A DNA stretch of 64,000 bases from Lineus longissimus (taxonomy: Eukaryota > Nemertea > Pilidiophora > Heteronemertea > Lineidae). Below the pieces are notes generated by a model that saw only the letters and a program-made list of their open reading frames with translations, was not told the DNA's origin and searched no databases. A program made the position numbers and the translations under genes. Where the stretch lies: assembly GCF_910592395.1 (NCBI RefSeq), contig NC_088312.1:22389292-22453291 (forward strand). The letters run 5' to 3'. Of the stretch, positions 1 through 64,000 are shown in pieces; within the stretch, counting starts at the first letter, position 1, and every line of letters starts with the position of its first letter.

Positions 1-2
1 AT

Positions 3-143
<141 letters not shown>

Positions 144-480
144 ATGATTTAGTCAGACATTGCTAGTGGAGGTGACTTTAGTGCTGGAGGGAAGTTGTCC
201 AAAGTTGAGCAGTGTGTCACAGCAATGTTTTTTTTCAGGGAAGTTTCACAGTCATGAAAGCCACACAAGGATAGGAAGACTTGTCTCCTCAAATATAACT
301 CAAGGCTTCTAAGCAGCTATTCATAGTGTGTACTTGTTTGTTACTTCTTACTTCTAAGTTTTCCTGTTTCTTATTCTTACAGTGATAGGTGTTATATAAA
401 CCTGATTACCTCGGATTATTCCTTCAACGTTTGACAATTGATCACAGCTGAAATTCAATGACTTGCTTCTTCTTTTACAG
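144..480 (+). other. Non-coding interval
   Basis: No gene seen. A pyrimidine run followed by AG near 230-238 is followed by a short stretch reading KFHSHESHTRI, which may be a worn finger remnant. The interval ends in the pyrimidine tract and AG (479-480) that serve the next exon. Confidence 0.4.
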
Positions 481-765
481 TACCCATTCCATGATGCTGC
501 TTTACCATATTTGGCCCGCTACAGGTGCTCAATATGCGGCCATTGCTCGTCAAGTAACGGTAACTTAAAAATCCACATGAAACGGCATTCGGGAGAACGT
601 CCTTTTGAATGTCAATTTTGTAGGCGTACGTTTGCTATGAAACAAACTTTACAACGTCATGAACTTATTCATACAGGAGAAAGACCATTTGCTTGTCAAG
701 TATGTGGGAAGCGCTTTCCACTGCTGCACAGTTTGAAGAATCATCTTATGGTACACCTAGAATGA
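481..765 (+). CDS. C2H2 zinc-finger terminal exon (three fingers)
   Basis: A TTCTTCTTTTACAG acceptor ends at 480, and the frame is open in phase 0 from the first exon base (YPFHDAALPY) to TGA at 763-765, 94 codons. There is no ATG before the fingers, so it must be spliced to an upstream exon. Three C-x2-C...H-x3-H fingers are joined by SGERPF and TGERPF linkers. Helix contact residues (-1,2,3,6) are roughly S,G,N,I; M,Q,T,R; L,H,S,N. Probable nuclear DNA-binding module. The exon ends just after the third finger (VHLE). Confidence 0.8.
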   Translation, partial: YPFHDAALPYLARYRCSICGHCSSSNGNLKIHMKRHSGERPFECQFCRRTFAMKQTLQRHELIHTGERPFACQVCGKRFPLLHSLKNHLMVHLE

Positions 766-1464
766 CACTAGGAGGGCGAATCTTCTTTTTCATTTGAAAG
801 AAATTGTTCACAATAACAATATCGTGTACTGGCCATGTGGCCTTGTCGTGAGCATTTATTCTTAGGTTTAGGAGTTTTTACACGACACTTTGGGGGGAGG
901 GGGGAAGTCAAACCTGGTTTAGGTCAACAGGGTGCCCAATTGGTTGGTACAGGGTACAGTGCCATCCGTGTGAGTTTTGTAGGCTTGTAAGCCTGTCACC
1001 TAGAGATTTTCTTTTGTTTACATGATTCAGCTACATGTAGTGATGTTTTTATACACAAATCACAATGTCAGATCGATGTCTCCACAATTTTATGTAATTT
1101 CTGTAAATTCAAGTGTGCTATATTATTTCCTATACCTATTTACATTGTAATTTGACTATTTTCTTTTCAATTTATGAATATTAAAAAAATGAAAGTTAAT
1201 ATTAAGTTTTTGAGTTGTAATTTTTTGGATGAAATAACGGCCTAATTGACATCAAGTCTGTTATTAAGAGCAAGGGAATCTCCTCGTAATCACTGCTGTG
1301 GAATCCAATACCATTCCTGGCTGCCCCCATATAGGTTTCTACTGCATATTTCTAAGCATCTTTTGAATCAGATGTTGGGGCCCTTGGTATTTACCATGTA
1401 GGTCTTGTGCAGTGCAATGCCAATCAGTCGAAGCTCAAAAAGACGTTCAACTTTCTACTTCCAG
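766..1464 (+). other. Non-coding interval
   Basis: AT-rich sequence with a short G run near 893-903 and an A-rich stretch around 1180-1190. I see no coding signal. It ends in TTTCTACTTCCAG, the acceptor of the damaged exon that follows. Confidence 0.4.
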
Positions 1465-1913
1465 ACGTATGGATCACGCCCCACTGATGTCTCTGAACGG
1501 TTGAAATGTCCGCTGTGTGAAAAAGTTTCCTTTCAAAATCACATCTGAATGCTCACCCCTGCATCCAGTCGGGACAAAAACTTGTCTTCCGATGTTCGTT
1601 CTGTCCGATGACATTCTCCTTGCGGCATAATTTACAGCGTCATGTTCGTATTCACACTGGAGAAAAACCATTCAAATGTTCATTTTGTGATAAAGGTTTC
1701 ACACAAAAAACGCATAAGATCTTACACGAACGGAGTCATACCGGGGAGACACCTTTTGTTTGTCCAATTTGTAAGAAGGGCTTCAAGATCAAGCAGATAA
1801 TGAGGACCCATATGATCATTCATCATAGAGCAGAAGGTGCGAACGCATTTCTTAATTTTAGCCAATTTTTCTCTTGGTCTGATTTTTTGAATGGGTGGAA
1901 CTTGCCTGTTTAG
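1465..1913 (+). pseudogene. C2H2 zinc-finger exon with broken first finger
   Basis: The acceptor TTTCTACTTCCAG ends at 1464. Phase 0 reads TYGSRPTDVSERLKCPLCEK, as in the intact siblings, but then meets a TGA within finger 1 (about 1533). The rest of that finger is recognisable only by changing frame. From about 1585 a second frame is open to the stop at 1911-1913 and gives three good fingers (FRCSFC..., FKCSFC..., FVCPIC...) with TGEKPF and TGETPF linkers. The tail after the last finger is long and finger-free, unlike the siblings. Read as a decaying terminal exon; a sequencing indel is the alternative. Confidence 0.65.
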
Positions 1914-2072
1914 AGTGGCTTATTGGAAACACCAGTGCCTAGTCCCACATTCAATTCCCACCCATGCTCTTATCAACCCTCTCTTCAAAAGCTTAGGTTT
2001 CCTCCCGGCGCACTGGTTTCCTCCTACAGTTCAAAATCCCCTAGTCATAGTAGTTTCCTTGTCTATTTTCAG

Positions 2073-2372
2073 ATCTCTGATTTGAAACGACACAGGACAC
2101 CAAAACAATGGAACTGTCACGAATGTGGCAAAGGCTTCCGAAGGAAAGGCCTTCTCGATGTGCATTTTCGTGTACATTCTGGGGAAAGACCATTCAAATG
2201 CACTTTTTGCGAAAAGACATTTTCCCAAAGAGGCAATTTACAGAAACACGAAGGAACGCACACGAGACCCTATAAATGTGAAATTTGTGAAAAAGCTTTC
2301 GCTGATAAAAGAAACTTGAAAGTTCATGAGTTAACATACCGTCATTCTGTGGACCGCACGCAATTTATATGA
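2073..2372 (+). CDS. C2H2 zinc-finger terminal exon (three fingers)
   Basis: The acceptor TCCTTGTCTATTTTCAG ends at 2072. The exon is phase 0 ([11 protein letters not shown]) and open to TGA at 2370-2372, 99 codons. Three fingers start at NCHEC, KCTFC and KCEIC. The linker between fingers 2 and 3 is shortened to THTRPYKC instead of TGEKPY, which may alter finger spacing on DNA. There is no internal ATG before finger 1. The same pyrimidine block precedes the exons at 2772 and 12336. Confidence 0.8.
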
Positions 2373-2771
2373 TGAGCCTTATCGTGTGCAAATCGACATT
2401 ATCTGCCTATCGACATAGTCAGAACAAGGGATAAGGAGTCGGTTTCTTGTAATTTTCTGCTACAATGTAGTTCAAACTTGCACTCATCCCTCTTGCCATG
2501 TGTTAACCCTTCAATGTCAGTATCCTGACTGAATGGTATAGAAATATTGACTAACATTTAGTGGCTTTGCAGTTTATTAAGGATCATTCTGTATTCTTGT
2601 TCCTGGTGGTGGTGGACAGTTTTAAAAATATTGTGTGGATGCAGTTCAGTCGGTTGAGTACGTCCGTTACACATATGCCTTGTTTTGACACAGTGTTATA
2701 TGGTATTCTTGTCTAAATGCCTGATTTGTTGGATTTCAAACCCTGATGGCAGTTCCCTTGTCTACTTTCAG
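2373..2771 (+). other. Intron-like interval
   Basis: No coding signal. It ends with TCCCTTGTCTACTTTCAG, the acceptor of the next zinc-finger exon. Confidence 0.4.
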
Positions 2772-3083
2772 ATGTCGCACTCGACGTCAGCTCATTCTGA
2801 TGCAGTAGGCAGGTCACCGAAGTTGTGGACTTGTCCGCTATGTCCGAGAATGTTTCCAAGAAAAGGTCTCCTCAATACTCATTCTCGTGTCCACAGTGGT
2901 GAGAAACCATTCAAATGTTCGTTCTGCGGCAAAATGTTCTCTGATCGAGGAAATTTAAACAAACACCAAGGAACGCATACAAAGCCTTTTCAGTGTCACA
3001 TTTGTGGGAAGACATTCGCAGAAAAGAGATATTTGATTAGTCATGGACTTGCAAATCACCCTGTTGAATCGGTCACAGGTTGA
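2772..3083 (+). CDS. C2H2 zinc-finger terminal exon (three fingers)
   Basis: The acceptor CCCTTGTCTACTTTCAG ends at 2771. The exon is phase 0, starting MSHSTSAHSDAV, and runs to TGA at 3081-3083 (103 codons). Three fingers start at TCPLC, KCSFC and QCHIC. As in the exon at 2073, the second linker is shortened (THTKPFQC), and finger 2 carries D-R-G-N near the helix start, so the two exons look like tandem duplicates. The ATG at the exon start is also where the splice phase falls, so it need not be the initiator. Confidence 0.8.
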   Translation: MSHSTSAHSDAVGRSPKLWTCPLCPRMFPRKGLLNTHSRVHSGEKPFKCSFCGKMFSDRGNLNKHQGTHTKPFQCHICGKTFAEKRYLISHGLANHPVESVTG

Positions 3084-3432
3084 TTGGAAGTCAAAGGCTT
3101 CTTGGTTTGAGCAGAATTGCCTGGAAATGGCAACCAAAGAGAATAGACCCCTTCGTGGTATTAGTGGGGGTCACATTGCAGTTTGGGACCAGCCAAGCCA
3201 GTGGTCGTGGTCTGGGTACTGGGGGTTGATGTGTTGGCAAGGATGTGCAACTTCTGTATTACTCAAGTTTTGGAACTGTTAGTCTGATGCCCGTTATAAT
3301 TGCATCCGATTCTTTGCATGAATAAAGCTATATATCATGTAAACTTGACTTGATTCCCTTTGTTGTCATGTCAGCTCCTTCTCAAATTCCAGAAGATCTT
3401 TGTATCAAATTGTCACTTTAGATCACTTCAGA
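3084..3432 (+). other. 3' flank and non-coding interval
   Basis: Contains AATAAA at 3321-3326 and otherwise no coding signal. Confidence 0.4.
3321..3326 (+). terminator. Poly(A) signal AATAAA
   Basis: Canonical hexamer 238 nt downstream of the stop codon at 3083, well placed to end transcripts that use the 2772-3083 exon. Confidence 0.45.
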
Positions 3433-3601
3433 TATCAAAATCATATCAATATGGTCTTCAGCTGAAACTGCGGATGCTGCAGCAGATGTAGATTCATGCA
3501 CCTATGATGCAGTGACCTCTAATATTGATTTTACTCTGATAGCAAGCAGTAGCTGTGAGACGGGAGAGACCCCTATTAGCGACTTCACGAACTCGATCTG
3601 A
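3433..3601 (+). pseudogene. Relic of the VWSL.ETA N-terminal exon
   Basis: The frame from 3433 to TGA at 3599-3601 contains IWSSAETADAAADVD, clearly related to VWSLAETAD at 9497-9841 and VWSLMETAG at 9939-10811. No fingers follow. The AG before it would put the frame out of phase with the other exons, so I read this as a decayed fragment of the acidic N-terminal exon family. Confidence 0.4.
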
Positions 3602-3865
3602 CCTACACGTATCTGGCTCCTGCCTATTGGCTCCCTTTAAGATGAGTTGGGATTCTCCTAAATTGTTGCACGAGTTTTTACTTTTCGTCTGATTTGATTT
3701 AAAGAAATTCAAAGGTACATCTTTATTTCGATTTGGTTTCTTTGTTTGCTTGCAGCAGCTTTAGAAATAGGAATGAACTTATCCCAAGTTGAGAGAACGG
3801 CCCATGACAGGAGGAAGTGGGAAAATGTTTTTGGTGATGTATGCTCCACTTGGAGTATACTATAA

Positions 3866-3930
3866 ACAGAGTTTATGTCAACAGGGTTTATGTCAACAGG
3901 GTTTATGTAAACAGGGTTTATGTAAACAGT
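3866..3930 (+). repeat. 15-bp tandem repeat, about four copies
   Basis: The unit CAACAGGGTTTATGT and its one-base variant (TAAACAGGG...) recur from 3866 to 3930, just ahead of the acceptor of the next zinc-finger exon. Confidence 0.7.
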
Positions 3931-3985
3931 CGTGTTTATTTTGCTTGTTTAAGTGTCGTGTCGTTTACTCCTCCTCCAATTTCAG

Positions 3986-4816
3986 ACCAAGGAGGAAACA
4001 TATAATTCTTTCCTCTCAAAGTTAAACAGCGGAGAACTTCAAATGGCGGATGTAGTAAGGTCAGTTGACGAAATTCCGGCAGACTTTTGTCAACAAAGTG
4101 GCAGTGTTTCTCTCATCCAGAACAAAAGGTGCAGAAATACGTGTCATCTTTGCAGAAGTTATTGCCTAAATGAGGCTATTTTGAAAATCCATCTAAAGGT
4201 CCATGCAGGCGAGAAACCATTTGCGTGTTCTTATTGTGACAAAGGCTTTAATTGGAAAGTCGATGTGACCATTCATGAAAGGATTCATACAGGGGAGAAA
4301 CCATTCAACTGTTCTTACCGTGGCTGAGGCTTTCGTAAAATGACCGATTTTCAGAAGCATAAAAAGGTTCGCACCGGAGAGAAACCATCTCAATGCAGCG
4401 CATGTGGCAAAGCATTTTCGCACAAGTCTTCGTTTGTGAGACACGTGCGAATCCACGTCCTTGAAAAGTCTCACGACTGTTCCAAATGTAGCAAGAAGTT
4501 TATCAGCCAGGCGGGATTGAACAAACACCTTGTGAGACATTCGAGGGGAGCAGCGAAACGCAAGATCAAAAACAAGTGCAGCTATTGCATGAAGGGTTTG
4601 TCTGGTTCAGATGGGCTGAAGCTACATCTCCGCGCTCATACTGGTGAAAGACCATTCACGTGTTCCTACCGTGGAAAAGGCTTTACGCAGAGAGGCTATG
4701 TGAAAACGCATGAGCGGATCCATACAGGAGAGAGACCATTTAAATGTGACATTTCTGGCAAGGCTTTTGGTGATATTTCCGATTATAGGAAACACGTTCG
4801 AATTCATGCTATGTAG
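3986..4816 (+). pseudogene. Multi-finger C2H2 exon with in-frame TGA
   Basis: The acceptor TCCTCCAATTTCAG ends at 3985. Phase 0 is open (TKEETYNSFLSKLNSG) to TGA at 4325-4327, and the same frame then continues to TAG at 4814-4816. About eight fingers can be traced. The TGA falls at an arginine or lysine position just after the knuckle of a finger. Three fingers have lost the second zinc cysteine: CSYRG before the stop, CSYRGKGF around 4660 and CDISGKAF around 4750. The read-through frame and the ligand losses together say a decaying exon. A product truncated at 4327 would keep two full fingers. Confidence 0.65.
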
Positions 4817-5018
4817 CCATCAGAGAATCAGAGAACTAAATAGCTTATAACTGCATGTTCTTCTTCAATTCCAGTATTCACCCAGACTATTGTCAAGTTA
4901 CGAGATAATGACTGTTCGAGTTTTGCTGTGTACTTGCTTACATGTTGTCTGTGGTTCATGTAGATGTGATTGTATGGATTGATGTACATGTAATGTAGAT
5001 TTTGTTATTTTTAGATTC

Positions 5019-5024
5019 AATAAA
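5019..5024 (+). terminator. Poly(A) signal AATAAA
   Basis: Canonical hexamer about 200 nt after the stop at 4816 and 40 nt before the next exon. It suggests that transcripts using the 3986-4816 exon end here. Confidence 0.5.
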
Positions 5025-5064
5025 AACATTTTTATAATATGTCATCCTGACTTTCTAATTACAG

Positions 5065-7257
5065 ATGGCGACGGAGGCATTGTTTCCGAGTGAGTTGTGG
5101 TCCGGAGGTCAAGACATGGCAATAAATATGGTTTGGTCCGTTGCTCAATCGGTCGATTCAGCTGCAAGTGATGACAATGACTTGCAGGTTTGGTCACTCG
5201 TGGAAACGACAGATTTAACCCAGGATGATGACATAGACACGGTCGATTTAACCCAGGATGATGACTTTGAACCTGTCAGTTTAGTCCAGGATGTTGACTT
5301 TGAAACAGTCGATTCACTCCCTGGTGATGATGATAGTTTACAGGTTTGGTCACTGGTGGAAACGACGGATTTATTGAATTTAGCCCCGGAGGTTTACTTC
5401 GAAACAACAGATTTAGCCCAGGATGGCGACATTGAAGCTCGCAACTTAGCTGTGGACGACGACTCTGACAGGCAGTCAGATGTTGGTACAAAATCTGGGA
5501 GTGGCTTTCAGCCAGAATGTACTCCACAGAAAATCAGAGTGTATAAGAAGAAGCCATCAGATTACAAAAAGAAGGCAAGGAAGCGATTTAAATGCGATGT
5601 CTGTCAAAAAGCATTTTGTCACGAAGGTTTTTTAAGAAAGCACAAACGGGAACACACTCGCCGATTCGAATGCAAATGTTGTCAGAAAACCTTCTCTGGG
5701 ACAGCTTACTTGGCAACGCATGAGAAAATACACGCTGATGATAAATTATTGAGAAGGCCGAGGGTATTAATAGACAGGGTCAGTCATGTCAGGAAGGAAG
5801 ACTCTCGTATTGAAGTGGATTTACCGCTGCTCGAACTACAAAACAACACTGATGAGAAAAAATCGCTTGAATGTAGATACTGTAAAAAAGCATTCGCTTC
5901 CAAAGATTCCTTGACGAGGCATGAACTAACGCACAATTTTTGCAAAAAGGAATTTAGGTGTAATTTCTGTAAAAAGGCCTTTTCACGGAAAGACGAAGTT
6001 GCCATTCATGAACTAACACATATCGACACAGGTGATAAAAAGTTTCCCACCAGTGAAAAGGAATCGAAAGAACTCTGTGAAGAAGAAATTAGTCAGAAAG
6101 TTAATTTGATCAAATGTAGAAAAGACAAATTCTGGAACCCACTGCATTGCAGGTACTGTGAAAAAATCTTTTTTTGGCCTGACTCCTTGAAGAGGCATGA
6201 GCTTGTGCACACTGGTGAACTAGCTTTCAAATGTGGTTCTTGTGAAAAAGCGTTCTGTCGACATGATCATTTGAAGAGACATGAAAAAACACATACTCGT
6301 TTCCAGTACTTCCATCAGATGGTAGTCAACAAGGCAATGACCACTGACAAAAAGGATAACGTAACTGTCGGTAAAAGTAATCACAGAACAGTTGGCAAAA
6401 ATGGTCAGGTAACTGTCGGCAAGAATTATCACATGACAGTGGGTAGAAATGATCATGTGACTAGCAGCAAAAGTAATCATGTAACAGTCAGCAAAAATGA
6501 TTGTGTAAAAATCAGCAAAAAGGATCAGACACCACTCATTAAAAAGGATCACTTAACTGTCAGCAAAAAGGATCAAAGAATAGTCAGTAAAAAGCAGGTA
6601 ACAGTAAAAAAACAAGCCATCGCTGGCAAAAAGCCTTTCAGGTGCAGTATTTGTAAGAGAATATTTTCACGTAGACAGCACGTAAAGAGGCACGAGGAAA
6701 CACATGCCCGTCGTCCTGAAGGGCGCACTGGCATAAAGCGATTCAAGTGCAGTATCTGCAATAAACCTTTTTCACGCAGAGAGCACGTGAAGAGGCATGA
6801 AAGAATCCATGCTCGTAAGCAGGAAAGATGCAGTTCATCAGTGGTGGGACAACCCTCGACGGTGCAAGAAACAACCTACACTGAGAAAAAGGTGTTCAAA
6901 TGTTTTGATTGCATGCTGGTCTTTTCTAACCAAGGTGACTTGACAAAGCACGAACAGACTCGCTCTTGTAACCAACCAAAGGATCCCAAAAAGCCTTACA
7001 GATGTGCTAGGCCTGGATGTAAAAAGGCCTTCGCTCGGCAAGATCACTTGAAGCATCATGAGTTGACCCATACCCGTATCTGGCAGTATCAGTGCTCCCA
7101 CTGCGAGAAAACCTTCAAGTGGAAAAGCATTCTGAGAATTCATGAAAGAAATCACAGCAGGGCAAAACATTTACCGGTGTTTGAGTGTCGTTTTTGCCAC
7201 GTGGAGTTTGTTTACAAATCAGTGTATGAGAAACATGTGTGCAAATACAACATTTGA
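5065..7257 (+). CDS. Large C2H2 zinc-finger protein exon, 730 residues
   Basis: The acceptor TTTCTAATTACAG ends at 5064 and ATG follows at once (MATEALFPSELWSG). The frame is open to TGA at 7255-7257. Residues 1-170 are acidic, with VWSV and two QVWSLVETTDL blocks separated by LTQDDD-type repeats. About twelve C2H2 fingers follow, in three groups: two from residue 175, four from about 283 to 410, and six from about 525 to the C-terminus. A lysine-rich repeat (TVGKSNH, TVSKND and similar, period about 11) separates the last two groups at roughly 426-519. Finger 10 has C-x4-C spacing, and fingers 9 and 12 end in an atypical His/Cys pair. Probably a nuclear DNA-binding factor. With its own ATG it could be a complete coding exon, unlike the short terminal exons around it. 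Confidence 0.8.
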   Translation: MATEALFPSELWSGGQDMAINMVWSVAQSVDSAASDDNDLQVWSLVETTDLTQDDDIDTVDLTQDDDFEPVSLVQDVDFETVDSLPGDDDSLQVWSLVETTDLLNLAPEVYFETTDLAQDGDIEARNLAVDDDSDRQSDVGTKSGSGFQPECTPQKIRVYKKKPSDYKKKARKRFKCDVCQKAFCHEGFLRKHKREHTRRFECKCCQKTFSGTAYLATHEKIHADDKLLRRPRVLIDRVSHVRKEDSRIEVDLPLLELQNNTDEKKSLECRYCKKAFASKDSLTRHELTHNFCKKEFRCNFCKKAFSRKDEVAIHELTHIDTGDKKFPTSEKESKELCEEEISQKVNLIKCRKDKFWNPLHCRYCEKIFFWPDSLKRHELVHTGELAFKCGSCEKAFCRHDHLKRHEKTHTRFQYFHQMVVNKAMTTDKKDNVTVGKSNHRTVGKNGQVTVGKNYHMTVGRNDHVTSSKSNHVTVSKNDCVKISKKDQTPLIKKDHLTVSKKDQRIVSKKQVTVKKQAIAGKKPFRCSICKRIFSRRQHVKRHEETHARRPEGRTGIKRFKCSICNKPFSRREHVKRHERIHARKQERCSSSVVGQPSTVQETTYTEKKVFKCFDCMLVFSNQGDLTKHEQTRSCNQPKDPKKPYRCARPGCKKAFARQDHLKHHELTHTRIWQYQCSHCEKTFKWKSILRIHERNHSRAKHLPVFECRFCHVEFVYKSVYEKHVCKYNI

Positions 7258-7858
7258 TGTAGGTTGTTGAATTTGGTGTGTGACTATGGGGAAGTGCCCA
7301 TTTGTGAAACTGAACGTGAAGTATTGGTGCATTTCAAGATAGTGGTGGCAGTATTCAACATACTGTATAATGACGTATTGTATGAATCTAATGTGTGAAT
7401 GACGGTCAAGTGTACTGCTTCAGTACTGTTAAGTTTGGTACTGAAAATCATTAAATTTTTGCAAAGCTGAGAATTTTGAAATTTGATCCTTTTCAATTGG
7501 AGTGGACTGAATTCTGTGTTTGTTGCAGAAATTTAATGGATAATACAATTCTTTTTTCGGTTTGCATGAAGCTTTACCGTTTCAGTGTATTATCATGGGG
7601 GAGAAAAGAGCGATGATGGAAGAACTAAATTGGAGTCCAAATATTCCGTTGACTTGTTGTAATTCCATAATTCCATATTGTCAAGGTATTAGAAGTCATA
7701 TGGACACCGAGAAGTATCTTGGCTGGGAGTCACACCCATGACCTGCCGATCATCCAATGCTCTCCCACTGCATGTGCTACCACTGCCCTGGTCATTTTCT
7801 TTCTCCAATCATGTCGTCTTTATGTAGGTGCTATACATAAGAGTATTGTGGGAATGAG

Positions 7859-7978
7859 TTTACAATCCCCGATCACACCCCAAAAAAAGGTCATCGGATG
7901 ACTAACGAAGCACAACTGTTCAATGGATTTATAGTTGAATGCGATCAAACTACGTCATTTCTGATCGGGGATTGTAAA
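7859..7978. mobile_element. 120-bp MITE-like inverted-repeat element
   Basis: The 17-nt left end TTTACAATCCCCGATCA (7859-7875) is exactly complementary to TGATCGGGGATTGTAAA at 7962-7978. There is no coding capacity and the target duplication is unclear. Superfamily not identified. Confidence 0.55.
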
Positions 7979-7992
7979 TTTTTTTAAATTTT

Positions 7993-8034
7993 TAACATTA
8001 CACAATACGGTTAAAACCGTATTGTGTAATGTTA
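7993..8034. repeat. Near-perfect 42-bp palindrome
   Basis: Arms of 20 nt (TAACATTACACAATACGGTT and its complement) flank a 2-nt centre. It lies 14 bp from the MITE-like element at 7859-7978. It would form a stable hairpin or cruciform; function unknown. Confidence 0.8.
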
Positions 8035-9496
8035 TAAACAGTTGATATGATGTTGTGTCAAGGTATAGACCCCTTAGATTATTGTTGTCCCATAGTTGTA
8101 CAATTGAGGCGAACATGTATACTTTGAGTTTTTGGTCCATCTCGAGATCAATTGGAGCCGAAACAAAACACAAATATTTCATCTGGGGTGGACTTCTTCT
8201 TCTTCAGCTTTCGCTCTGCACTTGGAGGTGATTTCTCCAGGGAGTATTTCTACTCCAGGGCGGGATGAGTGTTCTTATACGTGACACTACGGTTTATGCG
8301 CCAGTTGGGTTGTTTGGCCTAGTGAAACCGACTTCGGCTGGGTTGAGTCCACGCAAGGGCGATGGACAATTTGAGAACCACGGACTCATAGATAGAATTT
8401 GACTTTCTTGGTTAAAAGCATATTTTGATGCAATTCTGTTCTGCCGAAGTGGAACCAACCGGATGGACTTTCAATGCATTTAATGAGAACTACCACACTT
8501 ATGAAAGGTTTTAAACCTTCTGTGTAAAGCCTGCTCTAGAAGTCAAGTTCATTGCTTTAATGTAATTGTCAAGTTATGGTATTGAAATATATTCGCTTCG
8601 TGCAATTAAGAAAAAATTGTTTTATTTATTTTGGTTGGAGGGAATATCTATAGTCCATTTGTAAATATCTGCATCATTTTGGACTCTAGAGCGGAAAGGA
8701 ATCATTGATGACTTGATGAGAATGACACATTGTACATTAGGCCTGGAGATGTTGGGACTGTTAGACCTGGAAAAATCATTCATGTTCTGCTAAAACTAGG
8801 GAGACAAGGAGGAGAACTTTTTGATTGACAATTGGTGCACAAGAACTGAATGCTAGTAGTTACTTTAACTGTTTCAGCTCATTGGGATATTGTTAAGAGA
8901 AATGCTTTTTAACCCTACTTTTTTCTCCTTTTCTTTTCCTGCCATACACAAGACTTTCATATGACGGTACGAAGAGATAAAAGTATACCTTAACATTTGA
9001 TGTCAGATGCTGAAGATGGAAGGGGTGGGGCATGCTTGAACTTTATATCTGAATGAGGCTCTCCGATAGATCCTCAGGATTTGGGTGGTGAAAGTATTCA
9101 GCAAGCCAACATAGTCTGTGTACTCTCTAGTTATAACAAAGAAGTCTTTTTCCTTTTTCAGAGAAAATCTCAAGTGCACGTCAAAGAACCCAAAGACAAC
9201 ACTTTCTCTTTCATGACATCTTATCATTCCAGGGCCCCGGCTGTTCAAAACTGTTATCAGTATCACTAGTGTTAACTTAACTTAGTGTTTAGTCAATTGG
9301 GGCTTAACTGACGGAGATGACCTCAAGTGACAAGTGTTTCTTTTAACAACCAACTTCTTTATTCATGCTCATGGAGGAAAATAACAAGTTCTTGTGAAAA
9401 TGTCTGGGGACGAAATGCACATTGTCGCAAAAAGAAGACTCCGGGATACAGTCTTCAGTCTTGTTATTAAACAACGTTGAAATTGTATAATTACAG

Positions 9497-9841
9497 GTCA
9501 AAGTTGAACCAGCCTCCAAGCTGGAGTCTGGCACTGGTGACATACTCATTGACTCTGTTTGGTCACTAGCTGAAACTGCAGATGTGGCCAAGAAATCTGG
9601 AAATGAGCGTGGTACTTCAAGGGGTTTAGTTGCCCAGGAAGAGGACCGTGTTGTCCAAGTGAATGGTTCCTCAGTAGCTGAGCTAGCAGAAGAGGCTGAC
9701 AGTGACTCTGAGTCAAACGGACTTTCGGAATCCGATTCCACCCAGGATACTCCCAATGATGATGATTTATTATTAGCCCTGGCTGCTGCTGATGATGATG
9801 ATGAGTTGTTATTTCTGCTTCTTTGGTCACGCTTAAGGTAA
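9497..9841 (+). pseudogene. Finger-less acidic exon with VWSLAETAD motif
   Basis: The acceptor TATAATTACAG ends at 9496. Phase 0 reads VKVEPASKLESG, then DSVWSLAETAD, then a serine/aspartate-rich stretch with a DDDD run, to TAA at 9839-9841 (114 codons). The N-terminal layout matches the exon at 9939, but there are no fingers. A donor-like AAG|GTAAAA at 9835-9843 would leave phase 2, which does not fit the phase-0 acceptors downstream. So it is either a truncated duplicate or an alternative end coding only the acidic region. Confidence 0.45.
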
Positions 9842-9938
9842 AATAACAAGTGCTTGTGCAACAGCTTTGGCAGAGTCAAAAATCGACCTCTGTATTCATT
9901 CTTGTTATCTAAATGACATTACGATTTTATCATTCCAG

Positions 9939-10811
9939 ATGAAGTCTGGCATGGGAAGCTGGCAAATCAATACAGTTTGGTCACTTATGGAAACTGCAGG
10001 TTTAACACAGGAGGAGGAGGATTTTCAGTTGAAGGGAATGTTGGAGGCAGATTCATTCCTGCAAGGTGAAAGTGGGCCGACATGTAACACTGCAGGAGCT
10101 AATCCGGCCAGGGACAAAGATGATAGTTTTCAGTTGAAGGGAACGTCAGAAGCTGATTCAACCGTGGATGTTGAGATTGGCCAATTGTACAAGACTGCAG
10201 GCATAAAGGAACATGATCGAGCCCAGGATGATGATGATGATGATGATGATGACTTACAGACAAATGGAACTGATATTCCTCTTGAACCTACATGTGGAAC
10301 TAGTAGTGCTACACAGCAATTATACACTCTGCACAAACACAGATATTCAAAGATTTATGCCCAAGCGGTGTCTGTTGTGAAGTCATTGAAGTGTCACTAC
10401 TGTGAGAAATTCTTCTCTCGTGAAGGTTGTTTGATAAACCATGAACGAAGGCACACTGGTGATAAAGAAGTCAAGTGTAGTCACTGTGAAAAAGTCTTTT
10501 CCAGGAAAAGCGCTATGACAAGGCATAAACTATCACACACTGGTGAAAAGAAACTGAAGTGTAGTTACTGTGAAAAAGCTTTTTCGCGATTAGATCACTT
10601 GGCGGTGCATGTACGCCTCCACACTGGTGAAAAGCCATTCAGATGTGCATATTGTAATCAGGCCTTTGTTAATAAACAATCCCTGACTGCACATGAGCTG
10701 CATCACACTGGTGAAAGACCATTCAAATGCAGCCATTGTAAGAAAGCGTTTAAGAAACAAGGTTCATTGACCATGCATGAACGAATCCACACGGGAGTTG
10801 AAGGGCTTTAG
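9939..10811 (+). CDS. Acidic-N-terminus C2H2 zinc-finger exon (five fingers)
   Basis: The acceptor TATCATTCCAG ends at 9938. ATG (MKSGMGSWQINTVWSL) is the first codon, and the frame is open to TAG at 10809-10811, 290 residues. Residues 1-140 hold VWSLMETAGLTQ, two copies of a FQLKG..EADS block and a run of nine aspartates coded by GAT repeats. Five regular C2H2 fingers follow with TGEKKLK, TGEKPF and TGERPF linkers. The N-terminal motif ties it to the 730-residue protein at 5065. Likely a DNA-binding regulator in the nucleus; the acidic part could be an activation region (inference). Confidence 0.8.
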   Translation: MKSGMGSWQINTVWSLMETAGLTQEEEDFQLKGMLEADSFLQGESGPTCNTAGANPARDKDDSFQLKGTSEADSTVDVEIGQLYKTAGIKEHDRAQDDDDDDDDDLQTNGTDIPLEPTCGTSSATQQLYTLHKHRYSKIYAQAVSVVKSLKCHYCEKFFSREGCLINHERRHTGDKEVKCSHCEKVFSRKSAMTRHKLSHTGEKKLKCSYCEKAFSRLDHLAVHVRLHTGEKPFRCAYCNQAFVNKQSLTAHELHHTGERPFKCSHCKKAFKKQGSLTMHERIHTGVEGL

Positions 10812-11053
10812 CTTTTGTGACTCCTTACAACTGCTTTGTATATACAATTCCATGTAAACCTGTCCTATCAATTCAGCTCAGCTAAGTTTGTCTTCTGTGC
10901 GGCCTCAGTCTTGTGACTTATACTTAGTTCTTTTTAGATATTTTGCAGCATCTTCTCAGCAAATTCCTTACCTGCTTTCCTTCAATCAATGTACTTTTAG
11001 AATGAACTATCTACATATCTTCTTGACTTGGTCATTCTTTTGTCTAATTCCAG

Positions 11054-11362
11054 ATATTTCGATGCATTAGTCGTCCGCCAAAAGGGGGTTGGAGATTTCC
11101 AAAAATCTTCAGATGTACGGTCTGTGATAGACCTTTTGGGAAACAAGCGAACTTGGATATTCATTTCCGGGTCCATACTGGTGAAAAACCATTTGAATGT
11201 TCCTACTGTGGAAGAGCATTCCCACAGAAGGGGAACATGAGGAAGCACGAGATGACTCATACAGGAGAGAAACCATTTGTGTGCCATATCTGTGGGAAGG
11301 AGTTCAGGAGCAGTTCAAATAGGAAGATACACATCCAAAGACACAAGAAGTCGAAGGATTAA
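11054..11362 (+). CDS. C2H2 zinc-finger terminal exon (three fingers)
   Basis: The acceptor TTTGTCTAATTCCAG ends at 11053. Phase 0 (IFRCISRPPKGGWRFPKI) is open to TAA at 11360-11362, 102 codons, with no ATG ahead of finger 1. Fingers start at RCTVC, ECSYC and VCHIC, with TGEKPF linkers. Finger 2 carries P-Q-K-G-N-M and finger 3 carries R-S-S-S-N-R in the helix, the same style as the - strand array. It depends on an upstream exon for its start codon. Confidence 0.8.
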   Translation: MFRCISRPPKGGWRFPKIFRCTVCDRPFGKQANLDIHFRVHTGEKPFECSYCGRAFPQKGNMRKHEMTHTGEKPFVCHICGKEFRSSSNRKIHIQRHKKSKD

Positions 11363-12335
11363 CTGTTTCAGTTTCAGCCCTGAAGAAGTTTTACACAGTT
11401 TCCAAATCGATTATGAGCTTATAAAAACCTCATTTACTATAGTATATTTTCGGGTTGTGATATGCTTTTACGGGGACAGTGGAACCTCCCTTAGCTGACA
11501 CCTGTCTATCAAGGACACCCTGCATCACAAGGACAACCCCTCTATTAAGTGCACTACTTTGGGCCCCAGATTTATTATTTCTATTCCGATCGACCTCTCT
11601 CATAATGAATCAATCAGTATCAAAACTCTTATGTAAGGCTACTGAAAGTGTGCAGTGTGAAGTTTCATGAGATTTTCTCCAGTAGTTTCAGAGAAATCAG
11701 AGCTTTTGTAAATTGATTCCCACCAATGATCAATGCATACAACATGTACATACACTGTGTAATAACACTGAGAAAACTAATCCTATTGTTTGATAGGTGT
11801 GCTGGTGGTGTATGTAGTAGTGTCCAGGAGTGACCTTTCCATGACCATTGTTTACAGACCTAAGGCATGGCCACTCAATGGGTGATATGAATAAAGACTA
11901 GCAAATGCTTTTATCTAAAACTCCATGTACATTTACACTAGGCCTTTCTGTACAAAATTGAAGTAAAAGCATTTGCTAGTCTTTATTCATATCACCCAAT
12001 GTCATAGATGTTATTGGATTGCATATGACTTCATGGTTGACAGAGTCTCAAGGGTCTGCCTGACATTTCTTGTTTCTGTTTGAGACTCCTGCTGGTCTTT
12101 TAAAATTGCACCCACATTGTGACAAAGATACTTTCTAAAAGGCTAATTTCAGAACACCTTTTCACTGAACTTGCAGAAACAAAACTGCTGATTAATACTT
12201 CTGATAGGCTAGTAATTCTTTTTCATTGTTTACAGTTCTTTACATTTGATTCTTCGTCTGAACTGTGATATTCTCGCTTGTTACTTTCTCCTCTTGTGCT
12301 CAATGTTTCATGGTTGTTCCTTTGTCTATTTTCAG
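11363..12335 (+). other. Gene-free interval
   Basis: Contains a worn CAGTGGAACCTCCCTTAG repeat (from about 11478) of the pogo-like type described elsewhere, and the first 118-bp MITE (11880-11997). It ends in a pyrimidine-rich intron end shared with the - strand array. Confidence 0.5.
11880..11997. mobile_element. 118-bp MITE, copy 1
   Basis: Inverted terminal repeats of about 34 bp begin GGGTGATATGAATAAAGACT and close with the complement, with AAT directly on both sides. A second copy of exactly the same length, with its interior in the opposite orientation, lies at 16494-16611. A 3-bp duplication would suit a Harbinger-like family, but no transposase is here to prove it. Confidence 0.8.
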
Positions 12336-12800
12336 ATGCTCGGGGTGTCATCTGGTCCAAGAAGCGGTCCTTACATATTTGAGTGTGCAGTTTGTGCTAA
12401 ATTGTTACCAAGCAAGACTGAATTGGAAAGGCATTTTTGTATCCACACTGGTGAAAAGCCATTTAGGTGCTCGTACTGTGGAAAGGCTTTCAAACATAAA
12501 AGAACATTGATAATTCATGAGCGTATCCACACTGGTGAAAAACCATATGAGTGCACCTTCTGTGGCAAGGCCTTCAGTTGTAACAAAAATGTAAGGACGC
12601 ATGAACGTGTTCATACTCGTGAAAAACCATACGTTTGTACATTCTGTGGCAGGGGGTTCAGCATTAAGGGAAATATGAAAAAACATACACGTCTCCACAC
12701 AGGAGAGAAACCCTTTCAATGTCCCTCTTGTAAAAAGAGATTTTCTGATCCGTCAGGATTCAGATCTCATAAAAAATGTAATGGTCAATCTGGAAAATGA
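12336..12800 (+). CDS. C2H2 zinc-finger terminal exon (five fingers)
   Basis: The acceptor TTCCTTTGTCTATTTTCAG ends at 12335. Phase 0, starting MLGVSSGPRSGPYIFEC, is open to TGA at 12798-12800 (154 codons). Four standard C2H2 fingers are followed by a fifth ending in cysteine (SHKKC, C2HC type). Linkers are TGEKPF, TGEKPY, TREKPY and TGEKPF. The 60 nt before the exon (CTCCTCTTGTG at 12288-12298, then the pyrimidine tract) match intron ends in the - strand array, so this + strand exon is a close relative of those at 49532-51161. Confidence 0.82.
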   Translation: MLGVSSGPRSGPYIFECAVCAKLLPSKTELERHFCIHTGEKPFRCSYCGKAFKHKRTLIIHERIHTGEKPYECTFCGKAFSCNKNVRTHERVHTREKPYVCTFCGRGFSIKGNMKKHTRLHTGEKPFQCPSCKKRFSDPSGFRSHKKCNGQSGK

Positions 12801-13553
12801 GCCAGACCATCAGTAGTTTAGTGAATCGGCGGATAACTGATAGTTGTTGTCATGTCGGTTGCCTGGAAGAAAATGCAACAATGTGCACATTGCCTGTATA
12901 CATTTGTCATGTACATCCAGGCATCAAGTACTAGGCTCTGTTGGAAAACAATATGGTGGCCGGTTGAAATCCGTGTATACAGGGTGTGCCGTAAGTACAT
13001 GTAGATGCTGAATATTTTATCATTTCTCTCTCAGTTTCAGTCGGTTCTAGTTGATCAATATTTTGAATACTCTGGTCAGAAATTAGCTTTCATTTTCATG
13101 CATAGTTTTATGTCCTGTTCACCTCTAAATGTGTTACTTTTCAGATTTTGTTATTGCTCCGTATTGACCTTTTCGCTGTCACGACCTGCATGAGCTGAAG
13201 TGTTGATTTCAGTTTGGCAAATAGGCAAAATAGGCAAATTGTATTCTGTTGAAGAAAATTAAGCATTGATAGTTATAATGTTCATGTTAATAAAAGAAGT
13301 ATTATGTTTTCAAAGAGAGATTATAAAGAATGGAACACAAAAGAAGGTGTTGTAAGAAGAACAAACAATTCTTGGTCGTAATTAGGTTACTTGTGTAAAG
13401 CTTTGATGTAGGCAGACATGAATTATATAGTTATATATAAGTTTAGTCTTTCAAATGTACCCACCTTGTACATAGTTTGTTAAATTCCAGTGTATCAGGG
13501 TACAATGTATCCACATACAAATGTACAATGTTCAACATTTTATATTTTTCAAA

Positions 13554-13559
13554 AATAAA
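13554..13559 (+). terminator. Poly(A) signal AATAAA
   Basis: Canonical hexamer about 750 nt beyond the stop of the last + strand zinc-finger exon. It may mark the far end of that array's transcripts. Confidence 0.35.
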
Positions 13560-14049
13560 AAGCTTTCCGAAGAAATCTTGCATTTATCTTCTTACAATAG
13601 TATGTGAACTTGAGTGGACCTTCTCTTCCCTGTAGCCACAGAGAAATGTGTGTGAAAGTTGCCTGAAGAGTTGTGTGATTGCACACAGTAAAATATTGTC
13701 AGTGGTCATGTCCAGTATTGGATTTCACCAAATACCCCAACTTGACCATACCAGGGTCGGTGAGTACCAAGTACAAGGCCCTGAAGCTCAGGATGTGTGT
13801 CCAATAGGAGTTCATTGTGATTGGGCACCATGGTCACTGAATACCCCACCTGCCATCATGACACCACCCTTGACCATACCAGGGTCAGTATTAAAAGTAC
13901 CAAATTAGGACATCATCAATTGAAACAGTACCAATACTGTTACTGGGTTGTTGAAATATCGGGTACCCTCATGTCAATAGCTCTCGAACTGACCTGTCTC
14001 AAAGATGCATATTGTCCCACCATCATACTTGTGCAAAGCAGAGCACTCA

Positions 14050-14725
14050 CACTGATCTGTCTCCAAGATGGGTTGTTCCCCCAGTTCACCATTGCCCAGA
14101 GCTAGCACTGATCTGTCTCCAAGATGGGTTGTTCCCCCAGTTCACCATTGCCCAGAGCTAGCACTGATCTGTCTCCAAGATGGGTTGTTCCCCCAGTTCA
14201 CCATTGCCCAGAGCTAGCACTGATCTGTCTCCAAGATGGGTTGTTCCCCCAGTTCACCATCACCCTGAGCTAGCACTGATCTGTCTCCAAGATGGGTTGT
14301 TCCCCCAGTTCACCATCACCCTGAGCTAGCACTGATCTGTCTCCAAGATGGGTTGTTCCCCCAGTTCACCATCACCCTGAGCTAGCACTGATCTGTCTCC
14401 AAGATGGATGTTCCCCCAGTTCACCATTGCCCAGAGCTAGCACTGATCTGTCTCCAAGATGGATGTTCCCCCAGTTCACCATTGCCCAGAGCTGGCACTG
14501 ATCTGTCTCCAAGATGGATGTTCCCCCAGTTCACCATCACCCTGAGCTAGCACTGATCTGTCTCCAAGATGGATGTTCCCCCAGTTCACCATCACCCTGA
14601 GCTAGCACTGATCTGTCTCCAAGATGGATGTTCCCCCAGTTCACCATCACCCAGAGCTGGCACTGATCTGTCTCCAAGATGGATGTTCCCCCAGTTCACC
14701 ATCACCCTGAGCTAGCACTGATCCG
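14050..14725. repeat. 56-bp minisatellite, about 12 copies
   Basis: Tandem unit of 56 bp containing CACTGATCTGTCTCCAAGAT and GTTCCCCCAGTTCACCAT. Later copies are 55 bp (GATGGATG instead of GATGGGTTG), and CCCAGAGCT alternates with CCTGAGCT, so higher-order blocks are visible. Confidence 0.9.
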
Positions 14726-14739
14726 TCCTCTAATAAGTT

Positions 14740-15492
14740 GCCCGGTGGATAAGGGTATAGATGCGATACGTTGTATCACGATGTTGGTCATGAACATATC
14801 CACTATTTATATTATACTTGAATTCATTGCTGGTGATCAAAATCTACGCTCGAAATAACATTGGTGTTTGCAACCAGGTGCCACTCCAGCACTCGTCAGA
14901 ATGCCCATATTGATGAAATGTCCCAATCTTGCCCTTGGCCAACAAGAAACTGGCCAGCAGTATTAGTACCACAGAGCCCAAAAATGTATGAGGAAAATGA
15001 ATAAAGGCTGTACTATAAGTACATACTTGTCCCAGCTGAAAGTCCAGTTGATTGTGACAGTGTCTCTGCTTTTCAAGGTGGCGTTTTGTGTATGTCTCTG
15101 TCAATAGAGGATACTTCTCATTCCTACACTCTGGGCTATAGGCCAACCATCAACATCGAAGTAAGATTATAAAGCTGATGTTGTTCGAAAGGGAATACCA
15201 GTGTTATCTCATCCAGGAAGACAAGAGACCTGATTTGCCTTGAGTGAGGACAGAATTCAGAGTGCAGCTGTCTCATTAGTCCATTAAAATGGGCTTCGAT
15301 CCGCTACGCTGTTCACTTACAGTGAGAAGGGGCTACTGTCCCATTGGAAAAAGTCATTTCTGAAGAACATGGTCCTCCCCAGCAGTGAAATCTGGACACA
15401 AACACCGATGTTATTTCGAGCTTGGATATGTTCATGACCAACACCACAATATTGCGCATCGTGACTATACTCTCATCTTATCCATGGTTCGG
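14740..15492. repeat. Large imperfect inverted repeat
   Basis: The left arm near 14740-14800 (GTTGGTCATGAACATATCC) pairs with GGATATGTTCATGACCAAC near 15423-15490. A second pair, TCGAAATAACATTGGTGTTT near 14850, matches AAACACCGATGTTATTTCGA near 15400. Probably an old foldback transposon; no coding sequence found inside. Confidence 0.55.
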
Positions 15493-15632
15493 GTGATGGT
15501 TTATTGGGGGGAAACCTTTTATACATGATATGAAGACAATGATCCCGTCAGTACCTGGGGACTTACACGATATGAAGACAATTGAACATCACCACAAGGG
15601 CTCAGCCTGTGGATACTCAGCTTTGGAGAGGG

Positions 15633-15905
15633 GGAGACCATGCACAGTGGTTAGAGCGGTAGGCTCATAATCCTAGGACTGTGAGATTGACTCTGGGAAG
15701 GATCACCGCTGTTTCATCTTTGTGTCCTTGAGCAAGACACCTAACAAGACATTGCTTCGTCCATCAGGTGAGATGTTGATGTTCCCTGAACCTGGTGCCT
15801 TGTCAGGGCAAGGGAGAAACTTGAGTAGCTTGCAATGGATTCACCCTCATTGGCTAAGGCATTTGCCATAATAGCCACTATATAAATGCCAGGTCCAATA
15901 ATAGG
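15633..15905 (+). mobile_element. tRNA-derived SINE
   Basis: The left part resembles a tRNA with an A box (AGTGGTTAGAGCGGTAGGCT), a CAT anticodon context and a B-box-like AGATTGACTC. It is followed by CCTTGAGCAAGACACCTAAC, a block common in SINE bodies of aquatic animals, and a 3' part ending near TATATAAATGCC. Non-autonomous; needs a partner LINE elsewhere. Confidence 0.6.
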
Positions 15906-16493
15906 TAGACAGTTAGAAGAAAAAAACAAGTACATAATTAAAAATAGGTCTTCTTTAATAATTTACAATATAAGTCTTGTTTATGGTTACATGTGTTTGG
16001 TGCGTCTATCTTTCTATATCTTCATTTGGACTGGTATAAAGATTAGCTTGGGTGAACTGAACATTGCTTGGGTGTATGATATGAATTGGATCTAAGAGGG
16101 AAATCTTTACATTATTTTCAAAAAATGTATAAGACACGTTGTTGAAGAGATAACACATTTGCGCTAGACAGTACTACTCCTATGTATAGCTAGGTGGACA
16201 TGAATATACAGTGCATCTTCACAAAAGTACAGTGTCCGTTCAATTAAGTCTGCCAATGCTGTGAGAATGACGCCGAATATCCCGATTCCCAACAGCTATT
16301 TTCAGCTCATCTCCATGTCCCGAAAAAGAGCATCACCCCTCAACTTTGATAAGAACTAGGAGTGTTACCTAGCTCATCTAACTGAGTGAACACAGTACAT
16401 AAATATCACAGTCTGCTAGTACAAACCTCCAAAATTTCACAAGCATGGTGTCTCTTAGGCCTACTATAATCAGCATACAGGGATACAGATAAT

Positions 16494-16611
16494 GGGTGAT
16501 ATGAATAAAGACTAGCAAATGCTTTTACTCCGGTTTTGTACAGAAAGGCCTAGTGTAAATGTACATGGAGATTTAGATAAAAGCATTCGCTAGTCTTTAT
16601 TCATATCACCC
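16494..16611. mobile_element. 118-bp MITE, copy 2
   Basis: Same ends and length as the copy at 11880, also flanked by AAT on both sides. It lies 163 bp past the stop codon of the EF-hand gene, and its CTTTATTCATATC end supplies an AATAAA on the - strand that could serve as that gene's poly(A) signal (inference). Confidence 0.8.
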
Positions 16612-16774
16612 AATACCATGTACTATTACCCAAAAACTGACTGGCACTGGCATTACATGCTTCTCTTTACAACAATCAGAGAACACTTATGCAAGTTCAT
16701 CGAGCTATCTTATGTTCTGTACTAGAACTTCGGTGAACCACAACAAAAAGTTATCCAAATCAGTTCCAAGTCTC

Positions 16775-19700
16775 TCAATAAGTGGACAAGATCTGAGCCA
16801 GGAAGTCCTCATATGAAATTTTCCCGTTCATCTTCGTGTCGAATTCGCACATGATTTGAAACAAGTCCTCATCACTCACGCTGATCTTGCAGGCACTTAG
16901 AACGTGTTTGAAATCACTCGCATCCAGGTAACCATGTCGGCTGGGGTCCAGTTTACGGAAAGCTCTTCTGACATTCTTCCATTCTTTCAGGAGCTGAAAT
17001 ACAGGGATGACCAGATTAGGAACCGTCTTACTCTCGAAAGCCTGACAGATCATGCAAAAAGCAGAAAAGGTGCCTAAGATATACAATGACCAAAACCTTT
17101 ATTGATATGACCAATTAGACTCTTGATAGAAGATGTGCTAGCATGGTTTAATTGTTGGGGTAAATCACACTTTCGAAAGTCTCAAAACCACCCCAAGCGG
17201 AGAACAATGAAGTTTTGGTGAACAGTTTTCTGCCTGACGTGATCGGAGAGTAGTACAGATAAAACTGAATGTTGTCACAAAGAATGAAGAATCACAAAAT
17301 ACAGAAAAAACTTCATGCAAATAGAGAAGAGAAGATATCTACACTCTCAGAGAAGAGATGACTGAAGTTGTTGTGATCAATAAGACTGCTGTAACACCCT
17401 CTATTTTTGCAAACCACTTATTTGAAAAAAAGTCAGACCAACAACTGGAACAGCCAACCGAGAGGCTATGAAAATGATTAGAGTGTAAGATTCACATTGA
17501 AATGATGGTTTGTAACATCTAGTCGGCAAAAAGAAAGGGTTTACAATACTATCAAGAATTAAGGAAGACTAAGACATGTAGGAATTTGGAAATCCAGCCA
17601 ATAACAATGATAACTTCTGGACAGGAACCGATTCATCTTCTAAAAGCCCCCTATTGTCAGAATTTGGTACCTTATGCGAGATAAGATGCTGGAGTATGGC
17701 TTCCACATTCTTAGTCTTTATAAATTTTTGGTAGTATGGAGTGCAATTCTGTTAGACGTACCTATGTGATATAAGCATTATCGTGGCTTAGCCATAGCCT
17801 ACAAAATATATTACAATAAGAAATGTCTAGGATCATTTCTGCTTTTGATCTTAACGCAGCCTACAAGGATTTCTTTACACGCGAGGGTAATATACAGTTT
17901 TGAGATACAGCAGGGGTTCAGAGCGCTACAGGATTCAAACCTCTTGTCTTATTTGCTGAATTATATCCCAGACTATCCCTCTGTCCGACTCAAGCTAAAC
18001 ACGTAAGCAAAATGAACAGAAAATGTTAAATGGCACACTCAAAAACAATTATCGTGTGAGCTGTACATTGGCAGGTCATAGACCTAATCTTGTACATGTA
18101 CTCCTTCGGGAACTTGAGAAGTTGGAACGAAATATCTAAATTTAGTATCTAGTTACGCGTGTACATACTACACTGCCACTGTACCGATTCACGAGCGTGC
18201 GTAACTTAATACAAGATCAGGACATTTCGCCTCAACTTCTGCCGATTCGAAGTCTAAGGAGTATTGGGATAGCCAGCAGATAGCTATAACCCCCTGTTCT
18301 CGAGAAAAGGTGGGCAAAAATCCCAAGAGCTGGGGGTATCCTCTTGGGTTTCCGATCTGTGTCTCAAGGTTATTTGATGTCCTGGTCAAACTCACCATCG
18401 CCTGGGTCTAAAGTCACAAAGGAACAGGGTTAATGGAAAAGGATGGCAATGATTTGGTTCACAAAGACAGGGATTTTTAGCCACATTACTGAGAGATGCG
18501 ATTTTTGGTCACGAGAACTGATAAAAGACATTAGTAGCCACAGCATACTATCTAATATTCTTCATCCAACTTTCTGAATAAGCATATCAAGGGCCTATGA
18601 CTTCAACAATGGATCTGAAAGAGCAATGGTCAGAAAATTGGATAAAGAATACAGTGAGTGTGCCACTGGCATTAGATATAAGGCCAGGAAGTCTTATTCT
18701 TGAATTCCAAACATCTCTTCTGATGCCTGCAGAATCAAGCTACGTTTGGGAAACTAACACCAACATGAAGAAGAAGAAAATCCCGGGTAAACAAAATACC
18801 AACCTTCTTCTCTAACTTGTGTGACATCTTGTTATACGTCGTGTAGTGTGCGCGTCTTGCCATTGGAGCCTGGGCTGGTGGTGCATCTGTGTAATACTGC
18901 ATGAAGGGAATGTAGTGAAACCTGTAAGAAAGGGAAGCATTTATAATTTCAAAAACAATATTCGTGTAAGGCAAAACTGGACGAACAGCGCCAAACTTGG
19001 TGGATGGAAAACTAAGTTACAACGGATACTGGCAGATTGCAATTTTGTTTTGTTTTTCCAATCGAAAAAGTATCATTGGAATTGAAGTTGTTTTGAAATC
19101 TGCAAAAATAAATTGCCTAAGCCTAAGAAATATTGACGGAATACAACACCTATGCCTACCTCCCCCTTTTGCAGAAATGAGTATTAATATGTTCCTGGTC
19201 CTCTGTTGATACCCGCAGGTGCAACAGCTTATAGATGTCGTCAAGATCACCCTGCATGATCGTCGCATAACCATCTTTATCAAGTAATCGGAAGACAGCT
19301 TTCAAGCGATCCCAGTTCCTCACCACCTGCAATGAAACAAGATTTTCATCAAGAATGTGTGTAGGAATGCACGTCCTAACTACTTTGAATCAAATTTGAC
19401 TGCTTCCTTACATCTTTGCGTATCTTCTCCAAGACCGGGTCAGTTTTCTTCTGGGGTTGTTGCACCTCCTTCTCATTCTTGGCGTCCTCCGCTGCCTTCA
19501 TCTCCTCTTCCTTCTTCTCGATTGTTTTCTTCTTCATGTCTTCTATCACTTCCTTTGTACTCTCTGCACAAAGGAATCAAAACACACTCATTAGTAACAA
19601 GGGCTAGCAAAGCCTTAAGGGAAAATACGTCCTGTAACTGGCAGCTGAAGATAAGTCAACCAGATTCTCTTTTTCTCTTTCCATGGTTATCAGTAAACTG

Positions 19701-22700
19701 GAATGTCACTTGACTCAGGGACATGGCAGGTACCATCCTTGCCAGGCCTGTTGATTGTATCTCTGTGGGCGAAAGGTCTGGTTATAGAGACAGACACATC
19801 TTTGGAGGCAGTACCTAGTGTGAGTCACATCTGGTTTAGAGAAAGTCACAACCTTTTACGCATCTGGTTAAGAGGGAGTCACAACCCTGCATGCATCTGG
19901 GGTTAGAGACGGTAAGAACCCTTGCCACGTGAGACAAATTGCCAAATGAATATTAATTTAACCTTGAAACCTGAAAATCTGAATGTGATTAGTCTCAAAA
20001 ACCTTCACAAATTCTTAGTAACACTCGGTTAAGTATCAAAGTCATTAAAATCTGTTGTAGAAGTGATCTGATATACATGTATGTCAATCCAAAGTGAGAC
20101 GAATGTTAAATTAGGAGTTGATACAGTGTTAACTTTGATGGGAATACCTTAAAACCAATTAGCTATTTCCATGTAAGAGGTTCCGTGATACCCACACGAG
20201 GAACAAGAAATGAAATGGAAAGGTTAATAGCACAGCAATTGGGTTTTTACTTTAACTGGGATGGGAAACCAACACCAACATTTACCTCGTGTGAATCTAA
20301 GATATGGATCATAATCTGAGAGGAGAAAAACGGGGTAATGAAGGTAAGATATAAATGGGAAAGACTGGGCTTTGTTATTGCAGTTAGAGGCCGTATTCAC
20401 CTGGCCTACACCTGCAGATCTGCTATTAGCAGCACCGGTGTAATGTTTTTGAGTGTTTCTATTTTTGAGTGTTTCCCCTCATTGTTTGGGAACGCTCAAA
20501 AATAGATTGACAAGTTTTTCTGTGTATCCCCCCTATTGAAAAGTCGTGGTCTCTCTAGCTGCCTATTGTTTGGAAACACTGACACATGGGAAACAACCAC
20601 AGATGTTACACCGGCTTACGTAATGGTGGACGCATCAAACAGCCATGTCACTTAGTGTGATGGAATTCCACTAGATGTCACTGGCAATATTACTCTGGCA
20701 CATCATGTATAATACTTGACGCCATCTATAGGCCGCCTTTCAGGGAGTTTTACATGCACTGGGTTGACTATACAATGTATCTGTCAACTGAAACAAGCAG
20801 GAGCTTACCCATTGGCAGTTTTCCCTTGATTGGCGGTGGTCCCCGCTGTTTGGCTTTCGTCATGAACTGATAGATGAGAGTTCTGTAGCTGTACATGCCA
20901 TCTTTAGCAAGCTTCAACGACACCCAGATCTCCTCCATTTCATCTTGTGACAAGTCAACTTGGCATCTGAAAGAAGATAATCATGAACCTGTGACATTGG
21001 CTAGTCACTTGACAAGGTTGAGATGTGGTACTACAGCTTAACTTTCTTTAACAAGATCTGATCCATCTCATCCGGGTCAGGTCAAACTTGGTTATCAAAA
21101 GAAGGAAATATCCCTGTCTTTGAATCTACTGCTTGTGTCCTTAGGGGAGTCATTTTACCAATGCAAAAGATGCAAAAATAGCGTGACTTCCAGGCACTCA
21201 GCAAGTTCACTTACTCTAAGAGTATTTTCCTGAACTGTTCCTTGTCAATCCGGCCTGTGTACCGTCTGTCTAATCTCTTGAAAGCCTGAAGTAAACAACA
21301 AATAGTTAATTAGTGAGCGTATTTCTATCGAGATTCATTTGCCAACCATAACAGCATCATACTGAACTTCCCACAGTATTGCCTCCGTAGCTGTCTGGAA
21401 GCTGAGCAATGTCAATACATTGAAGGTCAAGATGTAACAGCATACGTTTCTCATTTTCTATGCGATGATCAGAGAGCTAACAGAAAGAAATAATTAACAT
21501 TGGTAAGCAGTTGCAATAACGTTGTTGCTTTGTGATTCTTTAGCAAATAACTGTCTGCAAGCAAAGCTTTCCTTTACCAAACTAGGCTGTTCTGAACTTT
21601 TCAATTGAACTTTTTTTGTCGATACAAACCTTGTCAATGCTGTGAAACCTATCCCGGAACACATCTTCCAAAATGTTATACAACTAGAAACGAAGAAATG
21701 GCAAACGTGAAGACAGAACATGCTGAAAACGTCCAGTAATTAGGCCAAGTGATCCCGAGTGGTGAAGACAGAACATGCTGAAAACGTCCAGTAATTAGGC
21801 CAAGTGATCCCGAGTGGTGAAGACAGAACATGCTGAAAACGTCCAGTAATCAGGCCAAGTGATCCTGAGTGGTGACTATTACAACAGTTAGTGAAAATCT
21901 CAATTCAAATGAGTACGTTGGAAGACAACATGAGAAGTTTCTCAACAAAAACAATAAAAATTGTGATAGCTTGAGTAATAGAAATTGGTAAACTTTCGAC
22001 AGCTTCAACCAAAGACAGAAAATTTGAAACCCTTGTAAACATCAATGGAAGAACAAGCAAGACTCAGATACAGGGATATTCAATTCAAACAAAACTCATA
22101 AGATGGTGACAGTTGTAATATAAGAGATTCCGGACACAAATATGTATAAGACTTACCTCTTCTAATGGCCTAACTGGCTGTTTCCTCTTCTGACCAGCCT
22201 CCCCACCTTCTGCATTAGCATCTGTCATCCTTTCTTCCAGTATGTTATTCTCTTGTTCCTTCTTCCTTTCCAAGTCTTCCTGTACCTTCCTGAACTCCTC
22301 CTGTGCCTCTTTCAGCCTCTTCAGCTCTGGTGGAGCCACTGGGCACTCAACCTTCGTCAGCCAGTAGCCATTTTCGAGCTTGCGGTTCCATGTGCCAGGC
22401 CTGTTGAAGAAGAATAAATGTCAGGGAACAACATTGGTAAGAAATATTGGGTTTTCATATGTGACTCGCTCTACCAAAACTAGGCGCTTGTCGCATCTGA
22501 ACTCGACAGGTTGATACGGACTTGTTGTTCATTTCCCTATTGTAGACCTTTTGTGAAATGTGACCAAATCAGTTTGTAATAGATTTTACAAAAGGTCTAC
22601 ATTAGGGAAATGAACAACAAGTCCGTATCAACCTGTCGAGTTCAGATGCAACAAGCGCCTAGTTTTGGTAGAGCGGGTCACATATAACCAAGTGCCCCAA

Positions 22701-25700
22701 GGGGTGCTGGATTTGCTCTTGTGAAGACCTTAGTTTTTGTGATCTCTCAATCTGGACATCTGGACTACTTACTGTAAATTGAATATTTCCAAGAAAGAGT
22801 TATAGTTGACGAGACCATCACCATCTGGTTTGGCCGCTTGTAACAACTCATGCCATTGTTTGTCTGTCATCTTCAAGTTCAAGACTTTCTCCACGCCATT
22901 TCTGAATTCGTATTGTTTAACGACGCCCAAGTCATAGTTATCTGCTTTTCTGCAAAAAAGATTAATGAATCAACAAGCAGACAAGTCCAGTGTTTTTGGA
23001 AACTCACCAGATGGGGCTGTGACCTTCAAACATTTTGTTGTGTTGGTAATAATTGGTGTTTTTTTGGTGGCGCACATGATACAAATGTCGGCTTACCGAA
23101 AGTGACTGAGCAACTTGAGGAAGTCTTTGTGGAAGCACTCGACTAATCTTGCCTCTAATTGGTCAATGGGGATGTTCTCCTCCATGGGGGGTAACGTCTG
23201 CTTCTGGAATCTGAAGTAAACAAAAACACTTTGGATTTAAGAAAATTTACACCTCCCTGTCGGTATTGATTGTCTCACCAAAACCGTGAGGGTGGAGCTA
23301 AAATGCAGACCAAAACCGAGGCAAAAACTACAGACAAAATCATTCCGAGATTTTGACTCTGGTAGAATATCTGACTTAGTGGAATTAAGGCCCCAGTTGA
23401 AGTTTGACTCGTGTTATGAAATTTCGACTCAGCGGAAGGTAGGTAACTATCAGGAGTTGGAGAACACAGAATATTCAGCCGATCTTGTCTATTCCAACAA
23501 CTGTAGTTCTAAGAGCACTTCACTTACACGTGATCCTCGGTGCTCACCACCCGATTCACTAGACCTGTGTTGGCACGATTTTGAAATTTCCACAGGAAGT
23601 TTTTGTAGTTGACCATACCCTGTACTGAGCGGAGAGCCATTCTGAAATGAAGAAGTTGATAATGGATGAAAAGGAAACAGCAACATCTGCGGTTAAGTCA
23701 GCTTTGTTGTGATATTTATGCAGAGGTTCGAGTCAAATGAAGGCAGAAATTGATATACTGCATGATCGGATTACAGATGAATTACAGCTATTGCGGGCTA
23801 TCAAGGTTGACAGAAAGTATCCTTGGTCTCAGGCTACTATTCTATGGTCTTTGTTTTGTAGTCACCAGTCGTACATTATTACACCAGTCGTGAATTATAA
23901 CTTAGGGAAAACCACTGAAATAGAAGCATGCAAGAGATTGTAGTCACCTGTCGCACATGTGCATTATAACTTAGGGAAAACCACTGTAATAGAAGCATGC
24001 AAGAGATTGTAGTCACCTGTCGCACATGTGCATTATAACTTAGGGAAAACCACTGTAATAGAAGCATGCAAGAGATTGTAGTCACCTGTCGCATATGTGC
24101 ATTATAACTTAGGGAAAACCACTGAAATAGAAGCATGCAAGAGATTGTAGTCACCTGTCGCACATGTGCATTATAACTTAGGGAAAACCACTGAAATAGA
24201 AGCATGCAAGAGATTGTAGTCACCAGTCGCACATGTGCATTATAACTTAGGGAAAACCACTGTAATAGAAGCATGCAAGAGATTGTAGTCACCTGTCGCA
24301 TATGTGCATTATAACTTAGGGAAAACCACTGTAATAGAAGCATGCAAGAGATTGTAGTCACCAGTCGCACATGTGCATTATAACTTAGGGAAACCACTGA
24401 AATAGAAGCATGCAAGAGATTCGGTTAGAGAAATCCAAACCAAATTTGTTTTTAGTGAAAGAAGAAGAACCACACATGCAAAAACTGGATAAAATTTCCG
24501 GGTAAGAATGTTGCTGAAAATTGAAAACTGGACCATTCATAAAGCTTGCATTATCATCTATACTCTAGACTTGTTCTTAATAGCAATAGGTTTTTGGTTC
24601 TTCATAACTGCGGGAAGAACTTTTTGCTTGAATAGTGCTGGCCAAATCTTTTTTCCTTATGATGTCGGGAGAGTAAGTTATAAATGCAAGCTTTACTGTT
24701 AATCCCAGAGGTGAATTAAAACACATGGAAATACAACTGACCTGAGATGCAACCTGAAGACAACGGGCAAGTGGAACAGAAAATGGATTAGGGAAGGAAA
24801 GGATATTATACGGAATAGAAGGATTCTTCATGGATAAGTCTTTATTGGAATACTGAGAAGGGTATTGAAAGTCATCAGCAGGATCTGTGATCTGCACTTT
24901 TAAGATGTTATCGGGTTTGTAAGAGTGTGATTTGTGGTCATAAGTTGGCATTGGGAATGCTTCGGGATGGTTGAAGAAAGGAATGACCCAGGATACTTGG
25001 GATATGGGAATCATAATAATAAATAATAATAATGATGCGTCTTATATAGCGCAGTATCCAGGCCGTTTGCCCGCTCAAAGCGCTTTACATTTTATCCATC
25101 ATATTATATCTAACTGCAATTGGGTAATGAATTCCATGAAAATTGGGTAACTTTGATTTCATAACTGCAGCCAGACGTGACAGTACATTGGAGCTAACAA
25201 GCAACATAATCGATATTTCAAGTAAACAGCTTTTCAGCATATCCACTTATAAGCAAATTGTAATGTAAACAACTGTTTGACAGCAAGCTGGCGTGCTCCA
25301 AATACTGTGATAGCTATGCAGTGTTTTCGTACTAAAGTTGTTCAGGTCTTTACTCACTTGGCCATAAATCCCTCCAAATCCATTGCTGATATTGGAAAGC
25401 CAAATTCCCTCAACACTTTCCTGAAATCTCCACGGCAGAGATAGCCGTCCTTCTGCTCATCAAATAGCTCAAACGTCTTCAGCATTGCCATGTAGACTTC
25501 TTCAAACTAGGAAAGAAAGCAACAGTTTTGTATTCAAGGCTCTGACATTAGAGTTGGTACAGTAGAACCTCTCTATCAAGGACACCCTCGGGTCTGACAA
25601 GTGCTGTCCTTACTAGGTGTCCTGATTAGAGAGGTCAAATTGAATGGAAACAATGAAATTGATTCCTACCCGATAATGAAGCATGTCCATCACACATTCA

Positions 25701-28700
25701 AATTTCGGCTTCACACTGAGTGCTTTCTGTTTCATGGCCATTTTCTTTCGTTCGAATGCAACCTCCTTTTCATCCACAAGTTTCTGTGGAGAGGGCGCTG
25801 CATTATCCGGTGATGCCTTCCCAGGATCCTCCACACCATTTTCCACGACTTTGTCACCAGTTTCTGACTCTGCTTGCTCTTCAGGTGGCGCTGTTGGAAT
25901 CTGATGTCGTTGTCTTCGTAAAGACACCTCCTTGTAGCGACCTCGCTGATGTATTGTCCGTGAGTGACCTTGAGGGTCAAGGCCAACCATTTTGAAGAAT
26001 GTCTGCATACTGATAGCACCAGTGGCGTTGAGATCAAACCTGGAAAGATTTGTTTGTACAGTCAATGATGCTTTTTACAAGTAGCCACAGGGGAGGGATG
26101 GGTGATTGTCTCCGGTATATTTCGAGGCATAATTGGGGATATCAATCTGCAAGCCTTCGGGGGGGGGGGGGGGGGGTCTAGATGGAAAGCAAGGGGTAAG
26201 AGGGCCAATTAATTGTCAATTATTTGCTAGTATCAAGAATTCTTGCTTACATTCATACCAAGAATTAAAAAAATTGTAGCCCCTGCCTATGATATTGATT
26301 GACATCCCCATGCATCAAACAATGCAGGGGCTACAAATAAACCGGGGCTACAATAACCCCATTCTACCTTACTGCCCCAGGTAATAATCTCTTATTTGAA
26401 ATATCATTCATAACAAAATACTCGAGATACAAGCATTGATTTGTTCATAACATGTCCAATTAGTAGCACAGGCTAACATTAAAGGGAGTGCAAATCATAG
26501 CTCATAGCATTATTAAGAGAGCTCTGGGTCATTTTAAGCCCAATTTATTAAAAGCTAATAAACCAGTCAAGTGTAGCCTAATTAAATGCTTTCAGAGAAA
26601 GTGAAAATATGTAGGCATCAGACTGAATGGCTAATCTGTGGATTATCCTCAGTGGATTAGCATGGATTAACATTTGAAAGGGCCTAAGTTTGCTAGTTAA
26701 TGGCAGACATGTGCCAATGTTCAAATGTATACTTTAGCATGAATTTAAACGTTTGATATAAATCTTAAACAGAGTCGAATAAAAAGTGAAGAAAGGGTAA
26801 AGGGTTAACAATATGATTTGTGCATTATGTAGTGTAAGAAAACTTAATTAGCTGGAGTAAAGTCCCGCGTCTGCAAAATGTGACATGAACTACTGAGTAT
26901 GACGGGCAATTAGAAGAGGTCTGGTGCATAAGAAGTTAATATGATTTTGACATGTGTACAAGCATATGTTCTTAGGACAACATAACTTCTACCAAAAAAA
27001 AATCAAAAATGGAAAATCCTAAACATGACCCTTCAGGGCCTAATATCCTTTTCGGGAACATTTTGTATGGTTCTTTTTTATTCTAAGTATAAATGTCATG
27101 TTTTCATGACTGCAATCCAGCAATGATATGCGGATTCAATTCAATATTGCTTAGAAATGATATCTGTACTGGGAGCAGACGTCATGCAACCTAAAAAAGC
27201 TAGGTATCAATGGTAATGGACAGGGGTCCACGTTTCCATAGTAACCAATCAACAAACAACAATACACAAAGATTGCAACTGTGAGGGTTTATCAGTGATT
27301 GAAAGACGATATCGATGTGATTGACCATCACTCAGTTCTTCCCTCAAACAAAGTCAATCAGACATGCAACAACGATCGCGGCATTTCAGTTGCACAGCAT
27401 CCGGACACAGCGTGGAATATTTTGTTTTGATTTTACATGCAGCATGCAAATGTCAGTTGCTTGTCTGTTTGAAAATGTACGATATCTGCTACATTCTTGT
27501 ACAACCACGTGATGATTTGTTTACATGTGACAGCTAAGGTATGACAAGACCTTATAATGACTAACAATATCCTAAAAGTTCAATTCATGAGAGGGCAAAA
27601 GTTTAATCTCAAACTCAAAAATGGTTTAAAGGGGGACTATCAGCATTGACCAGGGAGTCCATTGTCAATATAACTGAAAAAGTCGAGAATGACCCAGACT
27701 GATGTGTGAAAGGTTGGCCGACTGGAGAAGATGAAGTAAAGGAATGGGCAGTAATGAGGTAGGTATCATGGGCGGATCCAAGACCCGACTTGAGAAGATG
27801 AAGTAAAGGAATGGGCAGTAATGAGGTAGGTATCATGGGCGGATCCAAGACCCGACTGGAGATGATGAAGTAAAGGAATGGGCAGTAATGAGGTAGGTAT
27901 CATGGGCGGATCCAAGACCCGACTTGAGAAGATGAAGTAAAGGAATGGGCAGTAATGAGGTAGGTATCATGGGCGGATCCAAGACCCGACTTGAGAAGAT
28001 GAAGTAAAGGAATCGGCAGTAATGAGGTTGGTATCATGGGCGGATCCATGACCCTTACTTGATGCAATACTTTAAATGAACACGTCAGTTTGCAGAAGTG
28101 AGAACAAACTAAATTTCCAGATTTCCTATCAAAATCTGGGAAATGAGTTTCGACTTCAATCAACTGTGGTCCTGATTTAAAGTTCTCGAAGGAGTATTGT
28201 ATGGTCAAATTTAAAGACTTTTTTAATATGTTGAAATGTCATTGATGATTTCAAGGATATTCTTAAATCAGGGTGGGAAGGGCCCCGATTGCCCCCTTGG
28301 ATCTGCGCCTGGGTGTGATCAATGAGGTGCTGTGCTCCATTAAAAACATCACAAACTTTACCTATCCCAAAGTTTTTGGAATTCCTCTTCAGTCATTCGC
28401 ATACCCATTTTCTGTATGGCCTCTTTTAGAAACGGAGGAAGGATAAGACCGTCGGGGGCAAAACAAGATGGCGGAAACAGCCTGTGAACGTCGAACGTAC
28501 TGAAAGAAGAAGTAGCACAAACACACACACATTAGAAAACAGTAGTAACTCACAGAGACACTTGAAATATGAAAATTGTTAGTAAAATATCTTCTGCACT
28601 TCTACTACTTTTAGTGCCAAGTTTGTGTTTATTGTATTTTCTTGAAGCTAAGGTAAATAGAATTGCATTCCGCGAAGATGACGTCACTGCAGCTGCTGCC

Positions 28701-31700
28701 CTCTATTTCCCCATCGCTGAATTACAGGCAATGTCGGACAAACATGCGGTTTCGTAATGGATTCAGGCTTTCTAACTAGGGCAGTTAGATTCAATCTGGC
28801 ACATGTCCGAGTGTTGGAAATACTACATAATTGTTCTGAATATTTCTATCTCTGACTCTATGGTATCATTCATGCTAAAAACAATGCAGGGTCAAAGATA
28901 ATTGACTTTGAAATAAGCTCAAATGCGTAGAAATTAGTGTCGATGTCCGACTGTCACGTGACTAAAACGTCATCAATATCTTATGCAAATGACCTTGTGA
29001 GCTATAAATAGTAACTTCGCGGAATGCTATTGCCATGCAGTTTTGGTACAAACTTGGAGAGAAAAAATTGGCAGTTTTAGTATTTTGTAAATATCAGTTC
29101 GCAACTGCATTGTTGAAATTCAAGTTCAATTTTCTTAACCAACAGAGTAGGTATTTAATGTGGTCCATTATGCCAAATTATCCTCAGAACCACTAAAAGC
29201 CATTTCACATCATCTATAATTGTCTAAAAGTGCATAAAGATCAATAATGACATACAATGAATTGAAAGAACGAAATGTTACATTCAGATAGCAAGTCGAA
29301 ATCATCAAAACAGTGATAGTACAGGAACGCTAAACCTTTGTGCAGCTTTCTTTTCTCACTTGATGCTACGGTTTTCCCAACCATTAAAGGGAGGCTATAG
29401 GCAGGAGCCTGGTAGGTCAGATTAAATTGTACAAAGTCGCCAATAGGGGTCTTTGCAATCTCAGAGTTCTTTGAAACCATCCACCAACCATCCATTCAGA
29501 TACAGTGAAACCTCCCTTAGCGGACACCTCACTATTATGTACAACCTGTCTGTTAAGGACACTAGTTTTGGTCCCAAATTGGTTATTTCCTTTCAATTTG
29601 ACCTCTCCTCTCAGGACACCTCTCTATCAAGGACAGCACTTGTCAGTCCCGAGGGTGTCCTTAATAGAGAGGTTCTCCTGTACATTGTAGTTAGTTCTGA
29701 ATCAAACACGACAATGTTCCCAGATACACAAAGACAACAATTTGACCTCCACGCTCGTGCATATCGTCCCCTTTAACACAACATACTGGTAGTTTTTAAC
29801 AATTCTGGAAAACGAACAGTTTAGATTCAAAATTATGTGCACTGTTTATTCATTATAACACAGTTAAGCAAAAATGCAATATGAAGGACAAATACATTAA
29901 GTAGTTTTAGTGAAAAAGTATCAAATATTATGGGTGAGGCAAATTTAAGACGAATCGGATGAAAGAGTGAACTGACAGTCTGACTTCAGTGAAAAGGATG
30001 GAAGATTTTCTGGAGCAGAATTTTCGATATAAAATGTGGACATGGACGAAGTTAGAGTTGTGAACACAGAATAAAACGGTACCTGTTTTTATCACCAAAT
30101 CTAATGGAGTATAAAAACAACAAGACTTAGGATTCAAATTGGCCGAGACAAAGATCTTTCCATTTCTACTGTGAAATTAAACAGCAATCCTCCAAAATCC
30201 AGAAATGTTACATCCCGCAGTAGTTGCTGATTGGCACCCTACAAAGATGACCAGCCCTACTTACCCACTCTGTAGATTCTGTTTGATGATGTTATTCGAG
30301 AATCCAGCCGAAAGATAATGGTCTTCTTGACATTGAAAACGGCCGCTTGCGTCTGGCCGGCCGATCGTTTGTAAGTCCATGCTCACCACTGGCGTTATCC
30401 ACTGATGTTGTGACGGCTGGAAAAACAATTAAAGTTATCAAATATTTGCTGCTCGGAAAAATTACAATACCCCATCGACAGCATGCAATTGAGGAAAAGT
30501 AACGAACCCAAGTACTTACCCCACTATGGGTAAAATAGTTGATGAACCTCTCAAATGGAATCTTCTCAGCACCTTGGCAACCCATGCTGAAATGGTAACA
30601 ATGATAAGTATCAGAAAAAAGAGAGTTTCAAATAATTGTCGCGAATTTCAACAAATACAGCTCACCATTTGTAATCAGGACACCTCCCTATTAATTTACG
30701 GGATAGAAAACAAACATCTGACATGCTTAATGTTGGCTGTAACATCAGGAATTCTGGACAAACATCAATTTCTTCTGCATACTTCAGTTGGGCAAAGTAA
30801 AGGCATGAAACTGAGTTATGTCGAAATCAATTGAAACTTACTTTCTTAAGAGTTTACTGAGTTGTTCTGGAGTGATATAGCCACACATTGATGATAAGAT
30901 CCTCAAAAGGGCTTCTCTGCAATTAAGGAAAAGTTCAAAAAAGGAATCAGTTACCATCAAGATCAGCATATTTCTGGTTACTCAGTCATGAGATGGACGC
31001 CTAGATATTGGTCATCGCCATCAGAAATATAAGGCATGGGGGCAGTTTATCAGCTTTCAAATACTTTAAACTTTCATATTTCGATTGGATATGAATTTCA
31101 GGCAAGTCTTGCAGGGCCGTGTGTAACTTAGCACAGCAGGCTTTTGGGAGTTGGGGAGAACATCACTTTTGGTCTCAAAAAAGCATGAAAACATATGGAG
31201 GTAGTATAGCCCTCTACCCCCTCGTCACACTAAATACGGCCCTGTCTTGACAAACATGATTAGAATTTGATCACAATGACTTCAACAAACAAGTTGTTGG
31301 CAAGGGTCAATAGTTTATATTATAAACAAAGGTGACATGGCTTTACAAGTAGGTATTTAAAATCATCTTACCTGGTGACGATCCCCTCTCCACTGGGATC
31401 ATAAGTCATGAATAAATGTTTTAATCCATGGGTACCCCCAATGAGTTTCTCTCTTATAAGGGCTTCAAGCTGGAAGAAAGCATTTATCTCTTTTAAAATA
31501 ACAAATGAAGAAGATTTTGAAACGAAATGACAGGAGAGTGCGGATAAAGATTAGAAGCATGAAGATTTATTCATGGTGTTTAAGATCAATGAAATCCAAC
31601 TTCTTGGGAGTACCCTGAACTCTAGAGGCCCTGCTTCAAAATATTAAACTGGGCTTTCAGCAGAAGTGAATAATTTTGGATTTTAGGGACTATTTTGGAA

Positions 31701-33993
31701 AGATTTTTCCAACTTCTGTCAACTGCGGTCTTGATTAAAAGTCCTCAAATAGGTGTTAGCTATCATATGAGGCTGTCAAACAGATGAGTGTAAAACAAAA
31801 AGAAGAATTGTAGAGCTTAGAAAAAAACGTCTGATGATAGTCAATTAACTTATCATCAAAAGGAAATAAAAAATCAAAGCTTGCATGTCTCAAGGCTTGC
31901 ATGACTTGACTGTATAATACTTGTGTGTAACAACATCTTCAGAAATCATTTTTTGAGACACAAAAATAACACAACTAACTTTCAATAATGAGTTGCAATA
32001 CCACTGGAGAACTATTTCTATATGATGTGATTCTCATTATTTTCCATGTGAAATATATGTCTGACAATTACACTGCTTGACTGAACTCATGGCTTTTTAA
32101 GAATAGATTTATATGAAGAATATAATGAATAGAAATAACAGTTTTGTGATAAATCAAAAACCGAGACCACCCCTGAATGCCATATAACCGCAGACTATTT
32201 GAATGAGAGGACAACAGTTGTTCAGAGCTGAGATTGAATCTAGAAGGCTAACCATTTAGTAGTTGATCTAATAGGCCAAAATGACCCTCTTAATGTGTTA
32301 CTGGTAGATCTTACACATTGGCAGTGCAATAGATTGGTTGATATTAGGAAAAGTGAGAGAATTGTATACCCCTTCTGAAAGGTGTAAAAAATATAAAACA
32401 AAGGGTCAACATTGTTGAAGGACACGCATGTAGTCTGTGACAAGGCTCCACAAACCATGTAGACTTTTGAAATAGGTGGCGAAAATAACCATCATCATCA
32501 TCGTCATCTGGAGCATCATAGCCTATTAAGGTCTTTGCCCTTTCTAAAGAACTAAAACTTCTTCTGGTGTGCATGCAAGAATAAGGTGTCGGAGCAACAA
32601 AAGAAAGGTGTCATGACAGCAAGTTTTAGTGGCCTTAAACCCGGTCCTTCATGGCTCAAGATGCAGGCCGAGAGGCAGAGATATATAGTGGGGGCTCAAA
32701 ATTAGATACTACGAATTGTCTTTGGTGATGACGGGGGACAACTCACCATCTCTGGTCCATATCTTGAGCTCGCTTGGTTCTCAATCGTATCATATTTCTT
32801 GAATTTTCTTTCTGATCGTGATGAGTCTGAAAAAAGCCAAATTAACTCATGATTTCAACCTATTTCGTGCAGTGTCACCCAAAGCTCAATTCCACAAAGA
32901 AATGTCTAGCTGATCTTTGAAATAAAAGAAATTGTATTTCATCTGTGTGTTTTTTTCTACGAGATGTGATCTCGATGAGGAATGCAGCATTCAGTTTTTC
33001 AATCATCGCCATAGATTTAAGAGGAAAAATGCTCAAGATCAGATAGACCAACTGATGCATCCTTTGGGATAATTTTACAGCGATCAACCAGAAATATATG
33101 CAAATCAAAATTGAACGATCTGTAATGGAGATACAAGTACGACAAAACTTTACCCTGAAGGCAAGATCATCTTGATTCATGTAAATTTACTGTTGATCTC
33201 TAACTAGAGTAAAGCCTATTTGAACTTGTTAAAAAGCATATCAACCCCAGCCAATGTCAATAGGCTTGAATTAAACCTCGCTTTCCATAAGAAAGAAAAA
33301 CAAGTCTTTCTCATTTTTCTGAACTGCTTGGACATTAGAACTTAAATACAGTAGAACCTCTCTATTTAGGACATCCTCAGGACTGATTAGTGCTGTCTTT
33401 ATTAGAGAGGTGTCTTTATTAGAGAGTTTGAAGTGGATGGAAACAATGAATTTGGGACTATTACTAGTGACCTTTTAGAGAGAGGGTTCCTTGATCGTGT
33501 TGATAGAGAGGTGTCCACTAAAGGAGGTGCCACTGTAAATAATTTGAGACAAAATGAGAAATGTGCTGGGTCATTATTTGTGGAGACAACATCTGACTTT
33601 CCATTATTCACATTTCGATGCTCACGTCCTGGAGGCCAAAACTAGAGTATTTACTTGAAGAAACCTTCACCTACCTAACGTCCAGTCAAGTCCATCAACA
33701 GATTGGTACATCCTCCTCCCAACAGGTGGTAACTCCGGTGATGATGCACCGCGCCCCCCAAAATAGAACTCATCATCATGTCCCAAGCGACTCGCCAATC
33801 CATTGATATTCAAACTTTTCCTGTCCCCAAGTCGAGAGAGCGGGTGTTCTATGATGGGAAGATTTTTCGGCCTCAGCTGGCTGCTGCTGGTGCCTGGCCG
33901 AGATAGCGGTGCAGGGGGGAGACGTGGAGATTTGGAGGGCGAGACCCCAGGTGCTGTCCGAGCCCTATCATGGTTGAGTCTATCAAAATCCAT
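16775..33993 (-). CDS. EFCAB6: EFCAB6-like multi-EF-hand protein, 21 coding exons
   Basis: Exons on the - strand, each GT-AG and phase-consistent: 33993-33675, 32826-32747, 31469-31372, 30916-30842, 30586-30520, 30416-30265, 28499-28362, 26039-25670, 25506-25358, 23641-23528, 23210-23097, 22949-22773, 22400-22157, 21683-21630, 21285-21215, 20966-20809, 20315-20286, 19563-19412, 19326-19160, 18921-18804, 16993-16775. They total 3066 nt, about 1021 residues; human EFCAB6 is longer. Residues 1-106 are a Pro/Ser/Arg-rich tail. EF-hand-like loops follow, e.g. DPSGEGIVTREAL (about 155), FDEQKDGYLCRGDF (450), KPDGDGLVNY (600), LDRRYTGRID (725), LDPSRHGYLD (965) and FDTKMNGKISYEDF (1000). Many lack calcium ligands. 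Charged coiled-coil linkers lie in exons 26039, 22400 and 19563. The order and C-terminus (GKISYEDFL) match EFCAB6, a sperm/axonemal protein. A 39-nt exon at 17709-17671 (phase 0-0, weak acceptor) may also belong. The first exon may be preceded by a 5' UTR exon. Confidence 0.8.
20286..20315 (-). CDS. 30-nt micro-exon of the EFCAB6-like gene
   Basis: Bounded by CTCCTCTCAG and GTAAAT on the - strand, it codes DYDPYLRFTR together with split codons at both ends. The 1-nt and 2-nt overhangs match the neighbouring exons (20809 and 19563) exactly, which is the main support. Confidence 0.65.
21707..21871. repeat. 55-bp tandem repeat, three copies
   Basis: The unit contains GTGAAGACAGAACATGCTGA and GGCCAAGTGATCC. 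It lies in an intron of the EF-hand gene, 24 bp upstream (gene sense) of the exon at 21683-21630. Confidence 0.9.
22457..22685. mobile_element. 229-bp foldback element with 98-bp arms
   Basis: The left arm (22457-22554) and right arm (22588-22685) are near-perfect complements beginning ATATGTGAC and sharing AACTCGACAGGTTGATACGG. The spacer is only 33 bp. A diverged half-copy (GGTAGGTTGAGACGGACT) lies at about 47075-47160, so this is a dispersed family. It sits in an intron of the EF-hand gene. Confidence 0.75.
23857..24420. repeat. 69-bp tandem repeat, about eight copies
   Basis: The unit contains TTAGGGAAAACCACTG and TAGAAGCATGCAAGAGATTG. Because 69 is divisible by three, it gives a spurious 178-residue open frame on the - strand with a 23-residue period. 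Intronic in the EF-hand gene. Confidence 0.9.
25014..25110. repeat. AAT microsatellite with attached repeat fragment
   Basis: An ATAATAAT run is followed by CTTATATAGCGCAGTATCC and CTCAAAGCGCTTTACAT, a pairing often seen at the ends of dispersed repeats in animal genomes. Family not identified; intronic. Confidence 0.45.
25560..25668. mobile_element. Truncated pogo-like MITE next to an exon
   Basis: The end CAGTAGAACCTCTCTATCAA follows a TA at 25558-25559. The internal part, GAGGTCAAATTGAATGGAAA, matches the copies at 29503 and 33349 in reverse. The element runs up to the splice donor of the EF-hand exon 26039-25670, so the first bases of that intron are transposon-derived. Confidence 0.55.
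27722..28053. repeat. 66-67-bp tandem repeat, five copies
   Basis: The unit contains GATGAAGTAAAGGAATGGGC and ATCATGGGCGGATCCAAGAC. Intronic in the EF-hand gene, between exons 28499 and 26039. Confidence 0.9.
29503..29680. mobile_element. 178-bp pogo/mariner-like MITE
   Basis: Flanked by TA on both sides. The ends CAGTGAAACCTCCCTTAG and the complement of GAGAGGTTCTCCTG form an imperfect inverted repeat. The interior reads as repeated GGACACC blocks. TA target sites and CAGT ends suit the Tc1/mariner-pogo group; no transposase is present. Confidence 0.65.
33349..33535. mobile_element. 187-bp pogo/mariner-like MITE
   Basis: Starts CAGTAGAACCTCTCTATTTA after TA (33347-33348) and ends GGAGGTGCCACTG before TA (33536-33537). 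Same family as the elements at 29503 and 25560. It lies in the first coding intron of the EF-hand gene. Confidence 0.65.
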
Positions 33994-34279
33994 CGTTCTT
34001 AGCTATTTTCCTTCTCCTAGTAAATATGCATCTACCCTCAGCAATGACAAAGGCCCTCCAGTAGGTAGGCCTCTATGTGACAGGCATGCACTGCTTGTTT
34101 ATTGATTGACAAACTGCTTCACTGGCATAGCCCCTGGTGGTATACAATGTACACATGAACTGTCAAAACATTTGCTTTGGAAATCTCACGTGAAAATCAA
34201 TATACAGTCACAGGAATACAAAGAATGATAAAAAATGTCTTGAAAATTTCCAGCAAATCACGATTCACGAATGGAAAAG
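33994..34279 (-). other. 5' flank of the EFCAB6-like gene
   Basis: Sequence between the start codon (33993) and the transposon. Probably 5' UTR or proximal promoter. I see no TATA box or other site I could defend. The last six bases, GAAAAG (34274-34279), are the transposon's target duplication. Confidence 0.35.
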
Positions 34280-34532
34280 TACGGCGGCCCGGAGGGGACA
34301 TTGTGAAAAAAATAATAAACTCGCACTGCGACTTTTTAAACACGCACTGCGACTTTTTAAACTCGCAATGATACTTTTTAAACTCGCAATGCGACTTTTT
34401 AAACTCGTACTGCGATTTTTCAAACACGCACTGCGACTTTTCAAACTCGCACTGCGACTTTTCAAACACGCACTACGACTTTGCAAACTCGCACTGCGAC
34501 TTTTTTAATCCAATCACAGCCGTGTTTACAAC
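34280..34532. repeat. Left terminal inverted repeat of the transposon
   Basis: Begins TACGGCGGCCCGGAGGGGAC, then about nine blocks of CGCACTGCGAC plus T-rich spacer, and closes with AATCCAATCACAGCCGTG. The right end carries the complement of all three parts. Confidence 0.85.
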
Positions 34533-35824
34533 GACATGTGTTGCTGCGCTTGAGTTGTAAGAGTTCATAATTCAGGCAAGTATTTCACTTATCTGAATCT
34601 CTTCTCTACATTTTGCAGGCCGTAGTTGGGTCCAAATGCTATCATGGAGAGTCATACCTCATGATGCAATCATCAGAGCTCAGATATTATATAGGCCAAC
34701 CACGTATAGAGGTAAACATGCTGGTGTAGTCTGAGGCTACGGTTGCCTCAGTGTAACTGGGCGTTAACTATATATATATATATGTACATACAATGTATGC
34801 ATTGGAAGCTGTACTGGCTTCGGTATCAATGAATGCAACTGACAGTGATACAGAATCTGTTGAGCTGTTAAAGTGATTCTTTCACCGATGTGATGCCCTC
34901 ATCATTTATTTGGGACGAGACCTGTTGCCCGCTTAACTGCTGTTGCCGACCGCCACTTGGTTGTAGGCCTATAGGCCTACCCGTCCTACCCGTCCTCTGA
35001 ACTGCCGAACTTGACGAGTGTTTGGTCAACATATTTGGCGCCTGCCTGAGCTTCATGTGAATTGTATGCCCAATCAACTAAGCCCGTAATTGTCAACGAA
35101 GGGTTTGTAGTTCAATACCTGGCATGTGGCATTTGGCGATTGGCATTAGGCAATGACAATGTGTTACTTAGTATATCAAATGCTATAAAACAGGGGTTTA
35201 TTGATGGTGACAATTCATCATTATTCTTTGGATCATTAACACAATTGAAATGACGTCACTCCTGGGATTTATTTTGTTGAATTTGATGATTTGAATTAAT
35301 AAACAATTTAAAACATTTATGTGTAACCTCCTCATGTCTGTGCTAACAGGGTGCTCCAGTGTGCTGTCCCCACGTCTCGTCATATATTTTGTTCATAAAC
35401 AATTCATGTTGACAGACTTTGAGTACTGTACTTAAAGTATGTATTGAGTATCCTTGAGTTTCAATTGATTTGACAATTAGGGACGTTCCATAATTTCTGG
35501 ACGGAGTCCGCCTACAATACTGATGAGTCATTATCTAGGAAGCTGCCCCATATCTACAATACAATACTATGCAGTACTGTTGAGCAGGACTCACTTGTCC
35601 CATGAGAGCCACGTCCTAAAAGCCGGAAAATGATGAAAAATACTGTAGGAGCTGTTTGAGATTCTTTTGGTACATTGCTATTGCGATTGCCATTGCCAAG
35701 ATTTGAACTAACTACCGGCCTGGTAAGAAGAACCGGCGAAACTTCGTTACACAGCATTTAATTGCCCACATTCCATACATTCAGAACTGTCACTTTCTTC
35801 AACTGCAGGTGCAAAAGTCGCACG

Positions 35825-38218
35825 ATGGATGATGTAAAGGAATTTCTTGCGAGTAGAGGACTAGATAAAGAAACCTTCGAGCGGCTAAGAGATGATGGCG
35901 TAAGTATCATTTGATCTATCGCTTTCAACAGCAACTGGTGTCATACTGTCTATTGCATGATGCATAAATTTATGTCAAGTCCACTGACGGGGCGGAAAAC
36001 TGTGATAACATCTGATTGGTTGGCAAAGTGCCGAGGCATCGTTGTGGTTGTCGTTTGGCTATACTGCAGTCAATCCTATACAATTTCCCAGTCTCGGGGA
36101 TGACGATGAGAGATGCCGCAGTCCAAAAGAGACTGGGTTCAGAGTCTAACCAAAGTCATGGACGATGGATCAATGTTAGTCTCATTGTTCCCAATTCAAA
36201 GTTACACAAAAATGTTTTATGGATTGCATCGCTGTGTTTTGCAGATTGACGAGCATGTCGTTCCACTGATGAGTGAGGACCAACTCTCCAAGTACGTAAC
36301 ACGATATGGTGACAGATTGGCCTTGAGGAACTTTTGTTCACAACGGCAGAGCAGAGAGAAACACACCAGCAAAAAAAGAAAATCGTCATTGCTTGCTAGG
36401 CTTAAACGGCGCATTCGGTCGAAGACGAATCTAAACAATTTGGATGACGACATGGAAGATGACAAGAATCAGTGTTCCGCTACATCCAGGATACAGACAA
36501 GGCGGATCGAACTTGGTTGGCTTATGGTGACGGAGCAAGCAGAGGGCACGCTCGAGTACAAACAAGTGCGCACTAACCAGGGCGGGGGGACGCGGTCACT
36601 CAATGTAGATATGGACTTCAAAGCTGAGGACTTGCTGATTGTCGCAAAGGCTCTGTTTTTTCCTGATGGAGTATCGAGCAAGGGTGAACTTGGAAAGTTT
36701 AGATTCAGTTTGAAAGATTTTCAACATAACGATGTAGATTCTGATCTCACTGTCAAGGAACACTATGGGAAAACGAGGTTAACGCTTTTGCGTTTCTACT
36801 TGTGTTCGCAAGTCCTTTCTGATGCGAAGGAGGAAACTAGCGGGGCAGGTGAACATCAACAAAGATCACTGCCATCTGCAGCTGCAGGCTCAGCAGCACA
36901 GGCTGAGTGCATGCCCAGCACAAGCACGCCGATATCGGATCTAGGTCTACCAACAGTTCCTGCAGTAGCATTCGAGTGTGAGGTATCATATCCACTGGCA
37001 GACCCAGCCCAAAACCTGGACATTTCAGAGGATTCGGAAGTCCACTTCGGCCCAGTTGAAGGATCTGCTGCTGCGGACATTGACGATACCTTGCCAGATC
37101 TCAGGCCAACCGGCCATGATGGTCAGGTCGATGGCTCTCAGTCTACTCAAGATACTGCCGCGGATAATCTACCAGAGATTGCACCAGTGCCAGGCTTATG
37201 TCGACGTAATCGTAACGAGCTTGTGATCTCTTCTAATGGCCTGACAACAATCAAAGTGCACCAGGGCTTGGTTTTGACGGACTTAATTACCATCTTTAAA
37301 GATGGTAGCATCATGGAGCAGGATATTACATGCAAAAGAATTCTTCTGAATGGGGAAGAAGAGTCTGCAGTTGGTGTCGGTGTCCTAAGAGACACCTTAA
37401 CGGAGTTCTGGAAGGAATTCTATGACAAGTGCACGCTGGGAACCAAGTATAAAGTGCCTTTTCTGAGGCATGACTTCCAAGAGGACGAATGGAGAGCAGT
37501 AGCGAGAATCCTCGTAAAGGGGTATAGAAGTGCCAGCTACTTCCCAACATCGATTGCTCCCACATTCATGGAGGCTGCGCTATCCGGGAACGAGAGTGAA
37601 ACAGATGTAGTGTCTGTATTTCTGAATTTTGTGGGTGACAGCGAGAGTGAAACACTTCGCAAAGCGCTAGATAATTTTGATTCAGTGGACCAGGAGGAGT
37701 TGATAGACATACTCGATGCACACGAGTGTCGCCGAATGCCATGTGCCGCCAGCATTGAACGAATCGTAAGAGAAATAGCATTGAAGGAGCTTGTACAGCA
37801 GCCCAGCTTCATCATTGAATGCTGGAAGCCCGTTCTGGCATTTATATGTAACATCAACTACAAGGAAATCTGTAAGAAACTGGTGCCTACGCCAAAGGCC
37901 ATTCTCGCGACAATCAAACTGCCTGAAAACATGAATCCTGCACAAGCGGCTGTTGGAAATCATCTCAAACGGTTCATTCGTGAGTTATCCCCACAGGACA
38001 TGGGGAATTTTCTCAGATTCTGCACAGGATGTGACCTTCTAATTACAGACGCTGTAATTGTCGATATCAGCGGCAATGGGGGGTATACGCGTTGCCCAGT
38101 TGCCCACACCTGCGGCTGTGTTCTGAAATTGCAGACAGACTACGACAGCTTCCCAGACTTCAGGTCTGATTTTACCAACATATTTAAAAGTGGGATTTGG
38201 GTTATGGACATTGTCTAA
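35825..38218 (+). CDS. Transposon-encoded SAM-like / HECT-like protein, 682 residues
   Basis: Join 35825-35899 and 36245-38218. The donor GGC|GTAAGT and the acceptor TGTGTTTTGCAG leave phase 0. The ATG at 35825 gives MDDVKEFLASRGLDKETFER; with the second exon (IDEHVVPLMSEDQLSKYV) residues 1-57 resemble a SAM domain. A basic stretch (SKKRKSSLLARLKRRIRSK) follows, possibly a nuclear signal, then a low-complexity middle. From about residue 370 the protein is HECT-like (GVLRDTLTEFW, VPFLRHDF, YFPTSIAPTF, HLKRFIRELSPQD). It ends in VAHTCGCVLKL, where C648 matches the catalytic cysteine of HECT E3 ligases, 34 residues from the C-terminus. Similar G2E3-like proteins occur in fish and invertebrates. 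Role in transposition unknown. An acceptor TTCAACTGCAG ends at 35808, so a 5' UTR exon is likely. Confidence 0.8.
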
Positions 38219-38250
38219 TTCAATGTGGTCTGAAGTCCAACAAACTATAG

Positions 38251-38549
38251 AGTCGCAAAGTATGTTGGTGGCCTTTCGGCGTTTTTTTGATATTTTACTA
38301 TAATCCAGAACCAGATGGTCGCAAAGTTGGTGGCCGTTAAACGTTTTTTATACTTAATCAGAGATTGTAATCCAGGAACTATATGGTCGCAGAGTTGGTG
38401 GCCGTTAATCGTTTTTTTTATACTTAATAAGAGATTGTAATCCAGGAACTATATGGTTGCAGAGTTGGTGGCCGTTAAACGTTTTTTATACTTCATCAGA
38501 GATTGTAATCCAGGAACTATATGGTCGCAGAGTTGGTGGCCGTTAAGTG
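38251..38549. repeat. 68-70-bp tandem repeat inside the transposon
   Basis: Four to five copies with TCGCAGAGTTGGTGGCCGTT and AGAGATTGTAATCCAGGAAC, just past the stop codon of the HECT-like gene. No function apparent. Confidence 0.85.
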
Positions 38550-39264
38550 ATTTTTTTAGAATATACGTTACTAGAGTGTACCCAAGATGTATACAGGGTC
38601 AAAAGTTGTTGGCCGTAAAGTGTTGATGATATTTTGTGTGCACGGGATAAACCGTCGGCTGTCGGGAAAACAGTTCAAAGCATTGTACTCCTATTGTAGC
38701 CGTTGTGGTATTCTCAGAAGAGGACGCCTCGGCAACAATAAAGGATAACGGGTATATAGCCCTTTTCATTTGCCAATGTCATCTCCTGGCGACATCCGAC
38801 GGGCTATCCCATGCCAACATTCACCATTTGTTTGTGGCTGTAATTCAGCAAATATGGCCGTGTTTGTGTTCTTGAAAATTGAAACCAATAGAACATGTAC
38901 AAGGACAGGATTGATTCAGTCCATATTTTCCCTGCGCCTGTATACATGGTATATAGGAAATATTGAGTAAATTAATTACTGTAGTAATTCTCAATTTCTT
39001 TAATACAATATATATTGTGTAAACATTGGTGTTGAGTCCTTTAGTCTAACATATTTGAGCAGAACTTATTCGAATACATGTATTGTATACATTGTAACTA
39101 TACACTTATTAAACTTCCCTATTCATTACTGATTTCCTCATCGAACTAGGGACGAAAATTGCCGCCGATTTCGAGTTGCAGTTACAGTTTTCAAATTACA
39201 TTGTCCAATAAAGGGAAAAATGGTGTTCGCATTGTGAACACATAATGGTGTCGGTCCTACTTCC

Positions 39265-40697
39265 CTAAATTCGCAATTCATTTCGAAGAAGCCGTCGCAA
39301 ACATGTGTACAGATTTAATCTCTCGTATGCGTCGGTATCGTCCATATTAAGGTTGTTCTCCTCCATCAAAATGCTACATATTTCAGAGATGTCACTATCG
39401 CAAGGCGCATTGTGGTCCTTAAAGATGCAATCAGGAATGCACACGTTTAACTCATTTTGGCCGACTTCCTGCAAGTAATCATCCACGTCATACATCTCTG
39501 GGACACTGTACATAACAAGAGGACGTCCAGACGGCACGTGTGCGTTCCGACTTGGTCGAATAAGGTGGTTGTTCCACACATCTACCACTTCATCAAGCTC
39601 CGTCTAGAAAAGATTGAAGCAGATTGAAGTATTACAACAATGCCAATGTACCACTGCCTATCCTAAATTTGCAGTTAAGGTAGCTGATGAGTACTAAACA
39701 TGACTTGACTTCTCCAAGAGCATTAGATAATCGTGTTAAGAACCACCCATTCCCTGATATAACTTTGGTCCCCGCAGTATAGGATCGTTTCTATTTTACG
39801 CTTGTCGCTTAAAAACGCTTCACTCACCTGGATAACATCCATAAAGCAGAACTGGAGAATATTTTTTTCAATGAAGTCTCCGTCGTATAAGCCGTCAGAT
39901 GCCAACTGTTGGAAGATGTCCATCCAGAATTGACCACATTCTTTGCGTAGGACACCCCACCATGATTCGATCCGCTGGTTTAGCTTGCTGGTCCCAGTCA
40001 CAAAGGGAAGTTCGTTGTCGTTTGGTTGAAGGAATGTCTGCATTGCTTCGACGTGTCCGTTTTCCGTGCCTAGATCTGAACGAATACGGCAAGGGCATCC
40101 CCCTACCTTGTCAACAGTTTCAAGGAAGTATCCAGCGATAACTCTCGGGTCATTGTTAGTAGTATAGACGTTTAACCACATAATATTTCTGGAAAAACCA
40201 TCCACACACCCATTTATACAGAACCCGTAGGGTTTCAGTTTATCGTACGAGTCTAAATGCCATATATAGTTTGGACCCTTGCTGAAGTAACTTCTTCGAA
40301 CGAGTTTACCACATCTTCTCGAAGCGACTCCCATAGGGTCCAGCAATAGCAATAACAACCGAACAGTTTCTCTATTGGTGCGAAGTCCGTTTTGTATGCA
40401 CTTCAGATGCATCCATCGGTACCCATGCTGTCTACCAGAGCCCCGGATCTGTGCTTCTACGTATTCAGCAACTTCCAATATATCAGAATACCCTTTCCGC
40501 CTGCCAAGGTCCAACTTTTTGAGTATCCGTTTTAGGTGGCGGAGACTTATCCTGGTGTTATATCGATACCAAAGTAGGCCTTGAATTTCAGCATAATTCC
40601 AGCCGAGATGGAAATATAACTGTATGACGTCATCCATGGGATATTGTGAAAAGGAGGCCCTATAGATGCGAATAGGCCACGTCGCAGCGTAGTGCAA
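39265..40697 (-). CDS. Transposon DD35E integrase/transposase, 402 residues
   Basis: Join 40697-39828 and 39603-39265 on the - strand. The donor CAG|GTGAGT and the acceptor CTTTTCTAG leave phase 0. Without splicing the frame stops at 39723. The N-terminal half has a helix-turn-helix-like region (EIQGLLWYRYNTRISLRHL) and GSGRQHGYRWMHLKCIQNG. The catalytic triad is D149 (HLDSYDKL), D208 (RSDLGTENG) and E244 (NQRIESWWG), with 35 residues between the last two: a classic DD35E integrase core. The second exon adds the usual RPSRNAHVPSGRP segment and an acidic tail. All key residues are present, so the enzyme may be active. It would cut and join the transposon ends in the nucleus. The start could be M21, where relatives typically begin. 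Confidence 0.88.
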
Positions 40698-40820
40698 TTT
40701 TATATCAAAAAATGATGTGAACAGCCACGGACAAGGTCCTGCATAGCTTCCTATAGCTTCAAAGCCGAGGCGAAGGAAGTGGTTTAGTATGCCTTGTTGG
40801 AGTTCAACAACACGGGTATC

Positions 40821-41095
40821 GTTGTAAGCACGGCTGTGATTGGATTAGAAAAAGTCGCAGTGTGAGTTTTGAAACGTGCAGTGTGAGTTTAAAACGTCGC
40901 AGTGCCAGTTTGAAAAGTCGCAGTGCGAGTTTGAAAAGTCGCAGTGCGAGTATAAAAAGTCGCAGTGCGTGTTTTAAAAGTCACACTGCGAGTTTAATAA
41001 GTCGCAGTGCGAGTTTAAAAAGTCGCAGTGCGTGTTTAAAAAGTCGCAGTGCGAGTTTATTATTTTTTTCACAATGTCCCCTCCGGGCCGCCGTA
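40821..41095. repeat. Right terminal inverted repeat of the transposon
   Basis: Complement of the left end: CACGGCTGTGATTGGATT, then AAAGTCGCAGTGCG blocks (ten or so, with single-base variants such as TCACACTGCG) and the GTCCCCTCCGGGCCGCCGTA terminus. Confidence 0.85.
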
Positions 41096-41499
41096 GAAAA
41101 GAGAGCTATATATGTATATCCATAGCCTTTTCCCAGATTTCTAGCAGACCATTCAATAAGCACCTCGTGCTTGGTAACCCATCAACAATGTCACGTGGGC
41201 ATACCGCCATGCTTATAGTGAGCAATTTGTACACTATGATAGAGTCATATTTCGTGTTATAATAACTACGTTGTAAACTGGATGCTTAAAATTGATTCAT
41301 GAAAAAGGCGATAGGGCAATATTAAGCAAACAGTAATGGAAAAAAGTGTTATTCCATTAACTGAATATTGTTTCTAGACACTATTACATGTATTGACCTA
41401 CTGTATCGTACACCACGAGAACAATGCAAATATAGATGGGGCCTCTACATATATTTTTTAGTTTTACACTAGGACAGTGACGAAAAGAGGAATGTCATG

Positions 41500-41535
41500 C
41501 CTTGGAGGAATTATACTTGTATAATTCCTCCAAGG
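41500..41535. repeat. Perfect 16-bp-arm hairpin
   Basis: CCTTGGAGGAATTATA, a CTTG loop and the exact complement. No coding context. It may be a small cruciform or a tiny foldback element. Confidence 0.8.
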
Positions 41536-41779
41536 TCATACGGATTACTCTTCCCATAGGAAAACAAACGGTAATGCAATAAATACAAGATCACTTGCGC
41601 TTTGTCACTTGTGTTCATCAGTGAAAGTACCTGTCTGGAAGGTTTGAAGTCTGTATCCCCAAACCTCACTGCAGGTGGATTGCACAAATCTTAAGACGAG
41701 CGTAAATGTATTTCTTGAACAAGTGTAAAGAATAAAGAAACTTAGTTTGATGTATTTAGCCTCTTGTTTTCCTCTCCTG

Positions 41780-42213
41780 CCATGCCTGCAGACTGTGATT
41801 CAGCCCATGTTGCCAAGCTGTGAAATTTGCTGCACCACCAGACCATTTTGTCTCAGTCACAGCCTAAGACACACTTCTGTCTCAACCTTGGACAAACTCA
41901 CCCATGCCCTGCTGTGAAATGACCATTCTGTCTCAGTAACAGCATTGGTCCAGGACGTGTTTTTTCAGACAGAGACACACTTCTGTCACAACCTTGGACT
42001 AACTCGCTCCGTGATACTTAGCTGTGACCTTTGGTGCACTACCTGACCATTCTGTCTCAGTCACAGTCTGGGACCAGGACATGTATTGGTCAAAGACACA
42101 CTTCTGTCACAACCTTGGACTAACTCGCTCCGTGATGCCTAGCTCGATCGGACCCTTGGTGGACTACCTGACCATTCTGTTTCAGTCACACTCTGGGACC
42201 AGGACATGTATTG
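41780..42213. repeat. About 125-bp tandem repeat, three to four copies
   Basis: Copies start at GACCATTCTGTCTCAGTCAC (about 41842, 41920, 42047, 42170) and share ACACACTTCTGTCACAACCT and GACTAACTCGCTCCGTGAT. The first copy is shorter and more diverged. Confidence 0.75.
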
Positions 42214-42698
42214 GAGTTGTCTCAATTGAAAAGTGTACTTTGATTTATGAGTTACTCTATTTTGATACAACTTTATATTTTGAAATGAACCTGTATTTTT
42301 TGCAACCATGTGATGTTGAGAACATCAATACAGAAGAAAATTGTAAAAGATTATTCTTGCCTCTGCTATTCTGTGTTGTCTTCAGTTGTAAGAGTTCTGT
42401 CAGGGGTAGGAGGTTGTGACAACTTCACAACCGATTACACAACCAAAGTGTCATGGTCTTTCTGAGGACAAGGAGCACACAGAGGCACAATTAGCTCTGT
42501 GACAGTCACAACCAGGGAGGAGACCTTACAAATTGTATCTTGCTTCACCATTTGCGGCCAGATATCGCGGGATGCTTTTCTGCACAAGGAAGTTGTTATA
42601 CATGACAACCGGAGACCGACTACCAAGGGCCAGCTCGTGTAAACATCTCCTGGATCTTGGTCTTTCCAACATCAGCACATATATTGTCCCTTGTCGTT

Positions 42699-42900
42699 CA
42701 CCTTCAGCGCCGAACCGCGGAGCTCGACTTGGCCCAAATCCCCGTGTTTGAGCTGGTTATCGGAGTCTCATGGACTTCATGACAGAACTACGCCATCGCC
42801 ATCTTCAGGGCAAGGTAGGAACTGAAAATACCGTGAAAATACCGTTTGGTCTTTTCAGTTCCTCTCTTGTCCTGTAGATGGCGATGGCGTAGTTCCTTAA
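42699..42900. mobile_element. Partial piggyBac-like hairpin element, copy 1
   Basis: Starts CACCTTCAGCGCCGAACC like the complete element at 45729. It continues through GAGCTGGTTATCGGAGTCTC into a hairpin whose arms carry GAACTACGCCATCGCCATCT and its complement. The right terminus and TTAA sites are missing. Confidence 0.55.
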
Positions 42901-44052
42901 GTAGCTTCAATTCGGAACAATGGACAAGGGATTAGATTGGATTAATGAAAAGGAGGTTTTTATTAAAATAAGCAGAACCTGTTCTAACTGCCCTGTGCAT
43001 TTTGAATCAGTGCTGGTTTGTCTTTGGACTGAGGTAAGTGTGGAAATTTGTGTCTCATTTTTCCTGAACAACTTGATCAAATTTATCGAAATTTGAGGAA
43101 TCGAAATTTGAAGAACTAAATTTGAAGTTGACTTGTTCAGCTTATTCAGCAGGATATTCTTGAACCTTTCAACAGTTGAATATTTCTGTTCCCATTTTTC
43201 TCTTTGAACGAGTTTCTTCTGGATTTTTCCGCAGGCCAAGACTCGAGGCAGGTCAACTTGGATGTGAGCTACTCTAAGTTGGGCGAGTTCAACTTCTTTC
43301 CACTTTCCAAATGATCAGAACAGATGCAGATCAGAACAGATGCAGATAAAACTAATCTTTTAAAGACCCACATGATGTGATGTCACATCATCGGTATATC
43401 TTTGAGCCAAGAATCAGACATCAGTTTCTTAAACTTTTCTGCTGATGCATGCCCGAAATGTTGATGTAGTTTCTTGGCGATCTTTTTCTTTGACTCTCAG
43501 TTTCGAACAGTTCAGGTACTTGATGTACTGATTCATCCTACATGTTTAGTGCAACACTTTTGACCGCGCCTTGGCCGGCAGTGATCACACTGAAGAAACC
43601 GGCCAAATCTGGTCACCGGACTTCTTGTCTGAACAAGTTGTTTGAACGACCCTGTAAAGCTTTTGTGGTCAGGTAACACTGAAATCAAGAACTTGATTAA
43701 GAACTTGATGTTGACTTATCAGTGTTCTCTTGATACCACGTAAAATACAATTTCAAATGATGTTATAAATCAATTAATCAAAAACTTTTGGCAACCACTA
43801 TCCCGCCTGTTGTGTCACACCGACTGTAACTAGCTGAAGAGGGAAGTAGGCTGTTATGGATGTCAGATAGTGGTCTCCCTGGCATCTGCTTGCAATTTTT
43901 GTTGACACTCCACCGTGATCCCAAGGACCTGGCTTTATCTAATGATACGTTCGCAGGGGGAGAGCGGGGGAAGGGTGGAAGAGCCAGTCACCCCCGTGGG
44001 AGCAAGATTCCTGAAAGGGTGTCTTTGGAAAGGGCAAGCATTTGTTCGCCAT

Positions 44053-44472
44053 TAAACACAAGATCTTAATCCTTGTCTTGGGTGTCTTTGAGAGAACTAA
44101 TCACACACAATTCCCAACCTACTCGTCAGCCACGCTGACAGATTAGCTGGGTCGAACGTGTTGCTGAGATGTTTTTGAAGAAATACTTGTGGCTGTTGGA
44201 GTGACTTCTTGTCTAAGCAGTACCATTCTGCCCCCTCTAAGGCATAACAATGGTAACTTATAAACACAAGATCTTAATCCTTGTCTTGGGTGTCTTTGAG
44301 AGAACTAATCACACACAATTCCCAACCTACTCGTCAGCCACGCTGACAGATTAGCTGGGTCGAACGTGTTGCTGAGATGTTTTTGAAGAGATACTTGTGG
44401 CTGTTGGAGAGACTTCTTGTCTAAACAGTCCCATTCTGCCCCCTCTAAGGCATACAGTGGTAACTTATAAAC
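44053..44472. repeat. Two-copy tandem duplication, about 218-bp unit
   Basis: Two nearly identical copies (44053-44270 and 44271-44472) share ACACAAGATCTTAATCCTTG through GGTAACTTATAA. The few differences suggest a recent event. No coding sequence. Confidence 0.85.
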
Positions 44473-45189
44473 TGACTGCGAAATGAAAGCAAGTTGAACA
44501 TGAGATGCCCATCATTCCGTCTCGGGTTGCAGAAAAAACTAATCTCGCAAAGACCCAAGAGTCCAGAGTAGTTCTCTAGTAATAGTGCAGATAGTGAGTC
44601 GACTGTGTTTCCTCCGTCTCTCTGTTCAGGAAAAAAATGCTTCAGTCGTGGTTCAGTTAATCATGTTGCAGCTTTCAGCATTATTTCAGATATTTTGATT
44701 GCCATGGATCATTGAATGCCGATGGCCAACTTAGTCCACAAAGGCAAGACAACCGAGATAAGATCCCTGAGCCTTGAGTTTCTTAATGAGCACAGAATTG
44801 TGTTGGTTTCGAGAGAAGGTGAAAAGTAAGCTTTTAATCGTCCTCTAATAGAGCAGAATGTGGTACCAGCGTCTGGCACTTGATACTAAGCTGTCCTTGT
44901 TAATCTTGAAGTTATAAGGCATAGAGGTGAAATTTTTCAAATTTGCGTCAACATACAGGGTGTCTCATGCATTGTGCTGCATCAGTCTATGCATGACAGT
45001 ATGTCTAGACGACGTTGAAACTTGGCCAGATATATTCTACAAGAGACAAGCTATTCAGAAATGTATAGGTTTGTGTGAGAGTAAGGTACTGCCAAGTCTA
45101 CAGCCGCTGGAACAGGGGTATGCATGAAATGACGTCGCGTCATTTTTGGAGGCAGGTAGGGCTGGCCTCCGCACCAGTTTAGTGAGACC

Positions 45190-45365
45190 TTCATGAAAGA
45201 ATTACGCCATCGCCATCTTCAGGGCAAGAGATGAACTGAAAAGACCAAACTGTATTTTCAGTTCCTACCTTGCTCTGAAGATGGCGATGACGTAGTTCTT
45301 TCATGAAGTCCATGAGACTCCGATAACCAGCTCAAAGGGGAGGATTTGGGCCAAGTAGATCTGAC
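45190..45365. mobile_element. Partial piggyBac-like hairpin element, copy 2
   Basis: Inverted relative to copies 1 and 3. The hairpin TTCATGAAAGAATTACGCCA ... GACGTAGTTCTTTCATGAA is followed by the complement of the shared GAGCTGGTTATCGGAGTC block. No intact termini. Confidence 0.5.
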
Positions 45366-45728
45366 TCGCCCAGTGGCTAATATATGGGCAAGTGTGGGCA
45401 GCCATATGGGTACCCATGTGGGCAATTAATGTGGGTCCCAAGTGGGCAAATGTGCTCATACTGAACCTATAATGTGACCAGGTCAATAGGAAGGATAGAG
45501 GCCCAAGTCCGAGTGCCCTTAGGTGATTTATACTTAAGGCTATGTTCACACCAGATAAGGACATAGGCACAACCATGGCGAACAAACAGAAACAAAGACA
45601 AAAACGCTCATATTCTTCGGACAATACTGGAAATGAAACTTTATTTACTAGCAAAATATACAAAGTATTGTTACAATGTTATAAAGTATATGATATAATG
45701 AGGCTGTTAATACATCATGTTCAGATTA

Positions 45729-46078
45729 ACACCTTCAGTGCCGAACCACGTAGATCTACGTAGCCAAAGCCCCCTCTTTGAGCTGGTTATCGGAGTCTCA
45801 TGGACTTCATGAAAGAACTACACCATCGCCATCTTCAGGGCAAGATAGGAACTGAAAAGACCAAACCACTGAATAACAAAATATGAAGGTCGGGGGAAGG
45901 GGGTTATTATGGTCATTTTTCAACCAAAAAATAAAATAATATTAAATAAAGGAGTGTAGCTAACATAACTCTATTGATTCAAGAAGACCTTGTCTTGGAG
46001 AAGTTACTGCAAAAGACCTTATGCAGCCACCTCTTATACATTTTTTTTCTGGGGGTCTGAAAAGGGGCGCTGAAGGTG
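45729..46078. mobile_element. 350-bp piggyBac-like non-autonomous element
   Basis: TTAA is present on both sides (45725-45728 and 46079-46082). The termini CACCTTCAGTGCC and GGCGCTGAAGGTG are inverted repeats. TTAA targets with CCTT-CAGTGCC-type ends are the hallmark of piggyBac elements. The left part carries the ACGCCATCGCCATCTTCAGG-type block shared with copies at 42699 and 45190. No transposase. Confidence 0.7.
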
Positions 46079-46626
46079 TTAAAACTACATGGACTTGTTG
46101 AAGATTAAGCTCAGGGAAACACATCCTGACATAATCAGTGGTTTTAAATACACTCCACATCTCAAACGTTGTAGGAGTATCAAAAACCTGTATCTCAGGA
46201 TGGCATGCATCCGGTTTCTCTAAGGTAGGACTAACTCCGCCAACAAGCTGACTCAGGATCACACCCAAAATCTATTTGGGCCGAAAACGAAAATGTAAAC
46301 TTCGGGGTTTGGAGCCAAATTGCGGATACGAGCACCAAGACATAAAAAAAGGCTGGCCAAACCTGGCACAGTTGTATTAACATGAATACAAATAAACACA
46401 TTTTGGATGTTGTAGTGATCCAGTCTTCCATCTACAGGGCCTAGCCAACTCATTGGCATAGTGATGAGATCAAGGCCTTGCAGGGAAGACTGGATGACCA
46501 CGAAAACCACAGAAATTTTCTAGCTGCAGTAAAATCGCTTCTTCCTCTTCCCACCCGAAAACAAAATTTGCCTTTTTTCTTAACTAATTCATCAGCCAAT
46601 GATGGAGACCTTTTATAAACATCTTT

Positions 46627-46910
46627 AAATTCTGGCTTTCTTTTTTAGGCCGACTTCACAGCAACACTTTACACGTTATACAGAATCCTTCCCCCGAAAA
46701 CTTGAGAGGGGCCGTGAACAAAAATGGTTATGAATTACTCTTTTTTACATATATTATGAACAATGAACAAATTCTGGCTTTCATTTTTAGGCCGACTTCA
46801 CAGCAACGTTTTACACGTTATACAGAATCCTTCCCCCGAAAACTTGAGAGGGGCAGTGAACAAAAATGGTTATGAATTACTCTTTTTTACATATATTATG
46901 AACAATGAAC
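46627..46910. repeat. 142-bp tandem duplication
   Basis: Two copies (46627-46768 and 46769-46910) beginning AAATTCTGGCTTTC and containing GGCCGACTTCACAGCAAC differ at only a few bases, including a single C/A in a T-rich run. Confidence 0.85.
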
Positions 46911-47190
46911 AAATACAAGACAAAGAATTATATAATGATACATGTAAATGCTTGATGATGTTGATTACATATTAATGCTTTAATCCGATCAACACTCAAT
47001 TCAAAATGAGTTACCGAACAATGAGTAAACACACGAGTCTTCAAATGTGTGAGCCGTTCCAGCAAACCAGGCACACGTCGCTCTGAGCTTGGTAGGTTGA
47101 GACGGACTGTTTGTTCATTTCACTATTGTCTGCCTTTTGAGAAATCTGATGACATCAATTTCTTCTATTATGTCCTGGTGTCGTCTAGGC

Positions 47191-47466
47191 TCATCTTATG
47201 TGCGACATGAAACTGGTTTTGCTAGAACAGATCACATGTGTGCTCCTGTTAAACCTCTTGCCACACTCCACACATTGAAAAGGTCTGATATCTGTGTGGA
47301 GCCTCATGTGTACATTCATATTACTTTTTGCACTGAAGGTCTTCTTACAAAATGGACACTGAAATGGCCTTGTAGCAGAGTGGATTTGTTCATGCACGTC
47401 TAAGTGTCCTTGGCTTACAAATACATCTGTACAAAATTTACAGGAATAATCCTTACCAACTCGAGT
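47191..47466 (-). CDS. C2H2 zinc-finger terminal exon, last finger degenerate
   Basis: The acceptor CCCCACCTCACAG precedes 47466. Phase 0 (TRVGKDYSC) runs to the stop at 47191, 91 codons. Two complete fingers (SCKFC, QCPFC) are followed by a third that keeps CVECGKRF but has no proper His pair (THVICSSKTSFMSH). A relic of the 22457-type repeat begins within about 30 bp of the exon end, so an insertion may have damaged the last finger. It is the farthest downstream exon of the - strand array. Confidence 0.6.
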   Translation of the reverse strand, partial: TRVGKDYSCKFCTDVFVSQGHLDVHEQIHSATRPFQCPFCKKTFSAKSNMNVHMRLHTDIRPFQCVECGKRFNRSTHVICSSKTSFMSHIR

Positions 47467-48193
47467 CTGTGAGGTGGGGAGGAACACATTAGAATCAATA
47501 ATCTAACGACTGATTTAAAAGAAACATGATTATGAAGCACAGAACCTGAAATTAAACAGATCACAAAGATTTGGTCTTTCAGAATATTTATAATCGACGC
47601 TGAAATTAGGAAATAATACAAGAAAACAAAGAAACAAATAATAGACTTGTGGACCAGAGTCCGTTTCATTTGATTCATGAGACCCACTAGGTATTACCCT
47701 GAAAACCAACATGTTGACCTGTCAGACTGAACGCCCTCCAACAGTACAAGCAAAAGGGGAGACGAGGTAGTGAACAGCTCTCTCGCCTCAGGAAGGTCTG
47801 AATGCTTTTGTAAGAACACAGATTCTATGGACAATACTTCTCCAGCCTAGGCTTAATGAAGAATGGACTAAACCAGCCAAACAAAAACATTAACAAGGAT
47901 GAATTGGATGTGAATATAGATCTGAAAATTTTGTATAGAATACTGAACTTGGGCTGGCTACCGACTAGTGACAAACAGTCTCGGATATGTAGACACTGAA
48001 AAAAAGCATACAGTTTCTAAAATTGACAAGAATTTCACTGAGAACTGAATTGACCACCTAAAGCATCGAACAAGCCACAGCAGAATGAAACGAATCCAGC
48101 CCCACATCATCAGGTCCGAAGAATCACAATACCAACGGTCCCCTCCTGAGGGAATCTTTTTATCAACTTTCAAACTGCCTTTTTCACCTATCT

Positions 48194-48490
48194 CTATCTA
48201 GATAGATGACTAATCATATGCGTCTTCCTATGTGAACTATCACTGAACCCCTTCCCACAAACAGGACATTGAAATGGTTTCTCTCCGGTATGGACGCGAA
48301 CATGCTTCTTCAAGTTGCCTTTCTGCGTGAAGGTTTTACCACAGAAGGAGCACTTGAATGGCCTTTCACCAGTGTGGATACGCTGATGAGCTTCTAGCAA
48401 AAGTCTTGCTTGGAAGGTCTTATTACACCAAGAACACTTGAACACTCCTTGTACACTTCCAAGTTTTGTTGCGGAAATGATGGATGTGGT
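48194..48490 (-). CDS. C2H2 zinc-finger terminal exon (three fingers)
   Basis: The acceptor CCTTGTCTATTTTCAG precedes 48490. Phase 0 ([15 protein letters not shown]) runs to the stop at 48194, 98 codons. Fingers start at KCSWC, KCSFC and QCPVC. Finger-2 helix contacts are Q,G,N,K. Finger 3 ([17 protein letters not shown]) is identical to that of the exon at 50188-50493, which points to recent duplication or gene conversion between them. Confidence 0.8.
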
Positions 48491-49531
48491 CTGAAAATAG
48501 ACAAGGGATATTTATCAGGAATTTATTGAGTACAGATAGAACTTCATAGTGTTACGATATGAATAATAGCAATGAAATAGAACTGGACATAGATTTGTTC
48601 TGAAAAATAAAACTTGACATGAACAGCAATGATAGATAGGCTATATTTTGCAAGAATGAAACTTAAATTCGGTAAATTGGCCTTTCACGCTGGAAACACG
48701 ATGTCTGAACTCTTCACAGAACTATCTCTCCACACCACGGATATTTCATTGAATTTTGATAACTAAGACCTGGCAACAAACCAGAAACAAGGATGTTATA
48801 TTCAATTCGAATTGCCGTCTCACGCACAACAAGCAAAAGATACACTTTAAAATGACGACATAACCTGGAAACAATTTTGAGAGAAATACATGTATCGGAG
48901 AGCAAATTCAAGTATTTCAATTTGGCAAAGTTGGAACTTGACCTGAAACCTGAGCTCATCATACTCGAAGCGACTGAAAACATTGGACCATCCTAGTATG
49001 AATATAGATCAAGGAAATATGCCGTCTGCCATTTGAAGAAAACAAGTCAACAGACAAGCTGACCAGGCCTTCATCTTGACAATAACACCGCCAGGGCATA
49101 GAGTAGTCATGTGAAAGAACATGTGAACATTTCTATTTGAATTATCAGAGAACGTCTGCCCACAAATATGACAGATGAATGGCTTCTCTCCTGTGTGAAT
49201 CTGCTCATGAGTTTTGAGTGAAGGCTATACCATTGATTACATCAGACTATAAACATAAACTTGTCTTATTTTCATCAATTGCTTTGATACCAACCGAGGC
49301 CTGGGGAAATGGAGGAGGAGCACAGTATTGCTAGTGTGAAATTCACTTAAAATATCCTAAAAATGTCATGAAAGCCGGCTCCTGGACCGACCGAGAACCA
49401 AGGCATCTGAAAATAGACAAAGGAACAACCATGAACTATAAACAACCGCAAGAGGACAGAGTGAACAAGAAAATCCATGTTCAAGACCAAATAGTTGCTA
49501 ATTGTTCCTGTAACTGATGGAAAAACTGCTG
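48491..49531 (-). other. Interval with zinc-finger debris
   Basis: No intact exon. An acceptor plus exon start (TTTGTCTATTTTCAG, then ATGCCTTGGTTC) is preserved at about 49407-49430, and an isolated finger at 49105-49225, listed separately. The two are probably the ends of one deleted exon. Confidence 0.45.
49105..49225 (-). pseudogene. Zinc-finger exon fragment
   Basis: The - strand reads [20 protein letters not shown] followed by a finger 3 ([17 protein letters not shown]). The first one and a half fingers and the stop context are lost. The likely matching exon start survives upstream at 49407. Confidence 0.6.
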
Positions 49532-49837
49532 TTAATTCTTGTGAATGTACAAGTGAGTGACCTTGTGCTTCCGTAAGTTAGAATGGTCCACAAATCCTTT
49601 ACCACAAACATGACAAACAAATGGTTTCTCTCCTGTGTGAATCCTTTCATGAACTTTCCAATTGCATTTCTTAGCAAAGCCTTTTCCGCAATAAGAACAT
49701 TTGAATGGTTTTTCACCAGTGTGGATACGCATGTGAATTTCCATTTTGGTCCTGGTGGGAAAGATTTTACCACAAAGGTCACACACTGGTCGACGACCAT
49801 CACTGCCACTTCGCCAACCCCGAGACAACCAATGCAT
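49532..49837 (-). CDS. C2H2 zinc-finger terminal exon (three fingers)
   Basis: The acceptor TTTCTTTGTCTACTTTCAG precedes 49837. Phase 0 starts [14 protein letters not shown] and runs to the stop at 49532, 101 codons. Fingers start at VCDLC, KCSYC and VCHVC, with TGEKPF linkers. Finger-2 contacts are K,C,N,V, unusual in the array. The intron carries CTCCTCTTGTG 37 nt before the exon, as for the exons at 50493 and 12336. Confidence 0.82.
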
Positions 49838-50024
49838 CTGAAAGTAGACAAAGAAACAACCATGAAATAACAACCACAAGAGGAGGATGTAAGCAAAAAA
49901 AATCATGATCACAGACCCAATGGTTTTCCTGAAAAGAACAAAAAAGCTTTTACCATTCCCAAAATGTCCTTGGTATTTCGTAAGCATTTGGAAAACACTC
50001 CCCACCTATCTGATAAACATATGG

Positions 50025-50187
50025 TTTTTCTCCTGTGTGAATCTTTCAATGAAAACTCAAATTACCTCTCCAACTGAAGCCTGCACTACCTAAATGTGTG
50101 CAATAGAATATAGAACAATAAAATGGCTGCTCTCCAGTATGGACCCTAGCACAAACCTTCATACTGCCTTTCTAAGTAAAGCCTTTC
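50025..50187 (-). pseudogene. Degenerate zinc-finger sequence
   Basis: The - strand shows [13 protein letters not shown] with the finger cysteines changed. Further upstream, a frame with several stops still resembles an SY.GKAFT.KGSMK finger. This is debris between two intact exons. Confidence 0.45.
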
Positions 50188-50493
50188 CTAGTATGATTTG
50201 GGTATATGACTTATCATATGCGTCTTCCTATGTGAACTATCACTGAAGCCCTTCCCACAAAGACAACACTGAAATGGTTTCTCTCCGGTATGGACGCGGA
50301 CGTGCCTCGTCAAGTGACCTTTTTGTTTGAAGCCTTTACCACAGAAGGAGCACTTGAATGGTTTTTCACCAGTGTGGATACGCATGTGCCTTTCCACATC
50401 TGTCTTGGTGGAGAACAGTTTTCCACAAACACAACACGTCAGAGGCCCACCACAACCAACAACTTTTCTTGAATCAGCCGACAACCAACGCAT
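50188..50493 (-). CDS. C2H2 zinc-finger terminal exon (three fingers)
   Basis: The acceptor TTCCTTTGTCTCCTTTCAG precedes 50493. Phase 0 starts [14 protein letters not shown] and runs to the stop at 50188, 101 codons. Fingers start at CCVCGK, KCSFC and QCCLC. Finger-2 contacts are Q,G,H,R. The N-terminal WLSA.SR segment resembles the exon at 49837, and finger 3 equals that at 48194, so this exon looks like a mosaic of its neighbours. Confidence 0.82.
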
Positions 50494-50864
50494 CTGAAAG
50501 GAGACAAAGGAACGCCCATAAACCAACAGCCACAAGAGGAGAAAGTACACAAGATATAGTAAGTCCTAGAACCGCATGTCAAGTTTCCTGCAAAAGATCA
50601 AGGACTTTACCATAACTGGCCTGCATCTGAAAGTAGACAGAGGTACACCGCCACCACGGCACAAAGTAAGCAAAAGAACCAATGTTCCAAGCCGCAACTT
50701 TTCCTGAAAGTGATCTAAAAGGGTTGTCATAACTTTGAAAAGGTATATGAGCAGTCATGTGAGGATCTCTATTTGAACTATCAGAGAAAGCTTTCCAACA
50801 AACACGACATAAATGGCTTCTCTCCTGTGCGAATACATTTATGGCCTGTCGAGTGAGCTTTTTG
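50494..50864 (-). pseudogene. Zinc-finger debris downstream of the next exon
   Basis: At about 50745-50862 the - strand has a damaged linker (TGEKP in a shifted frame) and a finger-3-like VCWKAFSDSSNRDPHMTAH. An acceptor with exon start (TCTGTCTACTTTCAG, ATGCAGGCC) survives at about 50632 with no fingers behind it. Remnants of a duplicated exon. Confidence 0.5.
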
Positions 50865-51161
50865 CTAGGACTTCGAGAAATTCATATGAACAGTCAAGTG
50901 AGCATTTCTATTAGAACTATCAGCGAAAGCTTTCCCACAAACGCGACAAGTGAATGGTTTCTCTCCTGTATGAATACGTTCATGGCCCGTCAAGTGAGCT
51001 TTTTGTTTGAAACCTTTTCCACAGTAGGAACACTTGAATGACTTTTCACCAGTGTGGATAAGCATGTGCCTTTCCAATCTTGCATTGGTCGGAAATAGTT
51101 TTCCACAGACAAAACACATAGTGCGTCCTTCAACTTGCCGACCAGCGGACAACCGAAACAT
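50865..51161 (-). CDS. C2H2 zinc-finger terminal exon (three fingers)
   Basis: The acceptor TTCCTTTGTCTACTTTCAG precedes 51161. Phase 0 starts MFRLSAGRQVEGRTMC and runs to the stop at 50865, 98 codons. Fingers start at MCFVC, KCSYC and TCRVC. Finger-2 contacts are Q,A,H,G. The acceptor and first 36 or so exon bases are repeated three more times just upstream (see repeat 51125-51432), a feature no other exon here shows. Confidence 0.82.
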   Translation of the reverse strand: MFRLSAGRQVEGRTMCFVCGKLFPTNARLERHMLIHTGEKSFKCSYCGKGFKQKAHLTGHERIHTGEKPFTCRVCGKAFADSSNRNAHLTVHMNFSKS

Positions 51162-51432
51162 CTGAAAGTAGACAAAGGAAGAGCTATGAACTAACCACTG
51201 CGTCCTTCAACTTGCCGACCAGCGGACAACCGAAACATCTGAAAGTAGACAAAGGAAGAGCTATGAACTAACCACTGCGTCCTTCAACTTGCCGACCAGC
51301 GGACAACCGAAACATTTGAAAGTAGACAAAGGAAGAGCTATGAACTAACCACTGCGTCCTTCAACTTGCCGACCAGCGGACAACCGAAACATCTGAAAGT
51401 AGACAAAGGAAGAGCTATGAACTAACCACCAC
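51125..51432 (-). repeat. Four-copy 77-bp repeat of a 3' splice site
   Basis: The unit covers the intron end, the acceptor and the first codons of the 50865-51161 exon. Equivalent exon starts are at 51161, 51238, 51315 and 51392. The third copy has TTTCAAATG instead of TTTCAGATG, so its AG is destroyed; the second and fourth keep it. Only the first copy continues into fingers. Confidence 0.9.
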
Positions 51433-51501
51433 AAGAGGACTAAGAGCGCAAGAACACTGATATTCCATGACCAAATATTGTCCTGGTAACACACACAAGA
51501 C

Positions 51502-51792
51502 CTAGAATGTCTTTGCTTTGGGAGGGAACATTTTGTGTACATGAACCATATGTGATCGTAGAGTCGAACCATCTGAAAAGGTTTTAAAACAACACGAACA
51601 TTCAAATGGTTTTTCTCCCGTGTGTGTTCGGATATGCTTCTTAAGATTTTCCTTCTGATTGCAAGCTTTTCCACAGTACGAACACTTGAATGGCTTTTCA
51701 CCAGTGTGGACCCTTAGATGCCGATCTATGTTGAATTTTGTTCCAAAGACTTTATGGCAATGCGAGCACTCGTAAGCCGTCATACCATAGAT
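51502..51792 (-). CDS. C2H2 zinc-finger terminal exon (three fingers)
   Basis: The acceptor CACTTTCTACTTGCAG precedes 51792. Phase 0 (IYGMTAYECSHC) runs to the stop at 51502, 96 codons. The leader before finger 1 is only about seven residues. Finger 2 has cysteine for the core phenylalanine (GKACNQKENL), and contacts are Q,E,N,K. Finger 3 has a four-residue His spacing (HMVHVH). The tail is basic (FPPKAKTF). Confidence 0.8.
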   Translation of the reverse strand: MYGMTAYECSHCHKVFGTKFNIDRHLRVHTGEKPFKCSYCGKACNQKENLKKHIRTHTGEKPFECSCCFKTFSDGSTLRSHMVHVHKMFPPKAKTF

Positions 51793-52404
51793 CTGCAAGT
51801 AGAAAGTGGAACTCCCTTCAGAGCCGAGAAACAAGATTGGAAAATGTCGGCATAGTCAATATATGGTAAAGGTGATCTGGTCACATTCCTGAGTTCAACT
51901 GAACGATATGAAAAACACTATACAAGCAGTCTGTGCAAAGCCAAACAATGGCATGAATCAAATCCACTGACCTACACGTAGTTGCTAGAAATTGTGATGT
52001 ATGCCCAATGGCTGGGGGAAAATGAACTGATTCTACAAGGAGTCCATGCAAAGCAAAATAAGAGTATGAATCCACAGACCAAGGGAGTAGTATGAGACTT
52101 TACCACAAATCTGTTTGAAGTGTACCAATCAGGGTTTTGATGAGGTTAAACATGACACGAACTGGTAGGCCTTTGGCGCATGTTGAGACTCTGGCAAAGG
52201 GAACAAAATTCATGCAGAGAATTTAAAATCTGGACCAATACACGGACGGGACAGAAATTTTAAAAGCAACAGAACCATTTTGAACTGCCAACTTATCAAA
52301 ATCTTATCAAAATCGAGTAAATCCAGGAGCTGTGCTTCATAAACAGTTATCACTGACATCGCAACAGGAAAGTTAAATCTTATATGATACGATCGGTGAA
52401 ACAA
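51793..52404 (-). other. Intron-like interval
   Basis: No coding signal or recognisable repeat family. It separates the exons at 52405 and 51792. Confidence 0.4.
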
Positions 52405-52716
52405 TCAGGAGGTCAGATTGTGCCGAATGAACTTATGCTTCCGAAAGTTAGAACTATCAGAGAATGACATGTTACAGATTTGACAGTGATACGGCTTAAT
52501 GCCGGTGTGGAGCCTCGAATGAGTCTTCAAATGGGTTTTCTGTGTGAACGATTTTCCACAGTCGAGACATCTAAATGGTCTTTCTCCTGTGTGTATTCTC
52601 TTGTGTGTTTCCAAAGCCGTTTTTGACATGAAGATTTTATTGCACAAAGGACAAACAACGTAGTTTCCAGGAATTTCCAATTCAGCAAAACCGGCCTGGG
52701 ACAGATGTTGCACCAT
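52405..52716 (-). CDS. C2H2 zinc-finger terminal exon (three fingers)
   Basis: The acceptor TCTGTCTACTTCCAG precedes 52716. Phase 0 starts MVQHLSQAGFAELEIPG and runs to the stop at 52405, 103 codons. Fingers start at VCPLC, RCLDC and HCQIC. Finger-2 contacts are Q,T,H,T. Finger 3 ends H-x4-H (HKFIRH). Confidence 0.8.
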   Translation of the reverse strand: MVQHLSQAGFAELEIPGNYVVCPLCNKIFMSKTALETHKRIHTGERPFRCLDCGKSFTQKTHLKTHSRLHTGIKPYHCQICNMSFSDSSNFRKHKFIRHNLTS

Positions 52717-53318
52717 CTGGAAGTAGACAGAAGAGAGAGATTTTATTACTTGAAAGATGATTTACTATCCAATGAATAATACATGCTTGACAAGACACAA
52801 CTGGTAAACTACATCTAGTGTCCGACTTGGAACTTGTTAGCCGGTTTCCTAGCCCCAAACCTAAAAAAAGCCGCTCTCAAACCACAAGTGAACGAAAACA
52901 GCCTATTTCAATACAGCCATCTTCAAGCCAAGCAAGTTGATCAAAGTAGATTTCAAGCCTCGAGTGACAATACAACATATCTCAAGCCACGAGTGATAAG
53001 AAGGATTTCAAGCCACATGTAACACATAAGAACGGAGAAACCGACACCTCCAAGCACTGCCAGTTCCAAGAACTGCCAGATATGCGAAAACCTGAAAAAA
53101 TGTCCACACAAGAGGAATCATCACTGACAAAGCAATTGGTAAAGCTTAGGTATTAAAGCTACTGGGAATCAAAGGTTTAAATCTACTATAGATTGTAGGC
53201 ATTACAGAAGATCAACTTCAAACCCTGGGTTAGAAACGACGAACAAAGAGCTGCAGATGTCGAACAAGACAAATATACAATAAACTGGTCAAGTTCAAGC
53301 GAGGATTGGCCAACATAG
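52717..53318 (-). other. Intron-like interval with short repeats
   Basis: A loose repeat of TTCAAGCC.CGAGTGA lies at about 52920-53020. No coding signal otherwise. Confidence 0.4.
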
Positions 53319-53627
53319 CTACGTTAGCTTCATGTGCATCAGCTTGTGCCTCCGAAACGCTGAGCTATCAGCAAAACTTCTGCCACAAATCTGACATTTG
53401 TAAGGCTTTTCTCCAGTATGAATCCTCTCGTGCGTTTTCCAATGATTTTTCCAAGAGAAGCCTTTTCCACAGTATGAGCAGGTGAATGGTTTATCACCGG
53501 TGTGTGTGCGGTAATGACCCTCCAATGCCTTCTTATTCATGAAGAGCTTGGTACAAATGGGACACGCGACAGCATTTCGTGGTAAAGCTATTGGGGAACT
53601 GTGACTGATCGAGCCGGGATCAAATAT
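53319..53627 (-). CDS. C2H2 zinc-finger terminal exon (three fingers)
   Basis: The acceptor CTCTTTCTACTTTCAG precedes 53627. Phase 0 (IFDPGSISHSSPIALPRN) runs to the stop at 53319, 102 codons. There is no ATG before finger 1. Fingers start at ACPIC, TCSYC and KCQIC. Finger-2 contacts W,N,H,T are distinctive. Finger 3 carries the array-typical FADSSAFRRH helix. Confidence 0.82.
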   Translation of the reverse strand: MFDPGSISHSSPIALPRNAVACPICTKLFMNKKALEGHYRTHTGDKPFTCSYCGKGFSWKNHWKTHERIHTGEKPYKCQICGRSFADSSAFRRHKLMHMKLT

Positions 53628-53921
53628 CTGAAAGTAGAAAGAGAGGGGCATCATTAACTTCAACTCATAAAACGCACCTTCTTTTATTTAGAACTTTCTC
53701 AAAATCTCCCATAACATGAATACCACAACCCGGAACACTTTCGTTGACAATCAAATTTTGCAGTCTTGCAGCAAAACTAACACAAAATGTAACTCCATCC
53801 ATACATTATTCAGTATGACTCCTGTTGGTAAACAAACTATAAACACACAAAATGAAAAAGTAGGCAGTAAAAGTAAGACAACTTCACATAAAGCTGTTGC
53901 AAATTTTTGAGTTGAAGTGCA

Positions 53922-53927
53922 TTTATT
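53922..53927 (-). terminator. Poly(A) signal AATAAA (- strand)
   Basis: TTTATT on the + strand, about 140 nt downstream of the stop of the 54066-54368 exon. It suggests that this exon can end a transcript before the next exon is reached. Confidence 0.45.
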
Positions 53928-54065
53928 TTGTAGTAAAGTGAATTTCCAAGAAGTGTCTTCTATGTAAGTGAAAAGTGTAGAAAATCAATGTTGTTTGCGA
54001 AAAAAGATATAATGCTTGTGAAGACTTGATGGTTAACAGTTGCGTTTTTACATAAAAGTAGAAAG

Positions 54066-54368
54066 TCAGAGGTGCCTCTGCTGCAAACATTTTGCCAAGT
54101 GGGCCCTCTTATTAGAGCTATCAGTAAAAGCCTTCCCACAAATGTCACACTTATAAGGCTTTTCTCCTGTATGGATCCTCTCATGAAGCGTTACGTGTTG
54201 TTTACGGCTAAAGGCCTTCCCACAGAAGGAGCACTTGAATGGTTTTTCACCAGTGTGGGTCCTGAGATGAATTTCTAGTGCACTTTTCCCGCAAAAGGGT
54301 TTTTTACAGAACGGGCAGACCTTTATATGAGTTGAAATCGCAGGCCAAATATCCAAAGAACCAGAAAC
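54066..54368 (-). CDS. C2H2/C2HC zinc-finger terminal exon (three fingers)
   Basis: The acceptor CAATTCTATTTTTCAG precedes 54368. Phase 0 ([16 protein letters not shown]) runs to the stop at 54066, 100 codons. Fingers start at VCPFC, KCSFC and KCDIC. The third ends in cysteine (RAHLAKC), making it C2HC. Finger-2 contacts are R,Q,H,L, the same class as the 54433-55689 and 59607 exons. Confidence 0.8.
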
Positions 54369-54432
54369 CTGAAAAATAGAATTGAGATGATATGTAAATA
54401 AGGTAACATAGAATTTACAAAGAGTGGCTCTC

Positions 54433-54753
54433 TCAAAAAGAGACATTTTTCAAATGAGCCAATTTTGTATGCTTTCGGGCAGCTGAAGGATCAGAAAATG
54501 CCTTCCCACAAATCTGACATTCATATGGTTTCTCTCCTGTATGAATCCTTCCATGTAACTCCACATGATCATTGCGGCGAAAACTCCTCCCACAGAATGA
54601 ACAATTGAATGGTTTTTCACCAGTGTGGATTCTCAGGTAAGATTCGAGGGAAGCTTTTCCTGGGAAGACCTTACGACAGAATGAGCATTGAGTATCAAAT
54701 AGCTTAAAACGGGGTAAAGTTGTGGCCGGCCAACCACCTGTGCAGCCAAGTAT
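54433..54753 (-). CDS. C2H2 zinc-finger exon, duplicate copy 1, finger 1 damaged
   Basis: The acceptor TCTTTCTACTTCCAG precedes 54753. Phase 0 ([19 protein letters not shown]) is open without any ATG to the stop at 54433, 106 codons. In finger 1 ([18 protein letters not shown]) the first zinc histidine has become tyrosine (TAC for CAC), so that finger should not fold normally. Fingers 2 and 3 are intact. Finger-2 contacts are R,D,H,L. It is nearly identical to the two exons just upstream. Confidence 0.7.
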
Positions 54754-54903
54754 CTGGAAGTAGAAAGAGGAAGCCCTCTTATTTACAAACGGAGCAGATC
54801 ATGATAATGACCCGAGACAGAAGACAAAATTGTACCAATGGACATATGGAAACTTGAAGCTAAAACTAAACGAAAGGTTGTATTTCTTAAACCATTGACT
54901 CCC

Positions 54904-55224
54904 TCAAAAAGGAACATTTTTCAAATGAGCCAATTTTTTATGCTTTCGGGCAGCTGAAGGATCAGAAAATGCCTTCCCACAAATCTGACATTCATATGGT
55001 TTCTCTCCCGTATGAATCCTTTCATGTAACTTCACATGTTCTTTTCGACGGAAACTCTTTCCACAGAACGAACAATTGAATGGTTTTTCACCAGTGTGGA
55101 TTCTGAGGTGAGATTCGAGGGAAGCTTTTCCTGGGAAGACCTTGCGACAGAATGAGCATTGAGTATCAAATAGCTTAAAACGTGGTAAAGTTGTGGCCGG
55201 CCAACCACCTGTGCAGCCATGTAT
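54904..55224 (-). CDS. C2H2 zinc-finger terminal exon, duplicate copy 2
   Basis: The acceptor TCTTTCTACTTTCAG precedes 55224. Phase 0 ([19 protein letters not shown]) is open to the stop at 54904, 106 codons, with no ATG at all in the frame. All three fingers are intact (CSFCRK, NCSFC, ECQIC); finger 1 keeps its histidine (ESHLRIH). Finger-2 contacts R,E,H,L differ from copies 1 and 3 (R,D,H,L) and equal those of the exon at 59607. Confidence 0.82.
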   Translation of the reverse strand: MHGCTGGWPATTLPRFKLFDTQCSFCRKVFPGKASLESHLRIHTGEKPFNCSFCGKSFRRKEHVKLHERIHTGEKPYECQICGKAFSDPSAARKHKKLAHLKNVPF

Positions 55225-55374
55225 CTGAAAGTAGAAAGAGGAAGCCCTCTTATTTACAAATCGAGCAGATCATGATAATGACCAGAGACAGAAAACAAAA
55301 TTGTACCAATGGACATATGGAAACTTGAAGCTGAAACTAAACGAAAGGTTGTATTTCTTAAACCATTGACTCCC

Positions 55375-55689
55375 TCAAAAAGGAACATTTTTCAAATGAG
55401 CCAATTTTTTATGCTTTCGGGCAGCTGAAGGATCAGAAAATGCCTTCCCACAAATCTGACATTCATATGGTTTCTCTCCTGTATGAATCCTTTCATGTAA
55501 CTTCACATGATCATTGCGTCGAAAACTCTTCCCACAGAACGAACAATTGAATGGTTTTTCACCAGTGTGGATTCTGACGTGAGATGCAAAGTCACGTTTC
55601 CCCGGTAACACTTTGCTACAGAATGAGCATGTAAAGCCCTTATATCGTGTAGAAACGTTCGTCAGCCAATCATCAGACGGACCAATGAT
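55375..55689 (-). CDS. C2H2 zinc-finger terminal exon, duplicate copy 3
   Basis: The acceptor TTGATTTCTACTTTCAG precedes 55689. Phase 0 (IIGPSDDWLTNVSTRYKGF) runs to the stop at 55375, 104 codons. Fingers start at TCSFC, NCSFC and ECQIC. Contacts in finger 2 are R,D,H,L. Finger 3 ends H-x4-H (HKKLAH). It is the nearest downstream acceptor to the candidate first exon at 55908-55928, and the phases agree. Confidence 0.82.
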   Translation of the reverse strand: MIGPSDDWLTNVSTRYKGFTCSFCSKVLPGKRDFASHVRIHTGEKPFNCSFCGKSFRRNDHVKLHERIHTGEKPYECQICGKAFSDPSAARKHKKLAHLKNVPF

Positions 55690-55859
55690 CTGAAAGTAGA
55701 AATCAAGAACCTTATATACTTCATGCAAGGAGAGACCTGGGAGTTTTACCTAATCATGCAATGCAAGGGCGGGTGCCAATCTGAGCTGAGTTCGACCCAT
55801 CTCCCTGAATCAACCAGAAAATGAAAACTATGTAAAGTCCCTAAATTTATAGAATGAGG

Positions 55860-56225
55860 AACCGGCGTTAAGAAAAATGCCAGTGGCGGCGCCACAATCG
55901 ATCGTACCTTCTGACGCCATGACGTCATTTTCTGGTCTGTTGACGTCGCATGAGGTCAATCACGGGAAACCATTGCTTACATTTTTGCACAGGATTTCAA
56001 CAACAGAAAACGTGCCCAATAACTTGCATCGCGCATATTTTCCGCAAAATTATCTTAAGAAACTGATAGCTCAATAGATTTACAACAGGAAGATGCAAAC
56101 GTCGCCGAAATCGGTCGAAAATAAGCGATCGTTTTCGGGCTCAGAAATAACATGATAATGCATTGGAAATGGAGAGTTTTGGTATGATCGATTGCAGCGC
56201 CACGCGGCGGATAAATCGCGCCGGT
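55860..56225 (-). promoter_or_regulatory. CpG-rich patch, possible promoter
   Basis: This stretch is much richer in CG dinucleotides (CGGCG, CGATCG, GACGTCA, CGCGGCGG) than the flanks. It contains a TGACGTCA-type CRE palindrome at 55920-55927 and a GTTGACGTC at 55940. CpG-rich patches in otherwise AT-rich animal DNA often mark promoters. On the - strand it would fire into the lower half of the zinc-finger array. No start-site evidence. Confidence 0.35.
55908..55928 (-). CDS. Candidate short first coding exon (MTSWRQK)
   Basis: On the - strand ATG at 55928 reads MTSWRQK and meets AAG|GTACGA at 55908/55907, leaving phase 0. That is exactly what the downstream exons (55689 and on) require. It lies in the CpG-rich patch. 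The second ATG (55920) would leave phase 1 and not fit. The donor lacks the usual GTAAGT, and the exon is only seven codons, so this is tentative. Confidence 0.3.
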
Positions 56226-56753
56226 TCCTCATTAGTAGGGGTGGATCTTGTGAAATGACATCAAACCGACAAAGAAGAAGAAGAAGACCAAATAGTATCA
56301 TGAAACCTGACCCTAAAAGCAGTAAAAGCCTCCAAGAAGCCAAGGGCAGAGCAATCCCTCTTGAATGTAACATGAAATCAAATGAGGTGGAAAGAAAGAG
56401 CACCAGCTTTGGTGGTGATCAGTGAGACGACCACCAAAAGCAGAAGTCAAACTTAAAAGCTGACTTTTTTGTTGTCTGATATCAACTACCGTACTGTATA
56501 GGTTCATCTGACTTCACACTTTAACCCAGCCTTTCCTGAAACCTTTCAGAACTCAGAAGAGCTACATGTACAATCAGAGGTGCAACCTGAGCAACCAGTC
56601 CCCATTCAAACACCTGGTTCAGAGTAAGGCAAGTTCATGAGTTTGACAAAGACCGGCCAACTGTTGGAGCCAGGGACCTCTTGACCAATAGTCGAGTGCG
56701 AGGGGTTCCCAAACCATAAGATGACAAACCTTGGATACTCTTAGATACCGGCA
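56226..56753. other. Non-coding interval
   Basis: No coding feature I can support. A + strand frame rich in arginine (around 56255-56425, from a run of AGA codons) lacks homologous features and is probably chance. Confidence 0.35.
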
Positions 56754-57053
56754 CTAAGATGGTGGTTTCAAGTGCACCAACTTATGTGATTTCAAGCTGC
56801 CGCTCTGGTTGAAAGCTCTCTGACAAATGTCACATTTATATGGTTTCTCTCCTGTATGGATTCGCTCATGTCTCTTTAAGTGGTGCTTTTCACTGAAGGC
56901 CTTTCCACAGTATGAACACCCGAACGGTTTGTTACCAGTGTGCATACGAAGGTGAGCCTCAAGTGCACTATTTTTGTGGAAATCTTGACCACAGAATTGG
57001 CAAGCATATACTCCTCGAGAAACGTCATCAGGCCAAATACCAAGTTGACATAT
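56754..57053 (-). CDS. C2H2 zinc-finger terminal exon (three fingers)
   Basis: The acceptor CCTGTTTCTACTTCCAG precedes 57053. Phase 0 ([18 protein letters not shown]) runs to the stop at 56754, 99 codons. The only methionine is inside finger 1, so translation must start upstream. Fingers start at ACQFC, GCSYC and KCDIC. Finger-2 contacts are E,H,H,R. Finger 3 has Q,G,S,S instead of the D-x-S type seen in most siblings. Confidence 0.82.
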
Positions 57054-57533
57054 CTGGAAGTAGAAACAGGAAGACCTCTTACTTAATATCAGTCTATCAG
57101 GAATTTCACAATTTGATGGAAAATTATGATAAATCTATTAATCTGCCTGGAATATGTCAAGATACAGAGTTTGAAGGTAAAATGATGCTGCTTGGACAAA
57201 GATCAGTGGTGGTTCAAGGAGAGGGTGCAGAGGGGTAGTGCCGGTCTCGTTTACAAAAAATCTTTGAAATTGACCAGGAATTTTGTTAAGGTGACCCTAA
57301 AAACTACTGAAAACTACTAAATTTCCATTAAAATTCTCAAGATTTCAAAATTTCCATCAGTTTTTCAAATCAAAAACTCTTTTTTCGTAATTTCTATTTT
57401 CGCAAAATCTGCAGAAATGAAAGTGCCTTCAAAACTTTCTCAAGGGTGCTCTCCCTGTCAAGAAACCATTAAGACCGATCAAGAGAACACAAGCTACAAG
57501 CTGATCATCCCCCTCCTGCCGAGGGGCGAGACG
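57054..57533 (-). other. Intron-like interval
   Basis: AT-rich, with A/T runs around 57250-57410. No coding signal. Confidence 0.4.
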
Positions 57534-57833
57534 CTAACATTTCAGCGTCATATGCACAACCATGTGCGACCTCAAGCTGCCACTTTGGGTAAACGCTCGG
57601 CCACAAATGTGACATTTGTACGGCTTTTCTCCCGTGTGGACACGTTCGTGTCGTTTTAGCTGATCCTTATGACTGTGGCCTCGTCCACAGAAGGAGCACT
57701 TGAATGGTTTTTCACCAGTGTGGATACGAATATGAGCCTTGAGCGCGCTGTTTTTACGGCAGTCTTTTCCGCAGAACGGGCAAACACGTCCTTCACAGAC
57801 AACACTCATGGCCAAACTATCAAGTTCATGCAA
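57534..57833 (-). CDS. C2H2 zinc-finger terminal exon (three fingers)
   Basis: The acceptor TTCCTATTTCTACTTTCAG precedes 57833. Phase 0 (LHELDSLAMSVVCEGRV) runs to the stop at 57534, 99 codons. Fingers start at VCPFC, KCSFC and KCHIC. The core phenylalanine is cysteine in finger 1 (GKDCRK) and histidine in finger 2 (GRGHSHK), which may weaken both. Finger-2 contacts are H,D,Q,R. Finger 3 (FTQSGSLRSH) groups it with the exon at 57053. Confidence 0.8.
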   Translation of the reverse strand: MHELDSLAMSVVCEGRVCPFCGKDCRKNSALKAHIRIHTGEKPFKCSFCGRGHSHKDQLKRHERVHTGEKPYKCHICGRAFTQSGSLRSHMVVHMTLKC

Positions 57834-58029
57834 CTGAAAGTAGAAATAGGAAGACCTTGTTAGGAGTACAGCCCTCAGTGATGGAAATTTATGATAAATC
57901 AGTTAAGATGTGTCCCTGGACCAACCTGAAAGATTAGAAAAAGAAGTACAGAGTTCGAACATGCTGCTGGGAACTTTTGGATCAAATTTAGTTGTTGTCT
58001 TTCAATTTTACCCCTCTAATCGGGACATA

Positions 58030-58243
58030 CAGTGGAACCCCGGTAACACGACCACTCAAGGGACCGAGGTTGAATGGTCGCGTTACCGGGGTGGTCGTGT
58101 TAGTGAAGTTGAAAATCCGTTGACAAAATGCATGATTAGGTTTTCCCACCAAAATTGTTGAACTTCAAAATATATTTCATGGTAATTAGAGAGGAAACCA
58201 TTCGGGACCGGCGATTCTTGGTTGTCATACAGGGGTTCCACTG
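58030..58243. mobile_element. 214-bp MITE with TA target sites
   Basis: Begins CAGTGGAACCCCGGTAACAC after TA (58028-58029) and ends GGGGTTCCACTG before TA (58244-58245). Internal GACCACTCAAGGGACCGAGG is partly self-complementary with GGGGTGGTCGTGTTA. Tc1/mariner-pogo type; inserted between two zinc-finger exons. Confidence 0.65.
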
Positions 58244-58344
58244 TATCTCTATTACAGACAGAACTCATCAATCTGAAGGATGTCGTTTAGAGAGGTTCTA
58301 CACTATTACACATCAGTGCATGATTTATTTAGGGATCTGTCTTA

Positions 58345-58798
<454 letters not shown>

Positions 58799-59068
58799 CT
58801 GTAAATAGAAAAGAGAAGACCCATTATAAAAGGGTGACTCGTGTGTATTTCAAACAGATCTCAGGAAAGAAGCACATTTCCTCCAATCCTTAAAGTTCCC
58901 ATACCTACAGAGAGCAAAGAATGAGTTAAATCAAAAATATATTTGTGATTGAAGTTTTAAGGAAAAGTATCATTGAGCCAAACAAGTGGAGCTGGGCATG
59001 AGACACCACAGAAAGCGTTACACGGTACAGGTGGGTGGAAGGACTACATTCATATTTCTCCAAACACG

Positions 59069-59386
59069 CTAACAGTTTTTAACATTCAAATGAACAATTT
59101 TATGAGCTCTGAGCCCAGTAGGGTCAGAAAATCTCTTCCCACAAATCTGACATGCGTATGGTTTCTCTCCTGTGTGAATCCTTTCATGCGTCTTCAGATT
59201 CCCCTTCTGAGCGAAGCCTTTTCCACAGTAAGAACACTTGAATGGCTTTTCCCTAGTGTGGACCCTCATGTGGATTTCAAGGAGATTTCTATTGTCGAAG
59301 AACTTATTACAATAGGTGCACGTCACAAGTTGGATAGGATCCCTGAACTCAACGAGCGAACTAGGAGACCAGGAATGCTGGCCGAT
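59069..59386 (-). CDS. C2H2 zinc-finger terminal exon (three fingers)
   Basis: The acceptor CTTGTATATTTGCAG precedes 59386. Phase 0 (IGQHSWSPSSLVEFRDPIQ) runs to the stop at 59069, 105 codons. Fingers start at TCTYC, KCSYC and ACQIC, with TREKPF and TGEKPY linkers. Finger-2 contacts are Q,G,N,T. Finger 3 carries FSDPTGLRAH. Confidence 0.8.
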   Translation of the reverse strand: MGQHSWSPSSLVEFRDPIQLVTCTYCNKFFDNRNLLEIHMRVHTREKPFKCSYCGKGFAQKGNLKTHERIHTGEKPYACQICGKRFSDPTGLRAHKIVHLNVKNC

Positions 59387-59606
59387 CTGCAAATATACAA
59401 GGAGAGACCCATTAAAGGGGTGCGCTGTTCGTAATTACTGGTGGTCCACGAAAATGGAAATGCAGTTATACACAATGCGGCAGTAGAGTTATTATTCCTC
59501 CATACGGGTTAAGTGTTTTGGGGTAGATATTCATTATGGGGAACGGGACCGAAGGCACAAACTCAAAATCTGCTTAAAATCAGAAATTTGACACCACTAA
59601 TGACAA

Positions 59607-59900
59607 TTAGGGCATGAAATGCGAACTCTGATGCACCGTCAAATTTGACTGAACTGAGAACAGTTTCCCACAAATACTGCATTTATATGGTCTCTCTCCC
59701 GTATGAATCCTTTCATGTAACTTTACATGTTCTTTTCGACGAAAACTCTTCCCACAGAATGAACAATCGAAAGGTTTTTCACCAGTGTGGACACGGACAT
59801 GAACCTCCAAATGGCTTTTTGAAGTGAATAACTTGTTGCAGAATGAACAGGCCATGAGGGAATCCCCCATCTGTCGACGCCAATGATCCGAAACGGACAT
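59607..59900 (-). CDS. C2H2 zinc-finger terminal exon (three fingers)
   Basis: The acceptor CCACGTTTCTACTTTCAG precedes 59900. Phase 0 starts MSVSDHWRRQMGDSLMAC and runs to the stop at 59607, 97 codons. Fingers start at ACSFC, DCSFC and KCSIC. Finger 2 (FRRKEHVKLHERIH) is the same as in the 54904 exon, so recognition at that finger should be shared. Finger 3 (FSVQSNLTVH) departs from the usual aspartate type. Confidence 0.82.
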   Translation of the reverse strand: MSVSDHWRRQMGDSLMACSFCNKLFTSKSHLEVHVRVHTGEKPFDCSFCGKSFRRKEHVKLHERIHTGERPYKCSICGKLFSVQSNLTVHQSSHFMP

Positions 59901-60125
59901 CTGAAAGTAGAAACGTGGAGAGCCATCACTGACCTGGCGAAAAACTCATCAAATGCGTCATTTAGTACTAGAGAAGGAAGGGAGAAGTGACACCAACTAC
60001 CAACAGGGCAATGAGCGTAAAGAAACACATTCAGAGAATGAAATTGGCTTACAAGAATCTGCTTGATGTAAACATGGAGCTGAAGACCAGACTCAAGCTT
60101 GAGTGCTTTAGACTTGCTACCTCAT

Positions 60126-60411
60126 GAAGAGTAGAGAGGATGACTGGCCAAAGAACAACACCATGACCACAAAGCTCTTGGGCTCTGTGCCTGCTCTCTT
60201 ATGAAGAATAGAGAGGAAGACTGGCCAAAGACCACCACCCTGACCACAAAGCTCTTGGGCTCTGTGCCTGCTCTCTTATGAAGAATAGAGAGGAATACTA
60301 GCCAAAGAACACCATCCTGACCACAAAGCTCTAGGGCTCTGTGCCTGCTCTCTTATGAAGAATAGAGAGGAATACTAGCCAAAGACCACCACCCTGACCA
60401 CAAAGCTCTGG
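60126..60411. repeat. 77-bp tandem repeat, nearly four copies
   Basis: The unit contains GAATAGAGAGGAAGACTGGC and AGCTCTTGGGCTCTGTGCC. Copies start at 60126, 60203, 60280 and 60357. It lies in the intron between exons 61133 and 59900. The 77-bp period equals that of the repeat at 51125 but the sequence is unrelated. Confidence 0.9.
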
Positions 60412-60680
60412 TAAATGAGGCAGAATCCTTTGGACAAGTTGACTTGACCGACTGTCTAGCATGCACCTAAAAACTCCCAAACACAAAACATGAAGCACTA
60501 GAGGAAAAAGAAGAGAAAAATCAACTTAATCGGTTACTGTTTTTTATATTTAGTATGTGGACATTTTCAAATTTAAGTTCAATTTTTTCAAATATTTTTA
60601 ACGAATGGAGTAGGCCTATCAAAACATTCTGTTAGGAGAAATATTTCTCTAAAATCTAAATCCACTCAATAGTTTCATGC

Positions 60681-61133
60681 CTAATGAGTTCTTTTGTGGT
60701 TCCTCAAGGTTGAAGAATCAGAAAATGTCCTCCCACACACACCACATTCGTATGGTTTCTCTCCTGTGTGGATTCTAAAGTGCCGAGTTAAGTGCTGCTT
60801 TTCAGAGAACGCTTTCCCACAGAGTGAGCACTCAAATGGTTTTTCTCCTGTGTGAATCCTTTCATGTTTAACCACTGCTTGTTTCCGAATGAAGCCTTTC
60901 CCACAGTAAGAACACTGATATGGTCTTTCTCCCGTGTGAGTCCTTTCATGCTTCACCATTGACTGTCTCCGACTATAAGCTTTCCCACAGTAAGGACACT
61001 GGTATGGTCTTTCACCAGTATGAGTGCGGAGATGAACCTTCAAATTGCCTTTTGAACTGAATAACTTTTGGCAGAATGTACAGGTCATGAGCCCATCCTC
61101 GTTTCGTTGATACCAAGGATGGTGAACAAATAT
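60681..61133 (-). CDS. C2H2 zinc-finger terminal exon (five fingers)
   Basis: The acceptor ATTTCTACTTCCAG precedes 61133. Phase 0 ([18 protein letters not shown]) runs to the stop at 60681, 150 codons, the longest in this array. Fingers start at TCTFC, QCPYC, QCSYC, ECSLC and ECGVC, all with TGERPY or TGEKP linkers. Fingers 2-4 ([23 protein letters not shown]) appear to be internal duplications. Finger 5 has the array-typical [10 protein letters not shown]. Five fingers would read about 15 bp of DNA. Confidence 0.85.
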
Positions 61134-61369
61134 CTGGAAGTAGAAATGCAGATATGAAGTATAAACTTTACTATGGATTTCTATCCTCCAAACTTTTGGT
61201 GCCATCAGGTCAAAATATATCCAGCTTGTCTCTGAAAAATATCATTATCAACGATGGATTTATACCAGGACATACATGGGTGAAAGGATGTCCCAGGTGG
61301 GGGGGGGGGGCTGATTCCACGACAACAGACAGGGGATAACTCGCATCAAAATTAGCCACCGAGGTGAAA

Positions 61370-61708
61370 TCACTGTGGGGATTGCTTATTGTAAGATTGG
61401 AGACTAGTATTAAAATGCATAATCTTGTGCTTTCTTAAAGTTGAACCATCCGAGAATCGCTTTTTACAAAGCGGGCATTCAAACGGTTTTTCTCCTGTAT
61501 GTATACGTTCATGAGTTTTCACTGCCCCTGATTGATTAAAGGCTTTAGCGCAGTAGGAACACTTGAAAGGCTTTTCCCCAGTGTGGATACGCATGTGAAC
61601 ATCTAAAAGGCTTTGTCTCCCAAAGGCTTTTTCACACAAAGAACAGCCATGTAATCGTGAGTTAGTTCCAACATTGCGTGCAGGCAAACCAGCTCGATGA
61701 CGACGCGT
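61370..61708 (-). CDS. C2H2 zinc-finger terminal exon (three fingers)
   Basis: The acceptor TTTGATTTCTACTTCCAG precedes 61708. Phase 0 (TRRHRAGLPARNVGTNSR) runs to the stop at 61370, 112 codons. The leader is basic, unlike the others. Fingers start at GCSLC, KCSYC and ECPLC. Finger-2 contacts are Q,G,A,T. A 15-residue tail (FNTSLQSYNKQSPQ) follows the last finger. Confidence 0.82.
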   Translation of the reverse strand, partial: TRRHRAGLPARNVGTNSRLHGCSLCEKAFGRQSLLDVHMRIHTGEKPFKCSYCAKAFNQSGAVKTHERIHTGEKPFECPLCKKRFSDGSTLRKHKIMHFNTSLQSYNKQSPQ

Positions 61709-62060
61709 CTGGAAGTAGAAATCAAAAGACCCTTTACTGACCAATCTATACTTCGCTGCTCTCAAACAAATTATACCTTGCAAATGACTATACAACAGGC
61801 CAAGAAGAATGAAAACAGAGAAAACAGTGTTTGAAATATGTGCAGGGATGCCTATGTGATAAGGCAAAAAGCTTGGAAATTCTTTTCTTGCAACAATCTT
61901 GTCCCTTGATCAGCAATCACTTGCACAAAAAATGCCCCTAAAACGCCTATTTACGAAAATATGAAATAAAATTCGAAGATACAAGGAGACTTGTGACATA
62001 GATCTTTTCAATCCAGCTATGGATCAACTTTAGCATTCAGACACTGACACTGCAATTCTT
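61709..62060 (-). other. Intron-like interval
   Basis: No coding signal. It carries the pyrimidine tract for the exon at 61708. Confidence 0.4.
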
Positions 62061-62372
62061 TCACTCCTTATCCATATTAATCAGTCTGTGCCTTTTACAC
62101 ACAGACCCATAAGAAAATCTTTTTCCACAGATCTGACATTCATATGGTTTCTCTCCAGTATGAATCCTTTCATGTGTATTCCTATGAACTTTCTGACTAA
62201 AGCGTTTTCCGCAGTAAGAACATTGGAATGGTTTTTCACCAGTGTGGACACGAATGTGATATTCTAAAAGCTTATTCGCAGAGAAGTCTTTACCACAAAA
62301 GGAACAGGTGTACAATCTCAACTTGGACCGAGTTTCCGCCAGTGAAATCTGCGAAGGTTGCCATATTCGTAT
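62061..62372 (-). CDS. C2H2 zinc-finger terminal exon, last histidine lost
   Basis: The acceptor TTTCTATTTGCAG precedes 62372. Phase 0 (IRIWQPSQISLAETRSKL) runs to the stop at 62061, 103 codons. Fingers start at TCSFC, QCSYC and ECQIC. Finger 3 ends CKRHRLINMDKE, with asparagine where the second zinc histidine belongs, so it may bind zinc poorly. Finger-2 contacts are Q,V,H,T. Confidence 0.78.
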   Translation of the reverse strand: MRIWQPSQISLAETRSKLRLYTCSFCGKDFSANKLLEYHIRVHTGEKPFQCSYCGKRFSQKVHRNTHERIHTGEKPYECQICGKRFSYGSVCKRHRLINMDKE

Positions 62373-62664
62373 CTGCAAATAGAAACAGAAATACCTGTTA
62401 CTGACCTAAGTTCATGAAACCAACACTTCGCAGATCACAGAAACAATGCCATACAGTTTGCATTTCATCAATGTGGCTTGAGAGAAGATATCAACAAAGA
62501 CGTACTCAGAAAAATGAAGATGAACTCTGAAAAACAAAGACAGACTCAGCAATACAGTTAACATAGTGCTTTTTGCAGATCTCTTATCACCTGACAACTG
62601 CTAGACACATTTCACCTCAGAGATTATGGGTGTGAGATCATGACACTTGAGAAAAGCCTCTCAA

Positions 62665-62973
62665 TTAGCTTTTAGGCTTCACGTGGACAATCTTATGGCG
62701 TTTATACGATGAGCTATCCGAGAATCTTCTACCACAAAGTTGACACGTATATGGTCTTTCTCCAGTATGGATCCTTTCATGGGTCCTCATGCTTGAGCTC
62801 TGAGAGAACGCCTTCCCACAGTGGCGACATGTGAATGGTTTGTCCCCAGTGTGGATCCGCAAGTGACGCTCAAGCCCTGTGCGGTCTGGAAAGACCTTTG
62901 GACACCAACTACACCTCCTAACATTTATCGCACCCAAAGGACTGTTTACAAAAGACGGCAATGGAGCTGGCAC
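62665..62973 (-). CDS. C2H2 zinc-finger terminal exon (three fingers)
   Basis: The acceptor TGCTCTGTTTTGTTTCAG precedes 62973. Phase 0 (VPAPLPSFVNSPLGAINV) runs to the stop at 62665, 102 codons, with no ATG ahead of the fingers. Fingers start at RCSWC, TCRHC and TCQLC. Finger-2 contacts are Q,S,S,T. Finger 3 carries FSDSSSYKRH. It is the most upstream intact exon of the - strand array in the window. Confidence 0.82.
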   Translation of the reverse strand: MPAPLPSFVNSPLGAINVRRCSWCPKVFPDRTGLERHLRIHTGDKPFTCRHCGKAFSQSSSMRTHERIHTGERPYTCQLCGRRFSDSSSYKRHKIVHVKPKS

Positions 62974-62999
62974 CTGAAACAAAACAGAGCAAAGTGTCA

Positions 63000-63205
63000 G
63001 GCCAAGGTCGCAAAATATCAGTAATGGTCAAGGTCACAAGTATTAGTAAAGGTCAAGATCATGAAACATCCGCAGAGTTCAAGGTAAAAAAATATCAGCA
63101 AAGGTCACAAATATCAGTAAAAGTCAAGGTAACAAAATAACAGAAAAGGTCAAGTCACAAACATCAGAAAAGGTCAAGGTCAAATATCAGAAAAGGTCAT
63201 GGTCA
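63000..63205. repeat. Degenerate tandem repeat rich in AAGGTCA
   Basis: A loose 25-30-bp unit (AAAGGTCAAGGTCACAAATA type, with ATATCAGTAAA) repeats about eight times, placing many AGGTCA hexamers on the + strand directly upstream (in gene sense) of the 62973 exon. Confidence 0.7.
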
Positions 63206-63239
63206 TCATAACCAACGTAATCTTGATCTTTTTGCAATG

Positions 63240-63502
63240 ACAATTTTTCCACAACAATATGGACTTCATGGAGGAAGTATCTTTGAAAGCTCTTCGACAC
63301 ACATGACAAACAAATGGTCTTTCTCCTGTGTGAACTCTTTAATGGCTCTTCACAAGAGCTTCCCGATTGAAGCTTTTCGTACAGCAAGAGCACTTATAAG
63401 GTTTCTCTCTTGTGTGGACCCTCATGTGCCTTTCAAAAGCACTCCTCGCGTTGAAGAATTTAGGACACGACGGATATTGGTGCCTCTCTGAACCGCCCGT
63501 GT
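63240..63502 (-). pseudogene. Broken C2H2 zinc-finger exon
   Basis: The acceptor AGGTCTTACAG precedes 63502, but the finger frame starts two bases in, out of phase with the other exons. Finger 1 has lost its first cysteine (YPSCPKFF). Finger 2 ends KSH and is followed at once by TAA before RVHTGERPFVCHVC, and finger 3 has lost its first histidine (MKSILL). Indel, stop and ligand losses together mark a pseudogene. Confidence 0.75.
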
Positions 63503-64000
63503 CTGTAAGACCTATTCCGTATTTAAAGAAAATACTGCAGTCAGGAATATGCTTTTAGCTGAGAGTATAGGCTAAGTTACAGAATGTTTCATGCCTTATC
63601 CCATGCTTTACTTCCCTATTTTCAGTTTAAAGTCGCCAATGAAAAGATACTCATGCATCCTGAGAGAGCAACCATCAATTTTAGATCAAGTCTGAAAATG
63701 GCAAAACTTCTCTAAATCCATCCATGCTAATAATGATATCCTATGCCAAAACACTAACATTTCCAAGCTTTTTAGTTTACACAGACGACAGAACGAGGAA
63801 TTATAATTACAAAAATCCTTTATTGTCTACAAATAGTTCCAAGTCTAGATTTACAAGATCAACCAAACAACATGTGAAGAGTTCCATCCCAAAATGCGAT
63901 ACACACCATATCTAACATTTTGGAGTTAACCTTATCACAGCATTACCCATATAATCGCTGATCAGTCCTCCAAATTTCAAAGCAATCTGGCCAACAGTAC
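63503..64000. other. Window edge, no gene seen
   Basis: A - strand AATAAA (TTTATT at 63819-63824) may end a transcript from beyond the window. Nothing else supportable. Confidence 0.4.

Follow-up and report, generated by a model that had tools for sequence, protein, structure and literature searches.

The 64,000-nt stretch of the Lineus longissimus (nemertean) genome analyzed here (C5:22389292-22453291, hereafter the window, from whose start array positions are counted) carries on its minus strand 23 open reading frames (ORFs) in which an ORF scan finds at least one regular zinc finger. Twenty-one of them, 276-453 nt long, contain at least two fingers behind a good phase-0 acceptor and end in stops of their own, which bears out the array of intact exons proposed in the original prediction. 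The ten acceptors named there were all recovered (62973, 62372, 61708, 61133, 59900, 59386, 58798, 57833, 57053, and 55689), and the other 11 lie at 55224, 54753, 54368, 53627, 52716, 51792, 51161, 50493, 49837, 48490, and 47466. Terminal exons with three fingers were delimited by the ORF scan at 48194..48490, 50188..50493, 50865..51161, 51502..51792, 52405..52716, 53319..53627, 54066..54368, 54904..55224, 55375..55689, 56754..57053, 58487..58798, 59069..59386, 61370..61708, and 62665..62973, the last being the window exon closest to the shared 5' part, or head, described below. The scan also gives one exon with five fingers, at 60681..61133. When this five-finger exon was compared with deposited proteins, the best 120 of 7207 matches were other finger proteins, mostly from vertebrates.

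Several exons of the array are damaged or incomplete. In the one farthest from the head (47191..47466), unrelated sequence has taken the place of the end of the third finger, as seen against the paralogue at C5:22494046(+); the exon at 62061..62372 (ORF scan) lacks the last His of its third finger; and that at 54433..54753, a close duplicate of 54904..55224 (dS 0.16), has a first finger without a His. The two remaining ORFs, 49009..49190 and 50579..50824, are one-finger remnants found by the scan, and a degenerate finger ORF lies at 63339..63554; these three minus-strand pieces are outside the count of intact exons. On the plus strand, the left end of the window holds part of a sister gene, B: the end of a terminal finger exon at 1..143, where isoform mapping places the end of isoform P0008, and the remainder of its array at 481..12800, with 10 further finger ORFs in the scan. 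The head of gene B lies to the left of the window.

When acceptors were chosen blind to phase, the phase-0 site ranked first in 18 of the 21 window exons; the exceptions are the three-finger exons 49532..49837, 57534..57833, and 59607..59900, for which the first choices of the scan (49928, 57925, and 59967, respectively) are out of phase with the phase-0 acceptors at 49837, 57833, and 59900. In a wider scan of 264 kb (n = 122 finger ORFs), the first-choice acceptor was in phase 0 in 106 cases (binomial P of about 2e-34 against a null of one third, to be taken as a rough yardstick), and it was the site actually used in 13 of the 15 deposited isoforms that map to this region. The expectation that most exons lack a usable ATG before the fingers holds for 13 of the 21, in which no in-frame ATG lies between acceptor and first finger, but the other eight have one. 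Likewise, the stop follows within 14 residues of the last regular finger in 19 of 21 exons, but not behind acceptors 47466 and 62372, where the third finger is damaged. The further claim that stop-bearing exons rule out serial joining does not hold in every case, for the sister-gene isoforms P0011, P0035, and P0039 each join two array exons. A cluster of small zinc-finger genes in tandem, each independent and driven by a promoter of its own, could also present finger-only ORFs in a row, and the eight exons with an ATG would suit it; yet the 13 exons without one, the phase-0 acceptor at the start of all 21, and the deposited isoforms that link one head with several tails of the same array make this explanation highly improbable.

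The head itself was found where it had been predicted, to the right of the window. Its two exons lie on the strand of the array (minus), at C5:22474829-22474098 and C5:22473777-22473163, 19.9-21.5 kb past the right end of the window (22453291), and belong to what we call gene C. The first encodes a coiled coil and the second carries the motif VIEIPDSPPTLDL and ends in a phase-0 donor (DGK|GTAGGG). A structure model of isoform P0004 has helices at 41-97 and 106-238, mostly at a pLDDT of 88-98, with a linker below 50. The hydrophobic heptad pattern beats at least 999 of 1000 shuffles in all 20 heads compared. A grouping of 57 proteins at a 97% threshold gave 20 head groups; since this threshold would merge the heads of genes C and D, the groups give no gene count. 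One of 11 aligned heads, that of P0042, has a diverged VSDIQEPSPPLDL where VIEIPDSPPTLDL is expected. Judged by its motif, the linker is a putative binder of SUMO or of co-repressors, and the coiled coil would pair isoforms.

In kind, this head departs from that of the insect loci with which the array had been likened. When scanned against Pfam, the two head exons of gene C show no BTB and no family of any kind above cut-off, and PF00651 is absent from the column of precomputed Pfam families for the 62 proteins of the family. Among the 89 BTB matches genome-wide, two are on C5, at 309828-310067 and 310669-310968, and the head closest to them is about 0.34 Mb away. Neither KRAB nor SCAN was found in the gene C head exons or in the eight of 62 family proteins that were scanned, PF01352 and PF02023 are absent from the precomputed column for all 62, and the head profile has no match among solved structures at E 0.1. 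The original proposal of a locus resembling lola and mod(mdg4) stands as regards a shared head and alternative tails, but the head is a coiled coil rather than a BTB domain and the locus is one of about 45 genes.

Direct evidence that head and fingers are joined comes from deposited isoforms. Each of P0001-P0005 is an exact chain in which the two gene C head exons are followed by a terminal exon from the same array, five such exons being used in all. For gene C, this supports a shared 5' part lying right of the window, with alternative terminal finger exons, in an animal that is not an insect. Exact head-tail junctions are also present in isoforms of five sister genes (A, B, E, F, and G), and the number of tails per head in exact chains is five for gene C, three for gene E, and two each for genes A, F, and G. 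We conclude, with a probability of roughly 0.85, that the window is the distal half of gene C, in which one coiled-coil head is spliced to alternative terminal finger exons. Each gene of the family would consist of two constant 5' exons, one for the long coiled coil and one for the linker with VIEIPDSPPTLDL, followed by alternative terminal exons, most of them probably encoding two to five C2H2 fingers whose DNA-contact residues would vary from exon to exon. Because nearly all finger exons begin in phase 0, the phase-0 donor of exon 2 can join any acceptor of the array, and the protein would end at the stop of whichever exon is chosen. The tail would be selected by competition in cis among acceptors, perhaps according to cell type, and the 21 window exons are presumably used in the same way as the five tails with protein evidence.

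Those five tails all lie to the right of the window, between it and the head, 6.8-14.5 kb from the exon 2 donor, as against 20.9-36.4 kb for the window acceptors, and none of the 21 window exons was seen as part of a deposited protein. Isoform numbering suggests that most window exons lack annotation: 11 of them would give a protein of 550-555 residues, and the numbers, which follow length, allow for about one of these at most to be annotated for gene C. The small room that the numbering leaves, the distances, the two one-finger remnants, the degenerate piece, and the three exons with one damaged finger would all fit a window half that serves as a reservoir, its exons seldom used or decaying, with gene C relying on those near its head. 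Against this, 21 of the 23 finger ORFs retain phase-0 acceptor, frame, and stop, and the deposited tail of a sister-gene isoform, P0030, is about 25 kb from its own exon 2 donor. Moreover, dN/dS, computed for pairs of at least 80 aligned codons and given for whichever paralogue has the lowest dS, is 0.23-0.54 across the window exons, hence below 0.55 for all 21, although the ratio is rough where dS approaches or exceeds 1, as it does in many pairs (up to 1.86), and paralogue values are no proof of the present use of each exon. On balance, we regard a mere reservoir as unlikely, if still a serious contender.

The joining of head and tail in cis, as part of the gene C model, must also be weighed against trans-splicing of separate transcripts, as in mod(mdg4), with heads supplied by neighbors or from the opposite strand. 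The genome offers an arrangement that would suit such sharing, with seven pairs of heads back to back within 4 kb and nearly identical heads in genes C and D, and excerpts of the literature on the insect analogues report it: trans-splicing for lola (PMC11426971) and, for mod(mdg4), some 3' ends on the opposite strand (PMC4667647). By contrast with lola, all 15 deposited isoforms mapped to the 264 kb are in cis, on one strand and in order; these "X" isoforms are automatic gene models, which would tend to miss trans-splicing, so that their agreement is weak evidence against it. We consider trans-splicing of this kind distinctly improbable.

What lies past the stops was surveyed in 101 exons drawn from the 122 finger ORFs, leaving out those with fewer than two or more than five fingers and those without a phase-0 acceptor scoring at least 1.1 among the three best. 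Within 400 nt of the stop, AATAAA/ATTAAA is not enriched either in the window (3 of 21 exons, versus 5 of 21 antisense and 3 of 21 upstream) or in the whole set (27 of 101, versus 30 antisense and 32 upstream), and there is therefore no support for a separate 3' end for each exon. Donors of the form GT[AG]AG follow the stop in 29 of 101 exons, compared with 39 antisense and 20 upstream, and there is some excess of TGTGTT (24 versus 4 and 13) and TTGTGT (27 versus 8 and 13). The gap from a stop to the next acceptor is below 150 nt in six of 94 cases.

Gene C belongs to a large gene family with a head unrelated to BTB, which has so far been seen only in L. longissimus. There are about 45 such heads in the genome, 44 of them on chromosome 5. 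Six other heads lie near gene C, each followed by finger exons, and a 25-kb sample from another cluster contains the same kind of row. A sequence self-comparison retained matches of at least 250 bases at E 1e-20. The features found in the family are a coiled-coil head exon, an exon with VIEIPDSPPTLDL, phase-0 donors, and an array of phase-0 finger exons. Among the matches listed, the head profile hit only L. longissimus, one further protein, which corresponds to gene B, and metagenome ORFs, and in the open-licence literature, judged by titles and the beginnings of abstracts, we found no paper describing the family. Single isoforms carry automatic names such as Sp8-like, sal-like, Krueppel-like, and B-cell lymphoma 6 homolog. 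The sets of finger-contact residues differ among all 101 exons analyzed, and in two sister-gene isoforms, P0036 and P0039, the tail has a Tc5-type transposase DNA-binding domain.

Taken as a whole, these features may point to a chromosome-wide combinatorial repertoire of transcription factors that evolved in nemerteans independently of insects, although we advance this only as a tentative reading. It would comprise some 45 head genes, 44 on one chromosome, each with approximately 5-40 tails (several hundred in total, by extrapolation from seven genes), some of them with DNA-binding domains derived from transposases. Tails would turn over by duplication while heads are homogenized by gene conversion, a pattern to be expected if the repertoire is caught up in an arms race, of which transposable elements are one conceivable target; it would amount to a KRAB-like defense packed in splice choices rather than in separate genes. 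Vertebrate KRAB and SCAN zinc-finger genes likewise form large clusters of C2H2 fingers whose contact residues vary, but there each gene has its own head, whereas in the nemertean array many tails splice to one.

Loci in which a single head serves an array of alternative zinc-finger tails are, to our knowledge, known from insects, with a BTB head. Excerpts of PMC11426971 describe one N-terminal part common to the lola isoforms, 17 of 20 of which have different C2H2 fingers, and excerpts of PMC4667647 describe for mod(mdg4) a common BTB-encoding 5' exon and at least 31 isoforms differing at the 3' end. Gene C resembles Drosophila lola in that its isoforms have their N-terminal part in common and differ in the choice among many C-terminal ends, and insect mod(mdg4) in combining a common 5' part with isoforms that differ at the 3' end. 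The differences are in the head, a TTK-type BTB in lola and a coiled coil matching no Pfam family above cut-off in gene C; in number, lola being one locus and the nemertean family about 45 genes; and in the tails, mostly FLYWCH in mod(mdg4) and C2H2 in the nemertean, with the addition of the Tc5-type domains.

If our interpretation is correct, the architecture of these genes is a case of convergence: the head is an unrelated coiled coil, the genes number about 45 and nearly all sit on a single chromosome, and any one of them could yield many DNA-binding proteins. Automatic isoform names would mislead counts of transcription factors in the nemertean phylum. The family would provide a direct test of whether such loci serve to specify cells, as has been proposed for lola in fly neurons (PMC1947980), or to track targets that keep changing, transposons for example.

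The minus-strand zinc-finger exons of the window very probably belong to a gene, gene C, in which two constant 5′ exons (the head) are spliced to alternative terminal exons (the tails). The array runs right along the minus strand to C5:22467925 and is followed by two exons of a different kind: head exon 1 (C5:22474829-22474098, minus strand; 244 codons ending in RKRP, donor GTAAGT, phase 0) and head exon 2 (C5:22473777-22473163, minus strand; 205 codons ending in GGDGK, donor GTAGGG, phase 0). The shared exons that the original prediction placed to the right of the window are thus real, and lie 19.9 to 21.5 kb beyond it. A protein search with the two head exons, scored among the 7996 candidates sharing most words, returned 61 proteins (56 from L. 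longissimus, the deposited protein P0008 and four metagenome ORFs), 15 of which gave exact exon chains onto the 264 kb analysed (C5:22359292-22623291, the window plus 200 kb of flanks, from a genome of 391,118,348 bases in 30 contigs, with the window on contig C5; the published assembly is given as 391 Mb in 19 chromosomal molecules, chromosome 5 measuring 23.94 Mb [PMC8593623]). Five of these join the gene C head to minus-strand tails at C5:22464248 (P0001), C5:22466371 (P0002), C5:22461401 (P0003), C5:22458619 (P0004) and C5:22460327 (P0005), which bears out the idea of one common 5′ part with alternative terminal finger exons. The others start from the heads of sister genes: A (P0034 and P0035, the three last residues of P0034 being unplaced), B (P0008, whose tail spans the window's left edge), E (P0009-P0011, with one P0011 residue unplaced), F (P0030 and P0031) and G (P0006 and P0007). 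All 15 are cis chains on a single strand, and the first tail acceptor is the top choice of our scan in 13 (the exceptions are P0030 and P0031). The expectation that exons with stops cannot be joined in series did not hold in every case: P0011 and P0035 each join two finger exons serially, and in P0039, from another cluster, a transposase-type exon is spliced to the next finger exon, so the stop after the fingers is not always final.

Within the window, an ORF scan found 23 minus-strand ORFs with at least one regular C2H2 finger. The 21 exons originally described as intact were all recovered (276 to 453 nt, at least two fingers, a good phase-0 acceptor), and a phase-blind acceptor scan ranked the phase-0 site first in 18 of them; the remaining two ORFs are one-finger remnants, and there is also a degenerate finger piece at window 63339-63554 (minus strand). 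Most exons (13/21) indeed lack an ATG before the fingers, but eight have one between acceptor and first finger; similarly, the stop falls within 14 residues of the last regular finger in 19/21, but not in the other two. Compared with its paralogue, the exon with its acceptor at 47466 has unrelated sequence in place of the last part of its third finger; the third finger of exon 62372 lacks its last His, and exon 54753 is missing one His in its first finger. Against the paralogue of lowest dS, dN/dS is 0.23 to 0.54 for the 21 exons, dS often being near or above 1. From position, phase, intact frames and this constraint, we infer that gene C uses all 21. The exon 2 donor is 20.9-36.4 kb away from the acceptors of these exons, and 6.8-14.5 kb away from the five deposited tails, which are situated between window and head. 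No protein among the head-exon matches was seen to end in a window exon; some such proteins could be hidden, since the database collapses its entries into 90% clusters and displays a single member of each (P0004 represents eight members). Isoform number tracks protein length in gene C (X2, 566; X4, 558; X6, 550; X7, 549; X11, 541 aa), as in four further head groups compared. Since X5 is the only unoccupied gene C number at 550-555 aa, at most about one of the eleven window exons predicting proteins of that length (449 head residues plus exon length) is annotated.

In the structure predicted for P0004 from 19 aligned sequences (mean pLDDT 63.7, pTM 0.28), exon 1 contributes two helices, 41-97 and 106-238, with pLDDT values mainly of 88-98, whereas most of exon 2 falls below 50. 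Because in 20/20 heads no more than one of 1000 shuffles equalled or surpassed its hydrophobic heptad pattern, we read exon 1 as a putative coiled coil. Neither gene C head exon matched a Pfam family above cut-off, and the heads have no PDB sequence relatives at E 0.1. That no BTB had been seen holds for the head as well (the genome has 89 BTB matches, only two on C5, at 0.31 Mb), but a shared part does exist outside the window. A profile built from 11 heads (E 0.01) matched 71 proteins among the 7996 candidates scored: 61 from L. longissimus, P0008 and nine metagenome ORFs (42-68% identity, contigs of 2-21 kb) that may derive from other nemerteans. No other named organism appeared among those candidates, from a database that includes, for example, Aplysia (mollusc) proteins; absence elsewhere is not proven, because scoring covered only these 7996.

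A genome-wide search with head exon 1 gave 47 matches, 45 of them on C5 (including two fragments of a single broken head), one on C11 and a short piece on C1, which amounts to about 45 heads, 44 of them on C5. Just one full head is found away from chromosome 5, at C11:17775022-17775627, and P0041, deposited as Sp8-like, is a candidate isoform of it. Seven back-to-back pairs, 1.3-3.7 kb apart and including C with D, suggest two-way promoters in common. The arrays read were those of the 264 kb and a 25 kb sample of C5 (11.405-11.430 Mb). In the former, allotting finger ORFs by position and strand, remnants counted, gave 6, 11, 39, 17, 5, 21 and 23 behind heads A to G; the latter, starting a few kb behind a head at 11400019, holds a one-strand row of finger ORFs including the tails of P0037-P0039. 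A Tc5-type transposase DNA-binding domain (PF03221; tail locus C5:11406817-11407305) is terminal or contained in the tails of P0036 and P0039, where transposon-derived domains serve as alternative ends on the same kind of head; a Pfam scan of P0042, P0058 and P0066 found no finger family. Gene B, whose head at C5:22383912 is outside the window to the left, provides a second array (window 1-12800, plus strand, including an 11-finger ORF at 5065-7257) that converges with that of gene C, about 34 kb away. The window also carries a plus-strand 702-codon ORF without fingers (36110-38218) and a minus-strand 373-codon ORF (39723-40844) that by eye looks like a DDE-type integrase.

Genes C and D have the appearance of an inverted duplication: in a self-comparison, the last exon of one shares 88% identity with that of the other over 716 bases, non-coding sequence included, and four more exon pairs (71.5-77%) are nearly collinear, with one neighbouring pair swapped. 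Their head exons (C5:22473163-22478935) reach about 98% DNA identity, far above the tails, with only 3/77 fourfold sites differing in exon 1 and 3/110 in exon 2 (96-97% identical). Because these exons are near-identical while intron 1 and the 1 kb upstream do not align at E 1e-3, homogenisation by gene conversion is suggested. Similarity continues beyond exon 2 (96% over the first 53 bases, 84% over another 70), which counts against a sharp exon border. Among the tails, contact-residue sets (helix positions -1, 2, 3 and 6) differ in all 101 finger exons analysed, with 248 distinct quadruplets in 284 fingers.

These features suggest how the genes might work. Transcripts would begin with the head, the donor of exon 2 would be spliced to one array acceptor, and the protein would combine a coiled coil, a linker and a single finger set; regulated competition between acceptors along a long transcript would be the simplest reading of the choice. 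Phase 0 is the first-choice acceptor in 106/122 finger ORFs of the 264 kb, where many finger-exon acceptors have TTTCTACTTTCAG or TTTCTAATTTCAG in common. A CTAAT-, CTACT- or CTATT-type motif occurs in the last 22 nt of 55/107 finger-exon acceptors and in none of six head exon 2 acceptors looked at; the recurring acceptor may be a duplication relic or a common splicing signal. The data argue against a standard poly(A) site directly behind each exon, or at the least lend it no support: canonical signals show no enrichment downstream of the stops, either in the window (3/21, versus 5/21 antisense and 3/21 upstream) or over all finger exons analysed (27/101, versus 30 and 32). Through its likeness to a SUMO-interacting motif, the VIEIPDSPP stretch would make a repressor role plausible.

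The likeness to insect genes is one of architecture. As described in the sources cited, lola has different C2H2 ends in 17 of 20 isoforms (PMC11426971) and mod(mdg4) has at least 31 isoforms (PMC4667647). Both, like the nemertean genes, join one head to many alternative ends, C2H2 ends in lola; however, both have a BTB head, to which the nemertean head is unrelated. Since the defining BTB is absent, the nemertean genes are not members of the lola/mod(mdg4) family. They are alternative-terminal-finger genes of another phylum, their head is unrelated, and they form a large family nearly all on one chromosome.
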